A DNA stretch of 64,000 bases from JAWCQZ01 sp038869515 [NCBI: Halobacteria archaeon] (lineage in GTDB: Archaea; Halobacteriota; Syntropharchaeia; JACQPP01): NCBI GenBank assembly GCA_038869515.1, contig JAWCQZ010000004.1:1-64000 (forward strand), given 5' to 3'. This document shows positions 1 through 64,000 of this stretch, piece by piece (the stretch's first letter is position 1; each line of letters begins with the position of its first letter). The notes beneath the pieces are model-generated. The model did no database searches and was not told where the DNA came from. It saw only the letters and a program-made list of their open reading frames with translations. The position numbers and the translations under genes are program-made.

Positions 1-22
1 AACGGGGTTCCTGGGGGTCTGT

Positions 23-123
23 CCTCGCAGAACCCGCCCCGAGCGAAGCGAGGGGCAGGGTTCTGCGCCCCGCGCCCGTCGTCATATCGCGAGCGGGCGC
101 GGAGGGCAGGGTTCCGCGCTATA
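23..123. repeat. 101-bp dispersed repeat, copy A
   Basis: This segment is identical over 101 bp to 15139-15239, and similarity continues more weakly on both sides. Each copy folds as two hairpins. The first pairs gcagaaccc with gggttctgc around an inner gcccc/ggggc stem. The second pairs ccgcgcccg with cgggcgcgg. Copy A lies just 3' of the minus-strand gene ending at 182, and copy B lies 3' of the dehydrogenase ending at 15076. It could be a miniature mobile or REP-like element, or a structured 3' element. No reading frame is apparent. Confidence 0.9.
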
Positions 124-127
124 ATTT

Positions 128-142
128 CCTTGCGCAGCAAGG
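128..142 (-). terminator. Small perfect hairpin downstream of the PQQ gene
   Basis: Arms ccttgc and gcaagg flank a 3-nt gca loop, about 40 bp past the stop codon of the minus-strand gene at 182. It may mark the transcript end, but there is no clear T-run on the minus strand, so this is a weak call. Confidence 0.25.
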
Positions 143-181
143 AGAGTAGAGTGACCGGCAACTCGCCCCGCTTCCGAAGAG

Positions 182-1411
182 CTATCGCCCCCGATACCAG
201 ATGCGGTAAATCCTCCCGGCGTTGTCGTCACTGACAAGCAACCCCCCATCCACATCCACCACGACGTCCACCGGCCTCCCGAGGACGGCGCCCCCCTGCA
301 GCCACCCGGTCGCGAAGTCGCTCACTTGCAGCGTCGTCAGGTTCACCACCACTACCTTGTATCCGGTCGGCGTCCCCCGGTTCCAGGAGCCGTGGAACGC
401 CACGAAGAGGTTCCCCCGGTAGGCGGCCGGGAACATCGTCCCGTCGTAGAACGCGAGCCCGAGTGGAGCCGAGTGGGCCTGGAGGTCCACCAAACTCGGC
501 TCGGTGTCGGCGCAGGGGTCGCGGACGCGTTGGGAATCGCCCTCAACGCTCGCGTTTTGACCGGTGAAACGGGGTTGCGTTGAGGGCGATTTGTCATACT
601 CCGTGTCGTGGACCCGCTTCCCGTAGCAGAGGGGCCAGCCGTAGTTCTTCCCCTCCTCGACGAGGTTGATTTCGTCCGGGGGCGCGTCGTCCCCGAGCCA
701 GTCGCGGCCGTTGTCGGTGGCGTAGATTTGGCCGGTCTGCGGGTGGAAGACGAACCCGACGGAGTTCCGGAGACCCCGGGCGAAGGGCGCGCAGTTGGTT
801 CCATCCGTGTTGCAGCGGGTGATGGCCGCCCGCCACGGGTCGGTCTCGGAGCAGACGTTGCAGGAGGAGCCCGCGCTGACGTAGAGGCTCCCGTTCCGCA
901 CCTTGACCGTTCTCGTGAAATGCCCCCCCTCGGGCAACCCGTCCACCAGGACTTGGAGCGTCGCCGGGTCCGCCACCGAGCCGTTGGCTCCGGTCCGGAA
1001 CCGGATGACGCGGGTCTCCTCCGCCACGTAGAACCAGCCGCCGTCGTGGTCGATTCCGTGGGGCTTCCGGAGCCCCTCGATGAGGGTCGTCCACCCCTCC
1101 GACCTCCCGTCCCGGTCGGCGTCGAAGAGGGCGACCACGCGGCCCTGGCTCGGGACGGTGACGTAGAGCACCCCCTCCTTCAGCAGCATGAGCCGCGGCC
1201 CCGGGTTGGGTCCGGGGGTGGAGAGGGCGGCGCCGCCGAGGTTGTCGGCGAAGATGGAGATGCGGAAGCCCCGCGGCAGGTCGATCTCGGAAAGGGCCGC
1301 ATCGGGCCTCACCGAGACCCGGATGCCCGCGATCAGGTAGCCGGCGATGATGAGGGTGGCCAAGGCGCCGAGGGCCACGAGGGCGAGGAACTTCCGGAGG
1401 CGTTTGGCCAT
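182..1411 (-). CDS. PQQ-dependent aldose/L-sorbosone dehydrogenase-like protein, membrane-anchored
   Basis: A 409-residue protein with an uncleaved N-terminal membrane helix (about residues 8-28) followed by a six-bladed beta-propeller of the soluble glucose/sorbosone dehydrogenase family, so the propeller should face outside. Family hallmarks visible are the RKPHGID segment with its conserved His, NYGWPLCYG, and near the C-terminus AHSAPLGLAFYDG followed by FHGSWNR. In the family PQQ and calcium bind here and sugars or aldehydes are oxidised, with electrons passed to the respiratory chain; substrate is not predictable. Residues about 274-293 are an insertion encoded by a hairpin element (535-591) that keeps the frame. 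The ATG at 1411 is the only start that includes the whole membrane helix. Confidence 0.85.
   Translation of the reverse strand: MAKRLRKFLALVALGALATLIIAGYLIAGIRVSVRPDAALSEIDLPRGFRISIFADNLGGAALSTPGPNPGPRLMLLKEGVLYVTVPSQGRVVALFDADRDGRSEGWTTLIEGLRKPHGIDHDGGWFYVAEETRVIRFRTGANGSVADPATLQVLVDGLPEGGHFTRTVKVRNGSLYVSAGSSCNVCSETDPWRAAITRCNTDGTNCAPFARGLRNSVGFVFHPQTGQIYATDNGRDWLGDDAPPDEINLVEEGKNYGWPLCYGKRVHDTEYDKSPSTQPRFTGQNASVEGDSQRVRDPCADTEPSLVDLQAHSAPLGLAFYDGTMFPAAYRGNLFVAFHGSWNRGTPTGYKVVVVNLTTLQVSDFATGWLQGGAVLGRPVDVVVDVDGGLLVSDDNAGRIYRIWYRGR
535..591. repeat. In-gene palindromic element with conserved core (copy 1)
   Basis: Perfect 15-bp inverted repeat: left arm aatcgccctcaacgc at 535-549, right arm its exact reverse complement at 577-591, with a 27-nt spacer. 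The spacer closely resembles the 25-nt spacer of the palindrome at 31536-31584 although the arms are unrelated in sequence. It lies within the PQQ dehydrogenase gene and is translated in frame. Confidence 0.8.
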
Positions 1412-1493
1412 CCAGGCGGGTTGGGCGCGTTCGCTATCAATCCTTGCTTGGGGAGTGAGAGAAGTGACATGGCGCAGAAGGTCTCCGTGGGAC

Positions 1494-1880
1494 CTAAATC
1501 TCCATCCCGGCCATCTCCAGGACCCTCTTCCGGGGATAGACGAGCACGACGCCCACCTTCCTGAGCCTCTTCTTCAGCTCCTTGTCGTTGGTCGCGACCG
1601 CGAACCCACGCTCCACCGCCACCTTCACCAGCAGGTCGTCGACCGCCCCCTCCCCGGGGAGTATCTCGCACCTCGTGGTGGCCAACTCCAGCCCGATCCG
1701 GGCCGCCGTCCTGTCCCGGGGGCTCCCCGTCGCGGCGATGGACTCCAACTCCCGCAGGACCCCCTTGGGCACCAGGGGCTTGCCGAAGCCGAGGCGCTCC
1801 AACTCGGCGAAGATGTCGATGCCGGACTGGTGGGGAAGCAGGAGCGCATTCGTGTCCAGCAGGACCTCTCGGGGGGCCAT
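1494..1880 (-). CDS. PIN-domain nuclease, Fcf1/Utp24-like
   Basis: A 128-residue single PIN domain. The N-terminal strand VLLDTNALLLP supplies the first catalytic Asp (residue 9), followed by a conserved Glu-rich helix (LRELESIA) and the C-terminal VATNDKELKKRL segment with the late acidic residue. It starts 11 bp after the aIF2-gamma stop, in the same direction. This gene pair is widely conserved in archaea, where the protein is linked to rRNA processing by homology to Fcf1. It is not a VapC toxin: no antitoxin lies beside it and the context is translational. The ATG at 1880 gives the expected PIN N-terminus. Confidence 0.85.
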   Translation of the reverse strand: MAPREVLLDTNALLLPHQSGIDIFAELERLGFGKPLVPKGVLRELESIAATGSPRDRTAARIGLELATTRCEILPGEGAVDDLLVKVAVERGFAVATNDKELKKRLRKVGVVLVYPRKRVLEMAGMEI

Positions 1881-1891
1881 CCTCTCGGAGT

Positions 1892-3106
1892 CTACTGGAC
1901 GCTTCCCACGCCGATCAGGTGCCACCGGTCCCCGAACTTCCGGCTCACCGCGACCCGGGCCTTCTCCTCGGCGCAGACGGGCCTCTTCAGGGTCATCTCC
2001 ACCTTGCCCCCTTTGGCGGCGGTCACGAACCCGACGGTGGTCATGGTTCCCACGCTGAGGACGAGGGGCTCCTTGGGCTTCAGGGGCTCCACCCTCGCCT
2101 CCCCCTCGACCCCGACCGCGCGCTCCAGGAGTTTCAGGTCGAGGGCCATGGCGGTCCGCACGGGCGGGAGGGCCCCCGGCTTCCCCACGACCTGGCCGAT
2201 CAACTGGTCGCGGCGCGCGAACGCGGGGTCGAGGAGCGTCCCGATGCCCGCGAGGCCCCCCGGGGTCAGCTCCTCCGGGTAGTCGCCGCCGCAGGCGATG
2301 GAGGCCACCTCGGTCACCAGGGGCTGGTACTCCCCCTTGCCCTCCTTGGGCAGGCCGGGCCGGAGCTCGATCTCGTCGCCCATCTTCAGCCGCCCCTGGA
2401 GGAGGGAGCCGCCGAGGACCCCCCCGCGGAGGGACTCGGGCTTGGCCCCCGGCTTGTTCACGTCGAAGGAGCGGGCCACCAGGAATCGGGGAGGCTTGCC
2501 GGGGTCGCGCGCCGGGGTGGGCACGCGCTCCTCGAGGGCCTGGAGGGCGGCGTCGAGGTTCACCCGGTAGGCCGCCGAGACCGGGATGACGGGCGCGCCC
2601 TCCGCCACGGTCCCCTTCACGAACTGGCGGATCTCCTCCCTGTTCTTCTTGGCCCCCTCCTTGGAGACCCGGTCCACCTTGTTCTGGACGATGACGATGT
2701 TCTTGTTGCCGACGAGGTCGAGCGCCATGAGGTGCTCCTTGGTCTGGGGCTGGGGACACTTCTCGTTCGCCGCGACGACGAGCATCGTCCCGTCCATGAG
2801 GGCCGCCCCCGAGAGCATGGTCGCCATCAGGCTCTCGTGGCCCGGGGCATCCACGAAGGAGACGGTGCGGAGGACCTTCGCCGGTCCGCCGCACGCCGGG
2901 CACTTCTCCGCCGTCGTGTAGCCGTCCGGGTCCTTGCACGTCTCGCACTTCCGGAAGGTGGCGTCGGCGTATCCGATGCGCTTGGTGATGCCCTGGCGCA
3001 GCTCGTCGCTGTAGCGCGAGGTCCAGACGCCGGTGAGCGCCTGGAGCAGGCTTGTCTTTCCATGGTCCACGTGGCCGGCGGTGCCGATGTTGCACTCTGG
3101 CTTCAT
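1892..3106 (-). CDS. eif2g: Translation initiation factor 2 subunit gamma (aIF2-gamma)
   Basis: A 404-residue GTPase that, with the alpha and beta subunits, carries Met-tRNAi to the small ribosomal subunit. Visible motifs: P-loop GHVDHGKT (residues 11-18), switch-I region with QGIT (38-41), the zinc knuckle C54/C57/C69/C72 typical of the gamma subunit, DAPGH (86-90), NKVD (142-145), then the two C-terminal beta-barrel domains. Length is normal for the family. A TATA-like CTCTTTACGG on the minus strand at 3129-3138 sits about 28 bp upstream, suggesting a leaderless transcript that continues into the PIN gene. Confidence 0.97.
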   Translation of the reverse strand: MKPECNIGTAGHVDHGKTSLLQALTGVWTSRYSDELRQGITKRIGYADATFRKCETCKDPDGYTTAEKCPACGGPAKVLRTVSFVDAPGHESLMATMLSGAALMDGTMLVVAANEKCPQPQTKEHLMALDLVGNKNIVIVQNKVDRVSKEGAKKNREEIRQFVKGTVAEGAPVIPVSAAYRVNLDAALQALEERVPTPARDPGKPPRFLVARSFDVNKPGAKPESLRGGVLGGSLLQGRLKMGDEIELRPGLPKEGKGEYQPLVTEVASIACGGDYPEELTPGGLAGIGTLLDPAFARRDQLIGQVVGKPGALPPVRTAMALDLKLLERAVGVEGEARVEPLKPKEPLVLSVGTMTTVGFVTAAKGGKVEMTLKRPVCAEEKARVAVSRKFGDRWHLIGVGSVQ

Positions 3107-3137
3107 CCAACCGAAATGACTCCTGCCCCGTAAAGAG

Positions 3138-4445
3138 TTACCGAGCCGAAACCGCCGGGTCCGCTTCGCAGCCCCCCGTCACCTTCTTTCGGAACTCGAC
3201 GGCCTTGCGACCGCGTCCCAAGCCGTCGCGCCCGTGAACGCAGTTCGCGGTCGCGACGGGCGCGGAGGGAGCCCGCAGCAACCCCTCGAGCGCCGTCCGC
3301 AGGTTGGGCCGCGCCAGCAACTGCTCGACCAGTTTCGACGGGAAGTCGATGTCGCCGTGCTCGCCGATGAGTCTCCGGCTCTCCTCGTTGTCGAGGGCCT
3401 TCACGAAGAAGTCGAGCCCCTCGTCGGGCAGCCGCCCGAGGAGGTCGTGGAGCGCCATGCCGAGCCGCAGCTCCGGGGCGAACTTCCGGCGCCAGCCCTT
3501 CTCATACTCCTGGAGCAATCCGGGGTCCCCCGCCCTGGCCGCCCTCGCCGCCGCCCGCCCCGCCATCGCCCCGCACGCCATCCCGAGATAGATGCCGCCG
3601 CCCGACGTGGGCTTCACCTGCCCCGCCGCGTTGCCCGCGACGGCCACAGGCCCCCTGACGGTCGCCGGGGGGAAGCCGAGGGGGATGCCGTAGGTGAATC
3701 CGCTTCGGACCGGGCCCGCGAGCCGCCGGGAGACTTCGGGGTGGTGCGTGAGGAACCTCTCCAGGCGCGCCTTGGGCTCCCCGGTGGCTGCGAGGCCGAC
3801 CCGCGCGGTCCCGTCGTCCAGTGGGATCGCCCACCCGAAAAACCCCGGGGCGACGTCGCGGCCGAGGTAGAGCTCGACCCCGTCCCCGTTCATCGGCTCG
3901 TAGGGGACCTCGACCTGGGCCGCGGGCAGGGCGAACCTCGGGGGCGGGAGGCCCACCTGGCGGGCGAGGGCCGACTTGAGCCCGTCGCACACCACCGCGG
4001 CCCCCGCGGCCAGCCTCCTCCGCTCGCCGTCGCGCCGCACGTCGAGGAGCGCCCGGGGGGTCTCGGCGCCGTTCGAGATGGATAGGGAGATGGCCTGGGC
4101 GGAGGTCCAGAGCTCGGCCCCCGCGTCCACGGCGGCGTCGGCGAGGGCGGGGTCGAACGTGTGCCGATCCACGGTGAAGGCCTTCGGGGCCGCGGAGCGC
4201 GCCTCCAGGGAGGCCCCCCCCGGGCCGCGGACCGAGACCGAGCGGTAGGCGATCCGGGTGCGGTAGCGCGGCAGGTCCGCCTCCTCCACCCCGGTGGCGC
4301 TCAGGAGCCCCGAGCAGTGGACCGGCAGCCCCACCCGGGGGTGCTCCTCCAGGAGGAGCGTTTTGGCCCCATCGCGCGCCGCGGCCCGTGCGGCGGCGGA
4401 GCCCGCGGGACCGGCGCCGACCACCACGACGTCGTAATCCGCCAT
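3138..4445 (-). CDS. Geranylgeranyl reductase family flavoprotein (archaeal lipid saturation)
   Basis: A 435-residue FAD-dependent reductase. The N-terminal Rossmann motif VVGAGPAGSAAARAA (about residues 8-22), the HCSGLLS segment around 43-49 and the GNAAGQVKPTSGGGIYLG motif (ribityl/phosphate contacts) are characteristic of the enzymes that saturate the geranylgeranyl chains of archaeal membrane lipids. The usual YxWxFPK active-site segment appears as FFGWAIPLD, so substrate may differ within the family. The last 40 or so residues are unusual, Arg/Gly-rich and overlap a DNA palindrome (3223-3259), suggesting a 3' end extended by repeat DNA. A TATA element lies at about 4466-4477 inside a ccgtt/aacgg inverted repeat, 27 bp before the ATG. 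Confidence 0.88.
   Translation of the reverse strand: MADYDVVVVGAGPAGSAAARAAARDGAKTLLLEEHPRVGLPVHCSGLLSATGVEEADLPRYRTRIAYRSVSVRGPGGASLEARSAAPKAFTVDRHTFDPALADAAVDAGAELWTSAQAISLSISNGAETPRALLDVRRDGERRRLAAGAAVVCDGLKSALARQVGLPPPRFALPAAQVEVPYEPMNGDGVELYLGRDVAPGFFGWAIPLDDGTARVGLAATGEPKARLERFLTHHPEVSRRLAGPVRSGFTYGIPLGFPPATVRGPVAVAGNAAGQVKPTSGGGIYLGMACGAMAGRAAARAARAGDPGLLQEYEKGWRRKFAPELRLGMALHDLLGRLPDEGLDFFVKALDNEESRRLIGEHGDIDFPSKLVEQLLARPNLRTALEGLLRAPSAPVATANCVHGRDGLGRGRKAVEFRKKVTGGCEADPAVSAR
3223..3259. repeat. Palindrome in the 3' end of the geranylgeranyl reductase gene
   Basis: Perfect 8-bp arms (ccgtcgcg at 3223-3230, cgcgacgg at 3252-3259) with a smaller gaac/gttc hairpin inside. It lies in the poorly conserved tail of the gene. 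Confidence 0.5.
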
Positions 4446-4508
4446 GGGCGAGGCTGGTCGAACCGCCGTTAAAACGGTTTTCCGCGATTTCGGACCTTGC
4501 GGAACAGG

Positions 4509-4739
4509 TCAGCGGGCCGGGCGGGCGGCGGGGAAGCCTCCGGAGGGGAGGGGGGGACCCACGGCGGCCCGGGCGAGGGCGTAGAGCCCCTCGCTGGCGC
4601 CCGCGAACCCCTGCACCGAGTCGGCGCACCCCTGGCAGAGGGTGAGGGAGTGGTGGAGGGCGTGGTTCAGAAAGCGGGTTCTCTCGGCCAGGTCGAAGAA
4701 GTGGACCTTCCGGGACCGTCCGCAGATTTCGCACTGCAT
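4509..4739 (-). CDS. Small double-CxxC zinc-binding protein
   Basis: A 76-residue protein beginning MQCEICGRSRKVHFFD. Cys pairs C3/C6 and C35/C38 (SLTLCQGCAD) should form one treble-clef or zinc-ribbon site separated by an amphipathic helix. The tail is Ala/Gly/Pro-rich. A longer in-frame reading exists upstream, but the TATA element at 4767-4776 predicts transcription starting next to this ATG, so the short form is preferred. Function is not recognisable; proteins of this build often bind RNA polymerase, ribosomes or nucleic acid. Confidence 0.65.
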   Translation of the reverse strand: MQCEICGRSRKVHFFDLAERTRFLNHALHHSLTLCQGCADSVQGFAGASEGLYALARAAVGPPLPSGGFPAARPAR

Positions 4740-4766
4740 GGTTGGGCCGTAGGGCCTCGGGCCCCA

Positions 4767-4776
4767 CATATACTTT
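4767..4776 (-). promoter_or_regulatory. TATA box for the zinc protein
   Basis: Minus strand reads AAAGTATATG about 30 bp before the ATG at 4739. It decides the start codon of that gene. Confidence 0.6.
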
Positions 4777-4872
4777 GTGCGGCCCCGAAACTGAAACATC
4801 TCCGGCCACGGAGTCCCCCCGCATCCCCCGCAACGGAGAGCGTTTTTGGGCGAGGGGGAGGAACAGGGGCCG

Positions 4873-5538
4873 ATGCTTCGAATCCATAACCTCTCGAGCC
4901 GCCGACCCCGCGGCCTTTGGAGTTTTGGGCCGCGCGCCCTCCTCACCCGCATCTACGAGAGGCGGCTGGAGAGGGAGGTCTCCCGCGACCCCCTCCCCCG
5001 GAGCCTCCTCCTGGTCACCGAGGCCCGCGAGATGGACGGCCCCGGGGTCGCCACCCTCCGCTCCTTCATTGAGTGGTGCTCCGCCCTGGACATCCACCCC
5101 ATGGTCTCGGTCTCGGGAGCGACCCCCTCCCTGGAGGAGCCCCTGGTGGCAGGCCTCGAAGGGTTCCCCTGGCGCCTCCTCACGCGAGAGGGGGAGCGGT
5201 CCGGGGGCGGTCCCGGGGAGCCCGCGGTGACCCTCATCCTGGGCCTCGGGGGGCGGGAGGAACTCCTCCTCGCCATCCGGGCCATCCTGCGCCGGGTGAA
5301 GGCGGGCGAGCTCGCGCCGTCGCAGATTGACGACAGGACCGTGGAGGCCCACCTCCGGGTCCGGCGCGAGCCCGACCTCATCATCCGGGGCGGGGGGCGC
5401 CTCTCCGACTTCCTCATCTGGCAGTCCATCTACAGCGAGCTCTACTTCACCGAAGTCCCGTGGCGCTCCTTCCGGCGGATCGACCTGCTCCGGACCATCC
5501 GGGACTACCAGAGCCGGAAGCGGAGGTTCGGGAAGTAA
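4873..5538 (+). CDS. Cis-prenyltransferase-like protein lacking the catalytic P-loop motif
   Basis: A 221-residue protein. Its C-terminal third matches the undecaprenyl/polyprenyl diphosphate synthase signature very well: PDLIIRGGGRLSDFLIWQS then YSELYFTEVPW and FRRIDLLRTIRDYQ. The N-terminal IYERRLEREV helix also fits archaeal members. Where active enzymes carry the diphosphate-binding MDGNRRWA motif, this protein has VTEAREMDGPG, so the catalytic Asp and Arg context is lost. That pattern resembles the non-catalytic partner of heteromeric cis-prenyltransferases (NgBR/Nus1 in eukaryotes), which supplies the C-terminal RxG motif. No catalytic partner is in this window. ATG 4873 is chosen because a purine-rich stretch (4851-4863) precedes it. 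The next gene is convergent. Confidence 0.75.
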   Translation: MLRIHNLSSRRPRGLWSFGPRALLTRIYERRLEREVSRDPLPRSLLLVTEAREMDGPGVATLRSFIEWCSALDIHPMVSVSGATPSLEEPLVAGLEGFPWRLLTREGERSGGGPGEPAVTLILGLGGREELLLAIRAILRRVKAGELAPSQIDDRTVEAHLRVRREPDLIIRGGGRLSDFLIWQSIYSELYFTEVPWRSFRRIDLLRTIRDYQSRKRRFGK

Positions 5539-5639
5539 AACTCGGGTTTTGAAAAAATGCGGGGGAGTTGAGTGGGCCTGTGGACGAAGTCCTGGTCCAT
5601 TCGGAAACCATCTCGTCCCGTCGGTGCGGGTCTCTACCC

Positions 5640-5691
5640 CGCGCGCCTCCGGCGCGCGTGGCAATGAATGGCTCAGGCCCCTACGGGGCCT
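5640..5691. repeat. Two GC hairpins between convergent genes
   Basis: Hairpin 1: 8-bp arms at 5640-5647 and 5651-5658 with a tcc loop. Hairpin 2: 7-bp arms aggcccc/ggggcct at 5675-5691 with a tac loop, overlapping the end of the Orc1/Cdc6 gene. A third, gggggc-gaa-gccccc at 5734-5748, lies inside that gene's tail. They may terminate transcription of the two converging genes or be repeat elements. Confidence 0.4.
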
Positions 5692-6998
5692 CTCGAGAAC
5701 TCTCTCGTCACGTCGGGACGGGAGGGCGGGGAGGGGGGCGAAGCCCCCGGGGGGGTCGCTTCCGATGCGGCCCCGGCGGCAGTCATGGGGAGCCGCGCCT
5801 GGAACCTCGGCTGGCCCGTCAGGAACTCCCGCAGGTCGCCGTCCTCCAGGAGGATTTTCCGCAACTCGTAGGAGGCGATGTTGAGGCGGATCTCCCGGGT
5901 CCGCCCCCCGGTGCGCCCCTGGACCACCGGGGCCCGGACGACCCCGAGGAGGTCGAGTTGGCCGATGTAGTCCTGGACCGACCGCAGCCCCACCGGTTCG
6001 ATTCCGTGGCGCCGGCAGCACTTCTCGTAGAGTTCGAGGGCGGTCCCCGTGGTGACGGTGTGGGTCCCGTTGCGCTCCACCTGGGCCAGCAGGAAGATGC
6101 GCGCGTGGGGCGGCAGGCTCCGAACGACGTCGGCCAGGCAGTCCCGCTTCAGCCGGACCTGGGCCGACCGCAGGTGCGCCTCGCCGGCCCGCTCGGCGCC
6201 CTCCTCCTCCGCAATCTCCACCGTGACCCGCAGGAGGTCGAGGGCCCACCGCGCGTCCCCGCTCTCGCTGGCGGCCACGGCGGCGCAGAGGCGGACCGCC
6301 CCCTCGTCCACGGCCCCGGGCGCCAGCCCCTCGCGGACCCGCGCCATGAGGATGTCGAAGAGCTGGGGCGCGTCGTAGGGGGGGAAGACCACAGGGACCT
6401 CCCCGAGGGAGGAGCGGACCCGGGCGTCGAGCCTCCGTGTGAAGTTGACGTCGTTGGAGATGCCCACGATGGCCACCGCGCTCCGCTCCAGCTCCCCGTT
6501 GAGGCGGCTCAGGTTGTAGAGGACCCCCCCGTCCCGGTCGGCCGCCATGTCGAGTTCGTCAAGGACCGCCACCATGCAGCGCGCCTCGCGGTCGAGGGCC
6601 TCCCGGAACCTCTGGAAGACCCGCTCGACCGCCAGGCCGGTGGGGGGCACCGTGGCCCCCAGGGCCCGGGCGAGGTGGGCGTAGATGCCGTAGGGGGTCG
6701 AGACCTGCTGGCAGTTGATGTAGGCGGGGGTGCACTTGCGGCCCCCGGCGGGCCCACCCTCCGGGAGGCTCCGCAGGACGTGGAGGGCCACCGCCGTCTT
6801 GCCGGTTCCCGGCTTCCCGTGGACGAGGACGTTGGCGGGCTCGCCGCGGGTTGCGCTGTCCCGGAGGGCCGACGCGACCTGCCGGATCTGCTCCTCGCGG
6901 TGGGGGAGGTGGGACGGGACGTGGCTGGGCCGCAGGAGCTCCTTCCTGTAGAAGAGCGGTCGGGCCGGGGGCGCGACGTCGAAGAGTCCTCCGCTCAT
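5673..6998 (-). CDS. cdc6: Orc1/Cdc6 replication initiator AAA+ ATPase
   Basis: A 441-residue protein that binds origin DNA and loads the MCM helicase. Visible: Walker A GKPGTGKT (residues 61-68), Walker B VAVLDELD at about 145, sensor I in VGISNDVNF, arginine-rich helix LDARVRSSLGE (the initiator-specific insertion region), and a C-terminal winged-helix domain (about 300-400) ending with the basic RTREIRLNI hairpin. The last 30 or so residues are Pro/Ser-rich and encoded by GC hairpin DNA, so they are probably not part of the fold. The ATG at 6998 is preferred over upstream in-frame starts because a TATA element (minus strand CTTTTTATGAG, 7026-7036) is 30 bp away. Confidence 0.93.
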   Translation of the reverse strand: MSGGLFDVAPPARPLFYRKELLRPSHVPSHLPHREEQIRQVASALRDSATRGEPANVLVHGKPGTGKTAVALHVLRSLPEGGPAGGRKCTPAYINCQQVSTPYGIYAHLARALGATVPPTGLAVERVFQRFREALDREARCMVAVLDELDMAADRDGGVLYNLSRLNGELERSAVAIVGISNDVNFTRRLDARVRSSLGEVPVVFPPYDAPQLFDILMARVREGLAPGAVDEGAVRLCAAVAASESGDARWALDLLRVTVEIAEEEGAERAGEAHLRSAQVRLKRDCLADVVRSLPPHARIFLLAQVERNGTHTVTTGTALELYEKCCRRHGIEPVGLRSVQDYIGQLDLLGVVRAPVVQGRTGGRTREIRLNIASYELRKILLEDGDLREFLTGQPRFQARLPMTAAGAASEATPPGASPPSPPSRPDVTREFSRGPVGA

Positions 6999-7179
6999 GA
7001 CTGCGCGCTCACTCCTCCGGAAACTCATAAAAAGGTTTCCGTGGGTCGGTGCAGAGAGTCCCCGCCGACTCCGGTGAAAGTGGAAAATCGCCATGAGTCG
7101 CTGCTGTTTTTCAACGGACCGCTTCCGGGGGACGTGAGGCGAGCCAAACTCTTTTATACCTCCTGGGGCTCTGTGCGCC
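6999..7179. other. Divergent promoter region next to cdc6; possible replication origin
   Basis: This 181-bp gap is relatively A/T-rich and holds both TATA boxes: minus-strand CTTTTTATGAG for cdc6, and cttttatacc at 7151-7160 for the gene at 7180. A ggaaac/gtttcc inverted repeat (about 7019-7040) brackets the cdc6 TATA box. A partial mini-ORB-like agtggaaaa lies near 7079-7087. Archaeal origins often sit beside cdc6, but full ORB repeats are not evident, so origin status is only a suggestion. Confidence 0.3.
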
Positions 7180-9786
7180 ATGGGAGAGGAGAGAGCGGAC
7201 CCGCCCCGCGTCCTGCTGACGGGTCTCGCCCTCGCGCTTCTCACGCTCCCGCTGGCGGCGGGCCCTGTCCTGGCCGCCGAACCCGTCGAGCAATGGCAAC
7301 AGACCTTCAGCGGTCGAATCGTGGACGTGGACGTCACTCCCTCCGGACGGACGGCGGTCGCCACCTCCGACGGCCTCACCACCTTCACCGACGACAAGGG
7401 GAAGCAGTTGAAGCAGGTCTCCGGCAACACCCCTGCCGTGGACGTCACCTCCGACGGCCTCAAGGTGGTCGTGGCCGGCCCCTCGGCGGTCAGCCTCGTG
7501 AGCAACGCCGGAACGACCCTCTGGACGAAGCCCCTCGGCGGGGTCACGACGGCCGTCGGGATGGGCCCCGACGGCAGCCTCGTCGCTGCGGGGGCGGACG
7601 ACAAGGCCGTTTACCTCTTCGACTCCTCCGGGGCCCAACTCGCCAAGCGCGCGGTGGGCGAAATCCCGTCGGGCGTTGCTGTGGCCGGCGACAAGGTAGC
7701 GGTGGGGCTCCCCTCCGGGAAGGTCCTCCTGCTGGACCGGCAGGGCACGGTCCTCATCGAAATCGCCGCCGGCGCGCCGGTCCACGCGGTGGACCTCTCC
7801 TCCGCCACCATTGCCGCCGCGACGGAGTCCAACCTGGCGGTCTTCTCCCACGCAGGGGAGAGGCTGTGGACCGGGAACCTCGGAAGCGCCGCGCGGGCGG
7901 TGGCGGTCTCCGCGGACGGGGGCCTCACCCTCGCCGCGGCCCAGGCGGGCGATGTGGCCCTCTACAACGCGAAGGGGGAGTTCCTCTGGAAGCTCAAGAA
8001 ATCGGGAGAGGTCTTCACCGCCGTAGGCCTCTCCGCAGGGGGGTCATTGGCCGCCATCGGCAGCCGGGAGACCTTCCTGCGGATGTACAAGACCAACGTG
8101 AGCGAGGCGATGCCGGAGGGGAGCGCGGCGGCGACCCCGACGCCGGTGGCGACTGCGACACCGCGTCCTACGCCCACGCCACAGGCGGAGAGCCTTCTGC
8201 TCGATCAACCTGTCGGGACCCCGTTCCGAGCCGTGACGCTGGCCGCGGGCCGGGCCGCGCCCGCGTGGAGCAAACCACAGGTGAAAATCTCCGGAAGTTC
8301 GGGGGCCGTGGCCGGGGCGGCCATCTCCCCGGACGGCGCCACCATCGCAGTGGTGACGAGCCCCACCCAAACCTCCAAGGAACTCTATTATCAGGACTCC
8401 TCCGGGAACAGTGCCGGTTCCCCGACAACCGTATTGCTCACCGCCGCCGATGTGAAAATTCTGCAGATGGAATTCTCTTCCGACAGCCAGAGGCTCCTGC
8501 TGAGCGTGGCGACGCGCTTGGGCGGCGGAAGCCCCGTGTGCGACACCGCAGGCCCTCAGAACGACGCACTTCACGTCTCACGCGGCTCTTTCCTCTGGCG
8601 CAACTCTTCCACTTCTCTCGCAATTTGCTCACCGGGGATCCGCGTGGCTGCGGATGCGAAAACCGCAGTGGCCCTGGCGATGAACGGCTCCTACGCCTGG
8701 TGGCTCGACTCCCGCCTGAATCTCCGAGTCCGCAACAACGCCACCCTCAACACGAGCCTCGCCGGGGCGAAGGTCTTCGACGTGAGCCCCGACGGCAAAC
8801 TGCTGGCCGTCGCATTCGGGAACAAGACCATCGAGCTCTATAACGATACCAACCGGACTGCCAAGGTGGACCAACTCCTGTTCAACGTGGACGACCTTCG
8901 CTTCAGCCCGGACGGAAAGTTGGTGGTCCGAGCGGGCCCGGGCGTCATCTTCTTGGATCCAAATACTCTCCAGGCGGACAATACCCTGGCTGTTCACTGG
9001 CAACGGCGCGCCGAGGGTGTGCTCTCGTGGGCCGTCGGCAAGGACGCCTTCGCCGCGGGGACGAAGAACACGAAGGAAATCATCTGGTCTCGCGGAGGAA
9101 AGGATATCGTGGCCACGACCGTGGCCGGTGAGGTCAGCACGGTGGCCCTGTCCTCCAACGGAAAGTTCCTCGCGGCTGGTTCGCGCCAGGCCTTCAAGGT
9201 GTGGCTGTTTTCGGATGACGGGACCCAGTTGTGGGAGGCGGATCTCTCCGACGTTTCGGGCGTCTCGGTGAGCGACGGCGGGTCGGTGGTTGCATTCACC
9301 AATACCGGAGCAGATGTCTCTTCGAGCGTGGGCCACATTCACTACTTCCCGTTGCCGGTTCTCGACATCGACTCCAGTCCCTCCGGAGGTCGCGTCGCAC
9401 TGGACGGAGTGGACTCGGGAACCACCCCCGTTCGCATCCAAGGCATGAAGCCAGGCAACCACACCGTGAAGGTGAGTCTGGCAGGCTACCGGGATTGCGG
9501 GGGAACGGTCAACGTCAGCGGCCCCACCCAGCGCCTCTGCAAGTTCGCCCCCCTCATCGGCACCTCCCCGCCCCCGGAGACCCCGGCGCCCAGCCCCTCT
9601 CCCGAGGCCACCTCCCCCTCCCCGGCCGCTGCCGCGGCGACGCCAACACCGACGCCCGCCCCCGCGGTTCCCGTCCCCGTCGCCCCCTCCCCAACTCCGA
9701 CCCCCCTGAAGTCCCCCGGCTTCGAGGCGCTCGCCGCCCTCGGGGCGCTTGCGGTTGCCGTTTCCTTCAGGAAACGCCGAACGTAA
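7180..9786 (+). CDS. Secreted beta-propeller protein with PEGA domain and PGF-CTERM anchor
   Basis: An 868-residue surface protein. A signal peptide (about residues 1-31, ending VLAAEP) is followed by a WD40/PQQ-like propeller of repeated blades (DVTSDGLKV, GMGPDGSLVAAG, AVSADGGLTLAAA). Then comes a Thr/Pro linker (about 310-332), a second propeller half (about 365-725), a PEGA domain (about 727-775; SSPSGGRVALDGVDSGTTP) and a long Pro/Thr/Ala stalk. It ends in PGFEALAALGALAVAVSF and a basic tail, the tripartite PGF-CTERM signal. In archaea with archaeosortase A that signal is cleaved and replaced by a lipid anchor. PEGA domains are usually surface-layer or binding modules. A TATA box at 7151-7160 supports the ATG. 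The partner of the propeller is unknown. Confidence 0.85.
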   Translation: MGEERADPPRVLLTGLALALLTLPLAAGPVLAAEPVEQWQQTFSGRIVDVDVTPSGRTAVATSDGLTTFTDDKGKQLKQVSGNTPAVDVTSDGLKVVVAGPSAVSLVSNAGTTLWTKPLGGVTTAVGMGPDGSLVAAGADDKAVYLFDSSGAQLAKRAVGEIPSGVAVAGDKVAVGLPSGKVLLLDRQGTVLIEIAAGAPVHAVDLSSATIAAATESNLAVFSHAGERLWTGNLGSAARAVAVSADGGLTLAAAQAGDVALYNAKGEFLWKLKKSGEVFTAVGLSAGGSLAAIGSRETFLRMYKTNVSEAMPEGSAAATPTPVATATPRPTPTPQAESLLLDQPVGTPFRAVTLAAGRAAPAWSKPQVKISGSSGAVAGAAISPDGATIAVVTSPTQTSKELYYQDSSGNSAGSPTTVLLTAADVKILQMEFSSDSQRLLLSVATRLGGGSPVCDTAGPQNDALHVSRGSFLWRNSSTSLAICSPGIRVAADAKTAVALAMNGSYAWWLDSRLNLRVRNNATLNTSLAGAKVFDVSPDGKLLAVAFGNKTIELYNDTNRTAKVDQLLFNVDDLRFSPDGKLVVRAGPGVIFLDPNTLQADNTLAVHWQRRAEGVLSWAVGKDAFAAGTKNTKEIIWSRGGKDIVATTVAGEVSTVALSSNGKFLAAGSRQAFKVWLFSDDGTQLWEADLSDVSGVSVSDGGSVVAFTNTGADVSSSVGHIHYFPLPVLDIDSSPSGGRVALDGVDSGTTPVRIQGMKPGNHTVKVSLAGYRDCGGTVNVSGPTQRLCKFAPLIGTSPPPETPAPSPSPEATSPSPAAAAATPTPTPAPAVPVPVAPSPTPTPLKSPGFEALAALGALAVAVSFRKRRT

Positions 9787-9796
9787 GGTTTAAAAC
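9787..9796 (+). promoter_or_regulatory. TATA box of acyl-CoA dehydrogenase operon
   Basis: Sequence ggtttaaaac, about 30 bp upstream of the ATG at 9824 and directly after the preceding stop codon. It predicts a leaderless or near-leaderless mRNA covering the dehydrogenases at 9824 and 10958, which are 6 bp apart. Confidence 0.65.
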
Positions 9797-9823
9797 ATCG
9801 GTTCCAAAACGTCGAAACACTCC

Positions 9824-10951
9824 ATGGTCTCCTTCGACCTCTCCGACGACCAGAAGATGATTCGGGACACGGTCGTCGACTTCGCCAAGAACGAGATGCG
9901 GGGCGACGGAAAGGGGGAGCGCGCGATCAAGGCGCAGGACGCCGACGAGGCGGCCAAAATCCCGGACGACGTCGTCCAGAAAGGGTGGGGCCTCGGGCTC
10001 CTGCAGCAACTCATCCCGGAGCAGTACGGCGGCTTCGGCGGCCAGCGCTCCGCGATCACCGGGGCCGTCGTTGCCGAGGAACTGGCCTGGGGCGACCTCT
10101 CGATGGCGACCCACATCCTCGCGCCCGCGCTCTTCGCCATCCCGGTGATGGCGGTCGGCACCCCGGCCCAGAAGGAGAAATACCTGAAGATGTTCACCGG
10201 CAACTCCTTCCCCGCGGCGACGGCGGCCGTCGTCGAGCCCCGGTTCGGGTTCGACCTGGAGTCGGTCCAGACCGCCGCCGTGCCCTCCTCCAAGGGCTAC
10301 GAACTGTCGGGGAGCAAGTGCTTCGTCCCCCTCGGGGCGTCGGCCAAGCACATCCTCGTCTGGGCGGCCCCGAAGGACTCGCCCCAGACCGTGGCAGGCT
10401 TCATCGTGGACGTCGAGAAGTCGGGCGGCATGAAAGTGGAGCGGGAGAAGAACATGGGGCTGCGGGCCCTGGAGACCGCGGAGCTCACCTTCGACAAGAC
10501 CGTGGTCCCCGTGGAGAACCGCCTCGGGGAGGGGAAGAAGGAGGACTTCGTCAAACTGATGAGCGCGAGCCGCATCGCCCTCGCCTCGATGGCGGTCGGC
10601 GTCGCGAAGGCCGCCTTCGAGTACGCCCGCGACTACGCCAAGACCCGCATCGCCTTCGGCGAGCCCATCGCCCAGCGCCAGTCTATCGCCTTCATGCTCG
10701 CCGAGATGGCGATGGAGATTGATGCCACCCGTCTCCTCGCCTGGGAAGCGGCGTGGTTGATGGACACCGGCAAGGACGCCTTCAAGGCGGCCTACCTCGC
10801 CAAGATGTACGCCTCCGACATGGTGATGAAGGCGACCGACCGGGCGGTCCAGATCCTCGGCGGCCACGGATACATCCGCGACCACCCCGTCGAGATGTGG
10901 ATGCGGAACGCCAGGGGCTTCGCCGCGTGGGAAGGAACGGCGATCGTCTGA
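9824..10951 (+). CDS. Acyl-CoA dehydrogenase 1
   Basis: A 375-residue FAD enzyme that introduces the alpha-beta double bond into acyl-CoA, in fatty-acid or branched amino-acid breakdown. The order is standard: N-terminal helical domain, middle beta domain, then the C-terminal helical domain with the FAD-binding ILGGHGYIRDHPVE segment. The putative catalytic Glu is in the final WEGTAIV. The C-terminus stops right after this motif, so it is shorter than typical. The middle domain lacks a clean TEPxxGSD motif (it has VVEPRFGFDLES), which hints at an unusual substrate. It is probably cotranscribed with the next gene. Confidence 0.88.
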   Translation: MVSFDLSDDQKMIRDTVVDFAKNEMRGDGKGERAIKAQDADEAAKIPDDVVQKGWGLGLLQQLIPEQYGGFGGQRSAITGAVVAEELAWGDLSMATHILAPALFAIPVMAVGTPAQKEKYLKMFTGNSFPAATAAVVEPRFGFDLESVQTAAVPSSKGYELSGSKCFVPLGASAKHILVWAAPKDSPQTVAGFIVDVEKSGGMKVEREKNMGLRALETAELTFDKTVVPVENRLGEGKKEDFVKLMSASRIALASMAVGVAKAAFEYARDYAKTRIAFGEPIAQRQSIAFMLAEMAMEIDATRLLAWEAAWLMDTGKDAFKAAYLAKMYASDMVMKATDRAVQILGGHGYIRDHPVEMWMRNARGFAAWEGTAIV

Positions 10952-10957
10952 AGCCCG

Positions 10958-12301
10958 ATGGTGGATTTCGAGCTCCCGAAGTCCCTGGGCCAGATGCGGG
11001 GCCTCATCTCCCAGTTGGCCATCCACAAGTTGCGCCCCGTCGCCCGCGAGTGGGACGAGAAGGAGCACGAGGTCCCCTGGCCCATCGTCAACGAGGTCCA
11101 CAAGATGATGAAGGCGATGGGCGCCAGCGCCCTCGGCGGCACGGGAGTAAGGGCAAAGGGCGCTTCGAAAGGCGGCAAGGAGGGCAACGGCGAGTCGAAG
11201 GGGGAGTCCATGGGAACCCTCTCGGGGGCGATTCTCGCCGAGGCGCTCACCTACGGCGACGCGGGGCTGGCGCTCTGCATGCCCGGGCCCCAACTGGGCG
11301 GCGCGGCCATCATGGCGGCGGGCACCCCCGCCCAGAAGGAGAAGTGGCTCTCCCGCTTCCCGGGCGAGAAGCCCACCTGGGGCGCCATGTCCATCACCGA
11401 GCCCGGCTCCGGCTCCGACACCGCCTCCATCCGGACCACCGCGCGCAAGGAGGGGAACCGGTGGATTCTGAACGGCGAGAAAATCTTCGTCACCAGCGGG
11501 CAACTCGCGCTGGAGAAGTCGGACGGCCTCGTGGTGGTGTGGGCCCGCGTCCTCCCGCCCGGGGTCAAGGCCATCGAGCAGGTGGAGGGGCACGCGGCGA
11601 TGCGCGCCTTCATCGTGCCCGCCGGGACCAGGGGCATCAAGGTCGCCAAGGTCGAGAAGAAACTCGGCATCCGCGCCTCCAACACCGTGTCGCTCGTCCT
11701 CGAGGACTGCGCGATCCCCCTGGAGAACCTCCTCGGCGAGCCGATCCTCGACACCCACGGGTCTGCTTCGCAGCCCTCGGGCGCCTCCCTGCGGGACGCG
11801 CCCGCGTCGAAGGAGGCGAAGGGGTTCAAGGGGGTCATGGCGACCTTCGATTCGACCCGGCCCATCGTCGCCTCCTTCGCCATCGGCGTCGCGCAGGCGG
11901 CCCTCGACTTCACCAAGGAGATGCTGAAGAAGCAGGGCATCCAGCTTCGCTACGGCCTCTCGCCCGCGCGGGTCTCCGCGGCGGAGCAGGACGTTATGAA
12001 GATGGAGGCGGAACTGCAGGCTGCCCGCCTCCTCGCGTGGCGCGCGTCGTGGATGATGGACCGGAAGCAGCCCAACGCTCTCGAGGCGGCGATGGCGAAG
12101 GGGAAGGCGGGGACCGCGGCGACCAACGCCTGTCTGAAGTGCTCCGAAATCTGCGGGTGGTTCGGATACTCGCGGAAGCACCTGCTGGAGAAGTGGATTC
12201 GGGACGTGAAAATCAACGACATCTACGAGGGGACGGGGCAGATTCAGTTGCTCATCATGGCGCGGCGGGTGCTGGGGTATACGAGGGAGCAGTTGAAGTA
12301 G
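10958..12301 (+). CDS. Acyl-CoA dehydrogenase 2 (with insertions)
   Basis: A 447-residue member of the same family: TEPGSGSDTASIRTTA in the middle domain binds FAD, GFKGVMATFDSTRP begins the C-terminal domain, and the catalytic Glu lies in NDIYEGTGQIQ. It is longer than usual because of two low-complexity inserts: one after ALGGTGVRA (residues about 62-90) and one at 264-288. The second is encoded by a segment similar to linker DNA in scpA. It follows the previous gene by 6 bp, so it is the same operon. It is a close paralogue of the gene at 13793, with the same MVDF N-terminus. Confidence 0.9.
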   Translation: MVDFELPKSLGQMRGLISQLAIHKLRPVAREWDEKEHEVPWPIVNEVHKMMKAMGASALGGTGVRAKGASKGGKEGNGESKGESMGTLSGAILAEALTYGDAGLALCMPGPQLGGAAIMAAGTPAQKEKWLSRFPGEKPTWGAMSITEPGSGSDTASIRTTARKEGNRWILNGEKIFVTSGQLALEKSDGLVVVWARVLPPGVKAIEQVEGHAAMRAFIVPAGTRGIKVAKVEKKLGIRASNTVSLVLEDCAIPLENLLGEPILDTHGSASQPSGASLRDAPASKEAKGFKGVMATFDSTRPIVASFAIGVAQAALDFTKEMLKKQGIQLRYGLSPARVSAAEQDVMKMEAELQAARLLAWRASWMMDRKQPNALEAAMAKGKAGTAATNACLKCSEICGWFGYSRKHLLEKWIRDVKINDIYEGTGQIQLLIMARRVLGYTREQLK

Positions 12302-12359
12302 GCCCTTGCCGCTGGACCGTCACTTTTAAACAGGTCGCAATACACAGCCACGCACAGAG

Positions 12360-12710
12360 ATGGCGACCCGCACGCTCTCCGTGACGAGCAGGCCTACCAG
12401 CGGCTGAAGGCCCTGAAGGGGGAGAAGGAGTCCTTCAGCGACGTGATTCTGAAGGTGACGAAGAGGCCCCGCCTCCTGGAGTTCGCGGGCATCTTCTCGA
12501 AGGAGGAGGTGGAGGAGGCCCGGAAAGTGATCCGGGAATCGCGGAAGCGCTCCAACGAGCGGCTGCGCCGCATCGCCGAGCGGATGGAAGGAAATCGATG
12601 GCAACGACGCCCTCATCGCGGGCATCGCCCTCCGCCACGGGCAGACGGTCCTGACGCGGGACGCGGCCCACTTCGGGAGGGTAAGGGGGTTGAGGGTGGA
12701 GGGGTATTGA
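12360..12710 (+). pseudogene. Wrecked vapBC toxin-antitoxin locus
   Basis: A TATA box (acttttaaac, 12322-12331) precedes an ATG at 12360 that opens like a VapB antitoxin (MATRTLSV). The frame is lost after about eight codons, and the rest of VapB (DEQAYQRLKALKGEKESF onward, ending near 12600) is in another frame. It is followed directly by only the C-terminal 37 or so codons of a VapC PIN toxin, including NDALIAGIALRHGQTVLTRD and the stop at 12708. About two thirds of VapC is missing. Both products should be inactive. Confidence 0.75.
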
Positions 12711-12791
12711 AGGGGGGCGGGGTGGATTCGGCTGCGCAACATGGCGAGAAGGGTGCCGGGGTATGCGAGGGGGCAGTTGAAGCAGAAGTAA
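12709..12791 (+). pseudogene. Fossil 3' end of an acyl-CoA dehydrogenase gene
   Basis: About 80 bp clearly similar to the last 75 bp of the gene ending at 12301: gcggggtggattcggctgc, then atggcgagaagggtgccggg and gggcagttgaag match its GTGQIQLLIMARRVLGY..QLK coding end. The remnant overlaps the dead vapC stop. It shows that another dehydrogenase copy once ended here, or that the end was duplicated together with the toxin locus. Confidence 0.7.
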
Positions 12792-12855
12792 ACAGAGATC
12801 GTGTTACTACCTTCTCGCCGACAAAACGAACGACGTTTCTTTCTGTGATATGGGA

Positions 12856-12916
12856 GCGCGCGCCCGTGGCCCGCCCCGCGCTTGCGCGGGTACGGGCCCC
12901 ACCGAGGGCGCGCGCG
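12856..12916. repeat. Nested GC palindrome
   Basis: Outer 10-bp arms gcgcgcgccc (12856-12865) and gggcgcgcgc (12906-12915), with an inner cccgcgc-tt-gcgcggg hairpin. It lies in the 12792-13002 gap between the dead toxin locus and the intact one; no gene is visible in that gap. Confidence 0.6.
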
Positions 12917-13002
12917 AGCGTACGAACGCACCCACTTTGTCCGTTACCACATTCCTCGTCGGGCCGCGCGCTCGACACTCCGGGCCGCACCCGCCCCCAA
13001 CC

Positions 13003-13030
13003 TTTATTTATTCCCACGAAAAAGTGGGAA
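13003..13030 (+). promoter_or_regulatory. TATA box and probable operator of the AbrB-VapC operon
   Basis: TATA-like tttattta at 13003-13010 is followed immediately by a perfect 7-bp inverted repeat, ttcccac/gtgggaa (13011-13030, 6-nt spacer), ending just before the ATG at 13036. Its position over the transcription start fits autorepression by the antitoxin, as is usual for these operons. Confidence 0.55.
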
Positions 13031-13035
13031 GTGGT

Positions 13036-13293
13036 ATGTCCACAACCCACCTCGATGCCAAAGGCCGCCTTTTGATTCCCCGCCGGGTCCGCCGGGCCGC
13101 CGGGCTGGAGGAGGGCGAGGAGCTGCTGGTGAAAGTCCCCGAAGAGGGCACCGTCCTCCTCCGCCGAATCCGGAAGACGCCAGGAGGGCGGGACCCCTTC
13201 CTGGAGATGCTGAAGAAACCCGCTCACGTCAGCCGGGAGAAACTCCGCAGGTTCGACCTGGAGGCCCTGAAGGACGAAGCGTGGACCCCATGA
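13036..13293 (+). CDS. vapB: AbrB/SpoVT-type antitoxin
   Basis: An 85-residue protein. The N-terminal 45 residues (HLDAKGRLLIPRRVRRAAGL then EGEELLVKV) form the swapped-hairpin AbrB DNA-binding fold. The C-terminal half (EKLRRFDLEALKDEAW) is the acidic, flexible toxin-binding part. It should neutralise the PIN toxin encoded next and repress the operon through the palindrome at its promoter. Its stop overlaps the toxin start by 4 nt (ATGA), implying translational coupling. Confidence 0.85.
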   Translation: MSTTHLDAKGRLLIPRRVRRAAGLEEGEELLVKVPEEGTVLLRRIRKTPGGRDPFLEMLKKPAHVSREKLRRFDLEALKDEAWTP

Positions 13294-13688
13294 TTCTGGT
13301 GGACGCCAACATCCACATCTTCGCCACCATCGCCGAATACCCGGAGCACGAAGGGGCGGCCCGGAGGCTGCGGGAGGCCCTCGATGCAGGGGTGGCCACC
13401 ACCCCCATCATCCTCTCCGAGGTCTTCCACCAGCTCACCCGCCTCCTGGGGCCGCGGGATGCGCAACGGCGCGTATCCGCCATCCTCGCCTCTCCGCGGG
13501 TGACCTACCTCGGCCTGGAACCCGAGGCCTTCCCGCGGGCCATGGACCTCTGCGTCCGCCACGGTCTCCGGGTCAACGACGGGCTCATCGCCCAGCAGGC
13601 CCTGGACGCGGGGATACCCGTGTTGACCGACAATGTGCGGGACTTCCGGAGGGTCCCCGGGCTGGAAGTCCGGGCCTTCCGTCCGTAG
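13290..13688 (+). CDS. vapC: VapC-type PIN-domain toxin
   Basis: A 132-residue ribonuclease toxin. The catalytic acids of the PIN fold are present: Asp5 in MILVDANIHI, the Glu in ILSEVFHQLTR, Asp in LRVNDGLIAQQAL and the late Asp in PVLTDNVRDFRRV. VapC enzymes cut specific tRNA or rRNA sites when freed from their antitoxin. The gene appears intact, unlike the vapC remnant 600 bp upstream. It ends about 100 bp before the third acyl-CoA dehydrogenase. Confidence 0.9.
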   Translation: MILVDANIHIFATIAEYPEHEGAARRLREALDAGVATTPIILSEVFHQLTRLLGPRDAQRRVSAILASPRVTYLGLEPEAFPRAMDLCVRHGLRVNDGLIAQQALDAGIPVLTDNVRDFRRVPGLEVRAFRP

Positions 13689-13792
13689 TCCCCACTTGGC
13701 GCATCCACTTGCTCCTTCTGCACCATGTTTTGCAAATCATCGGTGGCATCTGCATCAAATCTTTAAGTCCCCCTCCCCCTTCCAAACCGCCC

Positions 13793-15076
13793 ATGGTCGA
13801 CTTCTCCATCCCCAAGCCCCTCGCCTCCGTCCGCGACCTCATCCACCAGTTGGCCCTCCACAAACTCCGGCCCATCTCCCGCGAGTTCGACGAGCGGGAG
13901 CACGAAATCCCGTGGGACCTCGTCCACGAACTCCACCGCATGGGGAAAGTCATGGGCGGCGGCGTCTTCCCGGGCGCGGGGGACCCGGCGGCCCGGGGGC
14001 CGGAGGGGGGCGGGGACGGCGCGGGCGCCTCCACCGCCTTCCTGATGGCCCTCGTCGCCGAGGAGTTGGCCTGGGGGGACGAGGGTCTCTTCCCGGTCAT
14101 CCCGGTCCCCGGCCTCGGGGGGGCGGCGGTCGAGGCGGCGGGGACCCCGGAGCAGCGGAAGAGATGGCTGTCGCGCTTCCCGGGCGAAAAGCCGACCTGG
14201 GCCGCCATGGCGATGACCGAGCCCGGCTCCGGCTCCGACACCGCCTCCATCCGGACCACCGCGCGGCGCGAGGGCGGGGAGTGGGTCCTCAACGGGGAGA
14301 AAATCTTCTGCACCAACGGCCAGCTGGCCCTTGAGAAGTCCAGCGGCTTCGTGGTCGTATGGGCCCGCATCCTCCCCGCGGGCGCGAAGAGCCTCGACGA
14401 GGTCCAGGACCATGCCGGGATGAGGGGCTTCGTCGTGCCCGCCGGGACCCCCGGGGCGCGGGTCACCAAGGTGGAGAAGAAGATGGGCCTGCGGGGCTGG
14501 AACACGGTCTCCATCATCCTCGAAGATGTCCGCCTCCCTCTGGAGAACATGCTCGGGGAGCCCCTCCCGGAGACCCCTTCACCCAGGGCGTCGTCGGGGT
14601 TCAGAGGCGCCATGGCCACCTTCGACGCCACCCGCCCCCAGGTCTCCGCCCTCGCCATCGGGGTGGGGCGGGCGGCCCTCGACTTCGCCCGGGAGCTGCT
14701 CGCGAAGAACGGAGTCGTCCCGCGCTACGGGCTCTCTCCGGTCCGGCTGTCGGGCGTCGAGCGCGAGTTCATCCGGGCAGAGGCCGACCTCCACGCCGCC
14801 CGCCTCCTCAACTGGAGGGCCTGCTGGCTCCTCGACCGGAAGGTTCCCAACAACCTCGAGGCGGCGATGGCGAAGGCGAAGGCGGGGCAGGCGGCGACCG
14901 AGGCGGCGCTGAGGTGCGCGGAGCTCGCGGGGCCGCTCGGCTACTCCAGGAAACATCTCCTGGAAAAATGGGTCCGGGACGCGAAACTCAACGACATCGG
15001 CGAGGGGACGGCGCAGGTCTGCCGGCTGGTCATTGCGAGGCGGATTCTGGGGTATTCGAGGGAGCAGTTAACATAG
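13793..15076 (+). CDS. Acyl-CoA dehydrogenase 3
   Basis: A 427-residue paralogue of the gene at 10958 (MVDFSIPKPLASVRDLIHQL versus MVDFELPKSL), sharing TEPGSGSDTASIRTTA, GFRGAMATFDATRP and a C-terminal GEGTAQV with the catalytic Glu. The variable loop after HRMGKVMGG is a Gly/Ala-rich insert. An upstream in-frame ATG at 13709 exists, but a TATA-like ctttaag at 13761-13767 lies about 27 bp before 13793 and the paralogue starts at the same residue, so 13793 is chosen. It is probably a separate transcription unit. The stop codon abuts a large hairpin. Confidence 0.9.
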   Translation: MVDFSIPKPLASVRDLIHQLALHKLRPISREFDEREHEIPWDLVHELHRMGKVMGGGVFPGAGDPAARGPEGGGDGAGASTAFLMALVAEELAWGDEGLFPVIPVPGLGGAAVEAAGTPEQRKRWLSRFPGEKPTWAAMAMTEPGSGSDTASIRTTARREGGEWVLNGEKIFCTNGQLALEKSSGFVVVWARILPAGAKSLDEVQDHAGMRGFVVPAGTPGARVTKVEKKMGLRGWNTVSIILEDVRLPLENMLGEPLPETPSPRASSGFRGAMATFDATRPQVSALAIGVGRAALDFARELLAKNGVVPRYGLSPVRLSGVEREFIRAEADLHAARLLNWRACWLLDRKVPNNLEAAMAKAKAGQAATEAALRCAELAGPLGYSRKHLLEKWVRDAKLNDIGEGTAQVCRLVIARRILGYSREQLT

Positions 15077-15115
15077 GCCGCTTTCCGCGCGGGCTCCGCC
15101 CGCGCGGAAAGCGGC
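15077..15115 (+). terminator. 18-bp perfect hairpin directly after a stop codon
   Basis: Arms 15077-15094 and 15098-15115 are perfectly complementary with a 3-nt tcc loop, beginning at the first base after the stop codon. There is no T-run behind it, so termination or mRNA 3'-end protection are both possible; it may also be a repeat element. Confidence 0.55.
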
Positions 15116-15138
15116 AGCTCCACCCCCGGGGGGTCGAC

Positions 15139-15239
15139 CCTCGCAGAACCCGCCCCGAGCGAAGCGAGGGGCAGGGTTCTGCGCCCCGCGCCCGTCGTCA
15201 TATCGCGAGCGGGCGCGGAGGGCAGGGTTCCGCGCTATA
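15139..15239. repeat. 101-bp dispersed repeat, copy B
   Basis: Identical to 23-123 over 101 bp, with the same two internal hairpins, placed between the dehydrogenase hairpin and the smc promoter. The match ends in an A/T stretch that merges with the smc TATA region. Confidence 0.9.
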
Positions 15240-15254
15240 TTTTCCCCTACAATA

Positions 15255-15322
15255 GATATATATACCCCCTCTCTAACGTTACGGCGGGGACAATGGATAG
15301 GAAAAACACCCCCTCGGGGTAG
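15255..15322 (+). promoter_or_regulatory. smc promoter with a short upstream ORF
   Basis: A strong TATA box gatatatata (15255-15264) should start transcription near 15285-15293. The first codon there, ATG 15293, opens a nine-codon ORF, MDRKNTPSG, ending at TAG 15320-15322, two bases before the GTG of smc. A small acccc-ctc-ggggt hairpin (15309-15321) lies inside it. This suggests a leaderless upstream peptide that couples or attenuates smc translation; it is inferred from sequence only. Confidence 0.4.
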
Positions 15323-15324
15323 CC

Positions 15325-18300
15325 GTGTATATCAAGGAAATCGAGTTCCGGAACTTCAAGACCTTCGTCAGGACCAGGGTCCCCTTCCAGCCCGGGTTCA
15401 CCACCGTCACCGGCCCCAACGGCTCCGGGAAGTCCAACATCATTGACGGCATCAACTTCGTCCTCGGCCTCGCCTCGACCCGGAAACTGCGGGCGGAGGA
15501 CCTCTCGGGGTTCATCCACAAGTCCAAGGGGGGGCGGAGCGGCGACTCCACCGAGGTGACCCTCACCTTCGACAACTCCGACGGGGCCCTCGGACCCGAG
15601 CCGGAGATCAAAATCACCCGCCGGGTCAAACTGGACTCGAAGGACCAGCCCTCTTCGGTCTTCGCGTGGAACGACGAGCGGCTGACCCTCAGCGAGGTCC
15701 GCGAGAAACTGCTCAAGGTGAACATCGCTCCCGAGGGACACAACGTGGTCATGCAGGGAGAAATCAACGCGGTCGTCCGCCTCGGCGATGTGGACCGGCG
15801 GAGGATGATTGACGAAATCGCAGGGGTCGCCGAGTTCGACGAGCGGAGGGAGAAGGCCAAGGAGGAGCTGGTCGTCGTGAAGGAACGGCTCAAGGAGGTG
15901 GACGCCCGCGTCTCGGTCTGGGAGGAGCAGATGGGCCTCCTCCAGGTCGAGCGGGAGAAGGCGGCGACCTACAAGGGCCTCTCCGACGAGTTGGAGCGGA
16001 CCGAGGCCCTTCTGCGGGCCGCCCAGCGCAGCCACCTTCAGGCGGAGCTGGCGAGGAACCGGGAGGAGGCGCTGAAGAAGGCGAAGGAGAGGGAGAAACT
16101 GGCCGCGGAGGGGGAGAAACTGCGCCAGGAGAGGGCAGGACTCCAGGAAGAACTCGACCGCTTGGAGAAAGAGCTCCACGACTCGGAGGACGCAACCCTG
16201 AGGAAACTCCGGGAGTCGGTCGAGGAGGTCCTCCAGGAGTCGAGCGCCAAGAAGACTGCCATCGAGGAGATGGAGAAGCGCATCGCCGAGATTGAGGGCG
16301 AGGTCCACCGCCGCTCGCTCATCATCTCGATGAAGAAGGAGGAGACGGCCCGGGCCTCCACCGACCTCGAGGCGGCCGACGCAGTCCGGAAGGAGAAGAA
16401 GAAGGAGGTGGACGCGCTGCGCCGGAAACTGGGCCGGGACGGGTCCGAGGGCTCCGAAGCGGTGGACAAGCCCGCGCAACTGGAAGCGCTGCGGCGCGCC
16501 GTCCGCGACCTGGAGGAGGAGCGGCTGCGGACGGAGCGGGAACTCGACGAGCGGGTGCGCTCCCTGGCACGCAGGACCGGCGAGCACGGCGAACTGCTCC
16601 GCGAGGTCGAGGAGCTCCGGCAGAAGGTCGCCTCCCTTGAGGAGCGGCAGCGGGCGTGCGCCCAGGCGTCGGAGGCGGCCCGCGCGGAGCGGAACCGGCA
16701 CGTCAAGGAGGCGGCCCTCCTCTCGGAGAAATTGAACAAACTGGAGGCCGCCGCCGCCTCAGCGGCCCAGAAGGCGCTCGAGGCCCGGCGCGAGATGGAG
16801 CGCTCCGCCATCGGCTCGGGCCGGAGCCCCGCGGTCGCGGAGGTCCTCGACGCCTCCCGCCGGCGGGAGTTGGGCGGCGTCCTCGGGACGGTGGGCGACC
16901 TCATCGAGGTGGACTCCAGGCACGCCCTCGCGCTGGAGGCCGCCGCGGGAGGCCGGCTCGAGTGGATTGTGATGGAGGGGCTCGACGACGTGGCGCAGGC
17001 CCGCAACCACCTGAAGAAGAAGGGTACCCCGGGCCGCGCGACGCTCCTCCCTCTCTCCAAACTGGAGCCCCCGCGGAGGTCCCCGGGCCCCCGGGGAGAC
17101 GGCGTCGTCGGCGCCGCCATGGACCTCGTCTCCATCCGGCCGGGCCTTGAGGCCGCCCTGTGGGCTGCGGTGGGCGACACCGTCTTCGTCGAGGACTTCG
17201 ACAGCGCCAAGCCTTACGTCGGCCGCTACCGCCTCGCTTCCCTGGAGGGGGACCTCTTCGAGCGGGCCGGGGCCGTCACCGTGGGCGCCCTCCCCCGCCG
17301 GTTCCTCGGCAAGGCGCGGGAGGCCCAGGAAACGCTCGCGTCGGCGGAGGAGCGGCTGCGGAAGGCGGAGGAGGAGCGCGCTGCGGTTGAGCAGGCGCTG
17401 AAGGGGCTCAAGGAGCAGGTCTCCGCCGCGGAGCTGGAGACTGCCCGGGCCGAGAAGGAGATGGAGGGACTCCAGGCGGCCCTGGCCGCGGTGCGGGCCG
17501 AAGCGGAGCGCAAGGCCGCCGTCCTCCGGCCCCTCGAGGAGGAGGGCGGGGCGGGTACCCGGGTCCTCGACGAGTTGCGCGCGAAGCGGGACGCCCTTGC
17601 GAAGCGGGAGGAGTCGGCGCGGGAGGAGGCGAAGCAACTCGAGGCGGAACTGGGCGAGGTCACCGAGGCTCTGGGGGAGGCGGCCAAACTGCAGGAGGTC
17701 CTCCGGGGCCGCGAGGAGGCCCTCGCCGCCGCGGCCCTCGATGTCGAGCGGCTCGCCCTGAAGGCGGACGCTGCGAAGTCGGCGTTCCGGGAGGCGGAGG
17801 CGGAGATGGAGCGCCTCGAGAAGGAGCGCGCCGCCGTCGAGGGGAAAATCGAGAAGACCCGGGCCGAAATCGGCGAATTGGAGGGTCGCCTGAAGGAACT
17901 GCGGAAGAAGGAGGACGAGGTCGGGGCCTCCACCAAGAAACTGAGGAACGCCCGGGAGGAGGCCATGGCGGCCCTGGCGAAGTTCACCGAGGAGATTCAC
18001 GCGCGGGAGAGGGACATGGAGCTGTTGAAGCGCGACATGGAGCAGCTGGAGACCGGCGCGGGGGCCCTGGCGGCAGAACTGGAGCGCATCCGCTCCCTCG
18101 GTCCCGAGGCGGACGAGGCCAACCTGCCCCCGGTCGAGGAGCTCCAGGCGCGGCTGCGGGTGACGGAAGAGCGGCTGAAGGCCATGGGGCCCGTGAACCA
18201 GCGCGCCCTGGAGGACTACGCGGAACTCGAGGCCCGGAGGAACGAACTCCGGGAGCAGCGGGACAAACTCGACAGGGAGCGGAAGGAGTTGCTGGACCGG

Positions 18301-18807
18301 ATGGACAAGTGCGAGGAGATGAAGCGGGAGGCCTTCATGGACGCCTTCAAGGCGGTGGACCGGTCGTTCCGGGAGATTTTCGCCGAGCTGTCGGACGGCA
18401 AGGGCTCCCTCGCCCTGGAGAACGAGGAGGACCCCTTCGCGGGGGGCATGCGGATCAAGGCCCAGCCCCGGGGGAAGACGATGCTCGATCTGCGCTCGCG
18501 GTCGGGCGGCGAGCAGACCCTCATCGCCCTCGCCTTCATCCTCGCCCTCCAGTCCTACAAGCCCGCACCCTTCTACGCCTTCGACGAGGTGGACATGCAC
18601 CTGGACGGCGTGAACATCGAGCGGGTGGCGCGGCGCATCCGCAGATTCGCCGACCGGGCGCAATTCATCGTGGTCTCCCTCCGGGAGCCGATGGTGGAGG
18701 CGGCCGACCGGACGATTGGCGTGACGATGCAGGAGACGGACGTTTCGACCGTGACCGGGATTGAGTTGAATGCGGCGGCGGAGGAGACCGAGGTGAAGGT
18801 GGCGTAG
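15325..18807 (+). CDS. smc: Chromosome segregation ATPase SMC
   Basis: A 1160-residue condensin core subunit. Layout: N-terminal head with Walker A GPNGSGKS (residues 30-37), long coiled coil (about 165-500), hinge (about 512-658, with GVLGTVGDLIEV), second coiled coil (about 670-1000), and C-terminal head with the ABC signature SRSGGEQTLIALAF (about 1058-1071) and Walker B FYAFDEVDMHLD (about 1083). It dimerises through the hinge and, with ScpA and ScpB, extrudes or holds chromosomal loops. It begins with GTG and its stop overlaps the scpA start by one base, so the two are cotranscribed. Length is typical. Confidence 0.97.
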   Translation: MYIKEIEFRNFKTFVRTRVPFQPGFTTVTGPNGSGKSNIIDGINFVLGLASTRKLRAEDLSGFIHKSKGGRSGDSTEVTLTFDNSDGALGPEPEIKITRRVKLDSKDQPSSVFAWNDERLTLSEVREKLLKVNIAPEGHNVVMQGEINAVVRLGDVDRRRMIDEIAGVAEFDERREKAKEELVVVKERLKEVDARVSVWEEQMGLLQVEREKAATYKGLSDELERTEALLRAAQRSHLQAELARNREEALKKAKEREKLAAEGEKLRQERAGLQEELDRLEKELHDSEDATLRKLRESVEEVLQESSAKKTAIEEMEKRIAEIEGEVHRRSLIISMKKEETARASTDLEAADAVRKEKKKEVDALRRKLGRDGSEGSEAVDKPAQLEALRRAVRDLEEERLRTERELDERVRSLARRTGEHGELLREVEELRQKVASLEERQRACAQASEAARAERNRHVKEAALLSEKLNKLEAAAASAAQKALEARREMERSAIGSGRSPAVAEVLDASRRRELGGVLGTVGDLIEVDSRHALALEAAAGGRLEWIVMEGLDDVAQARNHLKKKGTPGRATLLPLSKLEPPRRSPGPRGDGVVGAAMDLVSIRPGLEAALWAAVGDTVFVEDFDSAKPYVGRYRLASLEGDLFERAGAVTVGALPRRFLGKAREAQETLASAEERLRKAEEERAAVEQALKGLKEQVSAAELETARAEKEMEGLQAALAAVRAEAERKAAVLRPLEEEGGAGTRVLDELRAKRDALAKREESAREEAKQLEAELGEVTEALGEAAKLQEVLRGREEALAAAALDVERLALKADAAKSAFREAEAEMERLEKERAAVEGKIEKTRAEIGELEGRLKELRKKEDEVGASTKKLRNAREEAMAALAKFTEEIHARERDMELLKRDMEQLETGAGALAAELERIRSLGPEADEANLPPVEELQARLRVTEERLKAMGPVNQRALEDYAELEARRNELREQRDKLDRERKELLDRMDKCEEMKREAFMDAFKAVDRSFREIFAELSDGKGSLALENEEDPFAGGMRIKAQPRGKTMLDLRSRSGGEQTLIALAFILALQSYKPAPFYAFDEVDMHLDGVNIERVARRIRRFADRAQFIVVSLREPMVEAADRTIGVTMQETDVSTVTGIELNAAAEETEVKVA

Positions 18808-19610
18808 TGGCCCTCGAGTTCGCCCCCCCGAAGGAGAAGCCCGACGTCGGGGCGCTCTTCGCCTCCGACTTGGAGACCGAGGACCTCATCGAGCGGCTCG
18901 CGGGGATGGCGACCACCGGCGACATCAACCCCTGGGACGTGGACATCGTCTCTATCTACGACCGGTTCATGGAGGCGATGACCGAGAAGAAGCGGCTCAA
19001 CCTCCGCATCTCGGGCCGCTCCATCTACTACGCCGCGGTCCTCCTGCGCCTCAAGGCCGAGGCCCTGAACTTCTACGAGGCGCCCGAGCTCCCGCCCCCG
19101 GAGTGGAACGGCTACGCCCACCTCGTCGAGCCCCCCGACCTGCCCCGCGTCCGCTTCATCCGGCGCGCTCCGCGTCCGGTCGTCCTCGACGAACTGGCCA
19201 ACGCCCTCCGGGAGGCCGAGACCCTCTACCGGCGGCGGTTGGAGAGGCAGATCCAGCGCTCCGTCTCTCCGGAGGAGATCCTCAAGTTCCACGAGGAGGA
19301 CATCGAGGACCGCATCCGCATCGTGTCGGGGCTCCTGGAGAAGCTCTTCGGCAAGCACAAGACGGTTTGCCTCGACGACCTCCTTGACGCCCTCGGCCGC
19401 GACAAGCGCACCGTGGTCTTCACCTTCATGGCCCTCCTCTTCCTCGCGACCCGCGGCATGGTCGCGGCAGCCGGTTCTGTTCCGCAGCCCCCCGGCACCT
19501 CGCGGGACGACTCCCCGGCCGACGAGGGCGACCCGCGACCCACCAACGTCGTCGCCATCACCCTGACGCAGGAGGAGTTCTTCGGAACCCTCCTGGTGAA
19601 CCCGCGATGA
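18807..19610 (+). CDS. scpA: Segregation and condensation protein A (kleisin)
   Basis: A 267-residue kleisin bridging the SMC heads. The N-terminal helical part (DIETEDLIERL-type segment, then GDINPWDVDIVSIYDRFM) is the conserved ScpA core that binds the SMC neck. The C-terminal winged helix (about 175-222, VCLDDLLDALGRDKRTVVFT onward) binds the other head. Residues about 222-245 form a Ser/Pro/Asp-rich linker inserted before the last strand (TNVVAITLTQEEFFG), encoded by DNA resembling the insertion in the gene at 10958. The GTG start overlaps the smc stop. Confidence 0.92.
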   Translation: MALEFAPPKEKPDVGALFASDLETEDLIERLAGMATTGDINPWDVDIVSIYDRFMEAMTEKKRLNLRISGRSIYYAAVLLRLKAEALNFYEAPELPPPEWNGYAHLVEPPDLPRVRFIRRAPRPVVLDELANALREAETLYRRRLERQIQRSVSPEEILKFHEEDIEDRIRIVSGLLEKLFGKHKTVCLDDLLDALGRDKRTVVFTFMALLFLATRGMVAAAGSVPQPPGTSRDDSPADEGDPRPTNVVAITLTQEEFFGTLLVNPR

Positions 19611-19656
19611 TGCTGCCGCTCCATTCGGGAACTCTCTCGTCGCCAACGGAGCTATC

Positions 19657-20214
19657 GTGACCAAAGCACCCGAGCCCATCCACATCATCGAGGCCGCCCT
19701 CTTCGCCTCGGGAAAGACCGTCTCGAAGGAGGAGTTGGCCGCCATGGCCGGGGTGACCCCCGACGAGGCGGCGAAACTCGTCAAGGAGCTCCGGTCGGCG
19801 TATGAGGGGAGGGCGGTCGAGATCGCGGACCTCGAAGGGCGCTACATCATGCAGGTGCGGCCCGCCCTCGCCTCCCGCGTCCGGACCCTCGCCCCGATGG
19901 AGATGGACCCCTCCATCCTCCGCACCCTCGGCGTCATCGCCTACAACCAGCCGGTCGCCCAGGCCGACGTGGTCCGGGTCCGGGGGGCCAAGACCTACGA
20001 CCACGTCCGCTTCCTGGAGGAGCGGAAACTGGTGAAGAGCAAACCCTACGGCCACACGAAAATCCTCGAAACCACGGAGGAGTTCGACGCGTATTTCATG
20101 ACGGAGAAGCTCCGACGGCCCGAGGGGGCCACGCTGACCCTGCCGGCTCCGGGGAGCCCGGAATCGGCAGCGGTGGAGGTCTCCGTCGAGGCGACTCCAT
20201 CAAAAAGTTCTTAA
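19657..20214 (+). CDS. scpB: Segregation and condensation protein B
   Basis: A 185-residue protein of two winged-helix domains. HIIEAALFASGKTVSKEELA and the LEGRYIMQVRP strand form the first; LRTLGVIAYNQPVAQADVVRVRG and HVRFLEERKLVKSKPYG form the second. It dimerises and binds ScpA in the condensin complex. GTG start, 46 bp after scpA, so the third gene of the smc operon. The C-terminal 30 residues are a disordered Pro/Glu/Ala tail. The end of the gene contains the likely TATA element (gttcttaagc, near 20204) of the next gene. Confidence 0.93.
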   Translation: MTKAPEPIHIIEAALFASGKTVSKEELAAMAGVTPDEAAKLVKELRSAYEGRAVEIADLEGRYIMQVRPALASRVRTLAPMEMDPSILRTLGVIAYNQPVAQADVVRVRGAKTYDHVRFLEERKLVKSKPYGHTKILETTEEFDAYFMTEKLRRPEGATLTLPAPGSPESAAVEVSVEATPSKSS

Positions 20215-20235
20215 GCCGCAGCCTGAACTCCCCCG

Positions 20236-21438
20236 ATGCTCGGGTTCGACATCGCCGAGGAGCAGAAGATGGCGAAGCAAGCCGCGCAGGAGTTCGCGAA
20301 GCGGCTGGCCCCCCAGCGGGACAAGATTCTCCTCCACAAGGACAAGAACGGCTACAAGTCCCTCCACGACGAGGCGTGGAAGGGGATGGCGGAACTGGGC
20401 CTCTTCGGCTGCCTCATCCCGGAAAAATACGGCGGAAACGGCATGGGCCTCCTGACCGAGACGATGATGATGGAGGAGATTGCCGGCCAGGGGCTCGGGA
20501 GCCCCGTCATCGTCACCACGACCATGGACGTCTGCTGCCTCCTCCGGGTCGGCAGCGAGGCCCTGAAGCAGAAATACCTCCCGAAGGTCGCCTCCGGGGA
20601 GACTATGCTCTCCTTCGGCCTCACCGAGCCCGACGCCGGCTCCAACTCGGTCCGCATCAAGACCGAGGCGAAGAAGGACGGCAACGTCTACCGCCTCACC
20701 GGCCAGAAGATTTTCATCACCGGCGCCGACTGGACCGACTCGATGCTGGTGGTGGCCCGGACCACCTCCTACGAGGACACGGTGAAGCAGAAAAAGCCCC
20801 GGTTCTACGGCCTCTCCCTCTTCATGGTGGACCTCAAGAAGTCGAAGGGCATCACGCTGAGCAAGATTCCCATCCACGGATTCGAGGGGGCCGAGCAGTT
20901 CGTCGTGTTCTTCGACAATGTCGAGGTCCCCGCCGAGAACCTCGTCTACAAGGAGAACGAGGGGGGCGTCGCCCTCTTCAACTCCCTGAACCCCGAGCGC
21001 ATCATCGCCGCCGCCGACGCCCTCGGCATCTCCGAGTTCGCCATGCGCCGCGCCGTGGACTACGCCAAGCAGCGGAAGGTGTTCAAGGACACCCCCATCG
21101 GGGCCTACCAGGCCATCCAGCACCCCCTCGCCGAGTCCCGCATCCAGGTGGAGGCCGCCCGCCTCCTCACTTACCGGGCCGCCTGGACTTACGACAAGGG
21201 CGCCCCGGTCCCCGAGGTCGGGAAGTGGGCCAACATGGCCAAACTCGCCGCCAGCGACGCCGCCATCAAGACCGTGGACTCCGCCCTGGAGACCCTGGGC
21301 GGCTACGCCTTCTCCGAGGAGTACGGAATCGTGCACCTGTGGGACATGGCCCGCATCCTGAAGACCATCCCCATCAGCCGGGAGATGGTTCTGAACTTCG
21401 TCGGCGAGCACGTCTTGGGGCTCCCGAAGTCCTACTGA
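20236..21438 (+). CDS. Acyl-CoA dehydrogenase 4
   Basis: A 400-residue member with the canonical middle-domain FAD motif FGLTEPDAGSNS, the FIVTG-like IFITGADWTD segment and the C-terminal LGGYAFSEEYGI (FAD contact). Unlike the three upstream paralogues it has no EGT motif at the usual catalytic-Glu position; the segment reads ARILKTIPISREMVLNFVGE. This subgroup either uses a different Glu or performs a different reaction. It is more distant from the other three and has its own promoter in the end of scpB. A GC hairpin follows at 21479. Confidence 0.88.
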   Translation: MLGFDIAEEQKMAKQAAQEFAKRLAPQRDKILLHKDKNGYKSLHDEAWKGMAELGLFGCLIPEKYGGNGMGLLTETMMMEEIAGQGLGSPVIVTTTMDVCCLLRVGSEALKQKYLPKVASGETMLSFGLTEPDAGSNSVRIKTEAKKDGNVYRLTGQKIFITGADWTDSMLVVARTTSYEDTVKQKKPRFYGLSLFMVDLKKSKGITLSKIPIHGFEGAEQFVVFFDNVEVPAENLVYKENEGGVALFNSLNPERIIAAADALGISEFAMRRAVDYAKQRKVFKDTPIGAYQAIQHPLAESRIQVEAARLLTYRAAWTYDKGAPVPEVGKWANMAKLAASDAAIKTVDSALETLGGYAFSEEYGIVHLWDMARILKTIPISREMVLNFVGEHVLGLPKSY

Positions 21439-21478
21439 GCGCCTGTTTTCTCCGTTCCGGGCCCGATCGTGATTGGAA

Positions 21479-21502
21479 GGAGGGGGGCCGAAGCCCCCCT
21501 CC
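21479..21502 (+). terminator. GC hairpin with cgaa loop, and the surrounding gap
   Basis: Perfect 10-bp arms ggaggggggc and gcccccctcc around cgaa, 40 bp after the stop of the dehydrogenase. A similar gggggc-gaa-gccccc hairpin is in the cdc6 tail at 5734-5748. The gap 21439-21940 also holds ctccccc/gggggag (21598-21614) and a possible small minus-strand gene, otherwise nothing recognisable. Confidence 0.45.
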
Positions 21503-21556
21503 CGATGGGGGTGCGAACGCGTCAGCGTCCGCGTATTCCTGCGGGGGTCGGGAGGC

Positions 21557-21838
21557 TCATGCGGGCTCGGGCTCCGACCGCCCGCCCTTCACGGGCACTC
21601 CCCCCGAGGGGGAGCCGGACGCGGGGGACGGCCGGAGTCCCGGGACCCCGGCAGGAGATGGCGCTGTGGGGCAACCTGCGGTTCCCCCCGCCGCCTTCCT
21701 TCGGAACGCGGCGGTGCAGGAGTGGCTCCGGGCCCGGCCGAGCACTTCGGCGGCCCACTTCCCGAGGGCGTTGATGAGGCCCATGAGCGCGAGGAGCGGG
21801 GCCGCGAGGCCGAGGGCGACGAAGACCGGAGGGACCAT
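21557..21838 (-). CDS. Possible small single-helix membrane protein
   Basis: A 93-residue reading frame whose first 30 residues (MVPPVFVALGLAAPLLALMG onward) are a convincing membrane helix followed by a basic, Arg-rich segment. The rest is Pro/Gly/Ser-rich and encoded by GC hairpin DNA, so the true protein may be short. A minus-strand TATA element CTTTATGAG at 21863-21871 is 29 bp from the ATG, which is the main reason to call it. No homology recognised. Confidence 0.35.
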   Translation of the reverse strand: MVPPVFVALGLAAPLLALMGLINALGKWAAEVLGRARSHSCTAAFRRKAAGGTAGCPTAPSPAGVPGLRPSPASGSPSGGVPVKGGRSEPEPA

Positions 21839-21940
21839 CAGCCGGTCCCCCCGCTCCGGTTTCTCATAAAGATTGCCCAGAACTCTTGCGCGGCCATATG
21901 AGTCAAAATGTGCCTTTCTGAATCGTTCTTACTTCGGATT

Positions 21941-23029
21941 TCATCCGAAGGTGAACGTGTAGAGCCGGAACCCGGCGCCACTGACCCGGAGTTCCAGGGC
22001 GCGAGCGCCGTAGTCGGGAGCCGATACGAGATTGTAGAGGGTCTCCGCCGCGACGGTCGCGGAGCCGTCGGCCGCGACGTCCCGCCCACGGCTCTCCGCG
22101 GGGACCGGGCGCCCGTTTAGCAGTACTTCCACCGTTCCGTTGCCTCCCGCCACGATGTTGACCGATTTGGCCGAGTAGTTCAGGAGGACCCGGCCCGCAC
22201 CCGACACCAGTTCAGAATAGTCCGCGCTGTTCCTCCAGGCCCCCTCCAGGCCCACCCGGTTCGCCGGGAGGGGGGCGGGTGCCCGGTAGTTGACCACTTG
22301 GCCCGGGGCGAACCCCTCAACATTGGCCAAAGGGGCCCGTGCGAACTTGTAGCCGAGGTAGAGTTCCGGGGTCAGGATTTTCCTGAAATCCACGGCCGGG
22401 GTGTCAGAGGGCAGGGTCATTGTCTTGTCTATCTTCAGGGCGGCGTCCCGCTCGGCGAGCAGTTCCTGGATTTTCCGCTCGGTCTCCTCGTAGGCCCCCT
22501 CCCCGATGTGGTCGTAGCGGATGGCCCCGTCCTTGTCCACGAGGTACTTCCGGGGCCAGTAGTTGTTCTGGTAGGCGCGCCAGGTGGCGTAGTCGTTGTC
22601 CTGGACCACCGGGTAGCGGATTCCGTTCTCCTCGACGAACCTTGCCACGTTCTCGCGGGATTTTTCGAATGCGAACTCGGGGGTGTGCACTCCGACGATG
22701 GTGAGCCCGCGGTCGCGGTACTTCGCGTCCCACGCCTTCAGATAGGGCAGCGTCCGCTGGCAGTTGATGCAAGAGTAGGTCCAGAAGTCCACCAGCACCG
22801 CTCTGCCCCGGAGAGAGGAGAGGGTGAGGTTGGGTTCGGTGTTGAGGTAGCCGGCGATGCCCCGGAGTTCGGGGGCCGCGGGCCCCTTGAGCGCCGCGGC
22901 TGAAGCCGGAATACCCGAGGCGACCGGCGGGGCAGGCCCCGCGCCGCCCCCCGCCCTCAACTGCTCCAGACCGACGATGGTGGAGGCAATCAGGGCGAGG
23001 GCGACAGGCAGGGCGAGCTTGGAGGTCAC
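21941..23029 (-). CDS. DipZ-like periplasmic thioredoxin with C-terminal carbohydrate-binding-like domain
   Basis: A 362-residue exported protein: signal/anchor helix (residues 5-22), a TlpA/redoxin domain with the CxxC active site at C87/C90 (DFWTYSCINCQRTLPYLKAW), then a C-terminal beta-sandwich (about 220-362) like that following the thioredoxin domain in mycobacterial DipZ proteins. It should receive electrons from the CcdA-type membrane protein encoded 7 bp upstream and reduce extracytoplasmic disulfides or metal-site thiols. In DipZ the two parts are fused; here they are separate adjacent genes. Likely fourth or later gene in the copper/thiol cluster. Confidence 0.87.
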   Translation of the reverse strand: MTSKLALPVALALIASTIVGLEQLRAGGGAGPAPPVASGIPASAAALKGPAAPELRGIAGYLNTEPNLTLSSLRGRAVLVDFWTYSCINCQRTLPYLKAWDAKYRDRGLTIVGVHTPEFAFEKSRENVARFVEENGIRYPVVQDNDYATWRAYQNNYWPRKYLVDKDGAIRYDHIGEGAYEETERKIQELLAERDAALKIDKTMTLPSDTPAVDFRKILTPELYLGYKFARAPLANVEGFAPGQVVNYRAPAPLPANRVGLEGAWRNSADYSELVSGAGRVLLNYSAKSVNIVAGGNGTVEVLLNGRPVPAESRGRDVAADGSATVAAETLYNLVSAPDYGARALELRVSGAGFRLYTFTFG

Positions 23030-23036
23030 GGCGGTT

Positions 23037-23765
23037 TCACTGGCTCAGGAGGAGTTGGTTCAGGAAGAAGAAATTGGCCAGCAGGTTCAGGTTGTTGGTG
23101 AAGACCAGGACTCCGACGCCCACCAGAAAGAGCCCGGCCACTGTCCCCACATGCCTCCAGGCGTTCTGGTGGCGCTGGATGCCGCCGGCGAAGCGGTCGG
23201 CAAAGAGCCCCGCCAGCAGGAAGGGGATGCCGAGGCCGAGGGTGTATGCGAAGAGGAGCCCGAAGGCGTTCCCGGGAGCCACGGCGGCGAGGGTGAGAAC
23301 GCTGCCCAGGATGACCCCGACGCAGGGAGTCCACCCGACGGCGAATGCGGAGCCGAAGGCGAAGGAGGCGAGGTAGGAGGACCTCTTCTCGAACATCTTG
23401 GAGAAGTTCAACTGGCGGCCCCGGCGGGGCAGCGGAATGCGCAGGAGGCCCAGCAACTCGAGGCCGAAGAGGATGATGAGGACGCCCCCGATGCGCCCGG
23501 CCCAGAGGCGGGCGTCGTAGGAGACTCCCGAGAAGGCGGAGTTGATGAGGACTCCGAAAGCCGAGAAAACGAGGGCGAGCCCCAGGACGAAGAAGGCAGA
23601 GTGGGTAAAAATTTTAAACCGCTTCGGGCCATCCCCCTCCTGGAGGTCCTTGAGGCTGATTCCGGCAAGATAGCCCAGGAACCCGGGGACCATGGGCAAC
23701 ATGCACGGGGAGGCGAAGGAGAGGAGGCCCGCGGCGAAGGCGATGGGGAGGGTCGGGTCGGCCAT
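23037..23765 (-). CDS. ccdA: CcdA/DsbD-family thiol-electron transporter
   Basis: A 242-residue membrane protein with six predicted helices and the two signature cysteines, Cys21 in FASPCMLPMVPG and Cys148 in VGWTPCVG, which carry electrons from cytoplasmic thioredoxin across the membrane. The partner is the DipZ-like thioredoxin that follows after 7 bp. The gene for a copper-binding lipoprotein is 9 bp upstream, so the three likely form one transcript. Keeping copper-site cysteines reduced is the most natural role here. Confidence 0.93.
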   Translation of the reverse strand: MADPTLPIAFAAGLLSFASPCMLPMVPGFLGYLAGISLKDLQEGDGPKRFKIFTHSAFFVLGLALVFSAFGVLINSAFSGVSYDARLWAGRIGGVLIILFGLELLGLLRIPLPRRGRQLNFSKMFEKRSSYLASFAFGSAFAVGWTPCVGVILGSVLTLAAVAPGNAFGLLFAYTLGLGIPFLLAGLFADRFAGGIQRHQNAWRHVGTVAGLFLVGVGVLVFTNNLNLLANFFFLNQLLLSQ

Positions 23766-23774
23766 GGGCTCTCC

Positions 23775-25010
23775 CTACTCGACGAGGACGACCCCCACCA
23801 TGGGCCGGGCGAGGCCGAGGTAGTGAGCGGAGCAGTGGTAGTGGTACTCCCCCTTTTCGTTGAAGGTGTACTCGTAGGTCGCACCCTGGGCCAGCCCCCG
23901 GGAGTTCAGGGAGGGCAGGTCATTGTGGGAGGGGTGGGGGTCCGTGTTCACAAAATGCTCCACCGGGTCGTCGTTGACGAAGACCACCTTGGTTCCGGGG
24001 CTCACGCGGATTTTCTCGGGCGAGAAAGCGATACTCTTCATGGAGACCGTGACGCTGCTCCGGCTCCGAAGGTCCCGATAGCCTGCCAGGGAGGACCCGT
24101 TCACGGTGAAGGAGAACTGCCCCGGGTGGCACGACCCGTCGGGCCAGCAGGCCGAGTAGTTCACCACATAAGTTCCGCCGCTGAGGTCTTTCACCGGCGC
24201 GCTCATGCTCAGTTTGTTGGCGCCGACCACAGTGGGTCCCCCGGTGGCGTCGGCCCCGTCCCTGGTCACCGTGATGCTGGACTTGGGGTGCAGGTCGAAG
24301 TCGAAATTGAGGAGGACCCGTGCCGGCGGCTTTGCGTAAACGCCGCCGTGGCCGGGGACGCTGTCCACGAAGTGGGGGGACTTGATCTGGAGGCCAGGGC
24401 CCTTTTCCATCATCGCGCCCTCTTTCTTCTCCATCAGGGCGCCGCTCTCATTTTTCTTTTCCCTCATCGCGCCACTCTCGTTCTTCGTCTCCATCATGGC
24501 CCCCTCTTTCTTTTCCATCCTTGCCTCCCCGACATTGAATACAAACCTGCCCTCGTGGCAGGACCGGTCCGGCCAGCACGCCGTGTAGTTGACGATATAG
24601 GTGCCGTTCCCCGCCGATTTCACGGGCGCGCTCATGCTGAGGCGGTCGGAGGCCACTATCGTTGGCCCTCCGGTGGCATCGCTGCCATCCTTGACCACCT
24701 GAATCTTCGAAATTTCGTGGAGGTTGAAATCGGCGTAGACGACGATTTTCGCCGGGGCCTGGGCCTGAACGCTCCCATGGGCGGGCTCGCTTCGGACGAA
24801 ATGGGGGGCCTTGATCTCGTCCACCTTCATCATCGCCGCGCCCTCCTTTTTCTCCATCGCAGGCGCTTCCTTCTTCATGACCTCTCCTTCCTTCTGCTCC
24901 ATCACTCCCCCGGGAGTGGCTGCCGGGGCCGTGGTCGGGGCCTGGGTGCAGCCAGCCGCGAAAACGCCGGCGGCGACCAGGGCCACGAGCAGGAGCCGGG
25001 CGGGAATCAT
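23775..25010 (-). CDS. Copper-binding lipoprotein: two CopC-like domains, Met-rich linkers and a cupredoxin
   Basis: A 411-residue secreted protein. A lipoprotein signal ends at Cys21 (VFAAGC). Two CopC-like beta-barrels follow (about 69-160 and 212-305), each starting APHFVRSEPAHG or SPHFVDSVPGHG with a His suited to Cu(II), and each with a CWPD.SCH segment. Between and before them are Met/Lys/Glu repeats (EKKEGAMME, about 38-66 and 165-205) that could bind Cu(I). The last about 90 residues are a plastocyanin-like cupredoxin with ligands His (PVEHFVN), Cys and His (HCSAH) and a late Met. This combination suggests extracellular copper capture and delivery or electron transfer. The Cys-to-Met spacing is longer than in plastocyanin. 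Confidence 0.87.
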   Translation of the reverse strand: MIPARLLLVALVAAGVFAAGCTQAPTTAPAATPGGVMEQKEGEVMKKEAPAMEKKEGAAMMKVDEIKAPHFVRSEPAHGSVQAQAPAKIVVYADFNLHEISKIQVVKDGSDATGGPTIVASDRLSMSAPVKSAGNGTYIVNYTACWPDRSCHEGRFVFNVGEARMEKKEGAMMETKNESGAMREKKNESGALMEKKEGAMMEKGPGLQIKSPHFVDSVPGHGGVYAKPPARVLLNFDFDLHPKSSITVTRDGADATGGPTVVGANKLSMSAPVKDLSGGTYVVNYSACWPDGSCHPGQFSFTVNGSSLAGYRDLRSRSSVTVSMKSIAFSPEKIRVSPGTKVVFVNDDPVEHFVNTDPHPSHNDLPSLNSRGLAQGATYEYTFNEKGEYHYHCSAHYLGLARPMVGVVLVE

Positions 25011-25080
25011 CCTCCGCCACTCTTCCGAGGGTGGATAAAGCCGTTTTTCCAGATTTCCCCGGATTGGGTCCAGAACCCGC

Positions 25081-25365
25081 TCATCGGTAGGTCACCCACA
25101 GCAGGACGCCGAACCCTACGGTCTGGAACGCGGTGAGGGCGAAGACCTCGGTCTCGGCCGCCGGGGAATAGAGGGGCATCATCGCGGCGTGGAAAGAGAC
25201 CGCGAGCACGTTGTGGGCCAGGAGGAGGACGGTGAAAAGCGTGAGGCCCGCGGCCACAGCGGCCCGGGTCTTCAGCAGGTTGCGGACGGTCGGATTCAGG
25301 AGGCCCACGAGGAGGAGGATGTTGGCGGCCGAGAGGACGAAGACCAGGTCCATGAGGAAGCTCAT
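25081..25365 (-). CDS. Three-helix membrane protein paired with an ArsR-type regulator
   Basis: A 94-residue protein with three predicted membrane helices (about 5-24, 33-55, 70-92) and His/Met residues at one membrane edge (AHNVLAVSFHAAMMPL). The ATG at 25365 overlaps the stop of the upstream regulator by 4 nt (ATGA), so it is chosen over a longer in-frame start at 25419, and translation is probably coupled. Function unknown. The tight pairing suggests that it modulates the regulator's response or is its main target. It lies about 70 bp upstream of the copper lipoprotein gene. Confidence 0.7.
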   Translation of the reverse strand: MSFLMDLVFVLSAANILLLVGLLNPTVRNLLKTRAAVAAGLTLFTVLLLAHNVLAVSFHAAMMPLYSPAAETEVFALTAFQTVGFGVLLWVTYR

Positions 25366-25721
25366 GGTCCGTGGCTCTCCTCCGGCTCTTTTATCTCGGT
25401 TTTTCCATATTGCTTCCAAATCCCCCGCAGGTAGGGGAGGCCTGCCTCCATGTCGGGGGTCAGGAACCAGAGGGCCCCGTAGGCGTCGGGTTGGGGTGTC
25501 TGGATAAGGCCGCTCTTCTGGAGGACCTTGAGGTGGTGCTGGACCGCCTTGTAGTCCACCCCGAGGGCCTCGGCGAGCTGGTTGGTGTTCTGAGGCCTCT
25601 CGGCCAGCAAGAAGACGATGCGCGCCCGCATCTCTGCCCCCCGGGTCCCCGCGAAGAGATAGACCAGCAGTTGCTTCAGGCGGGGCGGAAGAGGAGCGGG
25701 CCCGGGCCGGGAATCGCCCAT
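25362..25721 (-). CDS. ArsR-like winged-helix transcription regulator
   Basis: A 119-residue protein with a winged helix-turn-helix: MRARIVFLLAERPQNTNQLA, then ALGVDYKAVQHHLKVLQKSG (recognition helix) and a wing leading to a short C-terminal region (YGALWFLTPDMEAG). No cysteine metal-sensing motif is visible, so what it senses is unclear. It is the first gene of the minus-strand cluster with the 3-TM protein and copper lipoprotein downstream, and divergent from the polytopic protein at 25781, so it likely controls one or both. Confidence 0.82.
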   Translation of the reverse strand: MGDSRPGPAPLPPRLKQLLVYLFAGTRGAEMRARIVFLLAERPQNTNQLAEALGVDYKAVQHHLKVLQKSGLIQTPQPDAYGALWFLTPDMEAGLPYLRGIWKQYGKTEIKEPEESHGP

Positions 25722-25780
25722 CGGCGAACCATCGCGGGACCGCCTATCAAACTTCTTTATTCCGCGGCGGAGCCTGCTTC

Positions 25781-27004
25781 ATGGCCGAACCCGCCCCCCC
25801 GTCGTGGAACCGGGCCCGGCGGGCGGTGTGGACTCTCATCCTCCTGTTCATCCTCCTCTGGGGGGTCGGCAAGTCGTGGGACGAGCGCTACCACATCACC
25901 AACCTCTTCGACACATTCTGGAGCCCGCCCCACCTCTTCATCTACTCCGGCTACCTGCTGGTGGCCCTCCTCTTCCTGCGGCTCCTCTTCTGGATGCGGG
26001 AGACCCACCGCCACCTGGGCCCCGCCCTCCGCGTTCCGATTCTGGCCTTTCCCGTGCCCGCGCCCCTCCTCCTGATGGGGTTCGGCTTCCTCTTCACCGG
26101 GGTCGCGGGCCTCATCGACAGCAAGTACCACGAGGCCCTCGGCCTCCGGGAGACCCACTGGAGCCTCCCCCACGTGATGCTCGGCATGTCGGGCTTCCTC
26201 ACCGTTCTGGGGTTCGCCGCCGCCTTCGTGGCCCTCGCACTCCCGGGGAGGGCGAGGGAAGGCACCGGAGGTGACTTGGCCCTGCGCCGCGAGCACCCCC
26301 TCTCCCGCGGAACCCTCCCCCTCGCGTTCTGGGGCCTCTTCGTGTTCGCGACCGGCGCCGTCCTCGGGCCCGCGTTCGGCGTCGCGGTCCCCCAGATGTA
26401 CCAGGCGGTGCTCGACAACCGCATCCCGGGGGTCGAGGTAGCCATCGGCGACGACCTGCGGTGGTCCCTGGAGACCTCCGTGGCGCGGGGGTTCACGCGG
26501 GCCCATCCCGTGGTCTTCCCTGCGGTCGCCTTCATCGCCGCGGCGCTGCTCGCGTCCCTCCGGCATCTGACGCCAGGGCGCTGGTCGGGCGCGGCCTGGG
26601 CGACCCTCTACACCCTCCTTGCCGTCTGGGACACCGGGGTCGCGGCGGCCGCGTGGAGGCTCTACGACATGCCGGGCCACGCGCCCGCTCACGTCCTGCC
26701 CTTCCCCCTCCTGGGCATGGTGTTGGTGCTGGGGCTCTTGGAGAAGCGGATGGGCCGGTGGGCCTACGCGGTCGCGGGCGTCTTCGGCGGAGCCGTCTGG
26801 AACACGGGGCCGGCCGGCATGCTGTTCGGCGCCCTGGCCGCCCTTGGAGGCCGGGAGGCGGCCCGCGGCCTGCGGAGGGTGGCGACGGGGCCGACGCGCC
26901 GGGAGGTGGCGGCGACCGCATTCCTCTTCGGCGTCGTGGTGCCTGCGGTCCTGGGCGGCATCGACATCGCCCTGCGGACCGGTAAATACTGGTGGCTCGT
27001 GTAG
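25781..27004 (+). CDS. Polytopic membrane protein with a duplicated PmoC/AmoC-like D-x3-H-x12-H site
   Basis: A 407-residue protein with about ten predicted membrane helices and no clear family assignment by eye. Just after the first helix it has Asp34-x3-His38-x12-His51 (WDERYHIT to FWSPPHLFI), the exact spacing of the copper-binding motif in subunit C of copper membrane monooxygenases, including a DTxxxPxH-like end. A second related segment, Asp113-x3-His117-x13-His131 with His126, suggests an internal duplication. His residues also occur in later loops (ARGFTRAHP, MPGHAPAH). No PmoA/PmoB-like gene is visible, so monooxygenase function is unproven. A TATA-like ctttat (25755-25760) is 24 bp before the ATG. 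Divergent from the copper cluster. Confidence 0.65.
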   Translation: MAEPAPPSWNRARRAVWTLILLFILLWGVGKSWDERYHITNLFDTFWSPPHLFIYSGYLLVALLFLRLLFWMRETHRHLGPALRVPILAFPVPAPLLLMGFGFLFTGVAGLIDSKYHEALGLRETHWSLPHVMLGMSGFLTVLGFAAAFVALALPGRAREGTGGDLALRREHPLSRGTLPLAFWGLFVFATGAVLGPAFGVAVPQMYQAVLDNRIPGVEVAIGDDLRWSLETSVARGFTRAHPVVFPAVAFIAAALLASLRHLTPGRWSGAAWATLYTLLAVWDTGVAAAAWRLYDMPGHAPAHVLPFPLLGMVLVLGLLEKRMGRWAYAVAGVFGGAVWNTGPAGMLFGALAALGGREAARGLRRVATGPTRREVAATAFLFGVVVPAVLGGIDIALRTGKYWWLV

Positions 27005-27014
27005 CGAAAACCCG

Positions 27015-27407
27015 CTACCCCATGGTGAAGACTTTCTGGGGCTCGATTTTCAGGAGCACCCGCTTCTCGCCCGGCTGGCGCCACGGGTAGCGGTCCTGGC
27101 CGATGTACTTCTTCGCCATCCGGTCAATGTGGGCGTCGGCCCCGTCGTGGGTGACGTCGATGACCTTTCCCCGCACCCCGGCGTATTGGTAGGGATTCTT
27201 GCTGTCGGCGATGGCGATGTAGACCCTCGGGTCCTTCCGGACATTCCGCGGCTTGGCCCGCCCCTCGGCGGTGTTCACGACGATGTGCTCCCCGTCGTAG
27301 TCCACCCAGACCGGGCTCACCTGGGGGGAACCGTCGGGCATCAGGGTGCCGAGGAAGGCAAAGTTGGTCCCCTGGAAGAGTTTCGCCACCTTCTCGGGGA
27401 GTTTCAT
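27015..27407 (-). CDS. PPOX-class F420/FMN-dependent oxidoreductase
   Basis: A 130-residue split-barrel flavin/deazaflavin reductase fold. FAFLGTLMPDGSPQVSPVWV is the classic N-terminal strand pair of this class, followed by VVNTAEGRAKPRNVRKDPRV (phosphate-binding Arg/Lys) and a C-terminal VLLKIEPQKVFTMG. Archaeal and actinobacterial relatives use F420 to reduce unsaturated compounds; FMN or heme use is possible. It converges with the gene at 25781 and has a divergent promoter towards the SDR gene. Confidence 0.85.
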   Translation of the reverse strand: MKLPEKVAKLFQGTNFAFLGTLMPDGSPQVSPVWVDYDGEHIVVNTAEGRAKPRNVRKDPRVYIAIADSKNPYQYAGVRGKVIDVTHDGADAHIDRMAKKYIGQDRYPWRQPGEKRVLLKIEPQKVFTMG

Positions 27408-27431
27408 GGCCTCTTTTTCTGGGGCGGGCCC

Positions 27432-27468
27432 CTTTTAAACCTTGGCCCCGCGCGCAGGATTTAATCCG
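27432..27468. promoter_or_regulatory. Back-to-back TATA boxes
   Basis: Minus-strand GTTTAAAAG at 27432-27440 serves the PPOX gene (29 bp to its ATG). Plus-strand gatttaatcc at 27459-27468 serves the SDR gene (about 24 bp to ATG 27488). Confidence 0.55.
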
Positions 27469-27487
27469 GACCGCCCCCTCTGTCTCC

Positions 27488-28264
27488 ATGGCCCGAAGGC
27501 GGAGTCCAGTCGGCCGCCGCCTGGCTGGCCGCCGGGTCCTCGTCACCGGGGGCGCCGGGGGCATCGGCTCGGCCATCGTGCGCCTGTTCGCCATCGAGGG
27601 GGCCTCGGTCGCCGTCCACTACCACCGCTCCCGCAAGGGGGCCCGGGGCCTGGTCTCGGAGATCCGGGACTCCGGGGGCCGATTCCTCGCGGTGGGGGGC
27701 GACCTCTCCCGCCCGGCGGAGGCGCGCCGGGTGGTTCGCGAGTCGGCGCGGGGGCTCGACGGCCTCGACGTGGTGGTGGCCAACGCCGGAATCTCTGAGA
27801 AAAGGGAGTGGCGCAAAATCACCCCCGGCTCGTGGGACCGGGTCCTCGACCTGAACCTCCGGGGCTCCTTCCTCTGCGCCCAGGCCGCGGCGCCCCTCCT
27901 CGAGCGGGGCCGAGACCCCTCCCTCATTTTCATCTCCTCCACGTCGGGCCTCCGCCCCTCCACCGGCTGGATTCCCTACAGCGTCTCGAAGGCGGGACTC
28001 CTGATGCTCTCCCGGTGCCTCGCCCTCGCCCTGGCCCCCGAGGTCCGGGTGAACTGCGTCGCCCCCGGCCTCATCGCCGCAGGGATGAACGACCCCCTCG
28101 ATCCGGCGGCGGAGCGCGCCTACGCCTCGGCGGCGCCCCTCGCCCGGGTGGGGCGGGCGGAGGAGGTGGCGGAGGCCGTGGCATTCCTCGCCTCGCGGGA
28201 GTCGCGGTTCGTGACCGGGCAGACGCTGGTGGTGGACGGCGGCCGGGTGATGTCGGGACCATGA
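27488..28264 (+). CDS. Short-chain dehydrogenase/reductase, FabG-like
   Basis: A 258-residue classical SDR: dinucleotide motif GGAGGIGSA (21-29), NAGIS after the fourth strand, catalytic Ser in ISSTSG, Tyr164 and Lys168 in PYSVSKAG, and the C-terminal SRFVTGQTLVVDGGRVMSGP. The Arg/His pattern after the second strand (HYHRSRKGA) favours NADP(H). It probably reduces a 3-oxo- or oxidises a 3-hydroxyacyl intermediate, which would suit the acyl-CoA dehydrogenases in the window, but the substrate is unknown. Its last 27 bp are duplicated just before the next gene. Confidence 0.9.
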   Translation: MARRRSPVGRRLAGRRVLVTGGAGGIGSAIVRLFAIEGASVAVHYHRSRKGARGLVSEIRDSGGRFLAVGGDLSRPAEARRVVRESARGLDGLDVVVANAGISEKREWRKITPGSWDRVLDLNLRGSFLCAQAAAPLLERGRDPSLIFISSTSGLRPSTGWIPYSVSKAGLLMLSRCLALALAPEVRVNCVAPGLIAAGMNDPLDPAAERAYASAAPLARVGRAEEVAEAVAFLASRESRFVTGQTLVVDGGRVMSGP

Positions 28265-28332
28265 CCCTTTCCGTGGGGCGGCAGCCCCTGAGCCCGGCCG
28301 CCGGAGGCGGCCGGGTGATGTCGGGACCATGA
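28238..28332 (+). repeat. 27-bp direct repeat spanning a gene junction, with hairpin
   Basis: Bases 28238-28264 (end of the SDR gene including its stop) recur exactly at 28306-28332, where the same ccATGAg supplies the start codon of the next gene. A perfect 10-bp hairpin (cccggccgcc-gga-ggcggccggg, 28293-28315) overlaps the start of copy 2. The simplest history is an original ATGA overlap later split by a junction duplication. Confidence 0.85.
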
Positions 28333-29336
28333 GGGCCGTCCTCCAGACCGCGTTCGGCGGCCCCGATGTCCTCCAGTCCGGGGAGGCCCCCGATCCCCGG
28401 CCCGGGAAGGGCGAGGTCCTGGTGAGGGTCCGCGCCTGCGCGCTGAACCGACTCGACCTCTGGGTCCGCTCGGGCGCGGTGGCCCGCCCGCCCCTTCCCC
28501 ACATCCTCGGTTCCGACGTGGCGGGCGAGGTCGCGGGGGGTCCGGACAAGGGCCGCAGGGTCGTGGCCTACCCGGGGTTGCCGTGCGGCTCCTGCGCCGC
28601 GTGCTGTTCCGGGTCGGAGAACCGGTGCGAGAGGTTCCGCATCCTCGGCTACCAGGTGAACGGGGGCTACGCCGAGCAGGTCGCCCTCCCGCGGCGCAAC
28701 CTCTTCCCGGCCCCGCCCGGCCTCTCCTGGGAGGAGGCGGCCGCGCTCCCGCTCGTCTTCACCACCGTCCACCACGCGCTGGTGGCGCGGGCCCGCCTCC
28801 GGGCCGGCGAGACCCTCCTGGTCTGGGCGGCGGGCTCCGGCGTCGGCTCGGCGGCGGTCCAACTGGGGAAGCACCTCAAAGCCCGGGTCATCGCGACCGC
28901 GGGGAGCGAGGCGAAACTGAAAAAGGCGGAGCGCCTCGGGGCGGACGAGGCCATCAACCACCGCGAGGCCGACGTCGCCGCCGGGGTGCAGCGGCTGACC
29001 GGCGGCCGGGGGGCCGACGTCGTCCTCGAGCACGTCGGGGCCGAGACCTGGCCTTCGAGCCTCCGCGCCATGGCCCGCGGGGGGCGAATGGTGAGCTTCG
29101 GCGTCACCACCGGCGGGACCGGGAGCGTGGAGATTCGGACCCTCTACCAGCGCCACCTCTCCATCCTCGGGACCTACCTCGGGACCCGGCGGGACCTGGC
29201 GGCGGTCCTGCGGCTCGCGGGGCGGAGGGTGCTGAAGCCGGTCGTGGACTCGACCTTTCCGCTGGAGAGGGCGGCCGAGGCGCACCGGAAAATGGAGCGG
29301 GGCGAGCACTTCGGGAAGATTGTGCTGAAGGTATAG
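28329..29336 (+). CDS. Zinc-type MDR alcohol dehydrogenase/quinone oxidoreductase
   Basis: A 335-residue medium-chain dehydrogenase: GroES-like N-terminal domain (ALNRLDLWVRSG, HILGSDVAG), four-cysteine structural zinc lobe (CGSCAACCSGSENRC, about 82-97), and a Rossmann domain with AAGSGVGSAAVQ (about 177-188). The residues that ligate catalytic zinc in alcohol dehydrogenases are not evident (Arg/Leu replace the first Cys), as in the quinone-oxidoreductase-like subgroup. It lies 64 bp downstream of the SDR gene, which it probably once overlapped, and is likely cotranscribed. Confidence 0.88.
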   Translation: MRAVLQTAFGGPDVLQSGEAPDPRPGKGEVLVRVRACALNRLDLWVRSGAVARPPLPHILGSDVAGEVAGGPDKGRRVVAYPGLPCGSCAACCSGSENRCERFRILGYQVNGGYAEQVALPRRNLFPAPPGLSWEEAAALPLVFTTVHHALVARARLRAGETLLVWAAGSGVGSAAVQLGKHLKARVIATAGSEAKLKKAERLGADEAINHREADVAAGVQRLTGGRGADVVLEHVGAETWPSSLRAMARGGRMVSFGVTTGGTGSVEIRTLYQRHLSILGTYLGTRRDLAAVLRLAGRRVLKPVVDSTFPLERAAEAHRKMERGEHFGKIVLKV

Positions 29337-29423
29337 AGTACTTCTTGAAGGTGGCGATGTATGGAGGAGGCGGACCGGAAAATATGTGCAGTATGAGCGG
29401 GCTATTGGACCCGTGGAGATGGG

Positions 29424-29651
29424 ATGAGACACCCGAAACCGAAAGCGGTGGACCGGCTGGCCCCGGAACTGGTGGCCTCTGCCTTTCCCCGCATGATTCG
29501 CCAGGAGTATGAGGGAAGGCTCTTCGAGGAGCCTGGAAGGTGCCCCAAGTGCGGCTTGGAGAAGTGCTGGAGGGTGGGCATCATCACCCGCGTCTTCTGC
29601 CGGACCATCGAGGCCGCCGGGTTCCGCGACGTAACGGAGATGGAGGCCTAG
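29424..29651 (+). CDS. Short Cys-motif protein, probably a transposase N-terminal remnant
   Basis: A 75-residue reading frame with RCPKCGLEKCWRVGIITRV, FCRTIEAAGFRDV and a short tail. The zinc-finger-like CPKC followed by a strand and FC resembles the N-terminal domain of some archaeal transposases, but the rest of such a protein is absent. It overlaps by a few bases the 3' end of the convergent broken gene at 29648-30393. It sits at the edge of a decayed region, which favours a remnant. Confidence 0.4.
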   Translation: MRHPKPKAVDRLAPELVASAFPRMIRQEYEGRLFEEPGRCPKCGLEKCWRVGIITRVFCRTIEAAGFRDVTEMEA

Positions 29652-30393
29652 GCTGATTCAATGCGGTTCCCCAATCGGAAAGCAAGTGTCATCGCTTCGC
29701 CGGTGGCTGGAACGGAGGGAGTATAAAGTGAACTCAGCGATGCATCAGGTCCGTTGAAGGACACGACCTCTGAAACTCCTTCTGTGGCTCTGTGCGGCGT
29801 CAGGTTGGTGTAGGTCACAGTCGTCGGACGGTGTTGAAGGTCTCGTCGCCGACCGAACGCTCAATCACACCGGCCCGGTAGATGACGCCAAACGGCGATG
29901 ATAGGTTGTTGACGGGCAAGTCCTGGGAGACGTTCCACAACGCTTTCAGGTCCGGGTCGAACCCGGCCACGAAAAAGCCTCCTCCCGCCTCAACATATTG
30001 CGTGATGTTGTCGATTTCTTCCTGGCTGTAGGGCGTCACGGGCGGGGGCACCATGAACACATCTGTGCTGTTCAGTTTATCAAAGGTGATGGTCTCGTTG
30101 AGAACCGTCACGTTGTAGCCCCGCCGCCGGGCCTCCTTCGTAAACCCGGTGCAATCTACGCACTCCGGTCGTTGGCAGGGGGCTCCCGGGACCCCGATCA
30201 GCCCCCCGTGGCCCAAGTCAATGGTCAGGGTGGAGATGATTGGCGGGAGGAGTTCTTCGGGTCCCTGGGGAGGGAGTTTCTCGACAAGGGACTCGATTTC
30301 ATCGGCCAACGCTCTCAACTCCTCCAGGGCGGCCGGGTCCCCGTGGATGGCCTGGAGGGAGACCGCCTCGGCCCGGGCGGCGGCTTGGGACAT
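29648..30393 (-). pseudogene. Frameshifted gene of unknown function (GATase/ThuA-like core)
   Basis: The intact frame 30393-29815 encodes 192 residues with a Rossmann-like segment (RRGYNVTVLNETITFDKLN, then STDVFMVPPPVTPYSQEEID and YVEAGGGFFVAGF). This build resembles the DUF4350/ThuA glutamine-amidotransferase-like fold. It stops at 29815, but the next frame continues without interruption from TVTYTNLTPHRATEGVSEVV to a TAG at 29648, about 56 more sensible codons. One indel near 29818-29825 explains this. The N-terminus (helical, Ala/Glu-rich) may also be truncated, since the start faces the relB promoter. Confidence 0.6.
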
Positions 30394-30396
30394 GAC

Positions 30397-30405
30397 CTTT
30401 ATATC
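30397..30405 (+). promoter_or_regulatory. TATA box of relBE
   Basis: ctttatatc, about 28 bp before the ATG at 30429; it favours that start over ATG 30408. Confidence 0.6.
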
Positions 30406-30428
30406 CCATGCCTCCCCACTTCAAAAAG

Positions 30429-30626
30429 ATGGCCGTCAGCACAGCCGACCTCAAGCAGATGTTCTCCACGGTGCGGCGCATGAAGAACGAAGTGGACAGC
30501 CTCTACGAGGAACTGGAAATCCTCCTCGACCGGGGCCTCTCCGGAAGGGTGCGGGAGGGCCTGGAGCAGGCGAAGCGGCGCGAACTCCACTCCATGGACG
30601 AGTTCCGGCGCGCATTGAAAGAGTAG
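30429..30626 (+). CDS. relB: RelB-like antitoxin
   Basis: A 65-residue, highly charged helical protein (TADLKQMFSTVRRMKNEVDS onward, ending HSMDEFRRALKE). It is too diverged to name from sequence alone, but size, charge and position 6 bp before a RelE-type toxin identify it as the antitoxin. It should wrap the toxin and repress the operon. The start is chosen from the TATA spacing. Confidence 0.75.
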   Translation: MAVSTADLKQMFSTVRRMKNEVDSLYEELEILLDRGLSGRVREGLEQAKRRELHSMDEFRRALKE

Positions 30627-30632
30627 CCCCGC

Positions 30633-30884
30633 GTGGCTTTCACCCCCCTCTTCACGACGCGGTTTCTGCGGGACATCAAGCCCCTCAACCGCCGCTCCCG
30701 CGAGGAGCTGGACCGAGCGGTGGCCAGAATTTTGGAAAACCCGGAGTCTGGGAAGCCCCTCTCCTACCACTTCAAGGGGTGCCGGGCGGAGAGGTTCGGG
30801 AAGTTCCGCGTCGTCTACCGGGTCTCCGTCGACGAGGTCATTTTCCTGGCCTTTGGGCACCGGAAGTCGGTGTATCGACGCTGA
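30633..30884 (+). CDS. relE: RelE/ParE-family toxin
   Basis: An 83-residue toxin with the family pattern FTTRFLRDIKPLNRRSREEL, ARILENPESGKPL, AERFGKFRVVYRV and a final FLAFGHRKSVYRR. In RelE proteins the basic residues and C-terminal Tyr/Arg act in ribosome-dependent mRNA cleavage. GTG start, 6 bp after relB. Appears intact. Confidence 0.9.
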   Translation: MAFTPLFTTRFLRDIKPLNRRSREELDRAVARILENPESGKPLSYHFKGCRAERFGKFRVVYRVSVDEVIFLAFGHRKSVYRR

Positions 30885-30903
30885 CTGTCTTGAACGCTCG
30901 TGC

Positions 30904-30949
30904 GCGGGCCTCAAGGGCTCGCTGCCCGCGGGGCGCGGAGGAGGCCCGC
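30904..30949. repeat. Palindrome downstream of relE
   Basis: Perfect 9-bp arms gcgggcctc and gaggcccgc with a 28-nt spacer that itself is GC-rich. It lies 20 bp past the relE stop and could stabilise or end the mRNA. Confidence 0.5.
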
Positions 30950-31045
30950 AGGTAACACCTCGCACTTCTGAAAACCACCATCAGTCGATGGGGTTACGGG
31001 GTCGCGGAGGGCTTTAAGAGGAGAAGGGCGAAGTAGTACGAGAGC

Positions 31046-31171
31046 ATGAGGCGCACCATCGAGGTCCTCGGCCAGAAGGAGCTGATGCGACAGCTCCGTG
31101 AATCAAAGGCCGCCAAAAAGGCCGGACGGGTGCGGCCCTTCGAAGAGGTCGCCCGCGAGTTGGGGATTTAA
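31046..31171 (+). CDS. Orphan antitoxin-like small protein
   Basis: A 41-residue protein, MRRTIEVLGQKELMRQLRES, then KAAKKAGRVRPFEEVARELG. It matches the C-terminal half of RelB/Phd-type antitoxins, in which a helix leads to an xGRVRPxxEVxxELG ending. A TATA-like gctttaagagg (31008-31018) sits 30 bp before the ATG, so it may be expressed. No toxin gene follows; broken transposase sequence does. It could be a remnant or a solo antitoxin. The stretch 31172-31337 shows nothing recognisable. Confidence 0.5.
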   Translation: MRRTIEVLGQKELMRQLRESKAAKKAGRVRPFEEVARELGI

Positions 31172-31337
31172 AACTCATCCTTGTGGAGGCTGTGCCCCAC
31201 AATAGCCAAAGACCCCCGACCGGCGTCCCGTCGAATCGGTGACGAAGGGAGCGGCCTCCGCCCACCCCTTGAGCCCCCAAGTTTTTCAGGAGGAATCCCC
31301 CGGTGGAAGATGGGGCGGGCTCTTCCGGGTGGTTCCT

Positions 31338-32140
31338 TCACCCGCTTCCAGTCGCGGGCTCGCCCCTCCCCCATCCCCGCAGGTAGCCGAGCCGGAGGGC
31401 GTTGCAGCACGCGACCCTCAGCAGCGCTTCGCGCCTCTGGTTCCAGCGCTTCTTCGTGTTCAACTCCGAAGGAGGTGAACTCTTGCGACGAAGTCGCAAG
31501 GAGCTCAGGTTCTCGCCTCGCCTTCAGCACTTCTCGACCCGCGACCCTCGTGTTTCGAAGCGTGAACGGGGTGGGTCGCGGGTCTCGCCGCATGGTCTCG
31601 ATGAGGACCCGGGGGCTGTAGAACCGCGCCCACCGCTCGGGCTCCTCCCGGCAGATTCCCACCATCTCCTTCCAGGCGGGGCACCCCTTGGGCCGCGTCG
31701 TCACCGGGACGTTGTCCTTCGGCTTTCAGGAACTCCCGGCGGGTGATGCGCTTGCGCAGGCGGATGTTGAACCAGGCGGACCTCCGGTTGGTGCGGAGGC
31801 CGGTGGAGTCGATGGCCCGCCTCCGGCGTGGCCGGCCGGGCTTTTTTTAAACTCCACGAACCGGAGGCAGGTCCTCCGGATGAGTTCGTCGGGGTAGCCC
31901 GTGGGCAGCCGGTCCATGTGGGCCTGCATCGTGTTGCAGTGGGGGAGTTCGCGGATTCCGGCGAGTCGCCGGAGGCTCCAGTCCGAGGCCAGGAGGGCGT
32001 AGGTGGAGCGGTAGGACTTCACGAGCATGACCTTCAGGGCCAGGGCCATCACCACCGAGACGGGGTCCGCGGGCTTCCGCCCGCGCTTCCGGCCCGGGTA
32101 TTTTCCCTTCCGTTTCACATGGAAGGGGCTCGGGAGCCCC
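31338..32140 (-). pseudogene. Degenerate IS5-like DDE transposase
   Basis: Fragments in three frames read like one archaeal IS5-type transposase: KGKYPGRKRGRKPADPVSVV and RSTYALLASDWSLRRLAGIR (N-terminal), PHCNTMQAHMDRLP, then in another frame the DSTGLRTNRRSAWF catalytic-Asp region, then TTRPKGCPAWKEMVGICREE and YSPRVLIETMR, and finally KKRWNQRREALLRVACCNAL to a stop at 31338. The middle, with the second catalytic Asp, is missing, and a palindromic element (about 31461-31590) interrupts the C-terminal part. Terminal inverted repeats were not identified. Confidence 0.7.
31482..31584. repeat. Palindromic element with conserved core (copy 2) and adjacent hairpin
   Basis: Perfect 12-bp arms gacccgcgaccc (31536-31547) and gggtcgcgggtc (31573-31584) flank a 25-nt core closely similar to the 27-nt core of the element at 535-591. 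Just before it is a hairpin cttgcgac-gaa-gtcgcaag (31482-31500). Both interrupt the dead transposase. Confidence 0.75.
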
Positions 32141-32826
32141 TCCACCTCCCGGTGGACCTCGAAGGGGCGGCCGGAGGGGAGGAAGCCGCGGAACCTGACG
32201 CCCAGGACGTCGCCCAACTCCTTGGCGAATTGGAGGGAGCGGCCCGACAGAATCAACCCCCGTGCCGGGGTCTCGTCGGCGCGGATGAAGGCGCGGATTT
32301 CGTCCGGTTCGGAACCGTTCAACTCCTCCGTCTCCGTCTTCGGCCCCACGCTGGCGAGCCAGAGAACGTCGTGGTCGCCGCCCCTCAACTCCCGCATGAA
32401 CTCCGACCGGTTGTGGACCCGGGTGACGGCGAGGTCAGGGCGCGCGGCCTCCAGGGCGGGGGAGGTGGAGCCGGTTCCCGGTCACGTTGGCGACCTCGGC
32501 GCCCGAAACCGCCTCCGGGGCCGTGAACTCCAAACTCGCGTTGAAGGTGAAGTCGAGCCGCGAGGCGAGGAGCAGGGAGGTATTGGTCGGCGTGAGGTTC
32601 GCCTCGAAACTGAGGTTGGTCGTCCCGGCGGTCAGGGGGCCGGTAAAGACCAGCGTGGCGTTCCCGGCGTGGTAGGCGAGGCCCGCCGTGAGGGGGTTCA
32701 CGGTCAAGTTCCCGGCCATCGTCAGGTTTTCCGGCAGCGGAATCTCCGCCCGGTGGGAGTCTGGGAGAGGACCGAGGAGGCCACGGCGAGAAGGAGTAGC
32801 CCCACGAGCCCAAACCTCCCCGCCAT
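32141..32826 (-). pseudogene. Broken secreted surface-protein gene cut by the IS element
   Basis: A clean signal peptide (MAGRFGLVGLLLLAVASSVL) starts at ATG 32826. After about 26 codons the frame shifts to an Asn/Thr-rich surface sequence (ENLTMAGNLTVNPLTAG, LSFEANLTPTNTSLLLASRL). Near 32475 it shifts back to the first frame (ALEAARPDLAVTRVHNRSEF, LILSGRSLQFAKELGDVLGV), then runs into transposase sequence near 32140. The last part resembles the Rossmann-like region of the broken gene at 29648-30393. Two compensating indels plus an insertion make it nonfunctional, unless the indels are assembly errors. Confidence 0.65.
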
Positions 32827-32847
32827 CCACCACAAAAACGCGGGGGG

Positions 32848-32857
32848 GCATATATCT
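32848..32857 (-). promoter_or_regulatory. TATA box of the broken surface-protein gene
   Basis: Minus strand AGATATATGC, 27 bp before the ATG at 32826; apparently intact although the gene is dead. Confidence 0.5.
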
Positions 32858-32912
32858 GTTGTGGTCGCGTGGATCCGTGAATTATTTATCTACGATGACT
32901 CATGGGGAAGCC

Positions 32913-33512
32913 GTGAGACCCCATGCGCTCATCCTCGCTGCGGTCCTCCTCGCCGCCTGCACCTCCTCCCCCTCGCCCTCTCCAACGGCGGCTCCGGCGG
33001 TGACCCCCGCGCCCGCTGCCGCCGGCTCCGGCGAGGTCGCGGTCATCGAGACCGACTTCGGCAAAATCGTCTTCCGGTTCCTGCCCGACAAGGCCCCCGG
33101 CCATGTGGAGAACTTCAAGAAACTCGCGAGGTCCGGGTTCTACGACGGCACCGCCTTTCACCGGGTCATTCCCGGGTTCATGATTCAGGGCGGCGACCCC
33201 AACAGCCGGAGCGACGACCGCTCGCGGCACGGGACGGGCGGGCCGGGCTACACCATCCCCGCCGAGTTCAACGACGTTTCCCACGTCCGCGGGGTCGTTT
33301 CGATGGCGCGCTCCTCCGACCCGAACAGCGCCGGCTCCCAGTTCTTCGTCGTGGTGGCCGACTCGACCTTCCTCGACCGGCAATACAGCGCCTTCGGCCG
33401 CGTGGTGGAGGGGATGGAGGTCGCCGACAAAATCGTCAATTTGCCCCGGGACTCCCGGGACAATCCGCTGCAGAAAGCGGTGATGAAGCGGGTCACCATC
33501 GAGACCCGATAG
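32913..33512 (+). CDS. Extracytoplasmic cyclophilin-type peptidyl-prolyl isomerase, lipoprotein
   Basis: A 199-residue protein: lipoprotein signal MRPHALILAAVLLAACTS, Pro/Thr/Ala linker, then a cyclophilin domain (about residues 45-199). It has VIETDFGKIVFRFLPDKAPG, the catalytic FHRVIPGFMIQGGDP (Arg, Phe, Met, Gln), and later SQFFVVVADSTFLDRQYSAF. It should assist folding of secreted proteins, which fits the giant exported proteins nearby. The start is GTG 32913 rather than ATG 32895, because the TATA element (attattta, about 32880-32888) is 28 bp from the GTG and too close to the ATG. Confidence 0.88.
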   Translation: MRPHALILAAVLLAACTSSPSPSPTAAPAVTPAPAAAGSGEVAVIETDFGKIVFRFLPDKAPGHVENFKKLARSGFYDGTAFHRVIPGFMIQGGDPNSRSDDRSRHGTGGPGYTIPAEFNDVSHVRGVVSMARSSDPNSAGSQFFVVVADSTFLDRQYSAFGRVVEGMEVADKIVNLPRDSRDNPLQKAVMKRVTIETR

Positions 33513-33572
33513 GCCCTCTTTTTCAGGAGGCCCGCCTCCAACAAATTGCTGCCCGAACTTCCAGGTTTTTCT

Positions 33573-33755
33573 TTATCGGCGACCGCGCCGCCCGCGCCTT
33601 CGGCCCCGCTTCCCGGGAGCCCTGGCAGGGGCCGGGTGGCTCGCCTTGTAGTGTGTGGAGGCTTCGCGCCCGTTCGGGAATGTCTTGTAGCACCCCGTGC
33701 AGACGTAGGCGATGACCTTTCGGATTTTCCTTCGCCGGGGACTCTTGCCAGCCAT
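33573..33755 (-). CDS. C2H2 zinc-finger mini-protein
   Basis: A 60-residue basic protein with one finger: C19-x2-C22-x12-H35-x4-H40 (YVCTGCYKTF to THYKASHP), flanked by Lys/Arg-rich segments. Single-finger proteins like this are common in archaea and probably bind nucleic acid. A strong minus-strand TATA element, CTTTATATATAAG (33775-33787), is 26 bp from the ATG. It converges with the cyclophilin gene. Confidence 0.8.
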   Translation of the reverse strand: MAGKSPRRRKIRKVIAYVCTGCYKTFPNGREASTHYKASHPAPARAPGKRGRRRGRRGRR

Positions 33756-33787
33756 TGGCCGAATTTCGTATAATCTTATATATAAAG

Positions 33788-33947
33788 GTATCGCGGAGCG
33801 CGCCTTATTTTCTTTTTACCGGGTGTGAGCTCTTGAGACTCTCCCGGGATGAATCGTCGCGAATCGTTGCCGACGATGCGAGAAAGTTTCCGAGCGGCTC
33901 GGGACTTCGCGCCGACGGGACGGGGAGATTTCCGAGTGGGCCGGCAA
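33788..33947. other. Intergenic gap 3' of giant A
   Basis: 160 bp with short direct repeats (tttccgag twice) and cgtcg/cgacg pairs; no gene or clear terminator seen. Confidence 0.4.
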
Positions 33948-36900
33948 CTATCTGCGAATCTTGCGGACCAGTTCCTCGTACCTCTCCTTCGAGATGAGCC
34001 CCTTCTCCATCTGCTCCCGGAGGGAGTTCACCAGCCTCTCGGTGGACTCCCGGGCCCTGCTCATCCTCTCCGCCAGGGGGTCGGGGGGCGGGGGCCCGGG
34101 CGCCGGGGAGGCAGGCGGGAGTGGCCCCTTCGCCGCGGGGCCGGGAGGCGGCGGGGCGGCCCCGGGCTGCGGCCCGAGGGGGGCGGGGCGCGCTTCCGCG
34201 CCGAGGACGAGGCCCCGTGCGGTCCTGCTCAGGCTGCGGGCGATCTGCCCGGTCCAGACCGCGACGCCGAAGGCGGCGGCGGCGAGGACCCCCACGATGG
34301 CGAGGATGACCGTCTGGGGTGTCACGGGGACCGCCTCCTCCCGGGGGGCCGCGGCGAGGCCGGCGTTGGCCCGGTCGAGCAGGGTCCGGGCGCGCTCCAG
34401 GGCGATGGAGGCGGCCTCGAAGTCGCGGTTGAGATAGGCCTCGCGGGCCTCCGCGAGGAGCTCGCCCGCCTGCCCCAGCAGGGGGAGGACGCCCGACACG
34501 TTGGCTCCCGACGACTCCGATTCGGCGGCGCGCCGGCGGAGTTCGGAGAGGGTGTCGTTCACCCGCCGCAGGGTCTCGGGGATGATTTCGCTCCAGTCGC
34601 CGTAGACCGTGAGGAGCAGGGGGGCGGCGTCCCTCTCCCCCGCACCCTCTGCGACGAGCGAGAGGGAGAGGCGGCCGCGCTCCGCGTCGGGCGGGATGAG
34701 GAGGGTGAGGACGAAGCGCTTCACCTGCCCCCGGGGGAGGTCGAGCCCTCCGTTCTCGGCGGCCACGCTCCACCAGGCGCGGGGGACCCCCTGGAGGGTG
34801 AAGTTGAGGGCCGGGATGGAGGTCTCCCCCCTGTTGGCCACCGTGAAGGAGTAGTTCAGCCGGTAGCCCCGGACCGCTTCGATATCCGCGGGCGCCTCCA
34901 CGTCGAGAACCGCGCGCTCCGGGGCCCCCGGGGAGAAGGCCCCGCCCGCGCCTCCCGCCCCTCCCGCACCGGCGGGGGCCGCCGGCTGCGCCGGGGGAGG
35001 CGCGGCTCCGATGGCGACCTGCCGGTTGACGGTGACCGTGTTGACTCCCGGACCCGACACCGTGACCCGGATGTTGTAGTTGCCCGCCTGGGGCGGGGCG
35101 ACCGTGATGGTCGGGCAGACGGTGGTGGCGAAGGGCTTGATGAGGCAGGCCTGGGTCCCCGCCGCGACCGTCGGGTTGACCGTCACCTCATATTCGGCGG
35201 TGATGTCCGACGGCCCTGTCGCCCCGGGGTTGACGATGGTGGCGCGGAAGGAGAGGTTGGTGGGGGTCTGGGAGAGCACTTCGACGTTCACGTCGAGACT
35301 CGAGAGCGCGATTTCGAACGCCCGGAGGTCTCCCGCGCTGACTCCGCTCCGGTTCACCGAGAGGTTCGCCTTGTAGAAGCCCTGGGGCTGGGCCGCCTGC
35401 AACTGGCACTGGACGAGGAAGAATCCGGTCCCGAGTCTCTGGACGTTGGCGGGCAGGCCGGAGATGTTGGTCACCCAGACCGGGTTCTGGCAGTTCCCTC
35501 CGGTGAGCAGCGCGCCCGCGGCGGAGGTCACGTTCAGGGCGAAGGAGTCGGGGTCCACGAGAATGTTGCCCGAGCGGAAGACGAGGAAAGAGGCGTTCAT
35601 CGTCGAGTTGTTGAACTGGGGGGTCCCCACCGAGAGGGTGGCGGTGAGGGTGTCGGTGACGTAGACCACCTTGGAGTCGTTGACGGTGGTGTTGCTCCCG
35701 GTCTTGTTGGCGATGGCCTTCGCGAAGTATGTGGAGTTGGGGGAGCCCACGGCGCCGAAGGGGATGGCGGTCCCGAGGGAGAGGTTGCCGCTCCAGAGTT
35801 CGGGGCCAGGGAGGAATGTCAGGTTGGGCTGGCTCAGGTAGAGGGTGCCGTTCGGGTAGTAGAGTTCGACCCGCACGGTGACCGCCCCCGTCCCGAGGGT
35901 CTGGAGGTTCTGGTCCTTGGTGCTGGCGGTGAAGGTCATCAGGTCCCCCGGCTTCCACGGTCCCCCGGCGTCGAGGGTCACGAAGAGGTCGGCGGCCTTG
36001 ACCTGCAGGCTCCCGGCGGTGGAGTTCAGGGAGGTGGTGTTGTTGGCGACGTCGGTGTAGTTCAAAGAGACGTTCCAGGTGTAGGTCCCCGTGGGCGCGG
36101 CGGTCAGTTTGCACCGCAACTCCACCGTCCCCGCCGCGCTCGTGGTCCCGCTGCTGACGTTGGTCGAGCACTGCACCGGGTCGCCGAGCGGGTCCCGGAA
36201 GGTCACGGTGGCGTTCGCTCCTGCGACCGGGAAGCCGAGGAGGTCGGGGACGTAGACGTTCCAGAAGACGTTGTCGTTCGGCCCGTAGTCGGTGGCCGGG
36301 GCCCCGCCGCCGGTCTTCGAGATGTTGAGGACCTGGACCAGTTTCGGCTTCACCCGCAGGGTGACGGGCGCCGGGTCGCTCGGGTTGGAGAGGTTGTCCA
36401 CGGCGGTGAGGTTCACCGTGTTGTTCCCCCGGGCGGTGAGGTTCGCTCCGGGGACGAGGATGCGCCAGGTCGAATTGTTGTTGGCGGTGACGGCGCAGAG
36501 CGCGACGCACTGGGTCGAGACCGTCACCGCGCTCGTCCCGTCGGGCCGGGTGACGTTGGCCTGGACCTCGCGGATGCCGGTGTTGCTGCTCCCGGAGTTG
36601 TCGGTCACGTTCACGAAGATGGCCGCCGAAGCCCCCTGCTCCACCACGAGGAGGTGCTTCCCCGCCTCGGTGGTGTTGACCGCGACCGGAGCGGTCTCGT
36701 TCGGCGTCGTCGCGTTGACGAGCGCGATGAGGGGCTTGGTGAAGACCGTGAGGTTCACCGTCAGGTTGCGCAAGAGGGGCTGGCCGGAGTCCGAGGTGTC
36801 GTTGTCGGTCGCATTGACGGCGAACGTGATGTTGTAGATGCCCGGGGTGACGTTGAGGGTGTCGAGGGTGATGTTGAAGAACTTCGGCCCCTCGCTCCGG

Positions 36901-39900
36901 TTGATGACGAACTGGGTCCGGTTCACGGTGAGGTTCCCCTTGCTCTGGGTCGTGTTGATGTAGCGCCACGCGGGGGTCGCGTTGAAGGTGAGATTCACGT
37001 TGCCGGTGTTGTTCACCTTGATTTCGCAGAGGGTCGAGTTGGCGAGGTCCACCTGGATGCGGTTGTCGGCCGAGCCGCAGGTGACGTTCACCGCGGTCGA
37101 GTCGTTCAGGGCCCAGGAGCGGTCGGGGACCACCTGGACCGAGAGGTTGAAGGTCTTCTTGCACCTTTCCGCGGCCGCGCAGGTGGCGTTGGTGACGGTG
37201 TTGGAGGTGTTGGCCTCGAACGCGAACTGCCACGTTCCGATGGGGTGGCCCGCGGGGACGGTGACGTTAAGGCCGACCGACCGGTTGGCGCCGGCGGAGA
37301 GGTTGAAGTTGGTGGCGTTGAAGGAGAAGATGAGGCTGGAGCCGCTCGCGTTCACCCAGACCTGGCTGAAGTTGACCTGCTCTGGCGGGTGGTTCCCCCG
37401 GGAGAATACGGTGAAGTTGTAGGTGCCGGTCACGTTGTGGGTCAGCGTCAGGTTGGCGACGAAGGGCGCCTCGTCGCTCAGGTTGAGGAGGGGGTTCTTC
37501 CAGACCTGGATGGTGGTGTTGTTGGCCACCGGCGGGTTGCCGGTCCCGTTGGCGTGGGTCCAGTTCAGGTAGGCGTCCACCCGGTAGGTCCCGTTGAACG
37601 CGTTGGCGAGGACGGTCACCGTGAAGTATCGGGTGCAGGTCGAGCCCCGGGCGAGGTTGCCGCACCCCTGGGTGGTGTTGCCGAGAGCGAGGGCGGTCGA
37701 GTTGTTGACGAATGCGCTGATGTTGGAGTTGAAGGCTGTCCCGGGCCCGGTGTTTTCGAAGGAGAAGGCGAGGTTGAATGTCGTGTTGGCCGCGCTCGTG
37801 ACGTTCTCCGCCTGGAACACCGTCGGGTTCGTCCCGAGCGTCCCGTTGGTCCCGTTGCTGGCGTTGAACGTGAAGGTCCCGAGGGCCGCCGAGGTGTTGA
37901 CGTTGGCGGTGGTGTTGTTGTCGAATGCGGTGATGACGACGGTGTAGGTCCCGTTGAGGGCGGGCGGGGTGAAGTTGGCCTCGTAGCCGTCGGTCACGCC
38001 GATGCGGGGGAGGGTGATGTTCTGGAAGGAGGCGTTCGGCAGCGTGATGTTGGCGTAGACCCGGTTGACGCCGAAGTTGTCGGTGACGTTCGCCCCGATG
38101 AGGATGGACCCCTGGAGGACGTCCACAATCTTGAGAGCCATGGCGGCCGGGGTGGTGTTGCCGTCGAAGGAGACGTTCGAGACGACCGGCAGCTGGATGT
38201 CGGCCACATCGAACAGGATGGACTGGTTGCTGGAGTTGTTCCCGGTGGCGATGTTGGTGGAGCCGGCCGTGTTGGAGAAGACGCGGACCCGGGCCTCGTA
38301 GGTCCCCGGGCTCTGGTTCCCTTTGATGGTGTAGCTCACCTGCACGACCTGCTGGCCCGCGGGCTGGATGGAGAAGTTGAGGACGCTCTCCGACACGTTG
38401 GAGACCCACGGGGCGCCCGGCTCCAGGTCGTCCACGGTGAAGTCGAGGGGGAGGTTCCCCTCGTGGACCACGGTGAGGTTCCCGGCCGCCGTGGTGGTGT
38501 TGTTGGAGGGGGCCGCGATGGTGGCCGGGATGGCCCGGGTGACGCTCCAGGTCCGGTTCTCGGGGATGGTGACGGAGAGGTTGACCTGCTTCCGGCACCG
38601 CTCGGGGAAGTTGGCGCACTGGGTCCCCGCCAGCGAGCCGTTGGCGGTCACGTTGTAGTGGGCCCAGTAGGTCCCCGCCGCGTGCCCCTTGGGGATGGTG
38701 AGGTTCACCCGGATGTGGACGCGGCCCCCGGCGGAAAGGTTCATGCCGCTGGCGTTGCCGGTCGAGTTGTTGAAGGAGAGGGTGATGCCCAGCGTCTCCA
38801 GGTTGCTTCCGGAGACGCTCGCGTTCTGAAACAGGATGAGCCTCAGGTCGTCGTTGCCCGAGGCGTTGATGGTGAAGTTGGCGAAGTTGTAGGAGAGGTT
38901 GTTGTGCTCCACGCTTGCCGGCCCGAGGACGACCGGCAGGACGGCGTCGCTCGCGTTGAGGGCGGGGTTGGTGGTGTCGTTCGCCCCGGTGATGTTGAGG
39001 ACGGGGTTGCTCAGGACGGTGATGGTGGTGTTGTCGGTGTTGTAGCGGAAGGTGCGGTTGAGGTTCATCCAGGAGACCGAGGCGTTGATGGTGTAGTTCC
39101 CGGGCATGGTTCCCGCCGGGACGAAGACGCTCACGTTGGTGAGATTGAAGTAGGTCCGGTTGGCCAGGTGGTATCCCGTGACGTTCACGGGGAGCCCGGT
39201 GATGTTCGCCCCCGTCGTGTTGCGGACCACCCACCCTGGCGGAGCCGACACGGTGACGTTGGCGAGGATGGCGGTCCCGTTGCCCTCGTTGAAGGTGGTG
39301 ACGTTCACGTAGGTGGTGTTCCCGGCGACCTCGTTGATTTCGGAGGTGGTGTTCACCTGTGGCGACATGTCAATCGTCACGTTCACCCCCGGGGGCTCGG
39401 TTTTGAAGACCTGCGAGGCGTTGCCGGTGTTGTTGTTCCGGACCGCGCCGCAGGAGATGTTCCAGTATTTCGCGAAGGTTTCGTTCCGGGTGAAGTTCAC
39501 CCGGTAGACCCCGCCCCCGGTCTCGCTCCGGTTGGCGGTCGGGATGGCGGTGGCGTTGATGTCGCAGTAGAGCCCCGAGTCGGTGAGGGCGATTCCGGCG
39601 ATGCCGGCGTCGTTCCGGAAGTTCCGCACAGTGACGTTGGTGGCGTTCAGGGAGTCATTGAGGATGACCGGGACGCTGCCGGTGTCGGTGGTGTTCTCGT
39701 AGTAGAAGACATCCACGAAGTCAAGGAAGACCTTGTAGACGCTGGTGATGTTGAAGACCCGGGAGGAGAGGTTCAGCACCTGCCCCGCCGAGTCGTTGAC
39801 GCGCGCGGTGAAGTTCCAGTCGCCAGTCGCGTTGTCGTCCCCGACGGTGTAGTCGAGCTCCCAGCGGCCCGAGGTGGTGTTCCAGGCGAGGTTGAAGACG

Positions 39901-41606
39901 TTCCCGGTCCGGTTCAGGAGCGACGTCGCGCTGGCGTTCAGGGTGTAGTTCGAGACCCGCGCGTTGGCCGTGTGGTTCCAGACCGAGTCGTTGGTCACGT
40001 TCGCCGCTAGGCGGACCGTCTCGCCCCGGTTGAATGTGGTGTTGTTCGCCTCGGCGCTCTGGTTGAGGAGCCAGCGTTCGAAGGAGAGGGCGGGGTCCAG
40101 GAGGGTGAAGTTGACGAGGCTCTCGTTCAGGGGCAGGCCGTTCACCGTGGGGGGATTGGTGAAGTTGTTCTGGAGTTCGTCGGTGATGGTGTCGGCGGGG
40201 GACGCCAGGACCGTGGCCCGCTGCCCGAATGCGACGGCGGCGACGTCGAAGATGCTTTCGCCGGGCTGGAAAGTGGTGTTGTAGAATGCGACCCCGAACC
40301 TGTCGTTGGCCCCGACCGAGGAGGTCCGGTAACCCCGGGGCGCCTGGGTTATGCCCTGGTTCTCGAGCGCCGGGTCGCCGAGGTCCCGGAGGTTGACGAG
40401 TCCGACGATGCGGTGGGGTCCGGGTCCCCCCACGTCCATCCGGCCCCACTCCTTGGAGAGCGGCTCGCCCGGGTTTTCGGAGCCCCGGACCGCCCACGAG
40501 GCGGAGACCCACGAGTCGTCGGACTGGGGCCGGAAGGCGAGCGGCTCCGGGCAGGGGCGGGAGTTCCCGTAGCATTTGAACCCGGTGTTGTTGCGGGAGA
40601 GCGTCGTGTTGTTGACGTTGGTCAGGTTCTGCTCGATTTTGATGTGGCGGCTCTGGTTGTAGAAGTAGTACCTCTTGGTGAGGTTGAAGTCGTTGGTCCG
40701 GTTTTCCGGGAAGCCCGCGAACTCCGGCCCCCTCTGCTCCGCGACCTTCCGGACCGGGCCGTCGATGACCCAGCTCCAGTTGCCCCGGAGGTCGTAGGAG
40801 AGGCTCTGGCCGGTGGCGCCGTTGGTGTAGTTCGTGAACTCGATGGGGTTCTCCCCGTCGGCGGTGACGCAGTCCCCCTCCACCGCCTGCCGGACGCAGA
40901 TGACAGTGGAGTTCCAATCCGCCCCGGCGAGCGATGTGTCCCCCACCCGCACGATGCCCGAGAGGTTGGAACGATTGGTGTCCACATCCACCATGATTTT
41001 GCTGGTATTGATGCGGAAAATCTCGGAACTCATGCCGGTCCTGTTGAAGGTCGAGGCGGAGCCGTAGTCGAACGCCGCCTTGGGGCTCGACCCGCCCGGA
41101 TAGGGGCTCTCCACCGCGTCGAAGTAGAGCAGGTAGTGCCGGGCCGTGTTCGCCGCCGTGGTCCCGTTCAGGAGCCACACCACCGTCCCGTTCGCGTTGG
41201 TCGTGTTGTCGTATCCGCACCAGGGCTCCAGGATGTCGCACCGCTCGAACTGGACCGGGGCGAAGTAGCGGCGGGAGTCTGTCGCGGTGTAGGAGGAGTT
41301 GTAGGTCAGGAGCTCCTTCGTCGTGTTGTTGTATTCCACCAGCCGGACCGAGTTGATGTCGAAGGTCCTGTTCGCCCCGCCCACCTTGTCGAGGAGCGGG
41401 GTGAAGTTGACCCGGAACTCCACCGGCCAGTCCTCCCGGGGAGCCCCCGAGGTGTTCACCTCGAAGGGAACGCGGTAGTGCCAGGAGGCGTTGAGCCAGG
41501 GGGTGGAGGCATCCGCGGGGGCGGAGGCGGCGGCCAACGCGGCCACCGTCACGGCCGTCAAAACCAGAACACGGGCGAGCCCCGTCGCCTCTCTCCGGGT
41601 CCCCAT
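33948..41606 (-). CDS. Giant cell-surface protein A (about 2,550 residues)
   Basis: Signal peptide GLARVLVLTAVTVAALAAAS, then a DUF2341-like start (LNASWHYRVPFEVNTSG). A long series of Ig-like/NEW3/CARDB-type beta modules follows, extremely rich in Asn-X-Ser/Thr sequons. Near the C-terminus come a NEW3-like module, a helical segment (ETLRRVNDTLSELRRRAAES), one membrane helix (about 2428-2456), a Pro/Ala linker, and a cytoplasmic tail ending LREQMEKGLISKERYEELVR, like a SHOCT motif. It is a single-pass, N-glycosylated surface protein, probably adhesive or structural. Start ATG 41606 is chosen over 41624 because the TATA box at 41628-41633 would lie on top of the latter. It lies downstream of, and in the same direction as, giant protein B. 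Confidence 0.85.
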   Translation of the reverse strand: MGTRREATGLARVLVLTAVTVAALAAASAPADASTPWLNASWHYRVPFEVNTSGAPREDWPVEFRVNFTPLLDKVGGANRTFDINSVRLVEYNNTTKELLTYNSSYTATDSRRYFAPVQFERCDILEPWCGYDNTTNANGTVVWLLNGTTAANTARHYLLYFDAVESPYPGGSSPKAAFDYGSASTFNRTGMSSEIFRINTSKIMVDVDTNRSNLSGIVRVGDTSLAGADWNSTVICVRQAVEGDCVTADGENPIEFTNYTNGATGQSLSYDLRGNWSWVIDGPVRKVAEQRGPEFAGFPENRTNDFNLTKRYYFYNQSRHIKIEQNLTNVNNTTLSRNNTGFKCYGNSRPCPEPLAFRPQSDDSWVSASWAVRGSENPGEPLSKEWGRMDVGGPGPHRIVGLVNLRDLGDPALENQGITQAPRGYRTSSVGANDRFGVAFYNTTFQPGESIFDVAAVAFGQRATVLASPADTITDELQNNFTNPPTVNGLPLNESLVNFTLLDPALSFERWLLNQSAEANNTTFNRGETVRLAANVTNDSVWNHTANARVSNYTLNASATSLLNRTGNVFNLAWNTTSGRWELDYTVGDDNATGDWNFTARVNDSAGQVLNLSSRVFNITSVYKVFLDFVDVFYYENTTDTGSVPVILNDSLNATNVTVRNFRNDAGIAGIALTDSGLYCDINATAIPTANRSETGGGVYRVNFTRNETFAKYWNISCGAVRNNNTGNASQVFKTEPPGVNVTIDMSPQVNTTSEINEVAGNTTYVNVTTFNEGNGTAILANVTVSAPPGWVVRNTTGANITGLPVNVTGYHLANRTYFNLTNVSVFVPAGTMPGNYTINASVSWMNLNRTFRYNTDNTTITVLSNPVLNITGANDTTNPALNASDAVLPVVLGPASVEHNNLSYNFANFTINASGNDDLRLILFQNASVSGSNLETLGITLSFNNSTGNASGMNLSAGGRVHIRVNLTIPKGHAAGTYWAHYNVTANGSLAGTQCANFPERCRKQVNLSVTIPENRTWSVTRAIPATIAAPSNNTTTAAGNLTVVHEGNLPLDFTVDDLEPGAPWVSNVSESVLNFSIQPAGQQVVQVSYTIKGNQSPGTYEARVRVFSNTAGSTNIATGNNSSNQSILFDVADIQLPVVSNVSFDGNTTPAAMALKIVDVLQGSILIGANVTDNFGVNRVYANITLPNASFQNITLPRIGVTDGYEANFTPPALNGTYTVVITAFDNNTTANVNTSAALGTFTFNASNGTNGTLGTNPTVFQAENVTSAANTTFNLAFSFENTGPGTAFNSNISAFVNNSTALALGNTTQGCGNLARGSTCTRYFTVTVLANAFNGTYRVDAYLNWTHANGTGNPPVANNTTIQVWKNPLLNLSDEAPFVANLTLTHNVTGTYNFTVFSRGNHPPEQVNFSQVWVNASGSSLIFSFNATNFNLSAGANRSVGLNVTVPAGHPIGTWQFAFEANTSNTVTNATCAAAERCKKTFNLSVQVVPDRSWALNDSTAVNVTCGSADNRIQVDLANSTLCEIKVNNTGNVNLTFNATPAWRYINTTQSKGNLTVNRTQFVINRSEGPKFFNITLDTLNVTPGIYNITFAVNATDNDTSDSGQPLLRNLTVNLTVFTKPLIALVNATTPNETAPVAVNTTEAGKHLLVVEQGASAAIFVNVTDNSGSSNTGIREVQANVTRPDGTSAVTVSTQCVALCAVTANNNSTWRILVPGANLTARGNNTVNLTAVDNLSNPSDPAPVTLRVKPKLVQVLNISKTGGGAPATDYGPNDNVFWNVYVPDLLGFPVAGANATVTFRDPLGDPVQCSTNVSSGTTSAAGTVELRCKLTAAPTGTYTWNVSLNYTDVANNTTSLNSTAGSLQVKAADLFVTLDAGGPWKPGDLMTFTASTKDQNLQTLGTGAVTVRVELYYPNGTLYLSQPNLTFLPGPELWSGNLSLGTAIPFGAVGSPNSTYFAKAIANKTGSNTTVNDSKVVYVTDTLTATLSVGTPQFNNSTMNASFLVFRSGNILVDPDSFALNVTSAAGALLTGGNCQNPVWVTNISGLPANVQRLGTGFFLVQCQLQAAQPQGFYKANLSVNRSGVSAGDLRAFEIALSSLDVNVEVLSQTPTNLSFRATIVNPGATGPSDITAEYEVTVNPTVAAGTQACLIKPFATTVCPTITVAPPQAGNYNIRVTVSGPGVNTVTVNRQVAIGAAPPPAQPAAPAGAGGAGGAGGAFSPGAPERAVLDVEAPADIEAVRGYRLNYSFTVANRGETSIPALNFTLQGVPRAWWSVAAENGGLDLPRGQVKRFVLTLLIPPDAERGRLSLSLVAEGAGERDAAPLLLTVYGDWSEIIPETLRRVNDTLSELRRRAAESESSGANVSGVLPLLGQAGELLAEAREAYLNRDFEAASIALERARTLLDRANAGLAAAPREEAVPVTPQTVILAIVGVLAAAAFGVAVWTGQIARSLSRTARGLVLGAEARPAPLGPQPGAAPPPPGPAAKGPLPPASPAPGPPPPDPLAERMSRARESTERLVNSLREQMEKGLISKERYEELVRKIRR

Positions 41607-41623
41607 TGCGTTTCTCCCTCCCA

Positions 41624-41637
41624 TACGTTATAACGTA
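41624..41637 (-). promoter_or_regulatory. Palindromic TATA element of giant A
   Basis: tacgttataacgta is a perfect 14-bp palindrome with the TATA box at its centre, 25 bp before ATG 41606. A dimeric regulator binding here would block the TATA-binding protein. Confidence 0.5.
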
Positions 41638-42039
41638 GTTTCTCTGTCGTTCCTTTCTACAACGCTGGGGGGTTACGGCGTCACCTCCCTCTCCGCCAGC
41701 AGGGTCCAGTGCGACGCTGGGGCCCGGTCGGTCGGACAGGGCCGGGGGGTAGCATATATGGGTGTCCGGCGGACCCCGCGCGCCCGCCCAAATCGGGAGA
41801 TGGGAGAGGGGGAGACACCGTCTCCCCTCCCGTCTCCCCGAATCTCCCCCCGTCCGGCAGGGCGGCGCGGGAGAGGCTCCCGCGCTTGGGCCACCCCCGG
41901 ACGCTTGCGTTCCGATGTCGGGCGGGGTTGCGTCCGGGCGCGGCCCGGGTCGGGGTGGGTGGCGCCGGGGACCCGGGGCGAGGAAGTGAGTGTGACAGAA
42001 CTCGCGCGGGCGCAGCGAGCGGGCGAGCGATAGGCAGCA
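41638..42039. other. 402-bp gap between the giant genes, rich in hairpins
   Basis: Contains ggggagac-acc-gtctcccc (41809-41827), gcgcgggag-agg-ctcccgcgc (41865-41885), and other GC-rich partial repeats. A TATA-like gcatatatgg at 41752-41761 has no convincing gene on either side. The hairpins may end the transcript of giant B so that giant A is driven by its own promoter. Confidence 0.5.
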
Positions 42040-43155
42040 TCATCGCTTCCCCTCGTACCGCTTCATGGACTGCAGCAGCGACTCGGTGTAGACCTCGGCC
42101 ATGCGGAAGCGCCCCTCTTTCAACTTGTCCTTGGCCAGCTTCAGTTCCAGCTCCAGGTCGGTGGTGTCGATGCCCTTCTTCTTCCAGTCGGCGAAGGTCT
42201 GCTCGATCTGGTCCAGCTTCGTGGCGTAGGTCTTGTACATTTCGAGGTCCCTGTCGGGGATCTTGTGCGCCTCGTGGAGCGGCGGCCGGAAGTGGACGAA
42301 GATGGGCTTGCCCCGGTTGTACTTCGGGTGGGCCACCATGCCGACGCCGATTTCCAGCTTGGTGCAGCGGACGGCGTACTCCTCGCCGTACTTCGCCTTC
42401 AGACGGTCGGTGTCGGTGGTGGACTTGGTGTGGAGCTGGACCTCCATCAGGGCGTTGGAGCGGAGTTCCTCGCGGAAGTCTCCCGACACCTGGGAAACCA
42501 TCAGCATCCCGATGCCCCACTTGCGGAACTCGCGGGCGCCCTTCTCCAGCGCGATGTAGCCGCCCTTGCCTCCGTACTTCTCGAGGAGCCGGTGGATTTC
42601 GTCGAAGACCACCAGCAACCGGAGGTCGATGGACTCCTCCCACTGCATCTGGAACACCGTGTCGATGATGTTCATGACCGCCTGGTCGTACTCGCCGGGC
42701 CGGAGTTTGTTCAGAGTGAAGACCGTGATTTCGCCCGGGTTCATGTATTTCTTGAAGTCGATGCGGACGTTCGGGTCCGTGACCTCGTAGATGATGCCCT
42801 TGAAGGGCCGGGCGTCCTCGGGCTTCATGCCGTGCTTCGGGTAGGCCTTGAAGATCTGGGGGTCCTTGTTCGGGCGCACGAACCCGGTCCATTGGGCCGT
42901 GGGGTCGAAGCAGACCACGGGAATCTTCAACTTGAGCACTTCCTCGACAATCACGCTCGCGGAGACCGACTTCCCGGAGCCGGTGGCGCCCGCGGTGATG
43001 CAGTGGGTCTTGAGGTCCATCGGCTCCCACTCGAGCTTGACGTCGGTCTCCGCCACCTTGCCGAGCCACATGGGGCCCTCGGGGAGGTCGGTGTAGTCGC
43101 TCGCCAGCAGGTAGCGGGCCTTCTTCTCGCGGCGGGCGCGGAGGATGCGCCGGAT
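42040..43155 (-). other. HerA/FtsK-superfamily ATPase domain of giant B
   Basis: Cytoplasmic domain after the membrane helix: basic linker (RIRRILRARREKKARYLL), LGKVAETDVKLEWEPMDLKT, Walker A GATGSGKS (42967-42990), CFDPTAQWTGF, Walker B LLVVFDEIHRLL (42583-42618 with FDEIH at 42592-42606), then the QVSGDF and HTKS segments that in HerA/VirB4 proteins include the sensor Gln and arginine finger region. Relatives act as hexameric pumps for DNA or protein. The HAS-barrel of true HerA is not obvious. The last about 60 residues form a charged helix. Confidence 0.85.
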
Positions 43156-46100
43156 GCGCCAGTAGGCGTAGAGGCCGGGGATGCCGGCCCCCAGGGCCAG
43201 GACGAGCCAGAACATCCAGTCGGCGAAGATGAACTCGCCCAGGGGCACTCCGGCCTGGAGCGAGAAGGTGTCGATCGCCGAGGCGGTGAAGCCGTTGTAG
43301 GATGCGTCGGTCTGGATGACGTAGCCTCCGGGCCGGGTGTCGCGGGGGATGTCCACCTTCTCGACGAAGGAGAGGGTGGTCTCGATGGCCCGTGTGTCGG
43401 CCCTGCGGGCCACGATGTTGTCGTTTTCGTCGCGGACCGTGTAGGAGAGATTTACGTCGTAGCGCGCCTTGGAGCCCTGGTTGATGAGGCCGACGATGAA
43501 CCGGACGGGCTGCCCCTCCTTGATGAAGCCCGACAGGACGTTCACCTTCACGTCGAGGAGCCCCGCCTCCCTCTCGGTCTTGACCACGATGGTCACCGGG
43601 ATGCGCCGCAGGACCGGGGCCGTCCCGGCGCCGGAGTAGGAGACCAGGATGTCGCCGAGGTAGGTCCGCTCGGGGGTGGTCTCCCGGGTGGTGATGAACA
43701 TCCGCTGGGCGAAGAGTTGGTTGGCGTCCACCCGCACGTCCACGTTCCCGTTGCTCCCGCCCTCGAACCGGATGAGGGGCGAGATGTCCCCGAGGGCGAC
43801 CAGTTTCGCGGTCACGGTGGCGGCCGTGGGGTTCACGAGGATGATGGAGCGGTTCCGGGTCTCTCCGGGCTTCAGCCGCTCCTCGATGAGGTCGGTCTGG
43901 ATGTTCAAGGCGGCTCCGGAGGGCTGGGCCGCGGAGACCGAGACGGAGGCCGCCCCTCCGCCTCCGCCGCCCCCGCCACCCGCTGCCGCCGTCGTGGTTG
44001 TGGTCCCAGTCCCGGTTCCGGTCGTCGTGGTCGTCGTCTGCCCCCCTCCCGCGGTCACGACGATGGCGGGCCGCGCCGCGAGGACGTAGGCCGACCCGAA
44101 GGTGTTGACGTTGACCGCGAAGGTCTGGTTCACGACGTCGAGGGTGACGGCGGAGTCGGTCCTCGGGTAGGTGGTCCACGTCCCGCCGCAGGTCCGGGTG
44201 AGGAAGTTCCAGTTGGCGCAGACCAGCATCATGAGGTCGTCGAACGTGCCGATTTGGCTCGTGAAGGACTGCAACTTGAAGGGGACGGTGGCCCCTCCGG
44301 ACTCGCCGAAGCCGTTCCCATTCTTGCTGACTCCCCAGATGGAGAGAATCTTGGGCGTGTAGGTGACGTTGACGTTGTTCACCACCTCGGTGATGTTGGG
44401 GACGCCGGTCAGGCTCGGGGCGGGCGGGCTGTCGAACCGGAGGGGGTCGGTGAGGTTGGCGCTGAAGTTCACGTTCCGGAGGAGGACGGAGCGGTCGCCG
44501 TAGACGTCAATGAGGACGTCGTAGGCTCCGGGGACCACGACGGTGCCGGTGTAGCGGCCGGTCGTGTTGTTGGTGGAGATGACGCCGTTGGTGCCCGCGG
44601 AGCGGACGATGTCCCGGGGTGTGTGGACCACCGGGTCGAAGGCGGTCAGCGCCCGGCTCCGGTAGAAGGTGATGTTGATGGGGACCTGGGTGCCGACCGC
44701 GTCTGTCGCCGCGCCGTCAATCGCGAACCTCCCGTTGTCGCCCAGGGCCGGGTTGTAGACCAGAATCCAGGAAGAGTTGGTCGTGCTGCCCGCCGTCGAG
44801 GAGTCGCAGGAGGCGGCGGGGTAGGTGGTGTCGTTGTCGCATGCGGTGACGAGGAGAGTGTAGAATCCGGGGCCGTTGAAGTCGCCGGCGGCGATGGTGG
44901 CGGCGCCCGACGTGAAGTTGGTCTGCGGGGGCGTGAGGTTGATCCGGGCCACCGTCTTGGTGTAGTTGTTGGGGCCGTGGATGGCGACCGTGATGTTGCG
45001 GATGCCCGAGCCCGCGAAGCCGCCGACCGCGTCGTCGAGGGTGTAGTTGTAGGCGGCGGACGTGTTGTTGGCGACGGTCACCGGGTCAGAGACGTTGACC
45101 TTCGGCGCGCATGCGTCGCGGTAGAGGAGGGCCTTCGTGCTGTCCGTGGAGGTCTCCCCGGCCAGAGTGGCCGAGATTTCGAGGGCGTAGGTGATGCGGC
45201 AGGCGTCGGTCCGGGCCGGGGCGGAGAAGGTGAGGTTCCAGCCTCCCGAGGCGTTCATCGCTCCCGGGGTGACCGACACCGTCGCCCCGTTGACGCGGAC
45301 GCTCCAGTTGATGGCGTTGGGGTTGGAGGGGGCCGCGCCTTTGTCGAGGGTGGTGGCCTGCACGGTGATTTGGTCCGCAGGGCTCACGAGGTAGGAGGGC
45401 CGGACGTCGTGGACCTGCGTCGTGAAGCCGATGATGGTCACGGGCAGGAAGGAGACGTTGAGGTTGCCGAGGTTGTCAATCGCGTAGATGTCGAGGCTCT
45501 TGACTCCGGCCTGGAGCGGACTCACGTTGACGTTGTTGAGGGTGAACGTGGTGTTGCCGGAATTGTTGGACATCGGCACGATGAGCAGGGTGTTGTTGTT
45601 GATGAGGGTCAGGTTCAGGAGGACCGCCCGGACTCCGGAGAAGGTGTCGTTGACGGCCACCGTGAAGTTGGCCGTCTCGCCCGGCTTGTAGGTCGAGGCG
45701 TTGGTGCCGTTGCCCCACGCCCACGGCCCCGCGTTGTCCACCGTCACCCCGAAGGAGAGGTTCGCCGTGGTGGCCCCTCCGGCCCGGTCCACCGCTGTCG
45801 CGTTCAGGGCGTAGGCGCCGCTCGGCAGCCGGTCCACGTGCCAGAGAAGGGAGCAGTTGTAGGCGGGACCCGCCACGCTCCCGTTGAAGGTCCAGTCCCG
45901 CGCCGCCGGGAAGGAGCCCACGGGCTGGGCGGCGACGCCGTTGCAGGCGAGCGACGTGAAGTGGGAGGGCGAGGGAGCGGCGAGGTTCCCGAGGCCCTGG
46001 ATGGCGACGGTCGTGTTGGAGAAGTTGGAGCCGTTGCCCGAGGCGGGGGTGTCGTTGAACCAGAGGGTGACGCCGGCCTCGCTGCTCCCGTTGGAGGCGC

Positions 46101-49100
46101 GGAGGGTGAGGTTGCGGAGGGCGAAGTCGGTGACATTGAGGGTGATGTTGACCCACTGGGTCCCGTTGCAGGGGGCCCACCCGTCGGCGCAGGTCGCGGT
46201 CCAGGTGGTCCCGCTGGCGAAGGTCCGGTTGGCGGCGTTGGTCCCGTGGACGGGGGCGGCGGTGTCCCTGTAGAGGGTGAGGACCACCTGCGCCGTGTTG
46301 TTGACGCTGTCGTTCGCGAAGAGCGTGAGGATGTTGGTCCCCTCGGTGAAGTTCGCGATGAGCAGGCTCGTGTTCCGGAAGTTCCCGTTGACGACCTCGA
46401 ACCCGTAGGTGGTGTTGCCGGAGCCCGTCTGGAGAGTGTACCACGTCTGGTTCAGGATGAAATTGTCCGTGACGGAAACGTTGAGCGCGAAGTTCCCGTT
46501 CCACGTGGAGCCGTTCGGCGGGGCGAGGACGGTCAGGACCGGCCGGTCGGCGTCCACCCGGACCGACGCGTTGGAGTGGTTGGTGAAGGCGTTGCTTGCG
46601 TTGTCGGTCGCCGTCGCGCTGATGTTGTAGACCCCGGTCGAGACGTTGGCCGGGATGGAGACGTTGAGGACGAAGGTGGTGTTGTTGAACGTGGAATTCA
46701 CCGGGAAGGTGGTGTTGACCGCAGTGAAGGTCGAGTTGCCGACGACGATGCGGACGCTCGCCGGGTTCGCGTCCAGCAGGGCGAGGGTGGCCGGCAGGGT
46801 CGTGTTGGCGGCGAGGGTCGCGTTCGCGGAGGCGTTGGGGGCGAGGACCTGGACCTGGGGCGCGGTGTTGTCCACGATGACCGTCTTGTTGCTGGTGGAG
46901 GTGTTGCCTCCAGACTCCGTCGCGGAGAGCATCAGGATGTAGGTCCCGTCGGAGTCGAGGGTCGTGTCCCAGTCCGCCAGTTTCCCGGAACTCACGTTGG
47001 TCGAGGAGTTGACAAGGAGCCTCTTCTCCGTCAGGTTCGTGTAGAGGAGCCGGACCGAGTAGTTGACGAGGGTCTGGGTCGAGGTCGCGTTGCCGCTCAC
47101 GTTCACCGTCCCCCGGACAGCGGAGCCGTCGGCCGGGCTGGCGATGTCCACCTGGAGGCCGCCCTGGACGGTGAAGACGACGGAGACGGAGTCGAGGACG
47201 CCGAGGGTGGCGTTGCGGACCGTGTAGTTCTCCGCGAAGGCCCCCGTCGCGTGGGCGGGCGGGATGGTGTGGGTCGCCGTGACGCTCTGGTTCTGGCCGG
47301 GGTTCAGCGTGAAATTGGCCGGGGAGAACCCGGAGGAGAGTGTGCAGTTGGAGGTCTCGCAGACCATCAGCGGGAAGATGTCCTCCACCGGGACGTTGCC
47401 GACGTTGAGGACGACGAAGGACCCGGCCTGGGAGCCGCTCACCCCCGTCTCGGGCAGCGCCTGGGAGGCGATGCGGACCGCGCGGATGACCGAGACGGTC
47501 AGGTTCAGGCTGGTGTTGTTGGCACCCGAGGTCGCGTCGGGGTTGGTCCAGTTGATGACGAGGTTGAGGGTGTAGTTCCCCGGGGGCGTCGAGTTGTTGG
47601 CCGTGAGGCTGGCGAAGAGGCTCTTGCCGGCGGAGGAGACGTTCCCGTAGTTGAGGAAGGTGGTGTTCCAGGAGAAGTTGGCCGTGTTCTGGAGGGTTGC
47701 GTTCGCATTGACGGCGAGCGCCCCGACCAGATTCAGGAGGGTGAGGTTCACCGGCAGGGTCTGGCTCTGGGTCGCGTTCACGGACGCGAAGACCGGCTTC
47801 GGGTCCTGGAGGCCGAGGGCCGTCTTCGCGACGACTGTGACGTTGACGCTGGCGGAGCAGTTGTTGATGCCCGAGGTGTCGGAGGCGCAGACCCGGAGGG
47901 CGTAGTCGCCGGCGGTCCCGTTGCTCCAGGAGATGTTCCAGATACCGTCCAGGGTCGTGCCGCTGTTCAGGGTCAGGTTCCCGTAGTCGCTTCCGTTGAC
48001 CTGGAGCCAGACCCCGGAGATGGCGTCGCTGTCCGCCACCCGGGCGGTGACGTTGGTGGCCTCGACGATGGCGCCGATCTTGGAGGGGGCCGCGGAGGCG
48101 TTGGCGACGTTGGGCGGGAAGTTCACCACGTGGAGGATGACCGCCGTGTAGTTGAGCGGCTGGCTCGCGTGGGTGATCTCCCGGATGGGGAACTCCAGGA
48201 GGTAGTCGCCCGGGCTGCACGACTGGGCCGCAGTGCAGCGGTACTTGACGGCGACGGAGCGGTTGAACAGGGGCGTGACGTTGTAGATGGTGAAGGGCTC
48301 GATGAGGGCCGTGGTGACGTTGCCGTTGATGAAGATGCGCCAGGTGAGTTCCTCGTTGCCCGTGTTGTGGATGGTGATGTTGCCGAGGGTCCCGGTGGAG
48401 TTGGTCGGGATGGTGACCACCGGGACGTTGCTGATGTTGCCCCCGATGAACGCGGTGGTCTGGCAGAAGTTGGTGTGGTTCATCGTGAAGTTGACGTGGA
48501 GGCCGCACCTGTAGTTGTTGTCGGCGGGGACCGTCACGTTGATTTTGACGTCGTCGGTGCGCGGTCCGGCGGAGGACTGGGCTGTGAGCCGCACCGTCAG
48601 GAAGTAGTTGGCGGGGGCCTGGCCGGCGGGGACGAAGAGGGAGAGGTTGGGGGGTGAGGCGGTGGTGTTGTACCACTGACCCGCCTCCAGCGTCCCCAGG
48701 TTGGCCGGGAGCGTGAAGTTGCAGTCGGGGCAGTGGGGGAGCGTCTCGCCCGGCTCCGGCACATGGCCGATGGTCGAGAGGGTGTGGCTGGCGAAGAGGG
48801 CGGAGAAGTTCAGGTCGGTGAGGATGTCGTTGCCCTCGTTGGTGATGTTCAGGACATGGGCGATCTGGGTGCCGTGGGGCTGGGAACCTCCGTTGGGCGG
48901 CGGGACGACCGACTGGGTGATGTTCAGGATGGGGTTGGAGGCGACCTCGTAGACGGTGGAGTTGGTGTGGGATGCGAAGGTGTTGTCCGGGTTCCGCCAT
49001 GTGGCGTTGCCGTTCAGGACAATGGGGCCCGGCGGGGTGGCGGCGAGCACCTCGACGGTCAGCCCCCACCGGTAGGTCCCGTTGCCGCGAATCTGGTTCT

Positions 49101-52100
49101 CGAGGGCGGGGAAGGAGGCGTTCAGGGTGCAGGTGATGTTGTTGGTCCGGGTCTGGGCCCCCTCGGCGCAGGCGCGGCTGACGCTGGTGTTGTTGAAGGT
49201 GTAGGTGACGGAACCGGTGCTGGTGTAGCGCAGCCGGGAGGGCGCGCTCTGGTCGCTGATGAGGAGCCGGACGTCGTAGGCCTGGGTGGGCCCGAGGTTG
49301 TTGAAGGTGAAGTTGACAACGTTGGAGACGCCGGAGTAGAACGTGACCCCGGGAACGAAAATCGTGTCGTTCTGCTCGAGGCGCCCTGTCGTGGTGCCCC
49401 GGACGGTGAAGGCGACGGGGGTGCTGGTGTTGGTGAGGGGCGCCGAGCCGGTGAGGCGGTCCTGCTTGTCGGTCACGCGGACGTGGATGGTGTGGGCTCC
49501 GTCGTACTTGGGGATGTAGTTGTAGGCGTAGCGGTAGCCCGTGGTGTAGAGGGAGGAGTTGGTGATGTTGTAGGTCTCCTGGAGGGCCATCGTGTAGAAC
49601 TCCTGCGTCGCGTTGGGGAGGGTGACAACCGCCTGGACCGGACTCACGACGTTCAGGCCGTATTCGTCGGTCACGTTCGCCTCGAAGAAGATGGCCGTCG
49701 AGGCGTTGTTGGCCTCGATTTCCGGAGGTGCGACGACGGTGGTGTTGTTGATGACCGGGGCCCGCGTGTTGCGGATGCGCACGAAGCCGCTGGCGTTGGA
49801 GTCGCCGGGGTCCACGGTGGTCAGGAGGCTCGCGTTGGTCTGGATGTTGCACCGGAAGGTGAGCCGCCCGGTCTCGGGGGGGGTGACAGGGATGGCGATG
49901 TGGCCGGTCCCGTTGGTGTAGAACGTCGAGTTCTCCAGGGTCCCGTTGATGAAGAGTTCGGCCTCCGGGGGGTCGGTGAACTGCCTGTAGGCCACCACCG
50001 GGTAGGAGCCGATGCCCGCGCCACTCTGGAAATCCCCGCTCCCCTGGGTGATGACGCGGCAGGTGACCGTGAAGGGGTCGGGGTAGGAGGTGTCGGCGCC
50101 GATGGAGGGCGGGAAGCCCATGAGGGCCTGCCCTTTGTCGGTGATGGTGAAGTTGATGAAATCGGTGTCGGAGTCGAAGAAGGAGGCGACGGCGGTTCCG
50201 CTGAGGTTCTTCGGCCCGGTGGTCTCCGAGTTGTTGATCGGCTTCCAGAGGACCGAGTAGTTGGTGGCCGGGTTGCTGGCGGGGTTCGGCGTCAGTGGGC
50301 TGGCGACGAGCACGACTCCGGTGTTGTTCCGGTAGGTGACGAGGACCGGCGCGGTGACGGTCTGGTTCAGCTCGTCCTCGATTTTCACGGTGAAGTTGCC
50401 CTCGTCCACCCGCGCCAGGGAGGAGTTGTTGGCCGGGGTCAGGAAGGTCACGTTCAGGACGCCGAACACCTCGATGTGGGTCGTGGCGGTCCCGTTGAAG
50501 TCGTTCTGGGGAGTCCGGTTGGCCTCGACGAAGAGGGTGTAGTTCTGGGGGGTGGTGGAGTCGGGCGGGTTGAACTCGAATCCGCAGCGCCCGAGGCCGT
50601 CCGTGGTGCAGTTGGCGAGGAGAGTGGTGTTGTTGCGGAACGTCACGTTGGCCGAGGCCGCGACCCCGACGTAGGAGTCCTGGACCGTGACGTTGATGCG
50701 GGTGGAAACCGTCTTGCCGGGGGCCAGGGAGTCGAGCCGGTAAACCGTGGTCCCGTTGGAGAAGACCATCTCCGCGGGGTCGATGCGGAGGGGCCTCTGG
50801 ATGGTGATGTTCATGCTGCGCTGGCCCCCGGTGATGTTGTAGAAGAAGGCGGGGGCGTCGGCCGCGGAGCAGGTGAGGTTGTAGCTCCCCGGGGAGTCGC
50901 CGCTGTTCGCGTAGAAGAAGGTCGCGTTCCCGCTGGCGTCGGTGAGGTTGGAGCCCTGGAACGCCCCGTTCTTCCAGAACGAGACGTTGTAGCCGTCAAT
51001 GGGCTGGACGGTGTCGTTGTCAATCACGCGGCACCGGACGGTGATGTCGGTGTTGCTGGCGTTGTAGGTCGTGGCGTTGAGTGCTCCGGAGTCGCCGGGC
51101 CCGTTCCTCTGGGCGGTGATGTTCTCGATGCGGGAGAACCCGAAAACGGTCACGCTGACGTTGACCTCGCCGGGGCTGAAGAGGCGGGTCCCGTTGGGGT
51201 GAAAGAGCGTGGCGTTGGCGAAGAGGTTGGCAGGCCCGCGCGGGGAGGTCGCGTTGACCAGCCAGGTCGTCGTGTAGAGGGTCGAGTTGTTCGCGTTGGC
51301 CCCGACCTGCTGGGCGAGAACGGGTCCCGCGCCGTCCGAGGCGTTGCGCCAGCCAACGGTCGCGTCGGGGACGTTGACCAGATATTCGTCGCGCACCGTG
51401 GCATTCAGGACCACGGTCTGGCCGCGCTGGAGGACGGTCCCCGGCGGGGGCGCCTCGATGGCGGGCACCAACTTCCCGACGACGTCGAGGGTCGCGTTGC
51501 TGCTGTTCGCGGGAACGAAGCAGGTCGAGTTGTTCCAGCCGGGGTCGGCGAATCCCGCCCCCACCTTCCAGGTCTGGCGGGCCGCCTGGCTGGTGCTGTT
51601 GACCGTGTGGTTCACCGTGGCGTATCCGCTCACGTTGGTCACCGCGTCAACCACGGTCCCGAAGTCGGTCTGGTTCGTGCTGATGTAGAACCGGACGAGG
51701 TGGCCCGCGGTGACGTTCGTCCCGCGGACCGTGTCGTTCACCCGCACCGTGAGGTTGACGCTGTTGTTCCGCAGGACGGTCGCCCCGTCGCCCTCGACGA
51801 AGGTGAAGGCCACCGTGTCGGGGGTGAGGGTGAAGTTCAGCGGGAACCCGTCGGCGAAGAGGCCGGTCTCCGACGAGTAGCCCACGGGCCGCCCGTAGGT
51901 GGCGTTGTCGGTCGCGTTGAACCGGAAGAGGTTGAACCCGATGTGGCTGCAGTTGAAGGAGGGGATGAGGCTGACGAGGCGGTTGACGATCTTCCCCTCG
52001 CCGTTGCTGGGGTTCACGGAGTCCGTCGGCTCCTCGGTCCGGTTCGCCATGGTGTAATTCGTTCCGTTGACGGTGGTCAACAGCGTCACGTTCACCGCGG

Positions 52101-55100
52101 TCGAGTCGCCGTCGTTCAGGGTGACCCGGAAGGTGAGGGCCGAGCCCCACATTGCGGTGATGTTGTTGCTCCCCTGGACATCGGGGTTGCTCAGGGTGGG
52201 CCGCTCGGCCACGAAGAGCGCCTTCGATTTGGCGACGGTCCCCGTCGTGTAGCCCCCGACGACGGGGTGGAACGCCGAATCCACGATGTCGAACCGGAGG
52301 TCCCAGAAGCCCTTGCCATACTGGTTCAGGTCGGGAGTGCAGGAGAAGTTCCCCTGCCCGTCTCCGCCCGCGGGCGCGGAGCAGGAGGGGGGCGTCGTCT
52401 TCCCGGTGTATGAGGCCTGGAAGGTCGCGGAGGTCACCGAGGGCACCGCCCCGAGGACCGGGAAGCACTCGTCCTCGAGCCGGCCGGTGAAGGTCACCGG
52501 CTCGACACCCCGCTCGTAGGCGTTGTTCAGCGGGTGGGTCACCTGGGTGGACCAGTTGGCCGACCGGATGCGGGTGGCGAAGCCGTTGCCGAGAGAGGCG
52601 GTGATGTTGCTGGAGTTCACCAGTTTGAACCAGCCGTCCTTGGAGCCGGCCCCGAGGACGGTCCCGGCGGCGTAAATCTTGTTCCCCGTGGTGACTCCGG
52701 GGGTCACGTTGTTTCCGCACTCGGGGTTGAAGGAGGGGAGTCTGGCCCAGCCGGTGGTGTTGGTCGGGGCGGTCCCCACCTGCTTGAAGACGGTGTTGTT
52801 GAAGTCGCGGGTGACGTAGAAGGCGACCGTGACATCGTCGCCGGTGAAGTTGCCGTCGTCGGTGTCGTAGATGGCGGCGGTCAGGTTCTGGTCGATGGCG
52901 CGCACGCCGGGGCTGTAGGCTCCGTCGTCCCGGAAAATCTGCTTGTTGTCGATGGAGGGGCAGCCGCCGCTGGAGTTGGTCGCGGAGTTGCAGAAGTAAA
53001 TCACGGTGACATCGTCCGCCTCGAGGGAGATGTTCTGCCGCGTGGAGTTGTTGGTGAAGATGGCGCCGCCGCTCTTCGGGTAGTTCTCGTCGTCCTGCGC
53101 GTTGAACTCGTAGGTCCAGTTGCCGATGTCGCCGCCGTTGCTGAAGTTGATGTTGAAGGTGAGGGTCTTGTTGGTCGGGTCGGGGTCGTTGAGGAAGGAC
53201 TGGCTGACGTTGGTGACCGAGAGCCCCTTCCGCAGCGTGAGGGTCACGATGTAGGCGGGGTCCCGGTCCTCGTCGGTGTATTGAACCTGGAATGTGTAGT
53301 TCTCGCCCCACCCGGTCCGGTTGATGTTTTGCAGGAAGGCGGAGGACTGGTTCTTGACCAGGGGGTTCGCGAAAGTCGGCTTGGTCCCGACGAAGAAGGC
53401 GTAGCAGAGGCCCGAGGGGGCCGTGCAGGTCCCGGCCCCCTGGTCCACGCTCCCGTTGTGGTGGAACGTGGTGTTGGCGAAGTAGGTCCGGTTCACGGCG
53501 GCGGTGTAGTTGTAGGAGCGGGCCCCCTTGCCGGCGGAGACGAAGGCGCACTCGTAGATGCCGCCGGTGGCCGAGGTGATGGGGCAGTTCTCGGCGGAGT
53601 TCGTGATGTTGACGGTCGTGAACGAAACGTTCGCAGTGGTCATGAAGGTCAGGTTGTCCTCCCGGACCTCGACGCCCAGGGTCAGGTTCGAGCCCCGCAA
53701 AATCTCCGTTTCGTTGGCGGGGACCGCGGGCTCGGGGGTCACCAGGAAGGAGCCCACGATGGCCAGGGTCGCGTTGCTGCCGCCTCCGGTCGTGTTGGTG
53801 TAGTTGTAGCGGGAATCGGCCACCTCCGCCATCCAGTTCTGGACCCCTGCGAAGTAGTTGTATCCCGGCGGCCCCGAGGGGTCGGGCCCGTTGGGGTCGA
53901 ACGCGAAGGAGGCGACGCCGGTGGCGTTGCTGGCGACCACGTTGCCGTCGTCCCAGGAGTTGCCGTTGAGCGTCACGTTGAACCGGACGGAGACGTTCCC
54001 GGTGTAGTTCCCGGTGTCGTTGTCGAAGACGCTCGCCTGGAGGGTGGTGTTGTTCACGCCCATGCGGCTCACCGAGGAGCCGTTGCCGGCCACGACGACC
54101 AGCGTCACGTTGTCGGCGGTCAGGTCGGGGAAGGGCCGGGTCGTGGTGTTGACCCGGTTCTCCGGGGTCCCGTCGTCGAGGGTGAACCAGAACCCGTTGT
54201 CGGTCCCGATGTCGCCGCCGTTGAACCCGTTGCCGAGGCGCGGGTCCACGATGATGGAGCAGGTCCCGAGGCCGCCGGTGATGGTCCGGTTCCCCTTGCT
54301 GACGTTGACCCCGGTTCCGTTGCTGAACCAGAGCGTGCAGGTCACGTTGTCCTGGGCGGTGTCGTTCACTTCGACGCTGAAGTTGTAGGCGCCGCCCCAC
54401 GGCCCGGAGGTCCGGTTGACCGCCTGGGTGTTGTTGGCGGTGGTGTTGTTCGGGGGCGGGTTGACAAAGGTCATCCACTGGGCGTAGCGGGTGGTGTTGT
54501 TGTAGAAGAACCCGGAGAGGTTCGTGTTGTTCACCGTGACGATGATATCGTAGCGGCCGCCCGCGCAGGGGCCCGCGGGGAGGGTGCAGGCCACGGTGTT
54601 GAAGGTGCAGTTGAAGACGCCGGTGTTGCCGAAGGGCGTCTCGTTGTTCTGGGGGGCGCAGGTCTCGACGACCCCCTCGCGGTTGCCCGTCTCGTTCCGC
54701 TGCAACTGGATGTTCTTCACGCTCACGACCGGCTGGCCGTCCTCGGTCCAGCAGTCGGTGGTCTGGCTGAACCTGAGGAGGGGGTTCTGCGAGCCCACGT
54801 TGAACACCGTCCCGTTGCCCGGGCTGGTGAGGTTGACGAGGAGGGTGCCGTTGACGGTCAGGGTGTAGTTCTTCTCGACGGCCGAGACGCCGCCAACGGT
54901 GGAGCGGTTGGTGTCGAAGTAGGCGGAATCCCCGAAGGTCCCGGCGGTCCACCGCTGGAGGCCCACCCGGAAGGAGCAGCCGGGGTTGAAGGCGTGGGCG
55001 AGGTAGGAGGAGGCGTTGGCGACCAAACTCGCGTTGAACGTGTAGTTGGAGGCCGTCTCCAGGTCCGTGGTGTTCTGCGTGATCCAGATGCCGCCCCGGA

Positions 55101-58100
55101 CCGTCGGGGTCACGGCGTCCACCGCGGGGTTGCCGAAGCGGTCGCGGTCCCGGACCCGGACCGAGAGGGTCGAGTTGTTGGCGGAGGACCAGTTGAACCG
55201 GTCAATCTGGACCCCGTCTCCCTGGGCGGGGTCCTGGTCCACCCGGACGTCGTCCTTCTGGATGGTCATCGTCTTGTTCGGGACGGTCTCGCCGGTGAAG
55301 TTCCCGGGGTCGGTGGCGTTGAACTTGAAGTAGCCGACTTCGCCCTGCCGGGTGGTGTTGTAGGGGTCGAAGGTGATGTTGAACGCCCTCCGGACGAAGT
55401 TGGAGCCGCCGGAGGCCCCCTGGCAGGACTGGTTGCCCAGGAGGACCCACGGCGCGGTGGAGTTGTTCTGGCGCCAGAGGTAGACGGTGAAGACATCGTT
55501 GTCCTGGTCGCGGCACTCCACCACGAACCGCCACCGCTCGCCCCAGCCCGCGGCGTTGCCCGACTTGTTGGTGGAGTCGCCGGCGAGGGCGGAGTCGTCG
55601 AGGTCGAGGGTCGCATACTGGACCTCGGGGCTTGTGACGAGGCGGAAGGTGCCGTTGACGGTCGTGGTGTTCAGCGTGTAGAAGGGCGCCGAGACAGTGA
55701 GCGAGATGTTCCAGTCGCCGAGGTTCTTCGTCCCCGTGCCCACGGTCGCGGTGTAGTTCCCGTCGCCGAGGTCGGTGATGCTGGAGTTGTCAATCGTGAA
55801 GGAGTCGGCGGCCGCGACGCAGGCCGTCCCGACGCGGCAGCCCTGGAGTTGCCGCGTGGTGTTGTTGAGGCCGCCGCAGTCGTCCCGGACGGTGAAGTTG
55901 ACGGTGAGGACCGCCCCCTTCGAGATGTTCTGGCCGGCCGGGTAGGTCACGGTCGCGTTCTCGATGGTGCCGTTCACCTGGAGGGTGAATGTGGAGGAAT
56001 TGTTCGGGTGCTTGAAGCCGTCGGGCTCCCCGGCGGCCGCGGGGATGACCCCCATCCGCCACTGCTGGATTCCGGGGCGGTAGGTGCAGTCGGGGTTCAC
56101 CGACTGGTTCCAGTAGCCCGTGGCGGTGGTGGACATGTTGGCGAAGGGGCTGGTGTAGTTGAAGCCGTCCTTGGTGATGTAGAGGCGGCCCGGCACCCCG
56201 GAGCCCGCGTAGCCGCCGGAGGGCTGGATGTCGAGGTCGAAGACGCGGGTGCTGAGGGCGATGGAGTCGCTGCCGTTCCGGAAGACGAGGCCCGCGTCGC
56301 CCGCGACATGCTGCGGCCACATGTCGCTCTCCTCGACCACGTATTCGATGACCGCGGTGTCGTTCGCGGTGAAGGAGGTCCCGCCGCTGCGGGGGTCGTT
56401 GGCGTCGTCGGTCGCGTTCATCTTGGAGTTCCAGGTCCCGTTGTTGTCGTCGGGGTTGTTCCCGTTGGCGGAATACCACACCGTGGAGAACTCTGTGTAG
56501 TTGCCCTCGCACGGGGCGGCGCAGGTGACGGAGCCGAGGAGGGTCATGACCAGGGGCACGCCGTTCGTGGCGCAGGTCCCCGAGGCGCACATGTGCCAGA
56601 CGCGCACGGTGTTCTGGTCCCCGTCCTCGTCGCTCACGTTGGCGCTCCAGTAGAACCGCTCCTCCCAGGAGCCGTTCCTGCCCGCGTCGCCGTTGTCCAC
56701 GGAGCCGGTCCGCAGGCTGACGTTCCAGAAGACCAGTTTGGTCTGGAGGAACAGCCCGTCGAAGTTGCCCGCGGGGACCGGCCGGTCCGCCGGGTAGTCC
56801 TTTCGCAGGGTGGCGTTGGAGTGGAAGGTCTTGTTGCTGGCCATCGTGACGTTGTAGCCCTTGGCGGGCTTGCCGAGGGTGTCGAAGTCGCAGGAGTAGT
56901 TGCCGTCGCCGAGGTCGGTGGCGGGGCAGGTGTAGTTGGTCCCGGTCGCCTGGGACTCGAGGTAGAAGGTCACGCTGGCGCCGGGCACGAGGGCGCCGCA
57001 GTCGTCCGTGACGTTTCCGTAGAGAGTGACGTTGGTGCCCTCGCCCGACCAGTTCGCGTCGCGCCGGAGGAACTCCGCGCCCGAGGTCGCGTTGGGGGAG
57101 GTGATGTTGTTGCTCAGGCGGCCGAGGATGGTGAGGCTCAGGTTGGTGGAGTTGTTGTCGAAGTAGTGGGAGTCCTGCCAGAGGCCGCCGCGCCAGGTCC
57201 GGACTCCCGGGACGTAGGAGCAGTCCGGCGTGAACGATGCGTTGACGAATCCGCCGAGAGCCGTGGTGGTGTTGAGGGGCGGCCCGAACGTGGTGTTGTT
57301 CCGGGTGACCCAGAGGGTCCCGTTCCGGCCCGCCTCGACGTCGAGGCTGCGGTTGAGGTCTGTCGCCCGGAGGCTCAGGCTGACCGGCGAGCCCCGGGCC
57401 ACAGAGGAGCCGTTCCCGGCGACGTGGCTGACGGAGGCGGTGTCCTTGGTGAAGGCGGGGGCCGTCACGTTGCCGCTGATATTGGCGTCGGGCCCCGCCG
57501 TCACGTTGAACCGGAAGAGGACCGGGTTGGACTGGTTGAAGAGGAAGTCGGAGCCGTTGAAACCGTTGCCGAGGGCCGCCGAGACGTTCACCGCGCAGGT
57601 CCGGAAGACGGCGGCTTGACCCGGGTCCGCCACGGCGCCCAGGGTGGTGTTGCCCCGGCCGACCCACCCGGTGGTGTTGTTGGTCCAGGTCTGGAGCCGG
57701 CAGGTGACGGCCTCGCCCTGGAGGTCGCGGACCTGGATGGAGAAGTTGTAGGCGTCGCCCCAGGCGCCGGCGGTGCGGTTGACGGCCGGGCTCTGCCACT
57801 CCGGCGCCGTGCCGGTCAGGTTGATGCGGGCGGCGAAGGTGGTGTTGTTGGTCCGGTAGCAGCCGCTGGCGTTGGCGCAGGAGGGGTCCTTCTCGACCCC
57901 GATCCGCAGGTCCCAGAGGCCCGAGTTGTGGGCCCAGGTCGCCCAGGTGCAGTTGTAGGAGCCGTTCGAGGAGTTGTTGACCGGGGTCGTGCAGGACTCG
58001 TAGTTGCTGGTCACCGGGTCCCGGAGCTCGATGCGGACGGCGGTGGTGTTGCTCAGGAGACCCTCCCCGGCGGCGTCGGTGGAGACGTTGAACTGAATCG

Positions 58101-61100
58101 TCACGTTTTCGCCGATGGGGACGACGGTGGCCGCGGGGGGCGTGAGGTTGATGACGCGCAGTTGGCCGAAGACGGTGAAAGAGCGGTTGGTGTCGATGAA
58201 GTCGGTGGTGAAGTTGCCGTCCCCGGCGACCCCCGCCCGCCAGACGTGGATGCCGGTGTTGTAGGTCTCGTTCGGGTCGAAGTCGAACTCCACCCAGCCG
58301 GTTGCGTTCGTCGCCGTCACGTAGGTGTCCCAGGACGAGAGGTTGCTCAGGTTCCGGGTCACCCACACCTCGACCCGCGCCCCGGAGTGGACCGCCTCCT
58401 CGGTGCCGGTCCGGGTGGTGTTGGTGACGTCAATGGCCTGGGCGATGAACTTGTCGGTCTCCGTGCCGCTCCGGTTCACCGAGGAGTTCCAGGCCACCGA
58501 GCTCTCCTTCATCTGGGTGGTGTGGGGCCGGATGGTGAGGGTCTGGATGGTCTCCCCGCAGGCGGGGAAGGGCGCCGGGTTCGCCTCGCAGGTCAGGCCG
58601 ACCGCGTCGGTGCCGTTGATTTTGTACTCCCAGACCGCGACCTCGTCCTTGGTGAAGGTGCGCTCCCAGAAGAGGGCGGTCAGGTCGCACTGGCCTCCCG
58701 CCTGCTGGGCCGCGACGCAGGTGCGGTTGCCCATGCTGGTCCACTGGCTCGCTCCCTGGAGTCGGATGTAGAGGGTGAGGTTCACGTCGTTCGAGTCGGG
58801 GTCGGAGACCACGCCGCTGAAGTTCACCGGCCAGCCCCACACCAGTTCGTTGTTGTTGCCGACGGTCCCGCCCTGCTGGGTGCCCCGCGTCCCGACGCCG
58901 CCGTGGCCGTAGTCCACGTTGGGCCGGGCGGCGAGCATGAAACGGTTGTCGGGCTCGACCGTGGTGGTGTTGGTGGTGTTGTTCACGTACCAGGAGCGGT
59001 TGGCCGTCACCGTGATGTTGGTCAGGCCGTAGCCGGAGACCCCGTTCAGCAGGTTCAGCGTCGCCGCGGAGACCGTGCAGTTGTAGATGCCCAGGCCGTC
59101 GTAGATGAGGCTCCCGTCGCAGGCGCGGCTGTCGGCGCCGAGGGTGACATTCATCGAGGCGACCGCGCCGGTGACCCCCGCGCTCACGCCGTCGAGGTCG
59201 GGGGCGCCCGAGCAGTAGAGGTCGGAGACGTTGACCCGGAGGGTCACCGGGTCGACGTTCTTCACCGCGACAACGCTGGTGTTGGGGTTGCTGATGTTGA
59301 GGGCGAGGGCGCCCCAGACGTTGACCGTGAAGTTGCTCGAGTTCCCGGCCAGGGTCGTCCCGGTCGCGGCCATCTCCAGTTTCCACTTCTGGACCCCGGC
59401 GGCGCGGCTGCACTCGGGCTTCCAGGTCTTGTTCCACCACCCGGAGGCCGAGCCGCCGCCGCCCTCCTGCGTGTTCGACGCCGTGAACGAGTCGTTGTTC
59501 GCCGAGTAGTTCGTGGTGACGTGGAGGGTCGGGGTGGGGAAGAGGAGCCCCGAGGTCGCCGGGTCGAGGTAGGTGTACTTCAACTGGTCCACGATGCGGA
59601 CCCGGAACGTCGAGGTGTTGGAATTCCGGAGCGCCGAGGAGTCGTCGCCGGCGTTGATGACGAAGCCGACGGGGTCCTTGTCCACGGTGAAGGTCGAGTT
59701 GGTCGTGTTGTTGAAGAAGGCCTTGGGGTCTGTCGCCCGCCACTCGATGCTCCACGTGGTGAGTTCATCGGCGGAACCGGTGTCGAAGAACGTTTCGTTG
59801 AAGGAGACGGTGAGGTTCACGGGGTCGGTCACCGACTGGGTGCGGACAATCTGCCGGTAGGTCGGGGCGCTGCGGGTGAGCCGCAATTCCACGGTGAAGT
59901 CGTCGAGGTCCTCGTCGGTGATGCGGACCGAGAAGTTCCAGTACTGGCCGAACCCGTTCGTACCCGACTGGGTGACGTTGGCCTGCCCGGAGAAGAAGGG
60001 CCGGGTGATGAGGGTGAAGGTCCCGTTCTGAGCCGGGTTGGTCCACGTCGTGTTGTTGGTGTTGAAATCGGCGAGGCTCGCCACCGCGGTGATGTTCCAG
60101 GTCCCGGCGGGCCAGGCCGACTTGTTGGTGACGAAGGTGGTGTTGTAGCGGCCCGGGGAGTTGGCGATGTAGGCGGCGGCCTGGGTGTAGGTCGTCCCCC
60201 CGTTCCGGACGGTCACGGTCACCGTGGAGGCGTTGACGGGGGCCCCGCAGTCGTCGCGGACCGTGATGTTCACCGTGACGTTCTCCTCACCCTGGACGAA
60301 GGTCCGGTTCAAGCCGCCGCTCTGGTTGTAGGTCGCCGACTCCAGTTCGAGGCCGCCGACGATGCGGAGCGTGAAATTGCTCGAGTTCTTCCGCTCGTAG
60401 AAGAACGCGGAGGCGTTGGTCCCGCCGGTCCAGTTCTGGAACCCGACCTCGTAGGCGCAGTCGGGGTTGAACGACACGTTCAGGTATCCGTTGGAGACAA
60501 CGGAGAAGTTCTCGTATCCGAGCAGCGCGCTGCTGTTGTTCCTGTAGACCCAGACAGAGCCGTTCTCGTTGTTGACGCCGGAGTTCAGGTTGTCGGTGTC
60601 GTTGATGCGGAGTTTCAGGACGATGGAGTCGCTCCCGCTCCGGTTCACGGACTGCCCGGTGCCGTTCGCTTCCAGGGAGATGGAAACGTTGTCTTTCTCG
60701 AAGAGGGGGCCGAAGGAGGTCACGTTGAACGGTTCGGAGGAGTTGCCGTCGTTGACGTTCCACCGGAACTGGTTCGCGTTGCCGGAGGAGTTGTTGGCGT
60801 AGTCGAGGGGGGTGAAGGTCCCGTTGCCCAGGGAGATGAGGCAGTTCCCGACGCCGCCCGCGACCACCGTCGAGCCTCGGGCGACGAAGGTGCCGTTGGT
60901 CCGGGTGTAGAGCGTGCAGGTCACGTTGTCGCCCTCGGGGTCGTTCACCGTGATGTTGTAGGTGTAGTTGTAGCCCCAGCCCTCCTGCGCGGGGGCGACC
61001 GAGGCGTTGGTGGCGCTGGGCGCCCGGTTCTCCAGCCAGAAGAAGTCGGAGAAGTTGGTGGAGTTGATGTTGAAGAAGACGCCCTTGTCCACGCTGACGA

Positions 61101-64000
61101 GCACCGAGTAGTTGCCCTCGGGCCAGGTCTTGTTGGTGGTGAAGTTGCAGGAGTAGTTGCCGGCGGGGGAGACGCTGTCCGGGGCGCAGGTCGGGGAGGA
61201 GAAGGCGCCGTTCACCAGTCGCAGGGTGTTGAACGTGAGGCCGGTCTGGTTCCCCTCCTGCGCCCAGCAGTCGGTGGAGACGTTGAAGGCGATGCCGATG
61301 GAGTCCGAGGCGTTGAACAGCGGGCGGCCGGCGACGGCGTTGTAGGAGGTGTTGTTGAGGTAGTTCGTGGTGATGAGCAGCTCCCCGACGAGGTCGAAGG
61401 TGGGGTTCCCCGAGGCGTTGTTGACCGAGGAGTTGTTGGTGTCGTAGTAGAAGTCGCCGAACGTGCCGGCGAACCAGTTCCGCGTCCCGTTGGGGTAGTT
61501 GCAGCCCGGGTTGAAGAGGAAGGAGCGCGTCCCGTCCATGGAGGTGTTCGCGGTGGAACCGGGAACGGGCGACTCGATGTCAGTGTAGTAGCGACTCCGG
61601 GCGTCCCAGGCGGGAAAGGTCGGTGTGGTGTTCATGTCGGTGATGCTGATGTTGAGCCAGGCCGCGCTGTTCGGCTGGGCGTCGGAGCGGTTGATTGAGG
61701 TCGGCGCGGTCATCAGGTGGACCGTCACGTTGTCCTTGACGAGGTTGACCGCGACGGTGGAGGAGGTGTTGTTGAAGAGCCGCAGGTCCACAGCGGCGAA
61801 GTTGAAATACCAGGTCGAGTTGTTGGCGAACTGGGCCTTGGTGAAGTTGAAGTCGAACCCGAGGATGGCGGAGGCCGCGGGGCCCGCCCAGGTCTGGTTC
61901 TGCTCGGTGGAGAAGTTGGCGGTCGAGTTCGCGGAGCGCCGGAAGGAGACCGTGTCGGTGTCGCCCACCGCCGGAATCTCGTCGTCGTTGACGGTCACGG
62001 TGTAGGAGCGGTTGCGCCCCCACGCGGAGGTCACCAGGTTCACCGAGGCGCCCGTCAACTCGGGCCGCTGGCCGAGGTAGAAGGCGGGGTTCAGGGAGAA
62101 GTTCCCCGTGGAGTAGTAGGGGGCGTTCTTCGACGAGTTGAGCCAGATGAGGTAGAGGCCGAAGGGGGAGGCCCCGGCGGAGGTGTAGTTCGAAAGATAG
62201 ACGCCGCCCGGCACGTTGGTGGCCGCGTCCACGCTCCCCGGGGGCGTGGTGTTGTCGTTGAACAGGACGTTGTAGGTGACGGTGGCGGCGTCCACGAAGC
62301 CGCAGTCGTCCTGGACGGTCCCGTTGATGGGGACGACCCCCGCGCTGACCCCCGCCTTGAGCCGGGTGTAGTTGTCGCTGCCGCCCAGAGGGAGGGCAAT
62401 CTGGTTCGAGAGATACGACGTCACGTTCACGGAGAAGTTGGCGCCGAGGGAAACGTTGGAGGCGCTCGCGTTGTAGTAGTTGTTGCCGTCGAAGAGCGCC
62501 CGCCACCTCTGGGGCCCCACCTGGTAGGCGCAGCCGGGGTCGAAGGGCACCGGCAGGTTGGTTCCGGTCGTGTTGAGGAACTTGGAGCCGCCCCAGACCG
62601 CGGCCGTGAGTGCCGGTCCGAAAATCGTGGCGCCGGTGTCGTTCGTGACCTCGTAGGAGCCGGTGACAGTCCCGTCACCGGGCAGGACGATAAGGTGTTC
62701 TCCGGGGACCCCGCCAAGGAGGGAGTCCACGACCCGGACCTGCAGGCTGGTGTTCTGGGCCCCCGTCCGGTTCACGCTGGAGCCGTTGCCCTGGACGTGG
62801 ACGAAGGAGGCACCGCGCTTCGTGACGGTGAAGTTCGCCCCGTAGAGGGTGGTCGCGTTGCCGTAGGCGTCGGTCGCGTTCACCCGCCACTCCCAGGTCC
62901 CGACGGCGCCGTACTGGAACTTGGGGTTGCACGAGACGTTCCGGTTTTCGGGGTCGGCGACCGGGTTCGCCGGGGACACGGCGCAGGCGGTGACGACTCC
63001 GGGGCTGTTCACGCTCAGGTCCTGCCAGCCCGCAGGGCAGGTCGAGCCCGACTGGCCGCTGGTGGCGCAATTCGCCTCGAACTTCACCGTCACGGTGTCG
63101 TCGTCGTCGTTCAGCGTGGCGTTGAAGACGAAGTTGGGCCCCCCGGTCCCGAGGGCCCAGACGGCGGTCCCGGGCACGATGCGCGACGCGCTCAGGACCG
63201 GCGGGACCTGAATGAAGAAGCCACGCCCCGTGGTGTCGTTCGACTCGGTGGTGGTGTTGAAGTTGTAGAAGGTCCGCGAGGCGTTCAGCGTGACGTTGTA
63301 TTTGCCCCCGGGCATCTGGGCGATGTCCACGGTCCGGTTGCAGGAGTAGGTGCCGTTGGAGGCGTTGTCGGTGGGCGCGCATGTCCCGGCGGTGAAGTTC
63401 AGCCCGGCGTGCTCGAAGGAGAAGTTCGCCCAGGCGTCGGCGACGGCGGTCCCGTTGTCGGAGGTGAGGTTGCCGCGGAAGAGGATGGTGGAGCCGTTGC
63501 CGAAATTGAGGCCCTGGGGCGAGGTGATGTTGAGGCGGAGGTCGCCCACGACGGTGATGGCTGTGTCGCTGGAGTTGTTGACCACGTAGTAGGCGTCGCC
63601 CGGCGCGTCCATGCGCACCCCCATGCGCCATTCCTGGGCGCCGACGAAGACGTGGGAGGCAGGGTCGTAGGAGCGGTAGCAGGTCCCGCCGGAGGTCGTG
63701 TTGAACCCGATGGTCTCGAACGTCCCCGTTCCCGAACCGTTCGTCGTAACGTAGAGGGTGCAGTTGGCCTCGGGCCGGGGCCCGGTGCCGACCGGGGCGG
63801 AGCCGTTGGTCCGGTCGAGGACCTGGACGTTCAGGGAGGCGTTCTGGCTCCCGGAGCGGTTTACGGTCGCGGGCGGGCTGGCCATGACCGTGAACTCGAC
63901 CTCGTCCTTCTGGACGGCGTAGGCGCCGCTCGTGGCGCTGACGCCGCCCACCTGGTCGTCCACCGAGACCTGCCAGTTCATCGTCCCGACGTCGGCGGAG
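42040..64000 (-). CDS. Giant surface protein B with cytoplasmic HerA/FtsK-type ATPase (partial, more than 7,300 residues)
   Basis: The frame is open to the window end, so the true N-terminus is missing. From N to C: at least 11 tandem repeats of about 340-400 residues (to about 51300); further Ig-like/NEW3-type modules full of Asn-X-Thr sequons (51300-44100); a Thr/Gly-rich linker (TTTTTTGTGTGTTTT, then Gly9, about 43950-44040); two CARDB-like domains; one membrane helix (WMFWLVLALGAGIPGLYAYW, about 43156-43220); and a 370-residue cytoplasmic ATPase. Several repeats end with a TxDCG or DDCG segment and paired Cys, suggesting disulfides. No frameshift is seen over 21.9 kb. It could be a contact-dependent DNA or protein translocation device, a giant adhesin with force- or energy-driven signalling, or predation machinery. 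None is proven. Confidence 0.85.
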   Translation of the reverse strand, partial: SADVGTMNWQVSVDDQVGGVSATSGAYAVQKDEVEFTVMASPPATVNRSGSQNASLNVQVLDRTNGSAPVGTGPRPEANCTLYVTTNGSGTGTFETIGFNTTSGGTCYRSYDPASHVFVGAQEWRMGVRMDAPGDAYYVVNNSSDTAITVVGDLRLNITSPQGLNFGNGSTILFRGNLTSDNGTAVADAWANFSFEHAGLNFTAGTCAPTDNASNGTYSCNRTVDIAQMPGGKYNVTLNASRTFYNFNTTTESNDTTGRGFFIQVPPVLSASRIVPGTAVWALGTGGPNFVFNATLNDDDDTVTVKFEANCATSGQSGSTCPAGWQDLSVNSPGVVTACAVSPANPVADPENRNVSCNPKFQYGAVGTWEWRVNATDAYGNATTLYGANFTVTKRGASFVHVQGNGSSVNRTGAQNTSLQVRVVDSLLGGVPGEHLIVLPGDGTVTGSYEVTNDTGATIFGPALTAAVWGGSKFLNTTGTNLPVPFDPGCAYQVGPQRWRALFDGNNYYNASASNVSLGANFSVNVTSYLSNQIALPLGGSDNYTRLKAGVSAGVVPINGTVQDDCGFVDAATVTYNVLFNDNTTPPGSVDAATNVPGGVYLSNYTSAGASPFGLYLIWLNSSKNAPYYSTGNFSLNPAFYLGQRPELTGASVNLVTSAWGRNRSYTVTVNDDEIPAVGDTDTVSFRRSANSTANFSTEQNQTWAGPAASAILGFDFNFTKAQFANNSTWYFNFAAVDLRLFNNTSSTVAVNLVKDNVTVHLMTAPTSINRSDAQPNSAAWLNISITDMNTTPTFPAWDARSRYYTDIESPVPGSTANTSMDGTRSFLFNPGCNYPNGTRNWFAGTFGDFYYDTNNSSVNNASGNPTFDLVGELLITTNYLNNTSYNAVAGRPLFNASDSIGIAFNVSTDCWAQEGNQTGLTFNTLRLVNGAFSSPTCAPDSVSPAGNYSCNFTTNKTWPEGNYSVLVSVDKGVFFNINSTNFSDFFWLENRAPSATNASVAPAQEGWGYNYTYNITVNDPEGDNVTCTLYTRTNGTFVARGSTVVAGGVGNCLISLGNGTFTPLDYANNSSGNANQFRWNVNDGNSSEPFNVTSFGPLFEKDNVSISLEANGTGQSVNRSGSDSIVLKLRINDTDNLNSGVNNENGSVWVYRNNSSALLGYENFSVVSNGYLNVSFNPDCAYEVGFQNWTGGTNASAFFYERKNSSNFTLRIVGGLELESATYNQSGGLNRTFVQGEENVTVNITVRDDCGAPVNASTVTVTVRNGGTTYTQAAAYIANSPGRYNTTFVTNKSAWPAGTWNITAVASLADFNTNNTTWTNPAQNGTFTLITRPFFSGQANVTQSGTNGFGQYWNFSVRITDEDLDDFTVELRLTRSAPTYRQIVRTQSVTDPVNLTVSFNETFFDTGSADELTTWSIEWRATDPKAFFNNTTNSTFTVDKDPVGFVINAGDDSSALRNSNTSTFRVRIVDQLKYTYLDPATSGLLFPTPTLHVTTNYSANNDSFTASNTQEGGGGSASGWWNKTWKPECSRAAGVQKWKLEMAATGTTLAGNSSNFTVNVWGALALNISNPNTSVVAVKNVDPVTLRVNVSDLYCSGAPDLDGVSAGVTGAVASMNVTLGADSRACDGSLIYDGLGIYNCTVSAATLNLLNGVSGYGLTNITVTANRSWYVNNTTNTTTVEPDNRFMLAARPNVDYGHGGVGTRGTQQGGTVGNNNELVWGWPVNFSGVVSDPDSNDVNLTLYIRLQGASQWTSMGNRTCVAAQQAGGQCDLTALFWERTFTKDEVAVWEYKINGTDAVGLTCEANPAPFPACGETIQTLTIRPHTTQMKESSVAWNSSVNRSGTETDKFIAQAIDVTNTTRTGTEEAVHSGARVEVWVTRNLSNLSSWDTYVTATNATGWVEFDFDPNETYNTGIHVWRAGVAGDGNFTTDFIDTNRSFTVFGQLRVINLTPPAATVVPIGENVTIQFNVSTDAAGEGLLSNTTAVRIELRDPVTSNYESCTTPVNNSSNGSYNCTWATWAHNSGLWDLRIGVEKDPSCANASGCYRTNNTTFAARINLTGTAPEWQSPAVNRTAGAWGDAYNFSIQVRDLQGEAVTCRLQTWTNNTTGWVGRGNTTLGAVADPGQAAVFRTCAVNVSAALGNGFNGSDFLFNQSNPVLFRFNVTAGPDANISGNVTAPAFTKDTASVSHVAGNGSSVARGSPVSLSLRATDLNRSLDVEAGRNGTLWVTRNNTTFGPPLNTTTALGGFVNASFTPDCSYVPGVRTWRGGLWQDSHYFDNNSTNLSLTILGRLSNNITSPNATSGAEFLRRDANWSGEGTNVTLYGNVTDDCGALVPGASVTFYLESQATGTNYTCPATDLGDGNYSCDFDTLGKPAKGYNVTMASNKTFHSNATLRKDYPADRPVPAGNFDGLFLQTKLVFWNVSLRTGSVDNGDAGRNGSWEERFYWSANVSDEDGDQNTVRVWHMCASGTCATNGVPLVMTLLGSVTCAAPCEGNYTEFSTVWYSANGNNPDDNNGTWNSKMNATDDANDPRSGGTSFTANDTAVIEYVVEESDMWPQHVAGDAGLVFRNGSDSIALSTRVFDLDIQPSGGYAGSGVPGRLYITKDGFNYTSPFANMSTTATGYWNQSVNPDCTYRPGIQQWRMGVIPAAAGEPDGFKHPNNSSTFTLQVNGTIENATVTYPAGQNISKGAVLTVNFTVRDDCGGLNNTTRQLQGCRVGTACVAAADSFTIDNSSITDLGDGNYTATVGTGTKNLGDWNISLTVSAPFYTLNTTTVNGTFRLVTSPEVQYATLDLDDSALAGDSTNKSGNAAGWGERWRFVVECRDQDNDVFTVYLWRQNNSTAPWVLLGNQSCQGASGGSNFVRRAFNITFDPYNTTRQGEVGYFKFNATDPGNFTGETVPNKTMTIQKDDVRVDQDPAQGDGVQIDRFNWSSANNSTLSVRVRDRDRFGNPAVDAVTPTVRGGIWITQNTTDLETASNYTFNASLVANASSYLAHAFNPGCSFRVGLQRWTAGTFGDSAYFDTNRSTVGGVSAVEKNYTLTVNGTLLVNLTSPGNGTVFNVGSQNPLLRFSQTTDCWTEDGQPVVSVKNIQLQRNETGNREGVVETCAPQNNETPFGNTGVFNCTFNTVACTLPAGPCAGGRYDIIVTVNNTNLSGFFYNNTTRYAQWMTFVNPPPNNTTANNTQAVNRTSGPWGGAYNFSVEVNDTAQDNVTCTLWFSNGTGVNVSKGNRTITGGLGTCSIIVDPRLGNGFNGGDIGTDNGFWFTLDDGTPENRVNTTTRPFPDLTADNVTLVVVAGNGSSVSRMGVNNTTLQASVFDNDTGNYTGNVSVRFNVTLNGNSWDDGNVVASNATGVASFAFDPNGPDPSGPPGYNYFAGVQNWMAEVADSRYNYTNTTGGGSNATLAIVGSFLVTPEPAVPANETEILRGSNLTLGVEVREDNLTFMTTANVSFTTVNITNSAENCPITSATGGIYECAFVSAGKGARSYNYTAAVNRTYFANTTFHHNGSVDQGAGTCTAPSGLCYAFFVGTKPTFANPLVKNQSSAFLQNINRTGWGENYTFQVQYTDEDRDPAYIVTLTLRKGLSVTNVSQSFLNDPDPTNKTLTFNINFSNGGDIGNWTYEFNAQDDENYPKSGGAIFTNNSTRQNISLEADDVTVIYFCNSATNSSGGCPSIDNKQIFRDDGAYSPGVRAIDQNLTAAIYDTDDGNFTGDDVTVAFYVTRDFNNTVFKQVGTAPTNTTGWARLPSFNPECGNNVTPGVTTGNKIYAAGTVLGAGSKDGWFKLVNSSNITASLGNGFATRIRSANWSTQVTHPLNNAYERGVEPVTFTGRLEDECFPVLGAVPSVTSATFQASYTGKTTPPSCSAPAGGDGQGNFSCTPDLNQYGKGFWDLRFDIVDSAFHPVVGGYTTGTVAKSKALFVAERPTLSNPDVQGSNNITAMWGSALTFRVTLNDGDSTAVNVTLLTTVNGTNYTMANRTEEPTDSVNPSNGEGKIVNRLVSLIPSFNCSHIGFNLFRFNATDNATYGRPVGYSSETGLFADGFPLNFTLTPDTVAFTFVEGDGATVLRNNSVNLTVRVNDTVRGTNVTAGHLVRFYISTNQTDFGTVVDAVTNVSGYATVNHTVNSTSQAARQTWKVGAGFADPGWNNSTCFVPANSSNATLDVVGKLVPAIEAPPPGTVLQRGQTVVLNATVRDEYLVNVPDATVGWRNASDGAGPVLAQQVGANANNSTLYTTTWLVNATSPRGPANLFANATLFHPNGTRLFSPGEVNVSVTVFGFSRIENITAQRNGPGDSGALNATTYNASNTDITVRCRVIDNDTVQPIDGYNVSFWKNGAFQGSNLTDASGNATFFYANSGDSPGSYNLTCSAADAPAFFYNITGGQRSMNITIQRPLRIDPAEMVFSNGTTVYRLDSLAPGKTVSTRINVTVQDSYVGVAASANVTFRNNTTLLANCTTDGLGRCGFEFNPPDSTTPQNYTLFVEANRTPQNDFNGTATTHIEVFGVLNVTFLTPANNSSLARVDEGNFTVKIEDELNQTVTAPVLVTYRNNTGVVLVASPLTPNPASNPATNYSVLWKPINNSETTGPKNLSGTAVASFFDSDTDFINFTITDKGQALMGFPPSIGADTSYPDPFTVTCRVITQGSGDFQSGAGIGSYPVVAYRQFTDPPEAELFINGTLENSTFYTNGTGHIAIPVTPPETGRLTFRCNIQTNASLLTTVDPGDSNASGFVRIRNTRAPVINNTTVVAPPEIEANNASTAIFFEANVTDEYGLNVVSPVQAVVTLPNATQEFYTMALQETYNITNSSLYTTGYRYAYNYIPKYDGAHTIHVRVTDKQDRLTGSAPLTNTSTPVAFTVRGTTTGRLEQNDTIFVPGVTFYSGVSNVVNFTFNNLGPTQAYDVRLLISDQSAPSRLRYTSTGSVTYTFNNTSVSRACAEGAQTRTNNITCTLNASFPALENQIRGNGTYRWGLTVEVLAATPPGPIVLNGNATWRNPDNTFASHTNSTVYEVASNPILNITQSVVPPPNGGSQPHGTQIAHVLNITNEGNDILTDLNFSALFASHTLSTIGHVPEPGETLPHCPDCNFTLPANLGTLEAGQWYNTTASPPNLSLFVPAGQAPANYFLTVRLTAQSSAGPRTDDVKINVTVPADNNYRCGLHVNFTMNHTNFCQTTAFIGGNISNVPVVTIPTNSTGTLGNITIHNTGNEELTWRIFINGNVTTALIEPFTIYNVTPLFNRSVAVKYRCTAAQSCSPGDYLLEFPIREITHASQPLNYTAVILHVVNFPPNVANASAAPSKIGAIVEATNVTARVADSDAISGVWLQVNGSDYGNLTLNSGTTLDGIWNISWSNGTAGDYALRVCASDTSGINNCSASVNVTVVAKTALGLQDPKPVFASVNATQSQTLPVNLTLLNLVGALAVNANATLQNTANFSWNTTFLNYGNVSSAGKSLFASLTANNSTPPGNYTLNLVINWTNPDATSGANNTSLNLTVSVIRAVRIASQALPETGVSGSQAGSFVVLNVGNVPVEDIFPLMVCETSNCTLSSGFSPANFTLNPGQNQSVTATHTIPPAHATGAFAENYTVRNATLGVLDSVSVVFTVQGGLQVDIASPADGSAVRGTVNVSGNATSTQTLVNYSVRLLYTNLTEKRLLVNSSTNVSSGKLADWDTTLDSDGTYILMLSATESGGNTSTSNKTVIVDNTAPQVQVLAPNASANATLAANTTLPATLALLDANPASVRIVVGNSTFTAVNTTFPVNSTFNNTTFVLNVSIPANVSTGVYNISATATDNASNAFTNHSNASVRVDADRPVLTVLAPPNGSTWNGNFALNVSVTDNFILNQTWYTLQTGSGNTTYGFEVVNGNFRNTSLLIANFTEGTNILTLFANDSVNNTAQVVLTLYRDTAAPVHGTNAANRTFASGTTWTATCADGWAPCNGTQWVNITLNVTDFALRNLTLRASNGSSEAGVTLWFNDTPASGNGSNFSNTTVAIQGLGNLAAPSPSHFTSLACNGVAAQPVGSFPAARDWTFNGSVAGPAYNCSLLWHVDRLPSGAYALNATAVDRAGGATTANLSFGVTVDNAGPWAWGNGTNASTYKPGETANFTVAVNDTFSGVRAVLLNLTLINNNTLLIVPMSNNSGNTTFTLNNVNVSPLQAGVKSLDIYAIDNLGNLNVSFLPVTIIGFTTQVHDVRPSYLVSPADQITVQATTLDKGAAPSNPNAINWSVRVNGATVSVTPGAMNASGGWNLTFSAPARTDACRITYALEISATLAGETSTDSTKALLYRDACAPKVNVSDPVTVANNTSAAYNYTLDDAVGGFAGSGIRNITVAIHGPNNYTKTVARINLTPPQTNFTSGAATIAAGDFNGPGFYTLLVTACDNDTTYPAASCDSSTAGSTTNSSWILVYNPALGDNGRFAIDGAATDAVGTQVPINITFYRSRALTAFDPVVHTPRDIVRSAGTNGVISTNNTTGRYTGTVVVPGAYDVLIDVYGDRSVLLRNVNFSANLTDPLRFDSPPAPSLTGVPNITEVVNNVNVTYTPKILSIWGVSKNGNGFGESGGATVPFKLQSFTSQIGTFDDLMMLVCANWNFLTRTCGGTWTTYPRTDSAVTLDVVNQTFAVNVNTFGSAYVLAARPAIVVTAGGGQTTTTTTGTGTGTTTTTAAAGGGGGGGGGAASVSVSAAQPSGAALNIQTDLIEERLKPGETRNRSIILVNPTAATVTAKLVALGDISPLIRFEGGSNGNVDVRVDANQLFAQRMFITTRETTPERTYLGDILVSYSGAGTAPVLRRIPVTIVVKTEREAGLLDVKVNVLSGFIKEGQPVRFIVGLINQGSKARYDVNLSYTVRDENDNIVARRADTRAIETTLSFVEKVDIPRDTRPGGYVIQTDASYNGFTASAIDTFSLQAGVPLGEFIFADWMFWLVLALGAGIPGLYAYWRIRRILRARREKKARYLLASDYTDLPEGPMWLGKVAETDVKLEWEPMDLKTHCITAGATGSGKSVSASVIVEEVLKLKIPVVCFDPTAQWTGFVRPNKDPQIFKAYPKHGMKPEDARPFKGIIYEVTDPNVRIDFKKYMNPGEITVFTLNKLRPGEYDQAVMNIIDTVFQMQWEESIDLRLLVVFDEIHRLLEKYGGKGGYIALEKGAREFRKWGIGMLMVSQVSGDFREELRSNALMEVQLHTKSTTDTDRLKAKYGEEYAVRCTKLEIGVGMVAHPKYNRGKPIFVHFRPPLHEAHKIPDRDLEMYKTYATKLDQIEQTFADWKKKGIDTTDLELELKLAKDKLKEGRFRMAEVYTESLLQSMKRYEGKR
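51300..64000 (-). repeat. Tandem protein-coding repeats in giant B
   Basis: Diverged units recur every about 1.02-1.19 kb, judged from the position of the (D)DCG/TDCW-type segment at roughly 62305, 61270, 60250, 59215, 58070, 57000, 55870, 54745, 53655, 52460 and 51385. Each unit has an RSGS-N-SL-VRV-D start, an NPDC-Y-G-Q-W segment, the DCG segment, a YN-T---N-T-Y strand and a WG--YNFSV-V-D module with one more Cys. DNA identity between units is low, so they are old. The array continues beyond the window. Confidence 0.75.

What the first reader, a model, noticed from the sequence alone, without database searches (positions are those of the whole stretch)
42040..64000. Giant repeat ectodomain fused through one membrane helix to a HerA/FtsK-type ATPase
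The sequence shows one uninterrupted frame of more than 7,300 codons whose C-terminus carries Walker A (GATGSGKS) and Walker B (FDEIH) of the HerA/VirB4/FtsK class, directly after a single membrane helix. HerA-class ATPases are known as hexameric DNA or protein pumps; giant glycosylated repeat proteins are known as surface adhesins. I know of no described system with both in one chain. A hexamer would place six fibres of several thousand residues around a membrane pump, suggesting a contact-driven translocation, conjugation-like or predatory device (inference).
Basis: partly seen in the sequence, partly recalled or inferred. Interest (0 to 1): 0.88.

Follow-up and report, generated by a model that had tools for sequence, protein, structure and literature searches.

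The report
Giant surface fibre with built-in motor
Some uncultured archaea make single proteins of about 1,400 to 11,000 residues that join a long, probably sugar-coated fibre outside the cell through one membrane helix to a HerA-type ATP-driven motor inside, a recurring design whose purpose is unproven but may be to power something at cell-to-cell contact.

Summary
Window 42040-63999 (-) is one open frame of 7,319 codons (N-terminus cut off by the window end): repeat-rich, sequon-dense ectodomain, one membrane helix, HerA-clade ATPase. It is not an assembly join. Of 156 genomes in the phylum of an Aenigmatarchaeota relative, 54 carry close homologues of the C-terminal module (E <= 4.6e-100), most in long open frames; so do 2 of 58 genomes in the class of the window's nearest relative. 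Two species have complete members of about 11,250 aa, 77% identical end to end. The ATPases form one clade apart from ordinary HerA; 51 of 54 mapped copies keep all catalytic motifs checked, including the trans arginine finger. The window lineage probably gained the gene horizontally. What the motor moves is unproven. My leading guess (about 0.4) is contact-linked translocation, most likely of DNA, against an anchoring or force-generating role: NurA is not adjacent in 12 genomes tested, and no multi-TM neighbour recurs beyond two loci. I rate it a new variant of a known kind.

The parts
42040..63999 (-). Giant ORF, 7,319 codons in view, 5' end cut off by the window edge
43243..63999 (-). Ectodomain: repeat-rich, Ig-like beta-sandwich stretch, 486 sequons. 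Gmad2 Ig-like domain passes its Pfam cut-off; MG2, Big_1 and others are below theirs
43951..44049 (-). Thr/Gly-rich low-complexity linker before the membrane-proximal domains
43243..43800 (-). Membrane-proximal domains, NEW3- and TRAP-beta-like (both below Pfam cut-off); similar stretches occur without ATPase in other long frames
   Evidence: weak matches to about query 41-226 only
43159..43233 (-). Single transmembrane helix (about residues 6923-6947), sequence poorly conserved
42043..43143 (-). Cytosolic HerA-clade ATPase domain with C-terminal helical tail
42967..42990 (-). Walker A GATGSGKS (K7010)
42592..42606 (-). Walker B FDEIH (D7133, E7134)
42523..42525 (-). R7159, aligned with the trans arginine finger R381 of Sulfolobus HerA
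33948..41624 (-). Second giant surface protein, 2,558 aa: hydrophobic N-terminus, NEW3 and MG2 domains above cut-off, C-terminal membrane helix, Pro-rich tail; next gene downstream. Its C-terminal 328 aa match proteins near family members elsewhere

Best explanation
It is the ATPase subunit of an archaeal surface module for which I found no description. Each chain is an Ig-like, probably N-glycosylated fibre outside the cell, held by one membrane helix, with a HerA-clade motor domain in the cytosol. The motor domains most likely close into a ring that hydrolyses ATP between subunits and so bundles several fibres around one membrane site (inferred from the conserved trans arginine finger). A soluble coiled-coil protein and, in many loci, a second large surface protein complete the module. 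The working model I judge most likely is that the fibres, some with a beta-propeller head, bind a partner cell or surface, and the ring then drives a polymer, most likely DNA, through or along the membrane at the contact, as CedB/CedD are thought to do in Sulfolobales DNA exchange. Shown: fusion, topology signals, intact catalytic motifs, conserved partner gene, clade, spread. Inferred: hexamer, glycosylation, contact function, substrate.
For: Fusion recurs: 54 of 156 genomes of G002's phylum have matches at E <= 4.6e-100 (71 matches, 51 of them in open frames of at least 1,000 aa, 16 genomes with two or more; listing, recounted). All 39 ATPase domains aligned in A3 match DUF87 and HerA_C and NCBIfam CedD (best 3e-18) and HerA_Thermprot. 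PDB profile search: best hit HerA 4d2i, E 4.1e-14. 51 of 54 family ORFs keep Walker A, the post-beta2 Asp, Walker B DE, the arginine finger and SQ; the matching residues of Sulfolobus HerA (K154, D176, E356, R381) were shown by mutation to matter (PMC4351679, passages). Coiled-coil neighbour for 46 of 54. The translocation reading rests on CedD being the top curated model for the window domain, one locus with a type IV pilus cluster between two family ATPases and ParA/MinD genes within about 7 kb of 4 members, recalling the ParA/MinD gene of Ted loci (PMC9905601, passages).
Against: No conserved channel-like (VirB6/CedA-like) neighbour: of 21 neighbours with four or more predicted helices within 8 kb, no group spans more than 2 loci. 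The membrane helix is the least conserved of the five segments compared (mean modal-residue frequency 0.34 against 0.69 in the ATPase), unlike a dedicated pore. NurA is found in 7 of 12 genomes, on another contig in 6 and about 49 kb away in 1. Pilus and ParA links are rare (1 and 4 loci). CedD scores are far below the curated cut-off (34-36 against 600 bits), and one Aenigmatarchaeota-phylum genome, G441, has two other genes that score better against CedD, also below the cut-off. Relaxases and CedA were not searched for by profile. No direct evidence of DNA binding or contact.
Confidence: 0.4

Rival explanations
1. Mechanical or scaffolding role: the ATPase ring does not pump a polymer but oligomerises, clusters, anchors or moves the fibres (an energised adhesin or S-layer-like stalk), with the coiled-coil protein linking the ring to the cell interior.
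For: The coiled-coil partner is the most constant neighbour found (46 of 54) while no multi-TM neighbour recurs beyond 2 loci and NurA is not adjacent; the membrane helix is poorly conserved; a similar membrane-proximal stretch occurs without ATPase in other long frames.
Against: The named relatives are mostly DNA-processing, conjugation or defence ATPases; conservation of catalytic residues suggests turnover, though that alone does not separate pumping from moving.
Confidence: 0.3
2. Outside-in sensor: ligand binding or pull on the ectodomain switches the cytosolic ATPase and coiled-coil partner, as in a receptor.
For: Topology of a type I receptor; beta-propeller near the N-terminus in the three complete members scanned; conserved cytosolic partner.
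Against: The recurring neighbours I found are coiled-coil, surface and small membrane proteins; signalling enzymes were not searched for by profile. Thousands of residues of stalk are more than a sensor needs (inference).
Confidence: 0.15
3. FtsK-like chromosome or division role: membrane-tethered HerA ring handles chromosomal DNA, and the ectodomain merely binds the S-layer.
For: Same membrane-plus-motor plan as FtsK (recalled); weak FtsK profile matches (27 of 39).
Against: Patchy presence (54 of 156 genomes; 2 of 58; genomes are MAGs of unstated completeness), two or more copies in 16 genomes and apparent horizontal transfer do not fit a core division gene.
Confidence: 0.08
4. Artefact: missed stop, frameshift or assembly join between an adhesin gene and an ATPase gene.
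For: Relatives are MAGs; N-terminus not seen in the window.
Against: Unbroken GC3 over the joint; same fusion in dozens of genomes, including complete 11,259 and 11,248 aa ORFs 76.6% identical over 11,263 columns.
Confidence: 0.02

Closest known systems
CedD / CedB (crenarchaeal DNA exchange, Ced) and TedB
   Same: Membrane-anchored HerA/VirB4-type ATPase in archaea; CedD is the top NCBIfam model for the window domain and matches 39 of 39; PMC11868833 (passages) describes CedD as TM + N-terminal domain + C-terminal ATPase, essential for DNA import
   Different: Scores far under the CedD cut-off; too little sequence between helix and ATPase for CedD's N-terminal domain; giant ectodomain and coiled-coil partner present; no recurring multi-TM neighbour
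HerA (HerA-NurA DNA end resection)
   Same: Clade of the ATPase; K154, D176, E356 and R381 equivalents invariant in the 39 aligned
   Different: Separate clade, membrane anchored, about 60 residues rather than about 150 before the Walker A lysine, no NurA neighbour
FtsK/SpoIIIE and TraG/VirD4 coupling proteins
   Same: Membrane segment followed by a superfamily motor (weak profile matches)
   Different: Those have several N-terminal helices and no giant ectodomain (recalled)
Zot / pI protein of filamentous phages
   Same: One chain with cytosolic superfamily ATPase, one helix and an outside domain (recalled); weak Zot profile match in 5 of 39
   Different: Order inverted (ATPase first) and small outside domain; works in phage assembly (recalled)
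Giant archaeal/bacterial surface adhesins and S-layer-like glycoproteins
   Same: Ig-like/NEW3 domains, sequon density, C-terminal membrane anchor
   Different: No motor domain in those known to me (recalled)

Membership tests
HerA-FtsK superfamily, HerA clade | Profile match above curated cut-off | tested here: met
   DUF87 33.1-34.1 bits vs 23.2; HerA_C 21.1 on the 586-aa piece but 23.1 on the ATPase domain alone, vs 22
HerA-FtsK superfamily, HerA clade | Walker A, Walker B DE, trans arginine finger, Gln at end of strand 4 (motif roles partly recalled) | tested here: met
   51 of 54 members; exceptions L096 (truncated at a masked stretch), L119, L125 long copy
HerA-FtsK superfamily, HerA clade | Hexameric ring | not testable with these tools
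   AF2 models poor with 3 rows (pLDDT 52 and 58); Foldseek still ranks HerA 4d2i first (E 1.5e-4, but TM-score only 0.36)
HerA-NurA DNA repair helicase | Genomic pairing with NurA | tested here: not met
   NurA in 7 of 12 genomes: another contig in 6, about 49 kb away on G320:C11 in 1 (places)
HerA-NurA DNA repair helicase | N-terminal region of about 150 residues before the Walker A lysine | tested here: not met
   About 60 residues from helix end to Walker A lysine; K154 in Sulfolobus HerA
CedD / Ced system | NCBIfam equivalog cut-off (600 bits) | tested here: not met
   34-36 bits for the window; over cut-off in 0 of 4 genomes, while one of 14 control genomes passes
CedD / Ced system | CedA-like channel and pilin neighbours | tested here: inconclusive
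   No multi-TM neighbour group in more than 2 loci; one pilus cluster in L125; CedA itself not searched by profile
VirB4/TraG type IV secretion | Curated profile match | tested here: not met
   TraC-F, SXT_TraD and VirB4_plasma models match 30, 25 and 20 of 39 weakly; for the window TraC-F and SXT_TraD score 14 bits against 567 and 366
Surface glycoprotein / adhesin | Secretion signal, beta-sandwich repeats, sequons, membrane anchor | tested here: met
   hydrophobic N-termini of complete relatives; the window's own N-terminus not seen
Surface glycoprotein / adhesin | Binding to cells or surfaces | not testable with these tools
   No assay; beta-propeller in the 3 complete members scanned

The most novel reading that the evidence does not exclude
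A new class of energised surface appendage: a ring of HerA motors, each continuous with its own fibre of several thousand residues, so that one gene product is at once host-recognition fibre, membrane base and ATP-driven translocase, used by Aenigmatarchaeota for contact-dependent exchange with partner cells and passed to other archaea as a module.
Probability: 0.3. Interest if true: 0.92.

Novelty: new variant of a known kind. Interest (0 to 1): 0.74.

Why it matters
It is a widespread, often multi-copy and apparently horizontally moved gene module in archaea that are hard to culture and thought to depend on other cells (recalled). It puts motor and fibre in one chain, so the question of how such cells connect with partners becomes testable by expressing one domain and imaging one structure. 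It also extends the HerA clade beyond DNA repair, Ced-type import and defence, and adds a soluble coiled-coil family whose three members scanned matched no Pfam or NCBIfam model above its cut-off.

Tried and rejected
Artefact or assembly join: rejected. Virus or plasmid origin: no relative in viral contigs or plasmids; phages not searched. NurA partnership: rejected. CedD membership: rejected by score. Coiled-coil partner as a known family: three members, no curated match above cut-off. A shared channel gene among neighbours: none beyond 2 loci. Structure models were poor because only three rows were allowed, so the Foldseek HerA match is weak support. Alignment A2 had its window row out of frame and was discarded for A3. 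A3 holds 39 of 41 sequences: L086 and L088 failed my Walker A pattern and were left out, but pass in the profile alignment. Literature on the fusion: in the titles and abstract openings listed I saw no description of it; one search gave the Ced papers and the HerA/NurA papers; the 2004 superfamily survey and the HerA structure paper are not held. Papers were read only as found passages (PMC11868833, PMC9905601, PMC4158269, PMC4858521, PMC4351679).

Full report
Observation. The frame at 42040-63999 on the minus strand is real: 7,319 codons in view, open at the window edge. Third-position GC is 0.94-0.97 in the 500-codon blocks and 0.96 over the membrane joint, and three long antisense ORFs show the bias in the wrong position. 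There are 486 N-x-S/T sequons before residue 6920 and none after 6945; in residues 1-6650 there are 484 against 136 expected from composition. Internal repeats, several of the top pairs offset by about 1,070-1,090 residues, cover 5,332 residues. One hydrophobic helix near residues 6923-6947 is followed by nine basic residues, the usual sign of an inside end. The N-terminus lies beyond the window and no genome is held for it.

The ATPase. The C-terminal domain matches DUF87/HerA above its cut-off and HerA structures by profile (best 4d2i, E 4.1e-14). All 39 aligned domains match DUF87 and HerA_C and the CedD and HerA_Thermprot models. K154, D176, E356 and R381 of Sulfolobus HerA, shown by mutation to matter (PMC4351679, passages), correspond through the printed alignments to invariant residues of the family (39 of 39). 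Of 54 mapped family ORFs, 51 keep the full motif set. R381 is the trans-acting arginine finger, so ring formation with catalysis between subunits is likely, though not shown. The three exceptions are a copy cut at a masked stretch (L096), a short copy in G157 lacking the Walker B glutamate and the finger (L119), and a G441 copy with an altered Walker A and SQ motif beside an intact one (L125).

Recurrence. A search of 156 genomes of the Aenigmatarchaeota relative's phylum gave 71 matches at E <= 4.6e-100 in 54 genomes, 51 of the 71 in open frames of 1,000 aa or more (listing, recounted). I mapped 8 of the 20 shorter ones: 6 run to a contig end, one lies at a masked stretch, and one (385 aa in L125) is a true short form. 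In a sample of 294 genomes from the phylum of the window's nearest relative only 2 have family-level hits, and the class search finds the same 2 of 58. Complete ORFs include 1,434 aa (L133), 2,204-2,210 aa (L084, L092), 2,909 aa (L002) and 2,945-2,978 aa (L072, L073, L075, L094, L100, L103, L129). G319 and G322 carry ORFs of 11,259 and 11,248 aa, 76.6% identical over 11,263 columns. Complete members begin with a hydrophobic signal or anchor, and the three scanned have a beta-propeller near the N-terminus. A tree of 88 ATPase domains puts all 54 family rows in one clade (98/96), apart from the ordinary HerA sampled; a 273-aa G001 fragment (L007) is its nearest outside row, on a long branch whose place is unsure. 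The window, L001 and L087 group together (99/99) inside a 27-row clade (99/93) whose other rows come from the Aenigmatarchaeota phylum, which points to horizontal gain in the window's lineage.

The module. For 46 of 54 family ORFs a coiled-coil homologue (116-1,122 aa; phmmer E < 1e-5) lies downstream on the same strand, 43 of the 46 within 152 bases and several overlapping. Eight lack it there: the window, L001, L097, L119, L132, both L125 copies and L086 (no sequence left). Only two coil homologues in the mapped loci were not that nearest partner: a second one just further down in L107, and one in G001, the L001 genome, so that lineage has a partner elsewhere. For 20 of 54 ORFs (44 with over 3 kb of downstream sequence) a sequon-rich secreted protein lies within the next four ORFs, 15 on the same strand and 5 on the other. 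The C-terminus of the window's 2,558-aa neighbour matches proteins in nine Aenigmatarchaeota-phylum loci as well as L001. Five loci of the 2,900-aa class have small one-helix proteins upstream. Rarer neighbours are ParA/MinD genes (4 loci) and one type IV pilus cluster lying between two family ATPases (L125). Of 21 neighbours with four or more predicted helices within 8 kb, no group spans more than 2 loci.

Mechanism. Shown: fusion, topology signals, intact catalytic residues, conserved partner, spread. Inferred: a ring that bundles several fibres, each perhaps 250-300 nm if extended at about 4 nm per Ig-like domain (recalled figure). I favour contact-linked translocation of a polymer, most likely DNA, because the top curated model for the window domain is CedD, a DNA-import ATPase (PMC11868833, passages), and because Ted loci also carry ParA/MinD genes (PMC9905601, passages). 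Against it, there is no recurring channel-like neighbour, the helix is the least conserved of five segments compared (0.34 against 0.69 in the ATPase), NurA is not adjacent in any of the 7 of 12 genomes that have it, and pilus and ParA links are few. A scaffold or force role for the ring is almost as likely. Relaxases, CedA and signalling enzymes were not searched for by profile.

Known or new. It is a member of the HerA-FtsK superfamily, HerA clade (profile and motif tests met). It is not a CedD (34-36 against 600 bits; G441 has two other genes that score higher), nor HerA-NurA. In the listings I saw no description of such a fusion; these cover open-licence papers only, and the 2004 superfamily survey is not held. 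I therefore call it a new variant of a known kind.

Limits. Structure models were poor (pLDDT 52 and 58), and the fold match to HerA (E 1.5e-4, TM-score 0.36) is supportive only. Spread beyond the two phyla was not testable. The window's own source is not known; its lineage is judged from the 85% identity of its ATPase domain to L001.

Noticed in passing
window 15325-20214 (+): Three genes in a row that look like SMC, ScpA and ScpB (read from their N-terminal sequences, not profile-tested), and a translation GTPase-like gene at 1892-3106 (-): looks like ordinary archaeal chromosome context.
   Followed up: no
L125 1-3948 and 16776-17933: Two family ATPases in one locus (G441): one without ectodomain (385 aa), one with several hydrophobic segments upstream and a Walker A Gly to Asp change; a type IV pilus cluster with a VWA protein lies between them.
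   Followed up: partly
L119 5534-6787 (-): Short 417-aa TM plus HerA protein without ectodomain, Walker B Glu and arginine finger lost: a likely inactive relative in G157.
   Followed up: partly
L103 15543-15770, L002 2095-2313, L072 2986-3255, L075 17427-17651, L094 4897-5522: Small conserved one- or two-helix proteins (72-111 aa, hydrophobic N-terminal part plus charged helix) just upstream of the 2,900-aa class of the fusion.
   Followed up: partly
family ATPase domains: NCBIfam 'serine-rich protein' NF033849 (1,163 positions) matches 27 of 39 domains (best 9.3e-11), hinting at another low-complexity protein with a HerA-like domain.
   Followed up: no
L076, L077, L105, L133: ParA/MinD-type ATPase genes near the coiled-coil partner.
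   Followed up: partly
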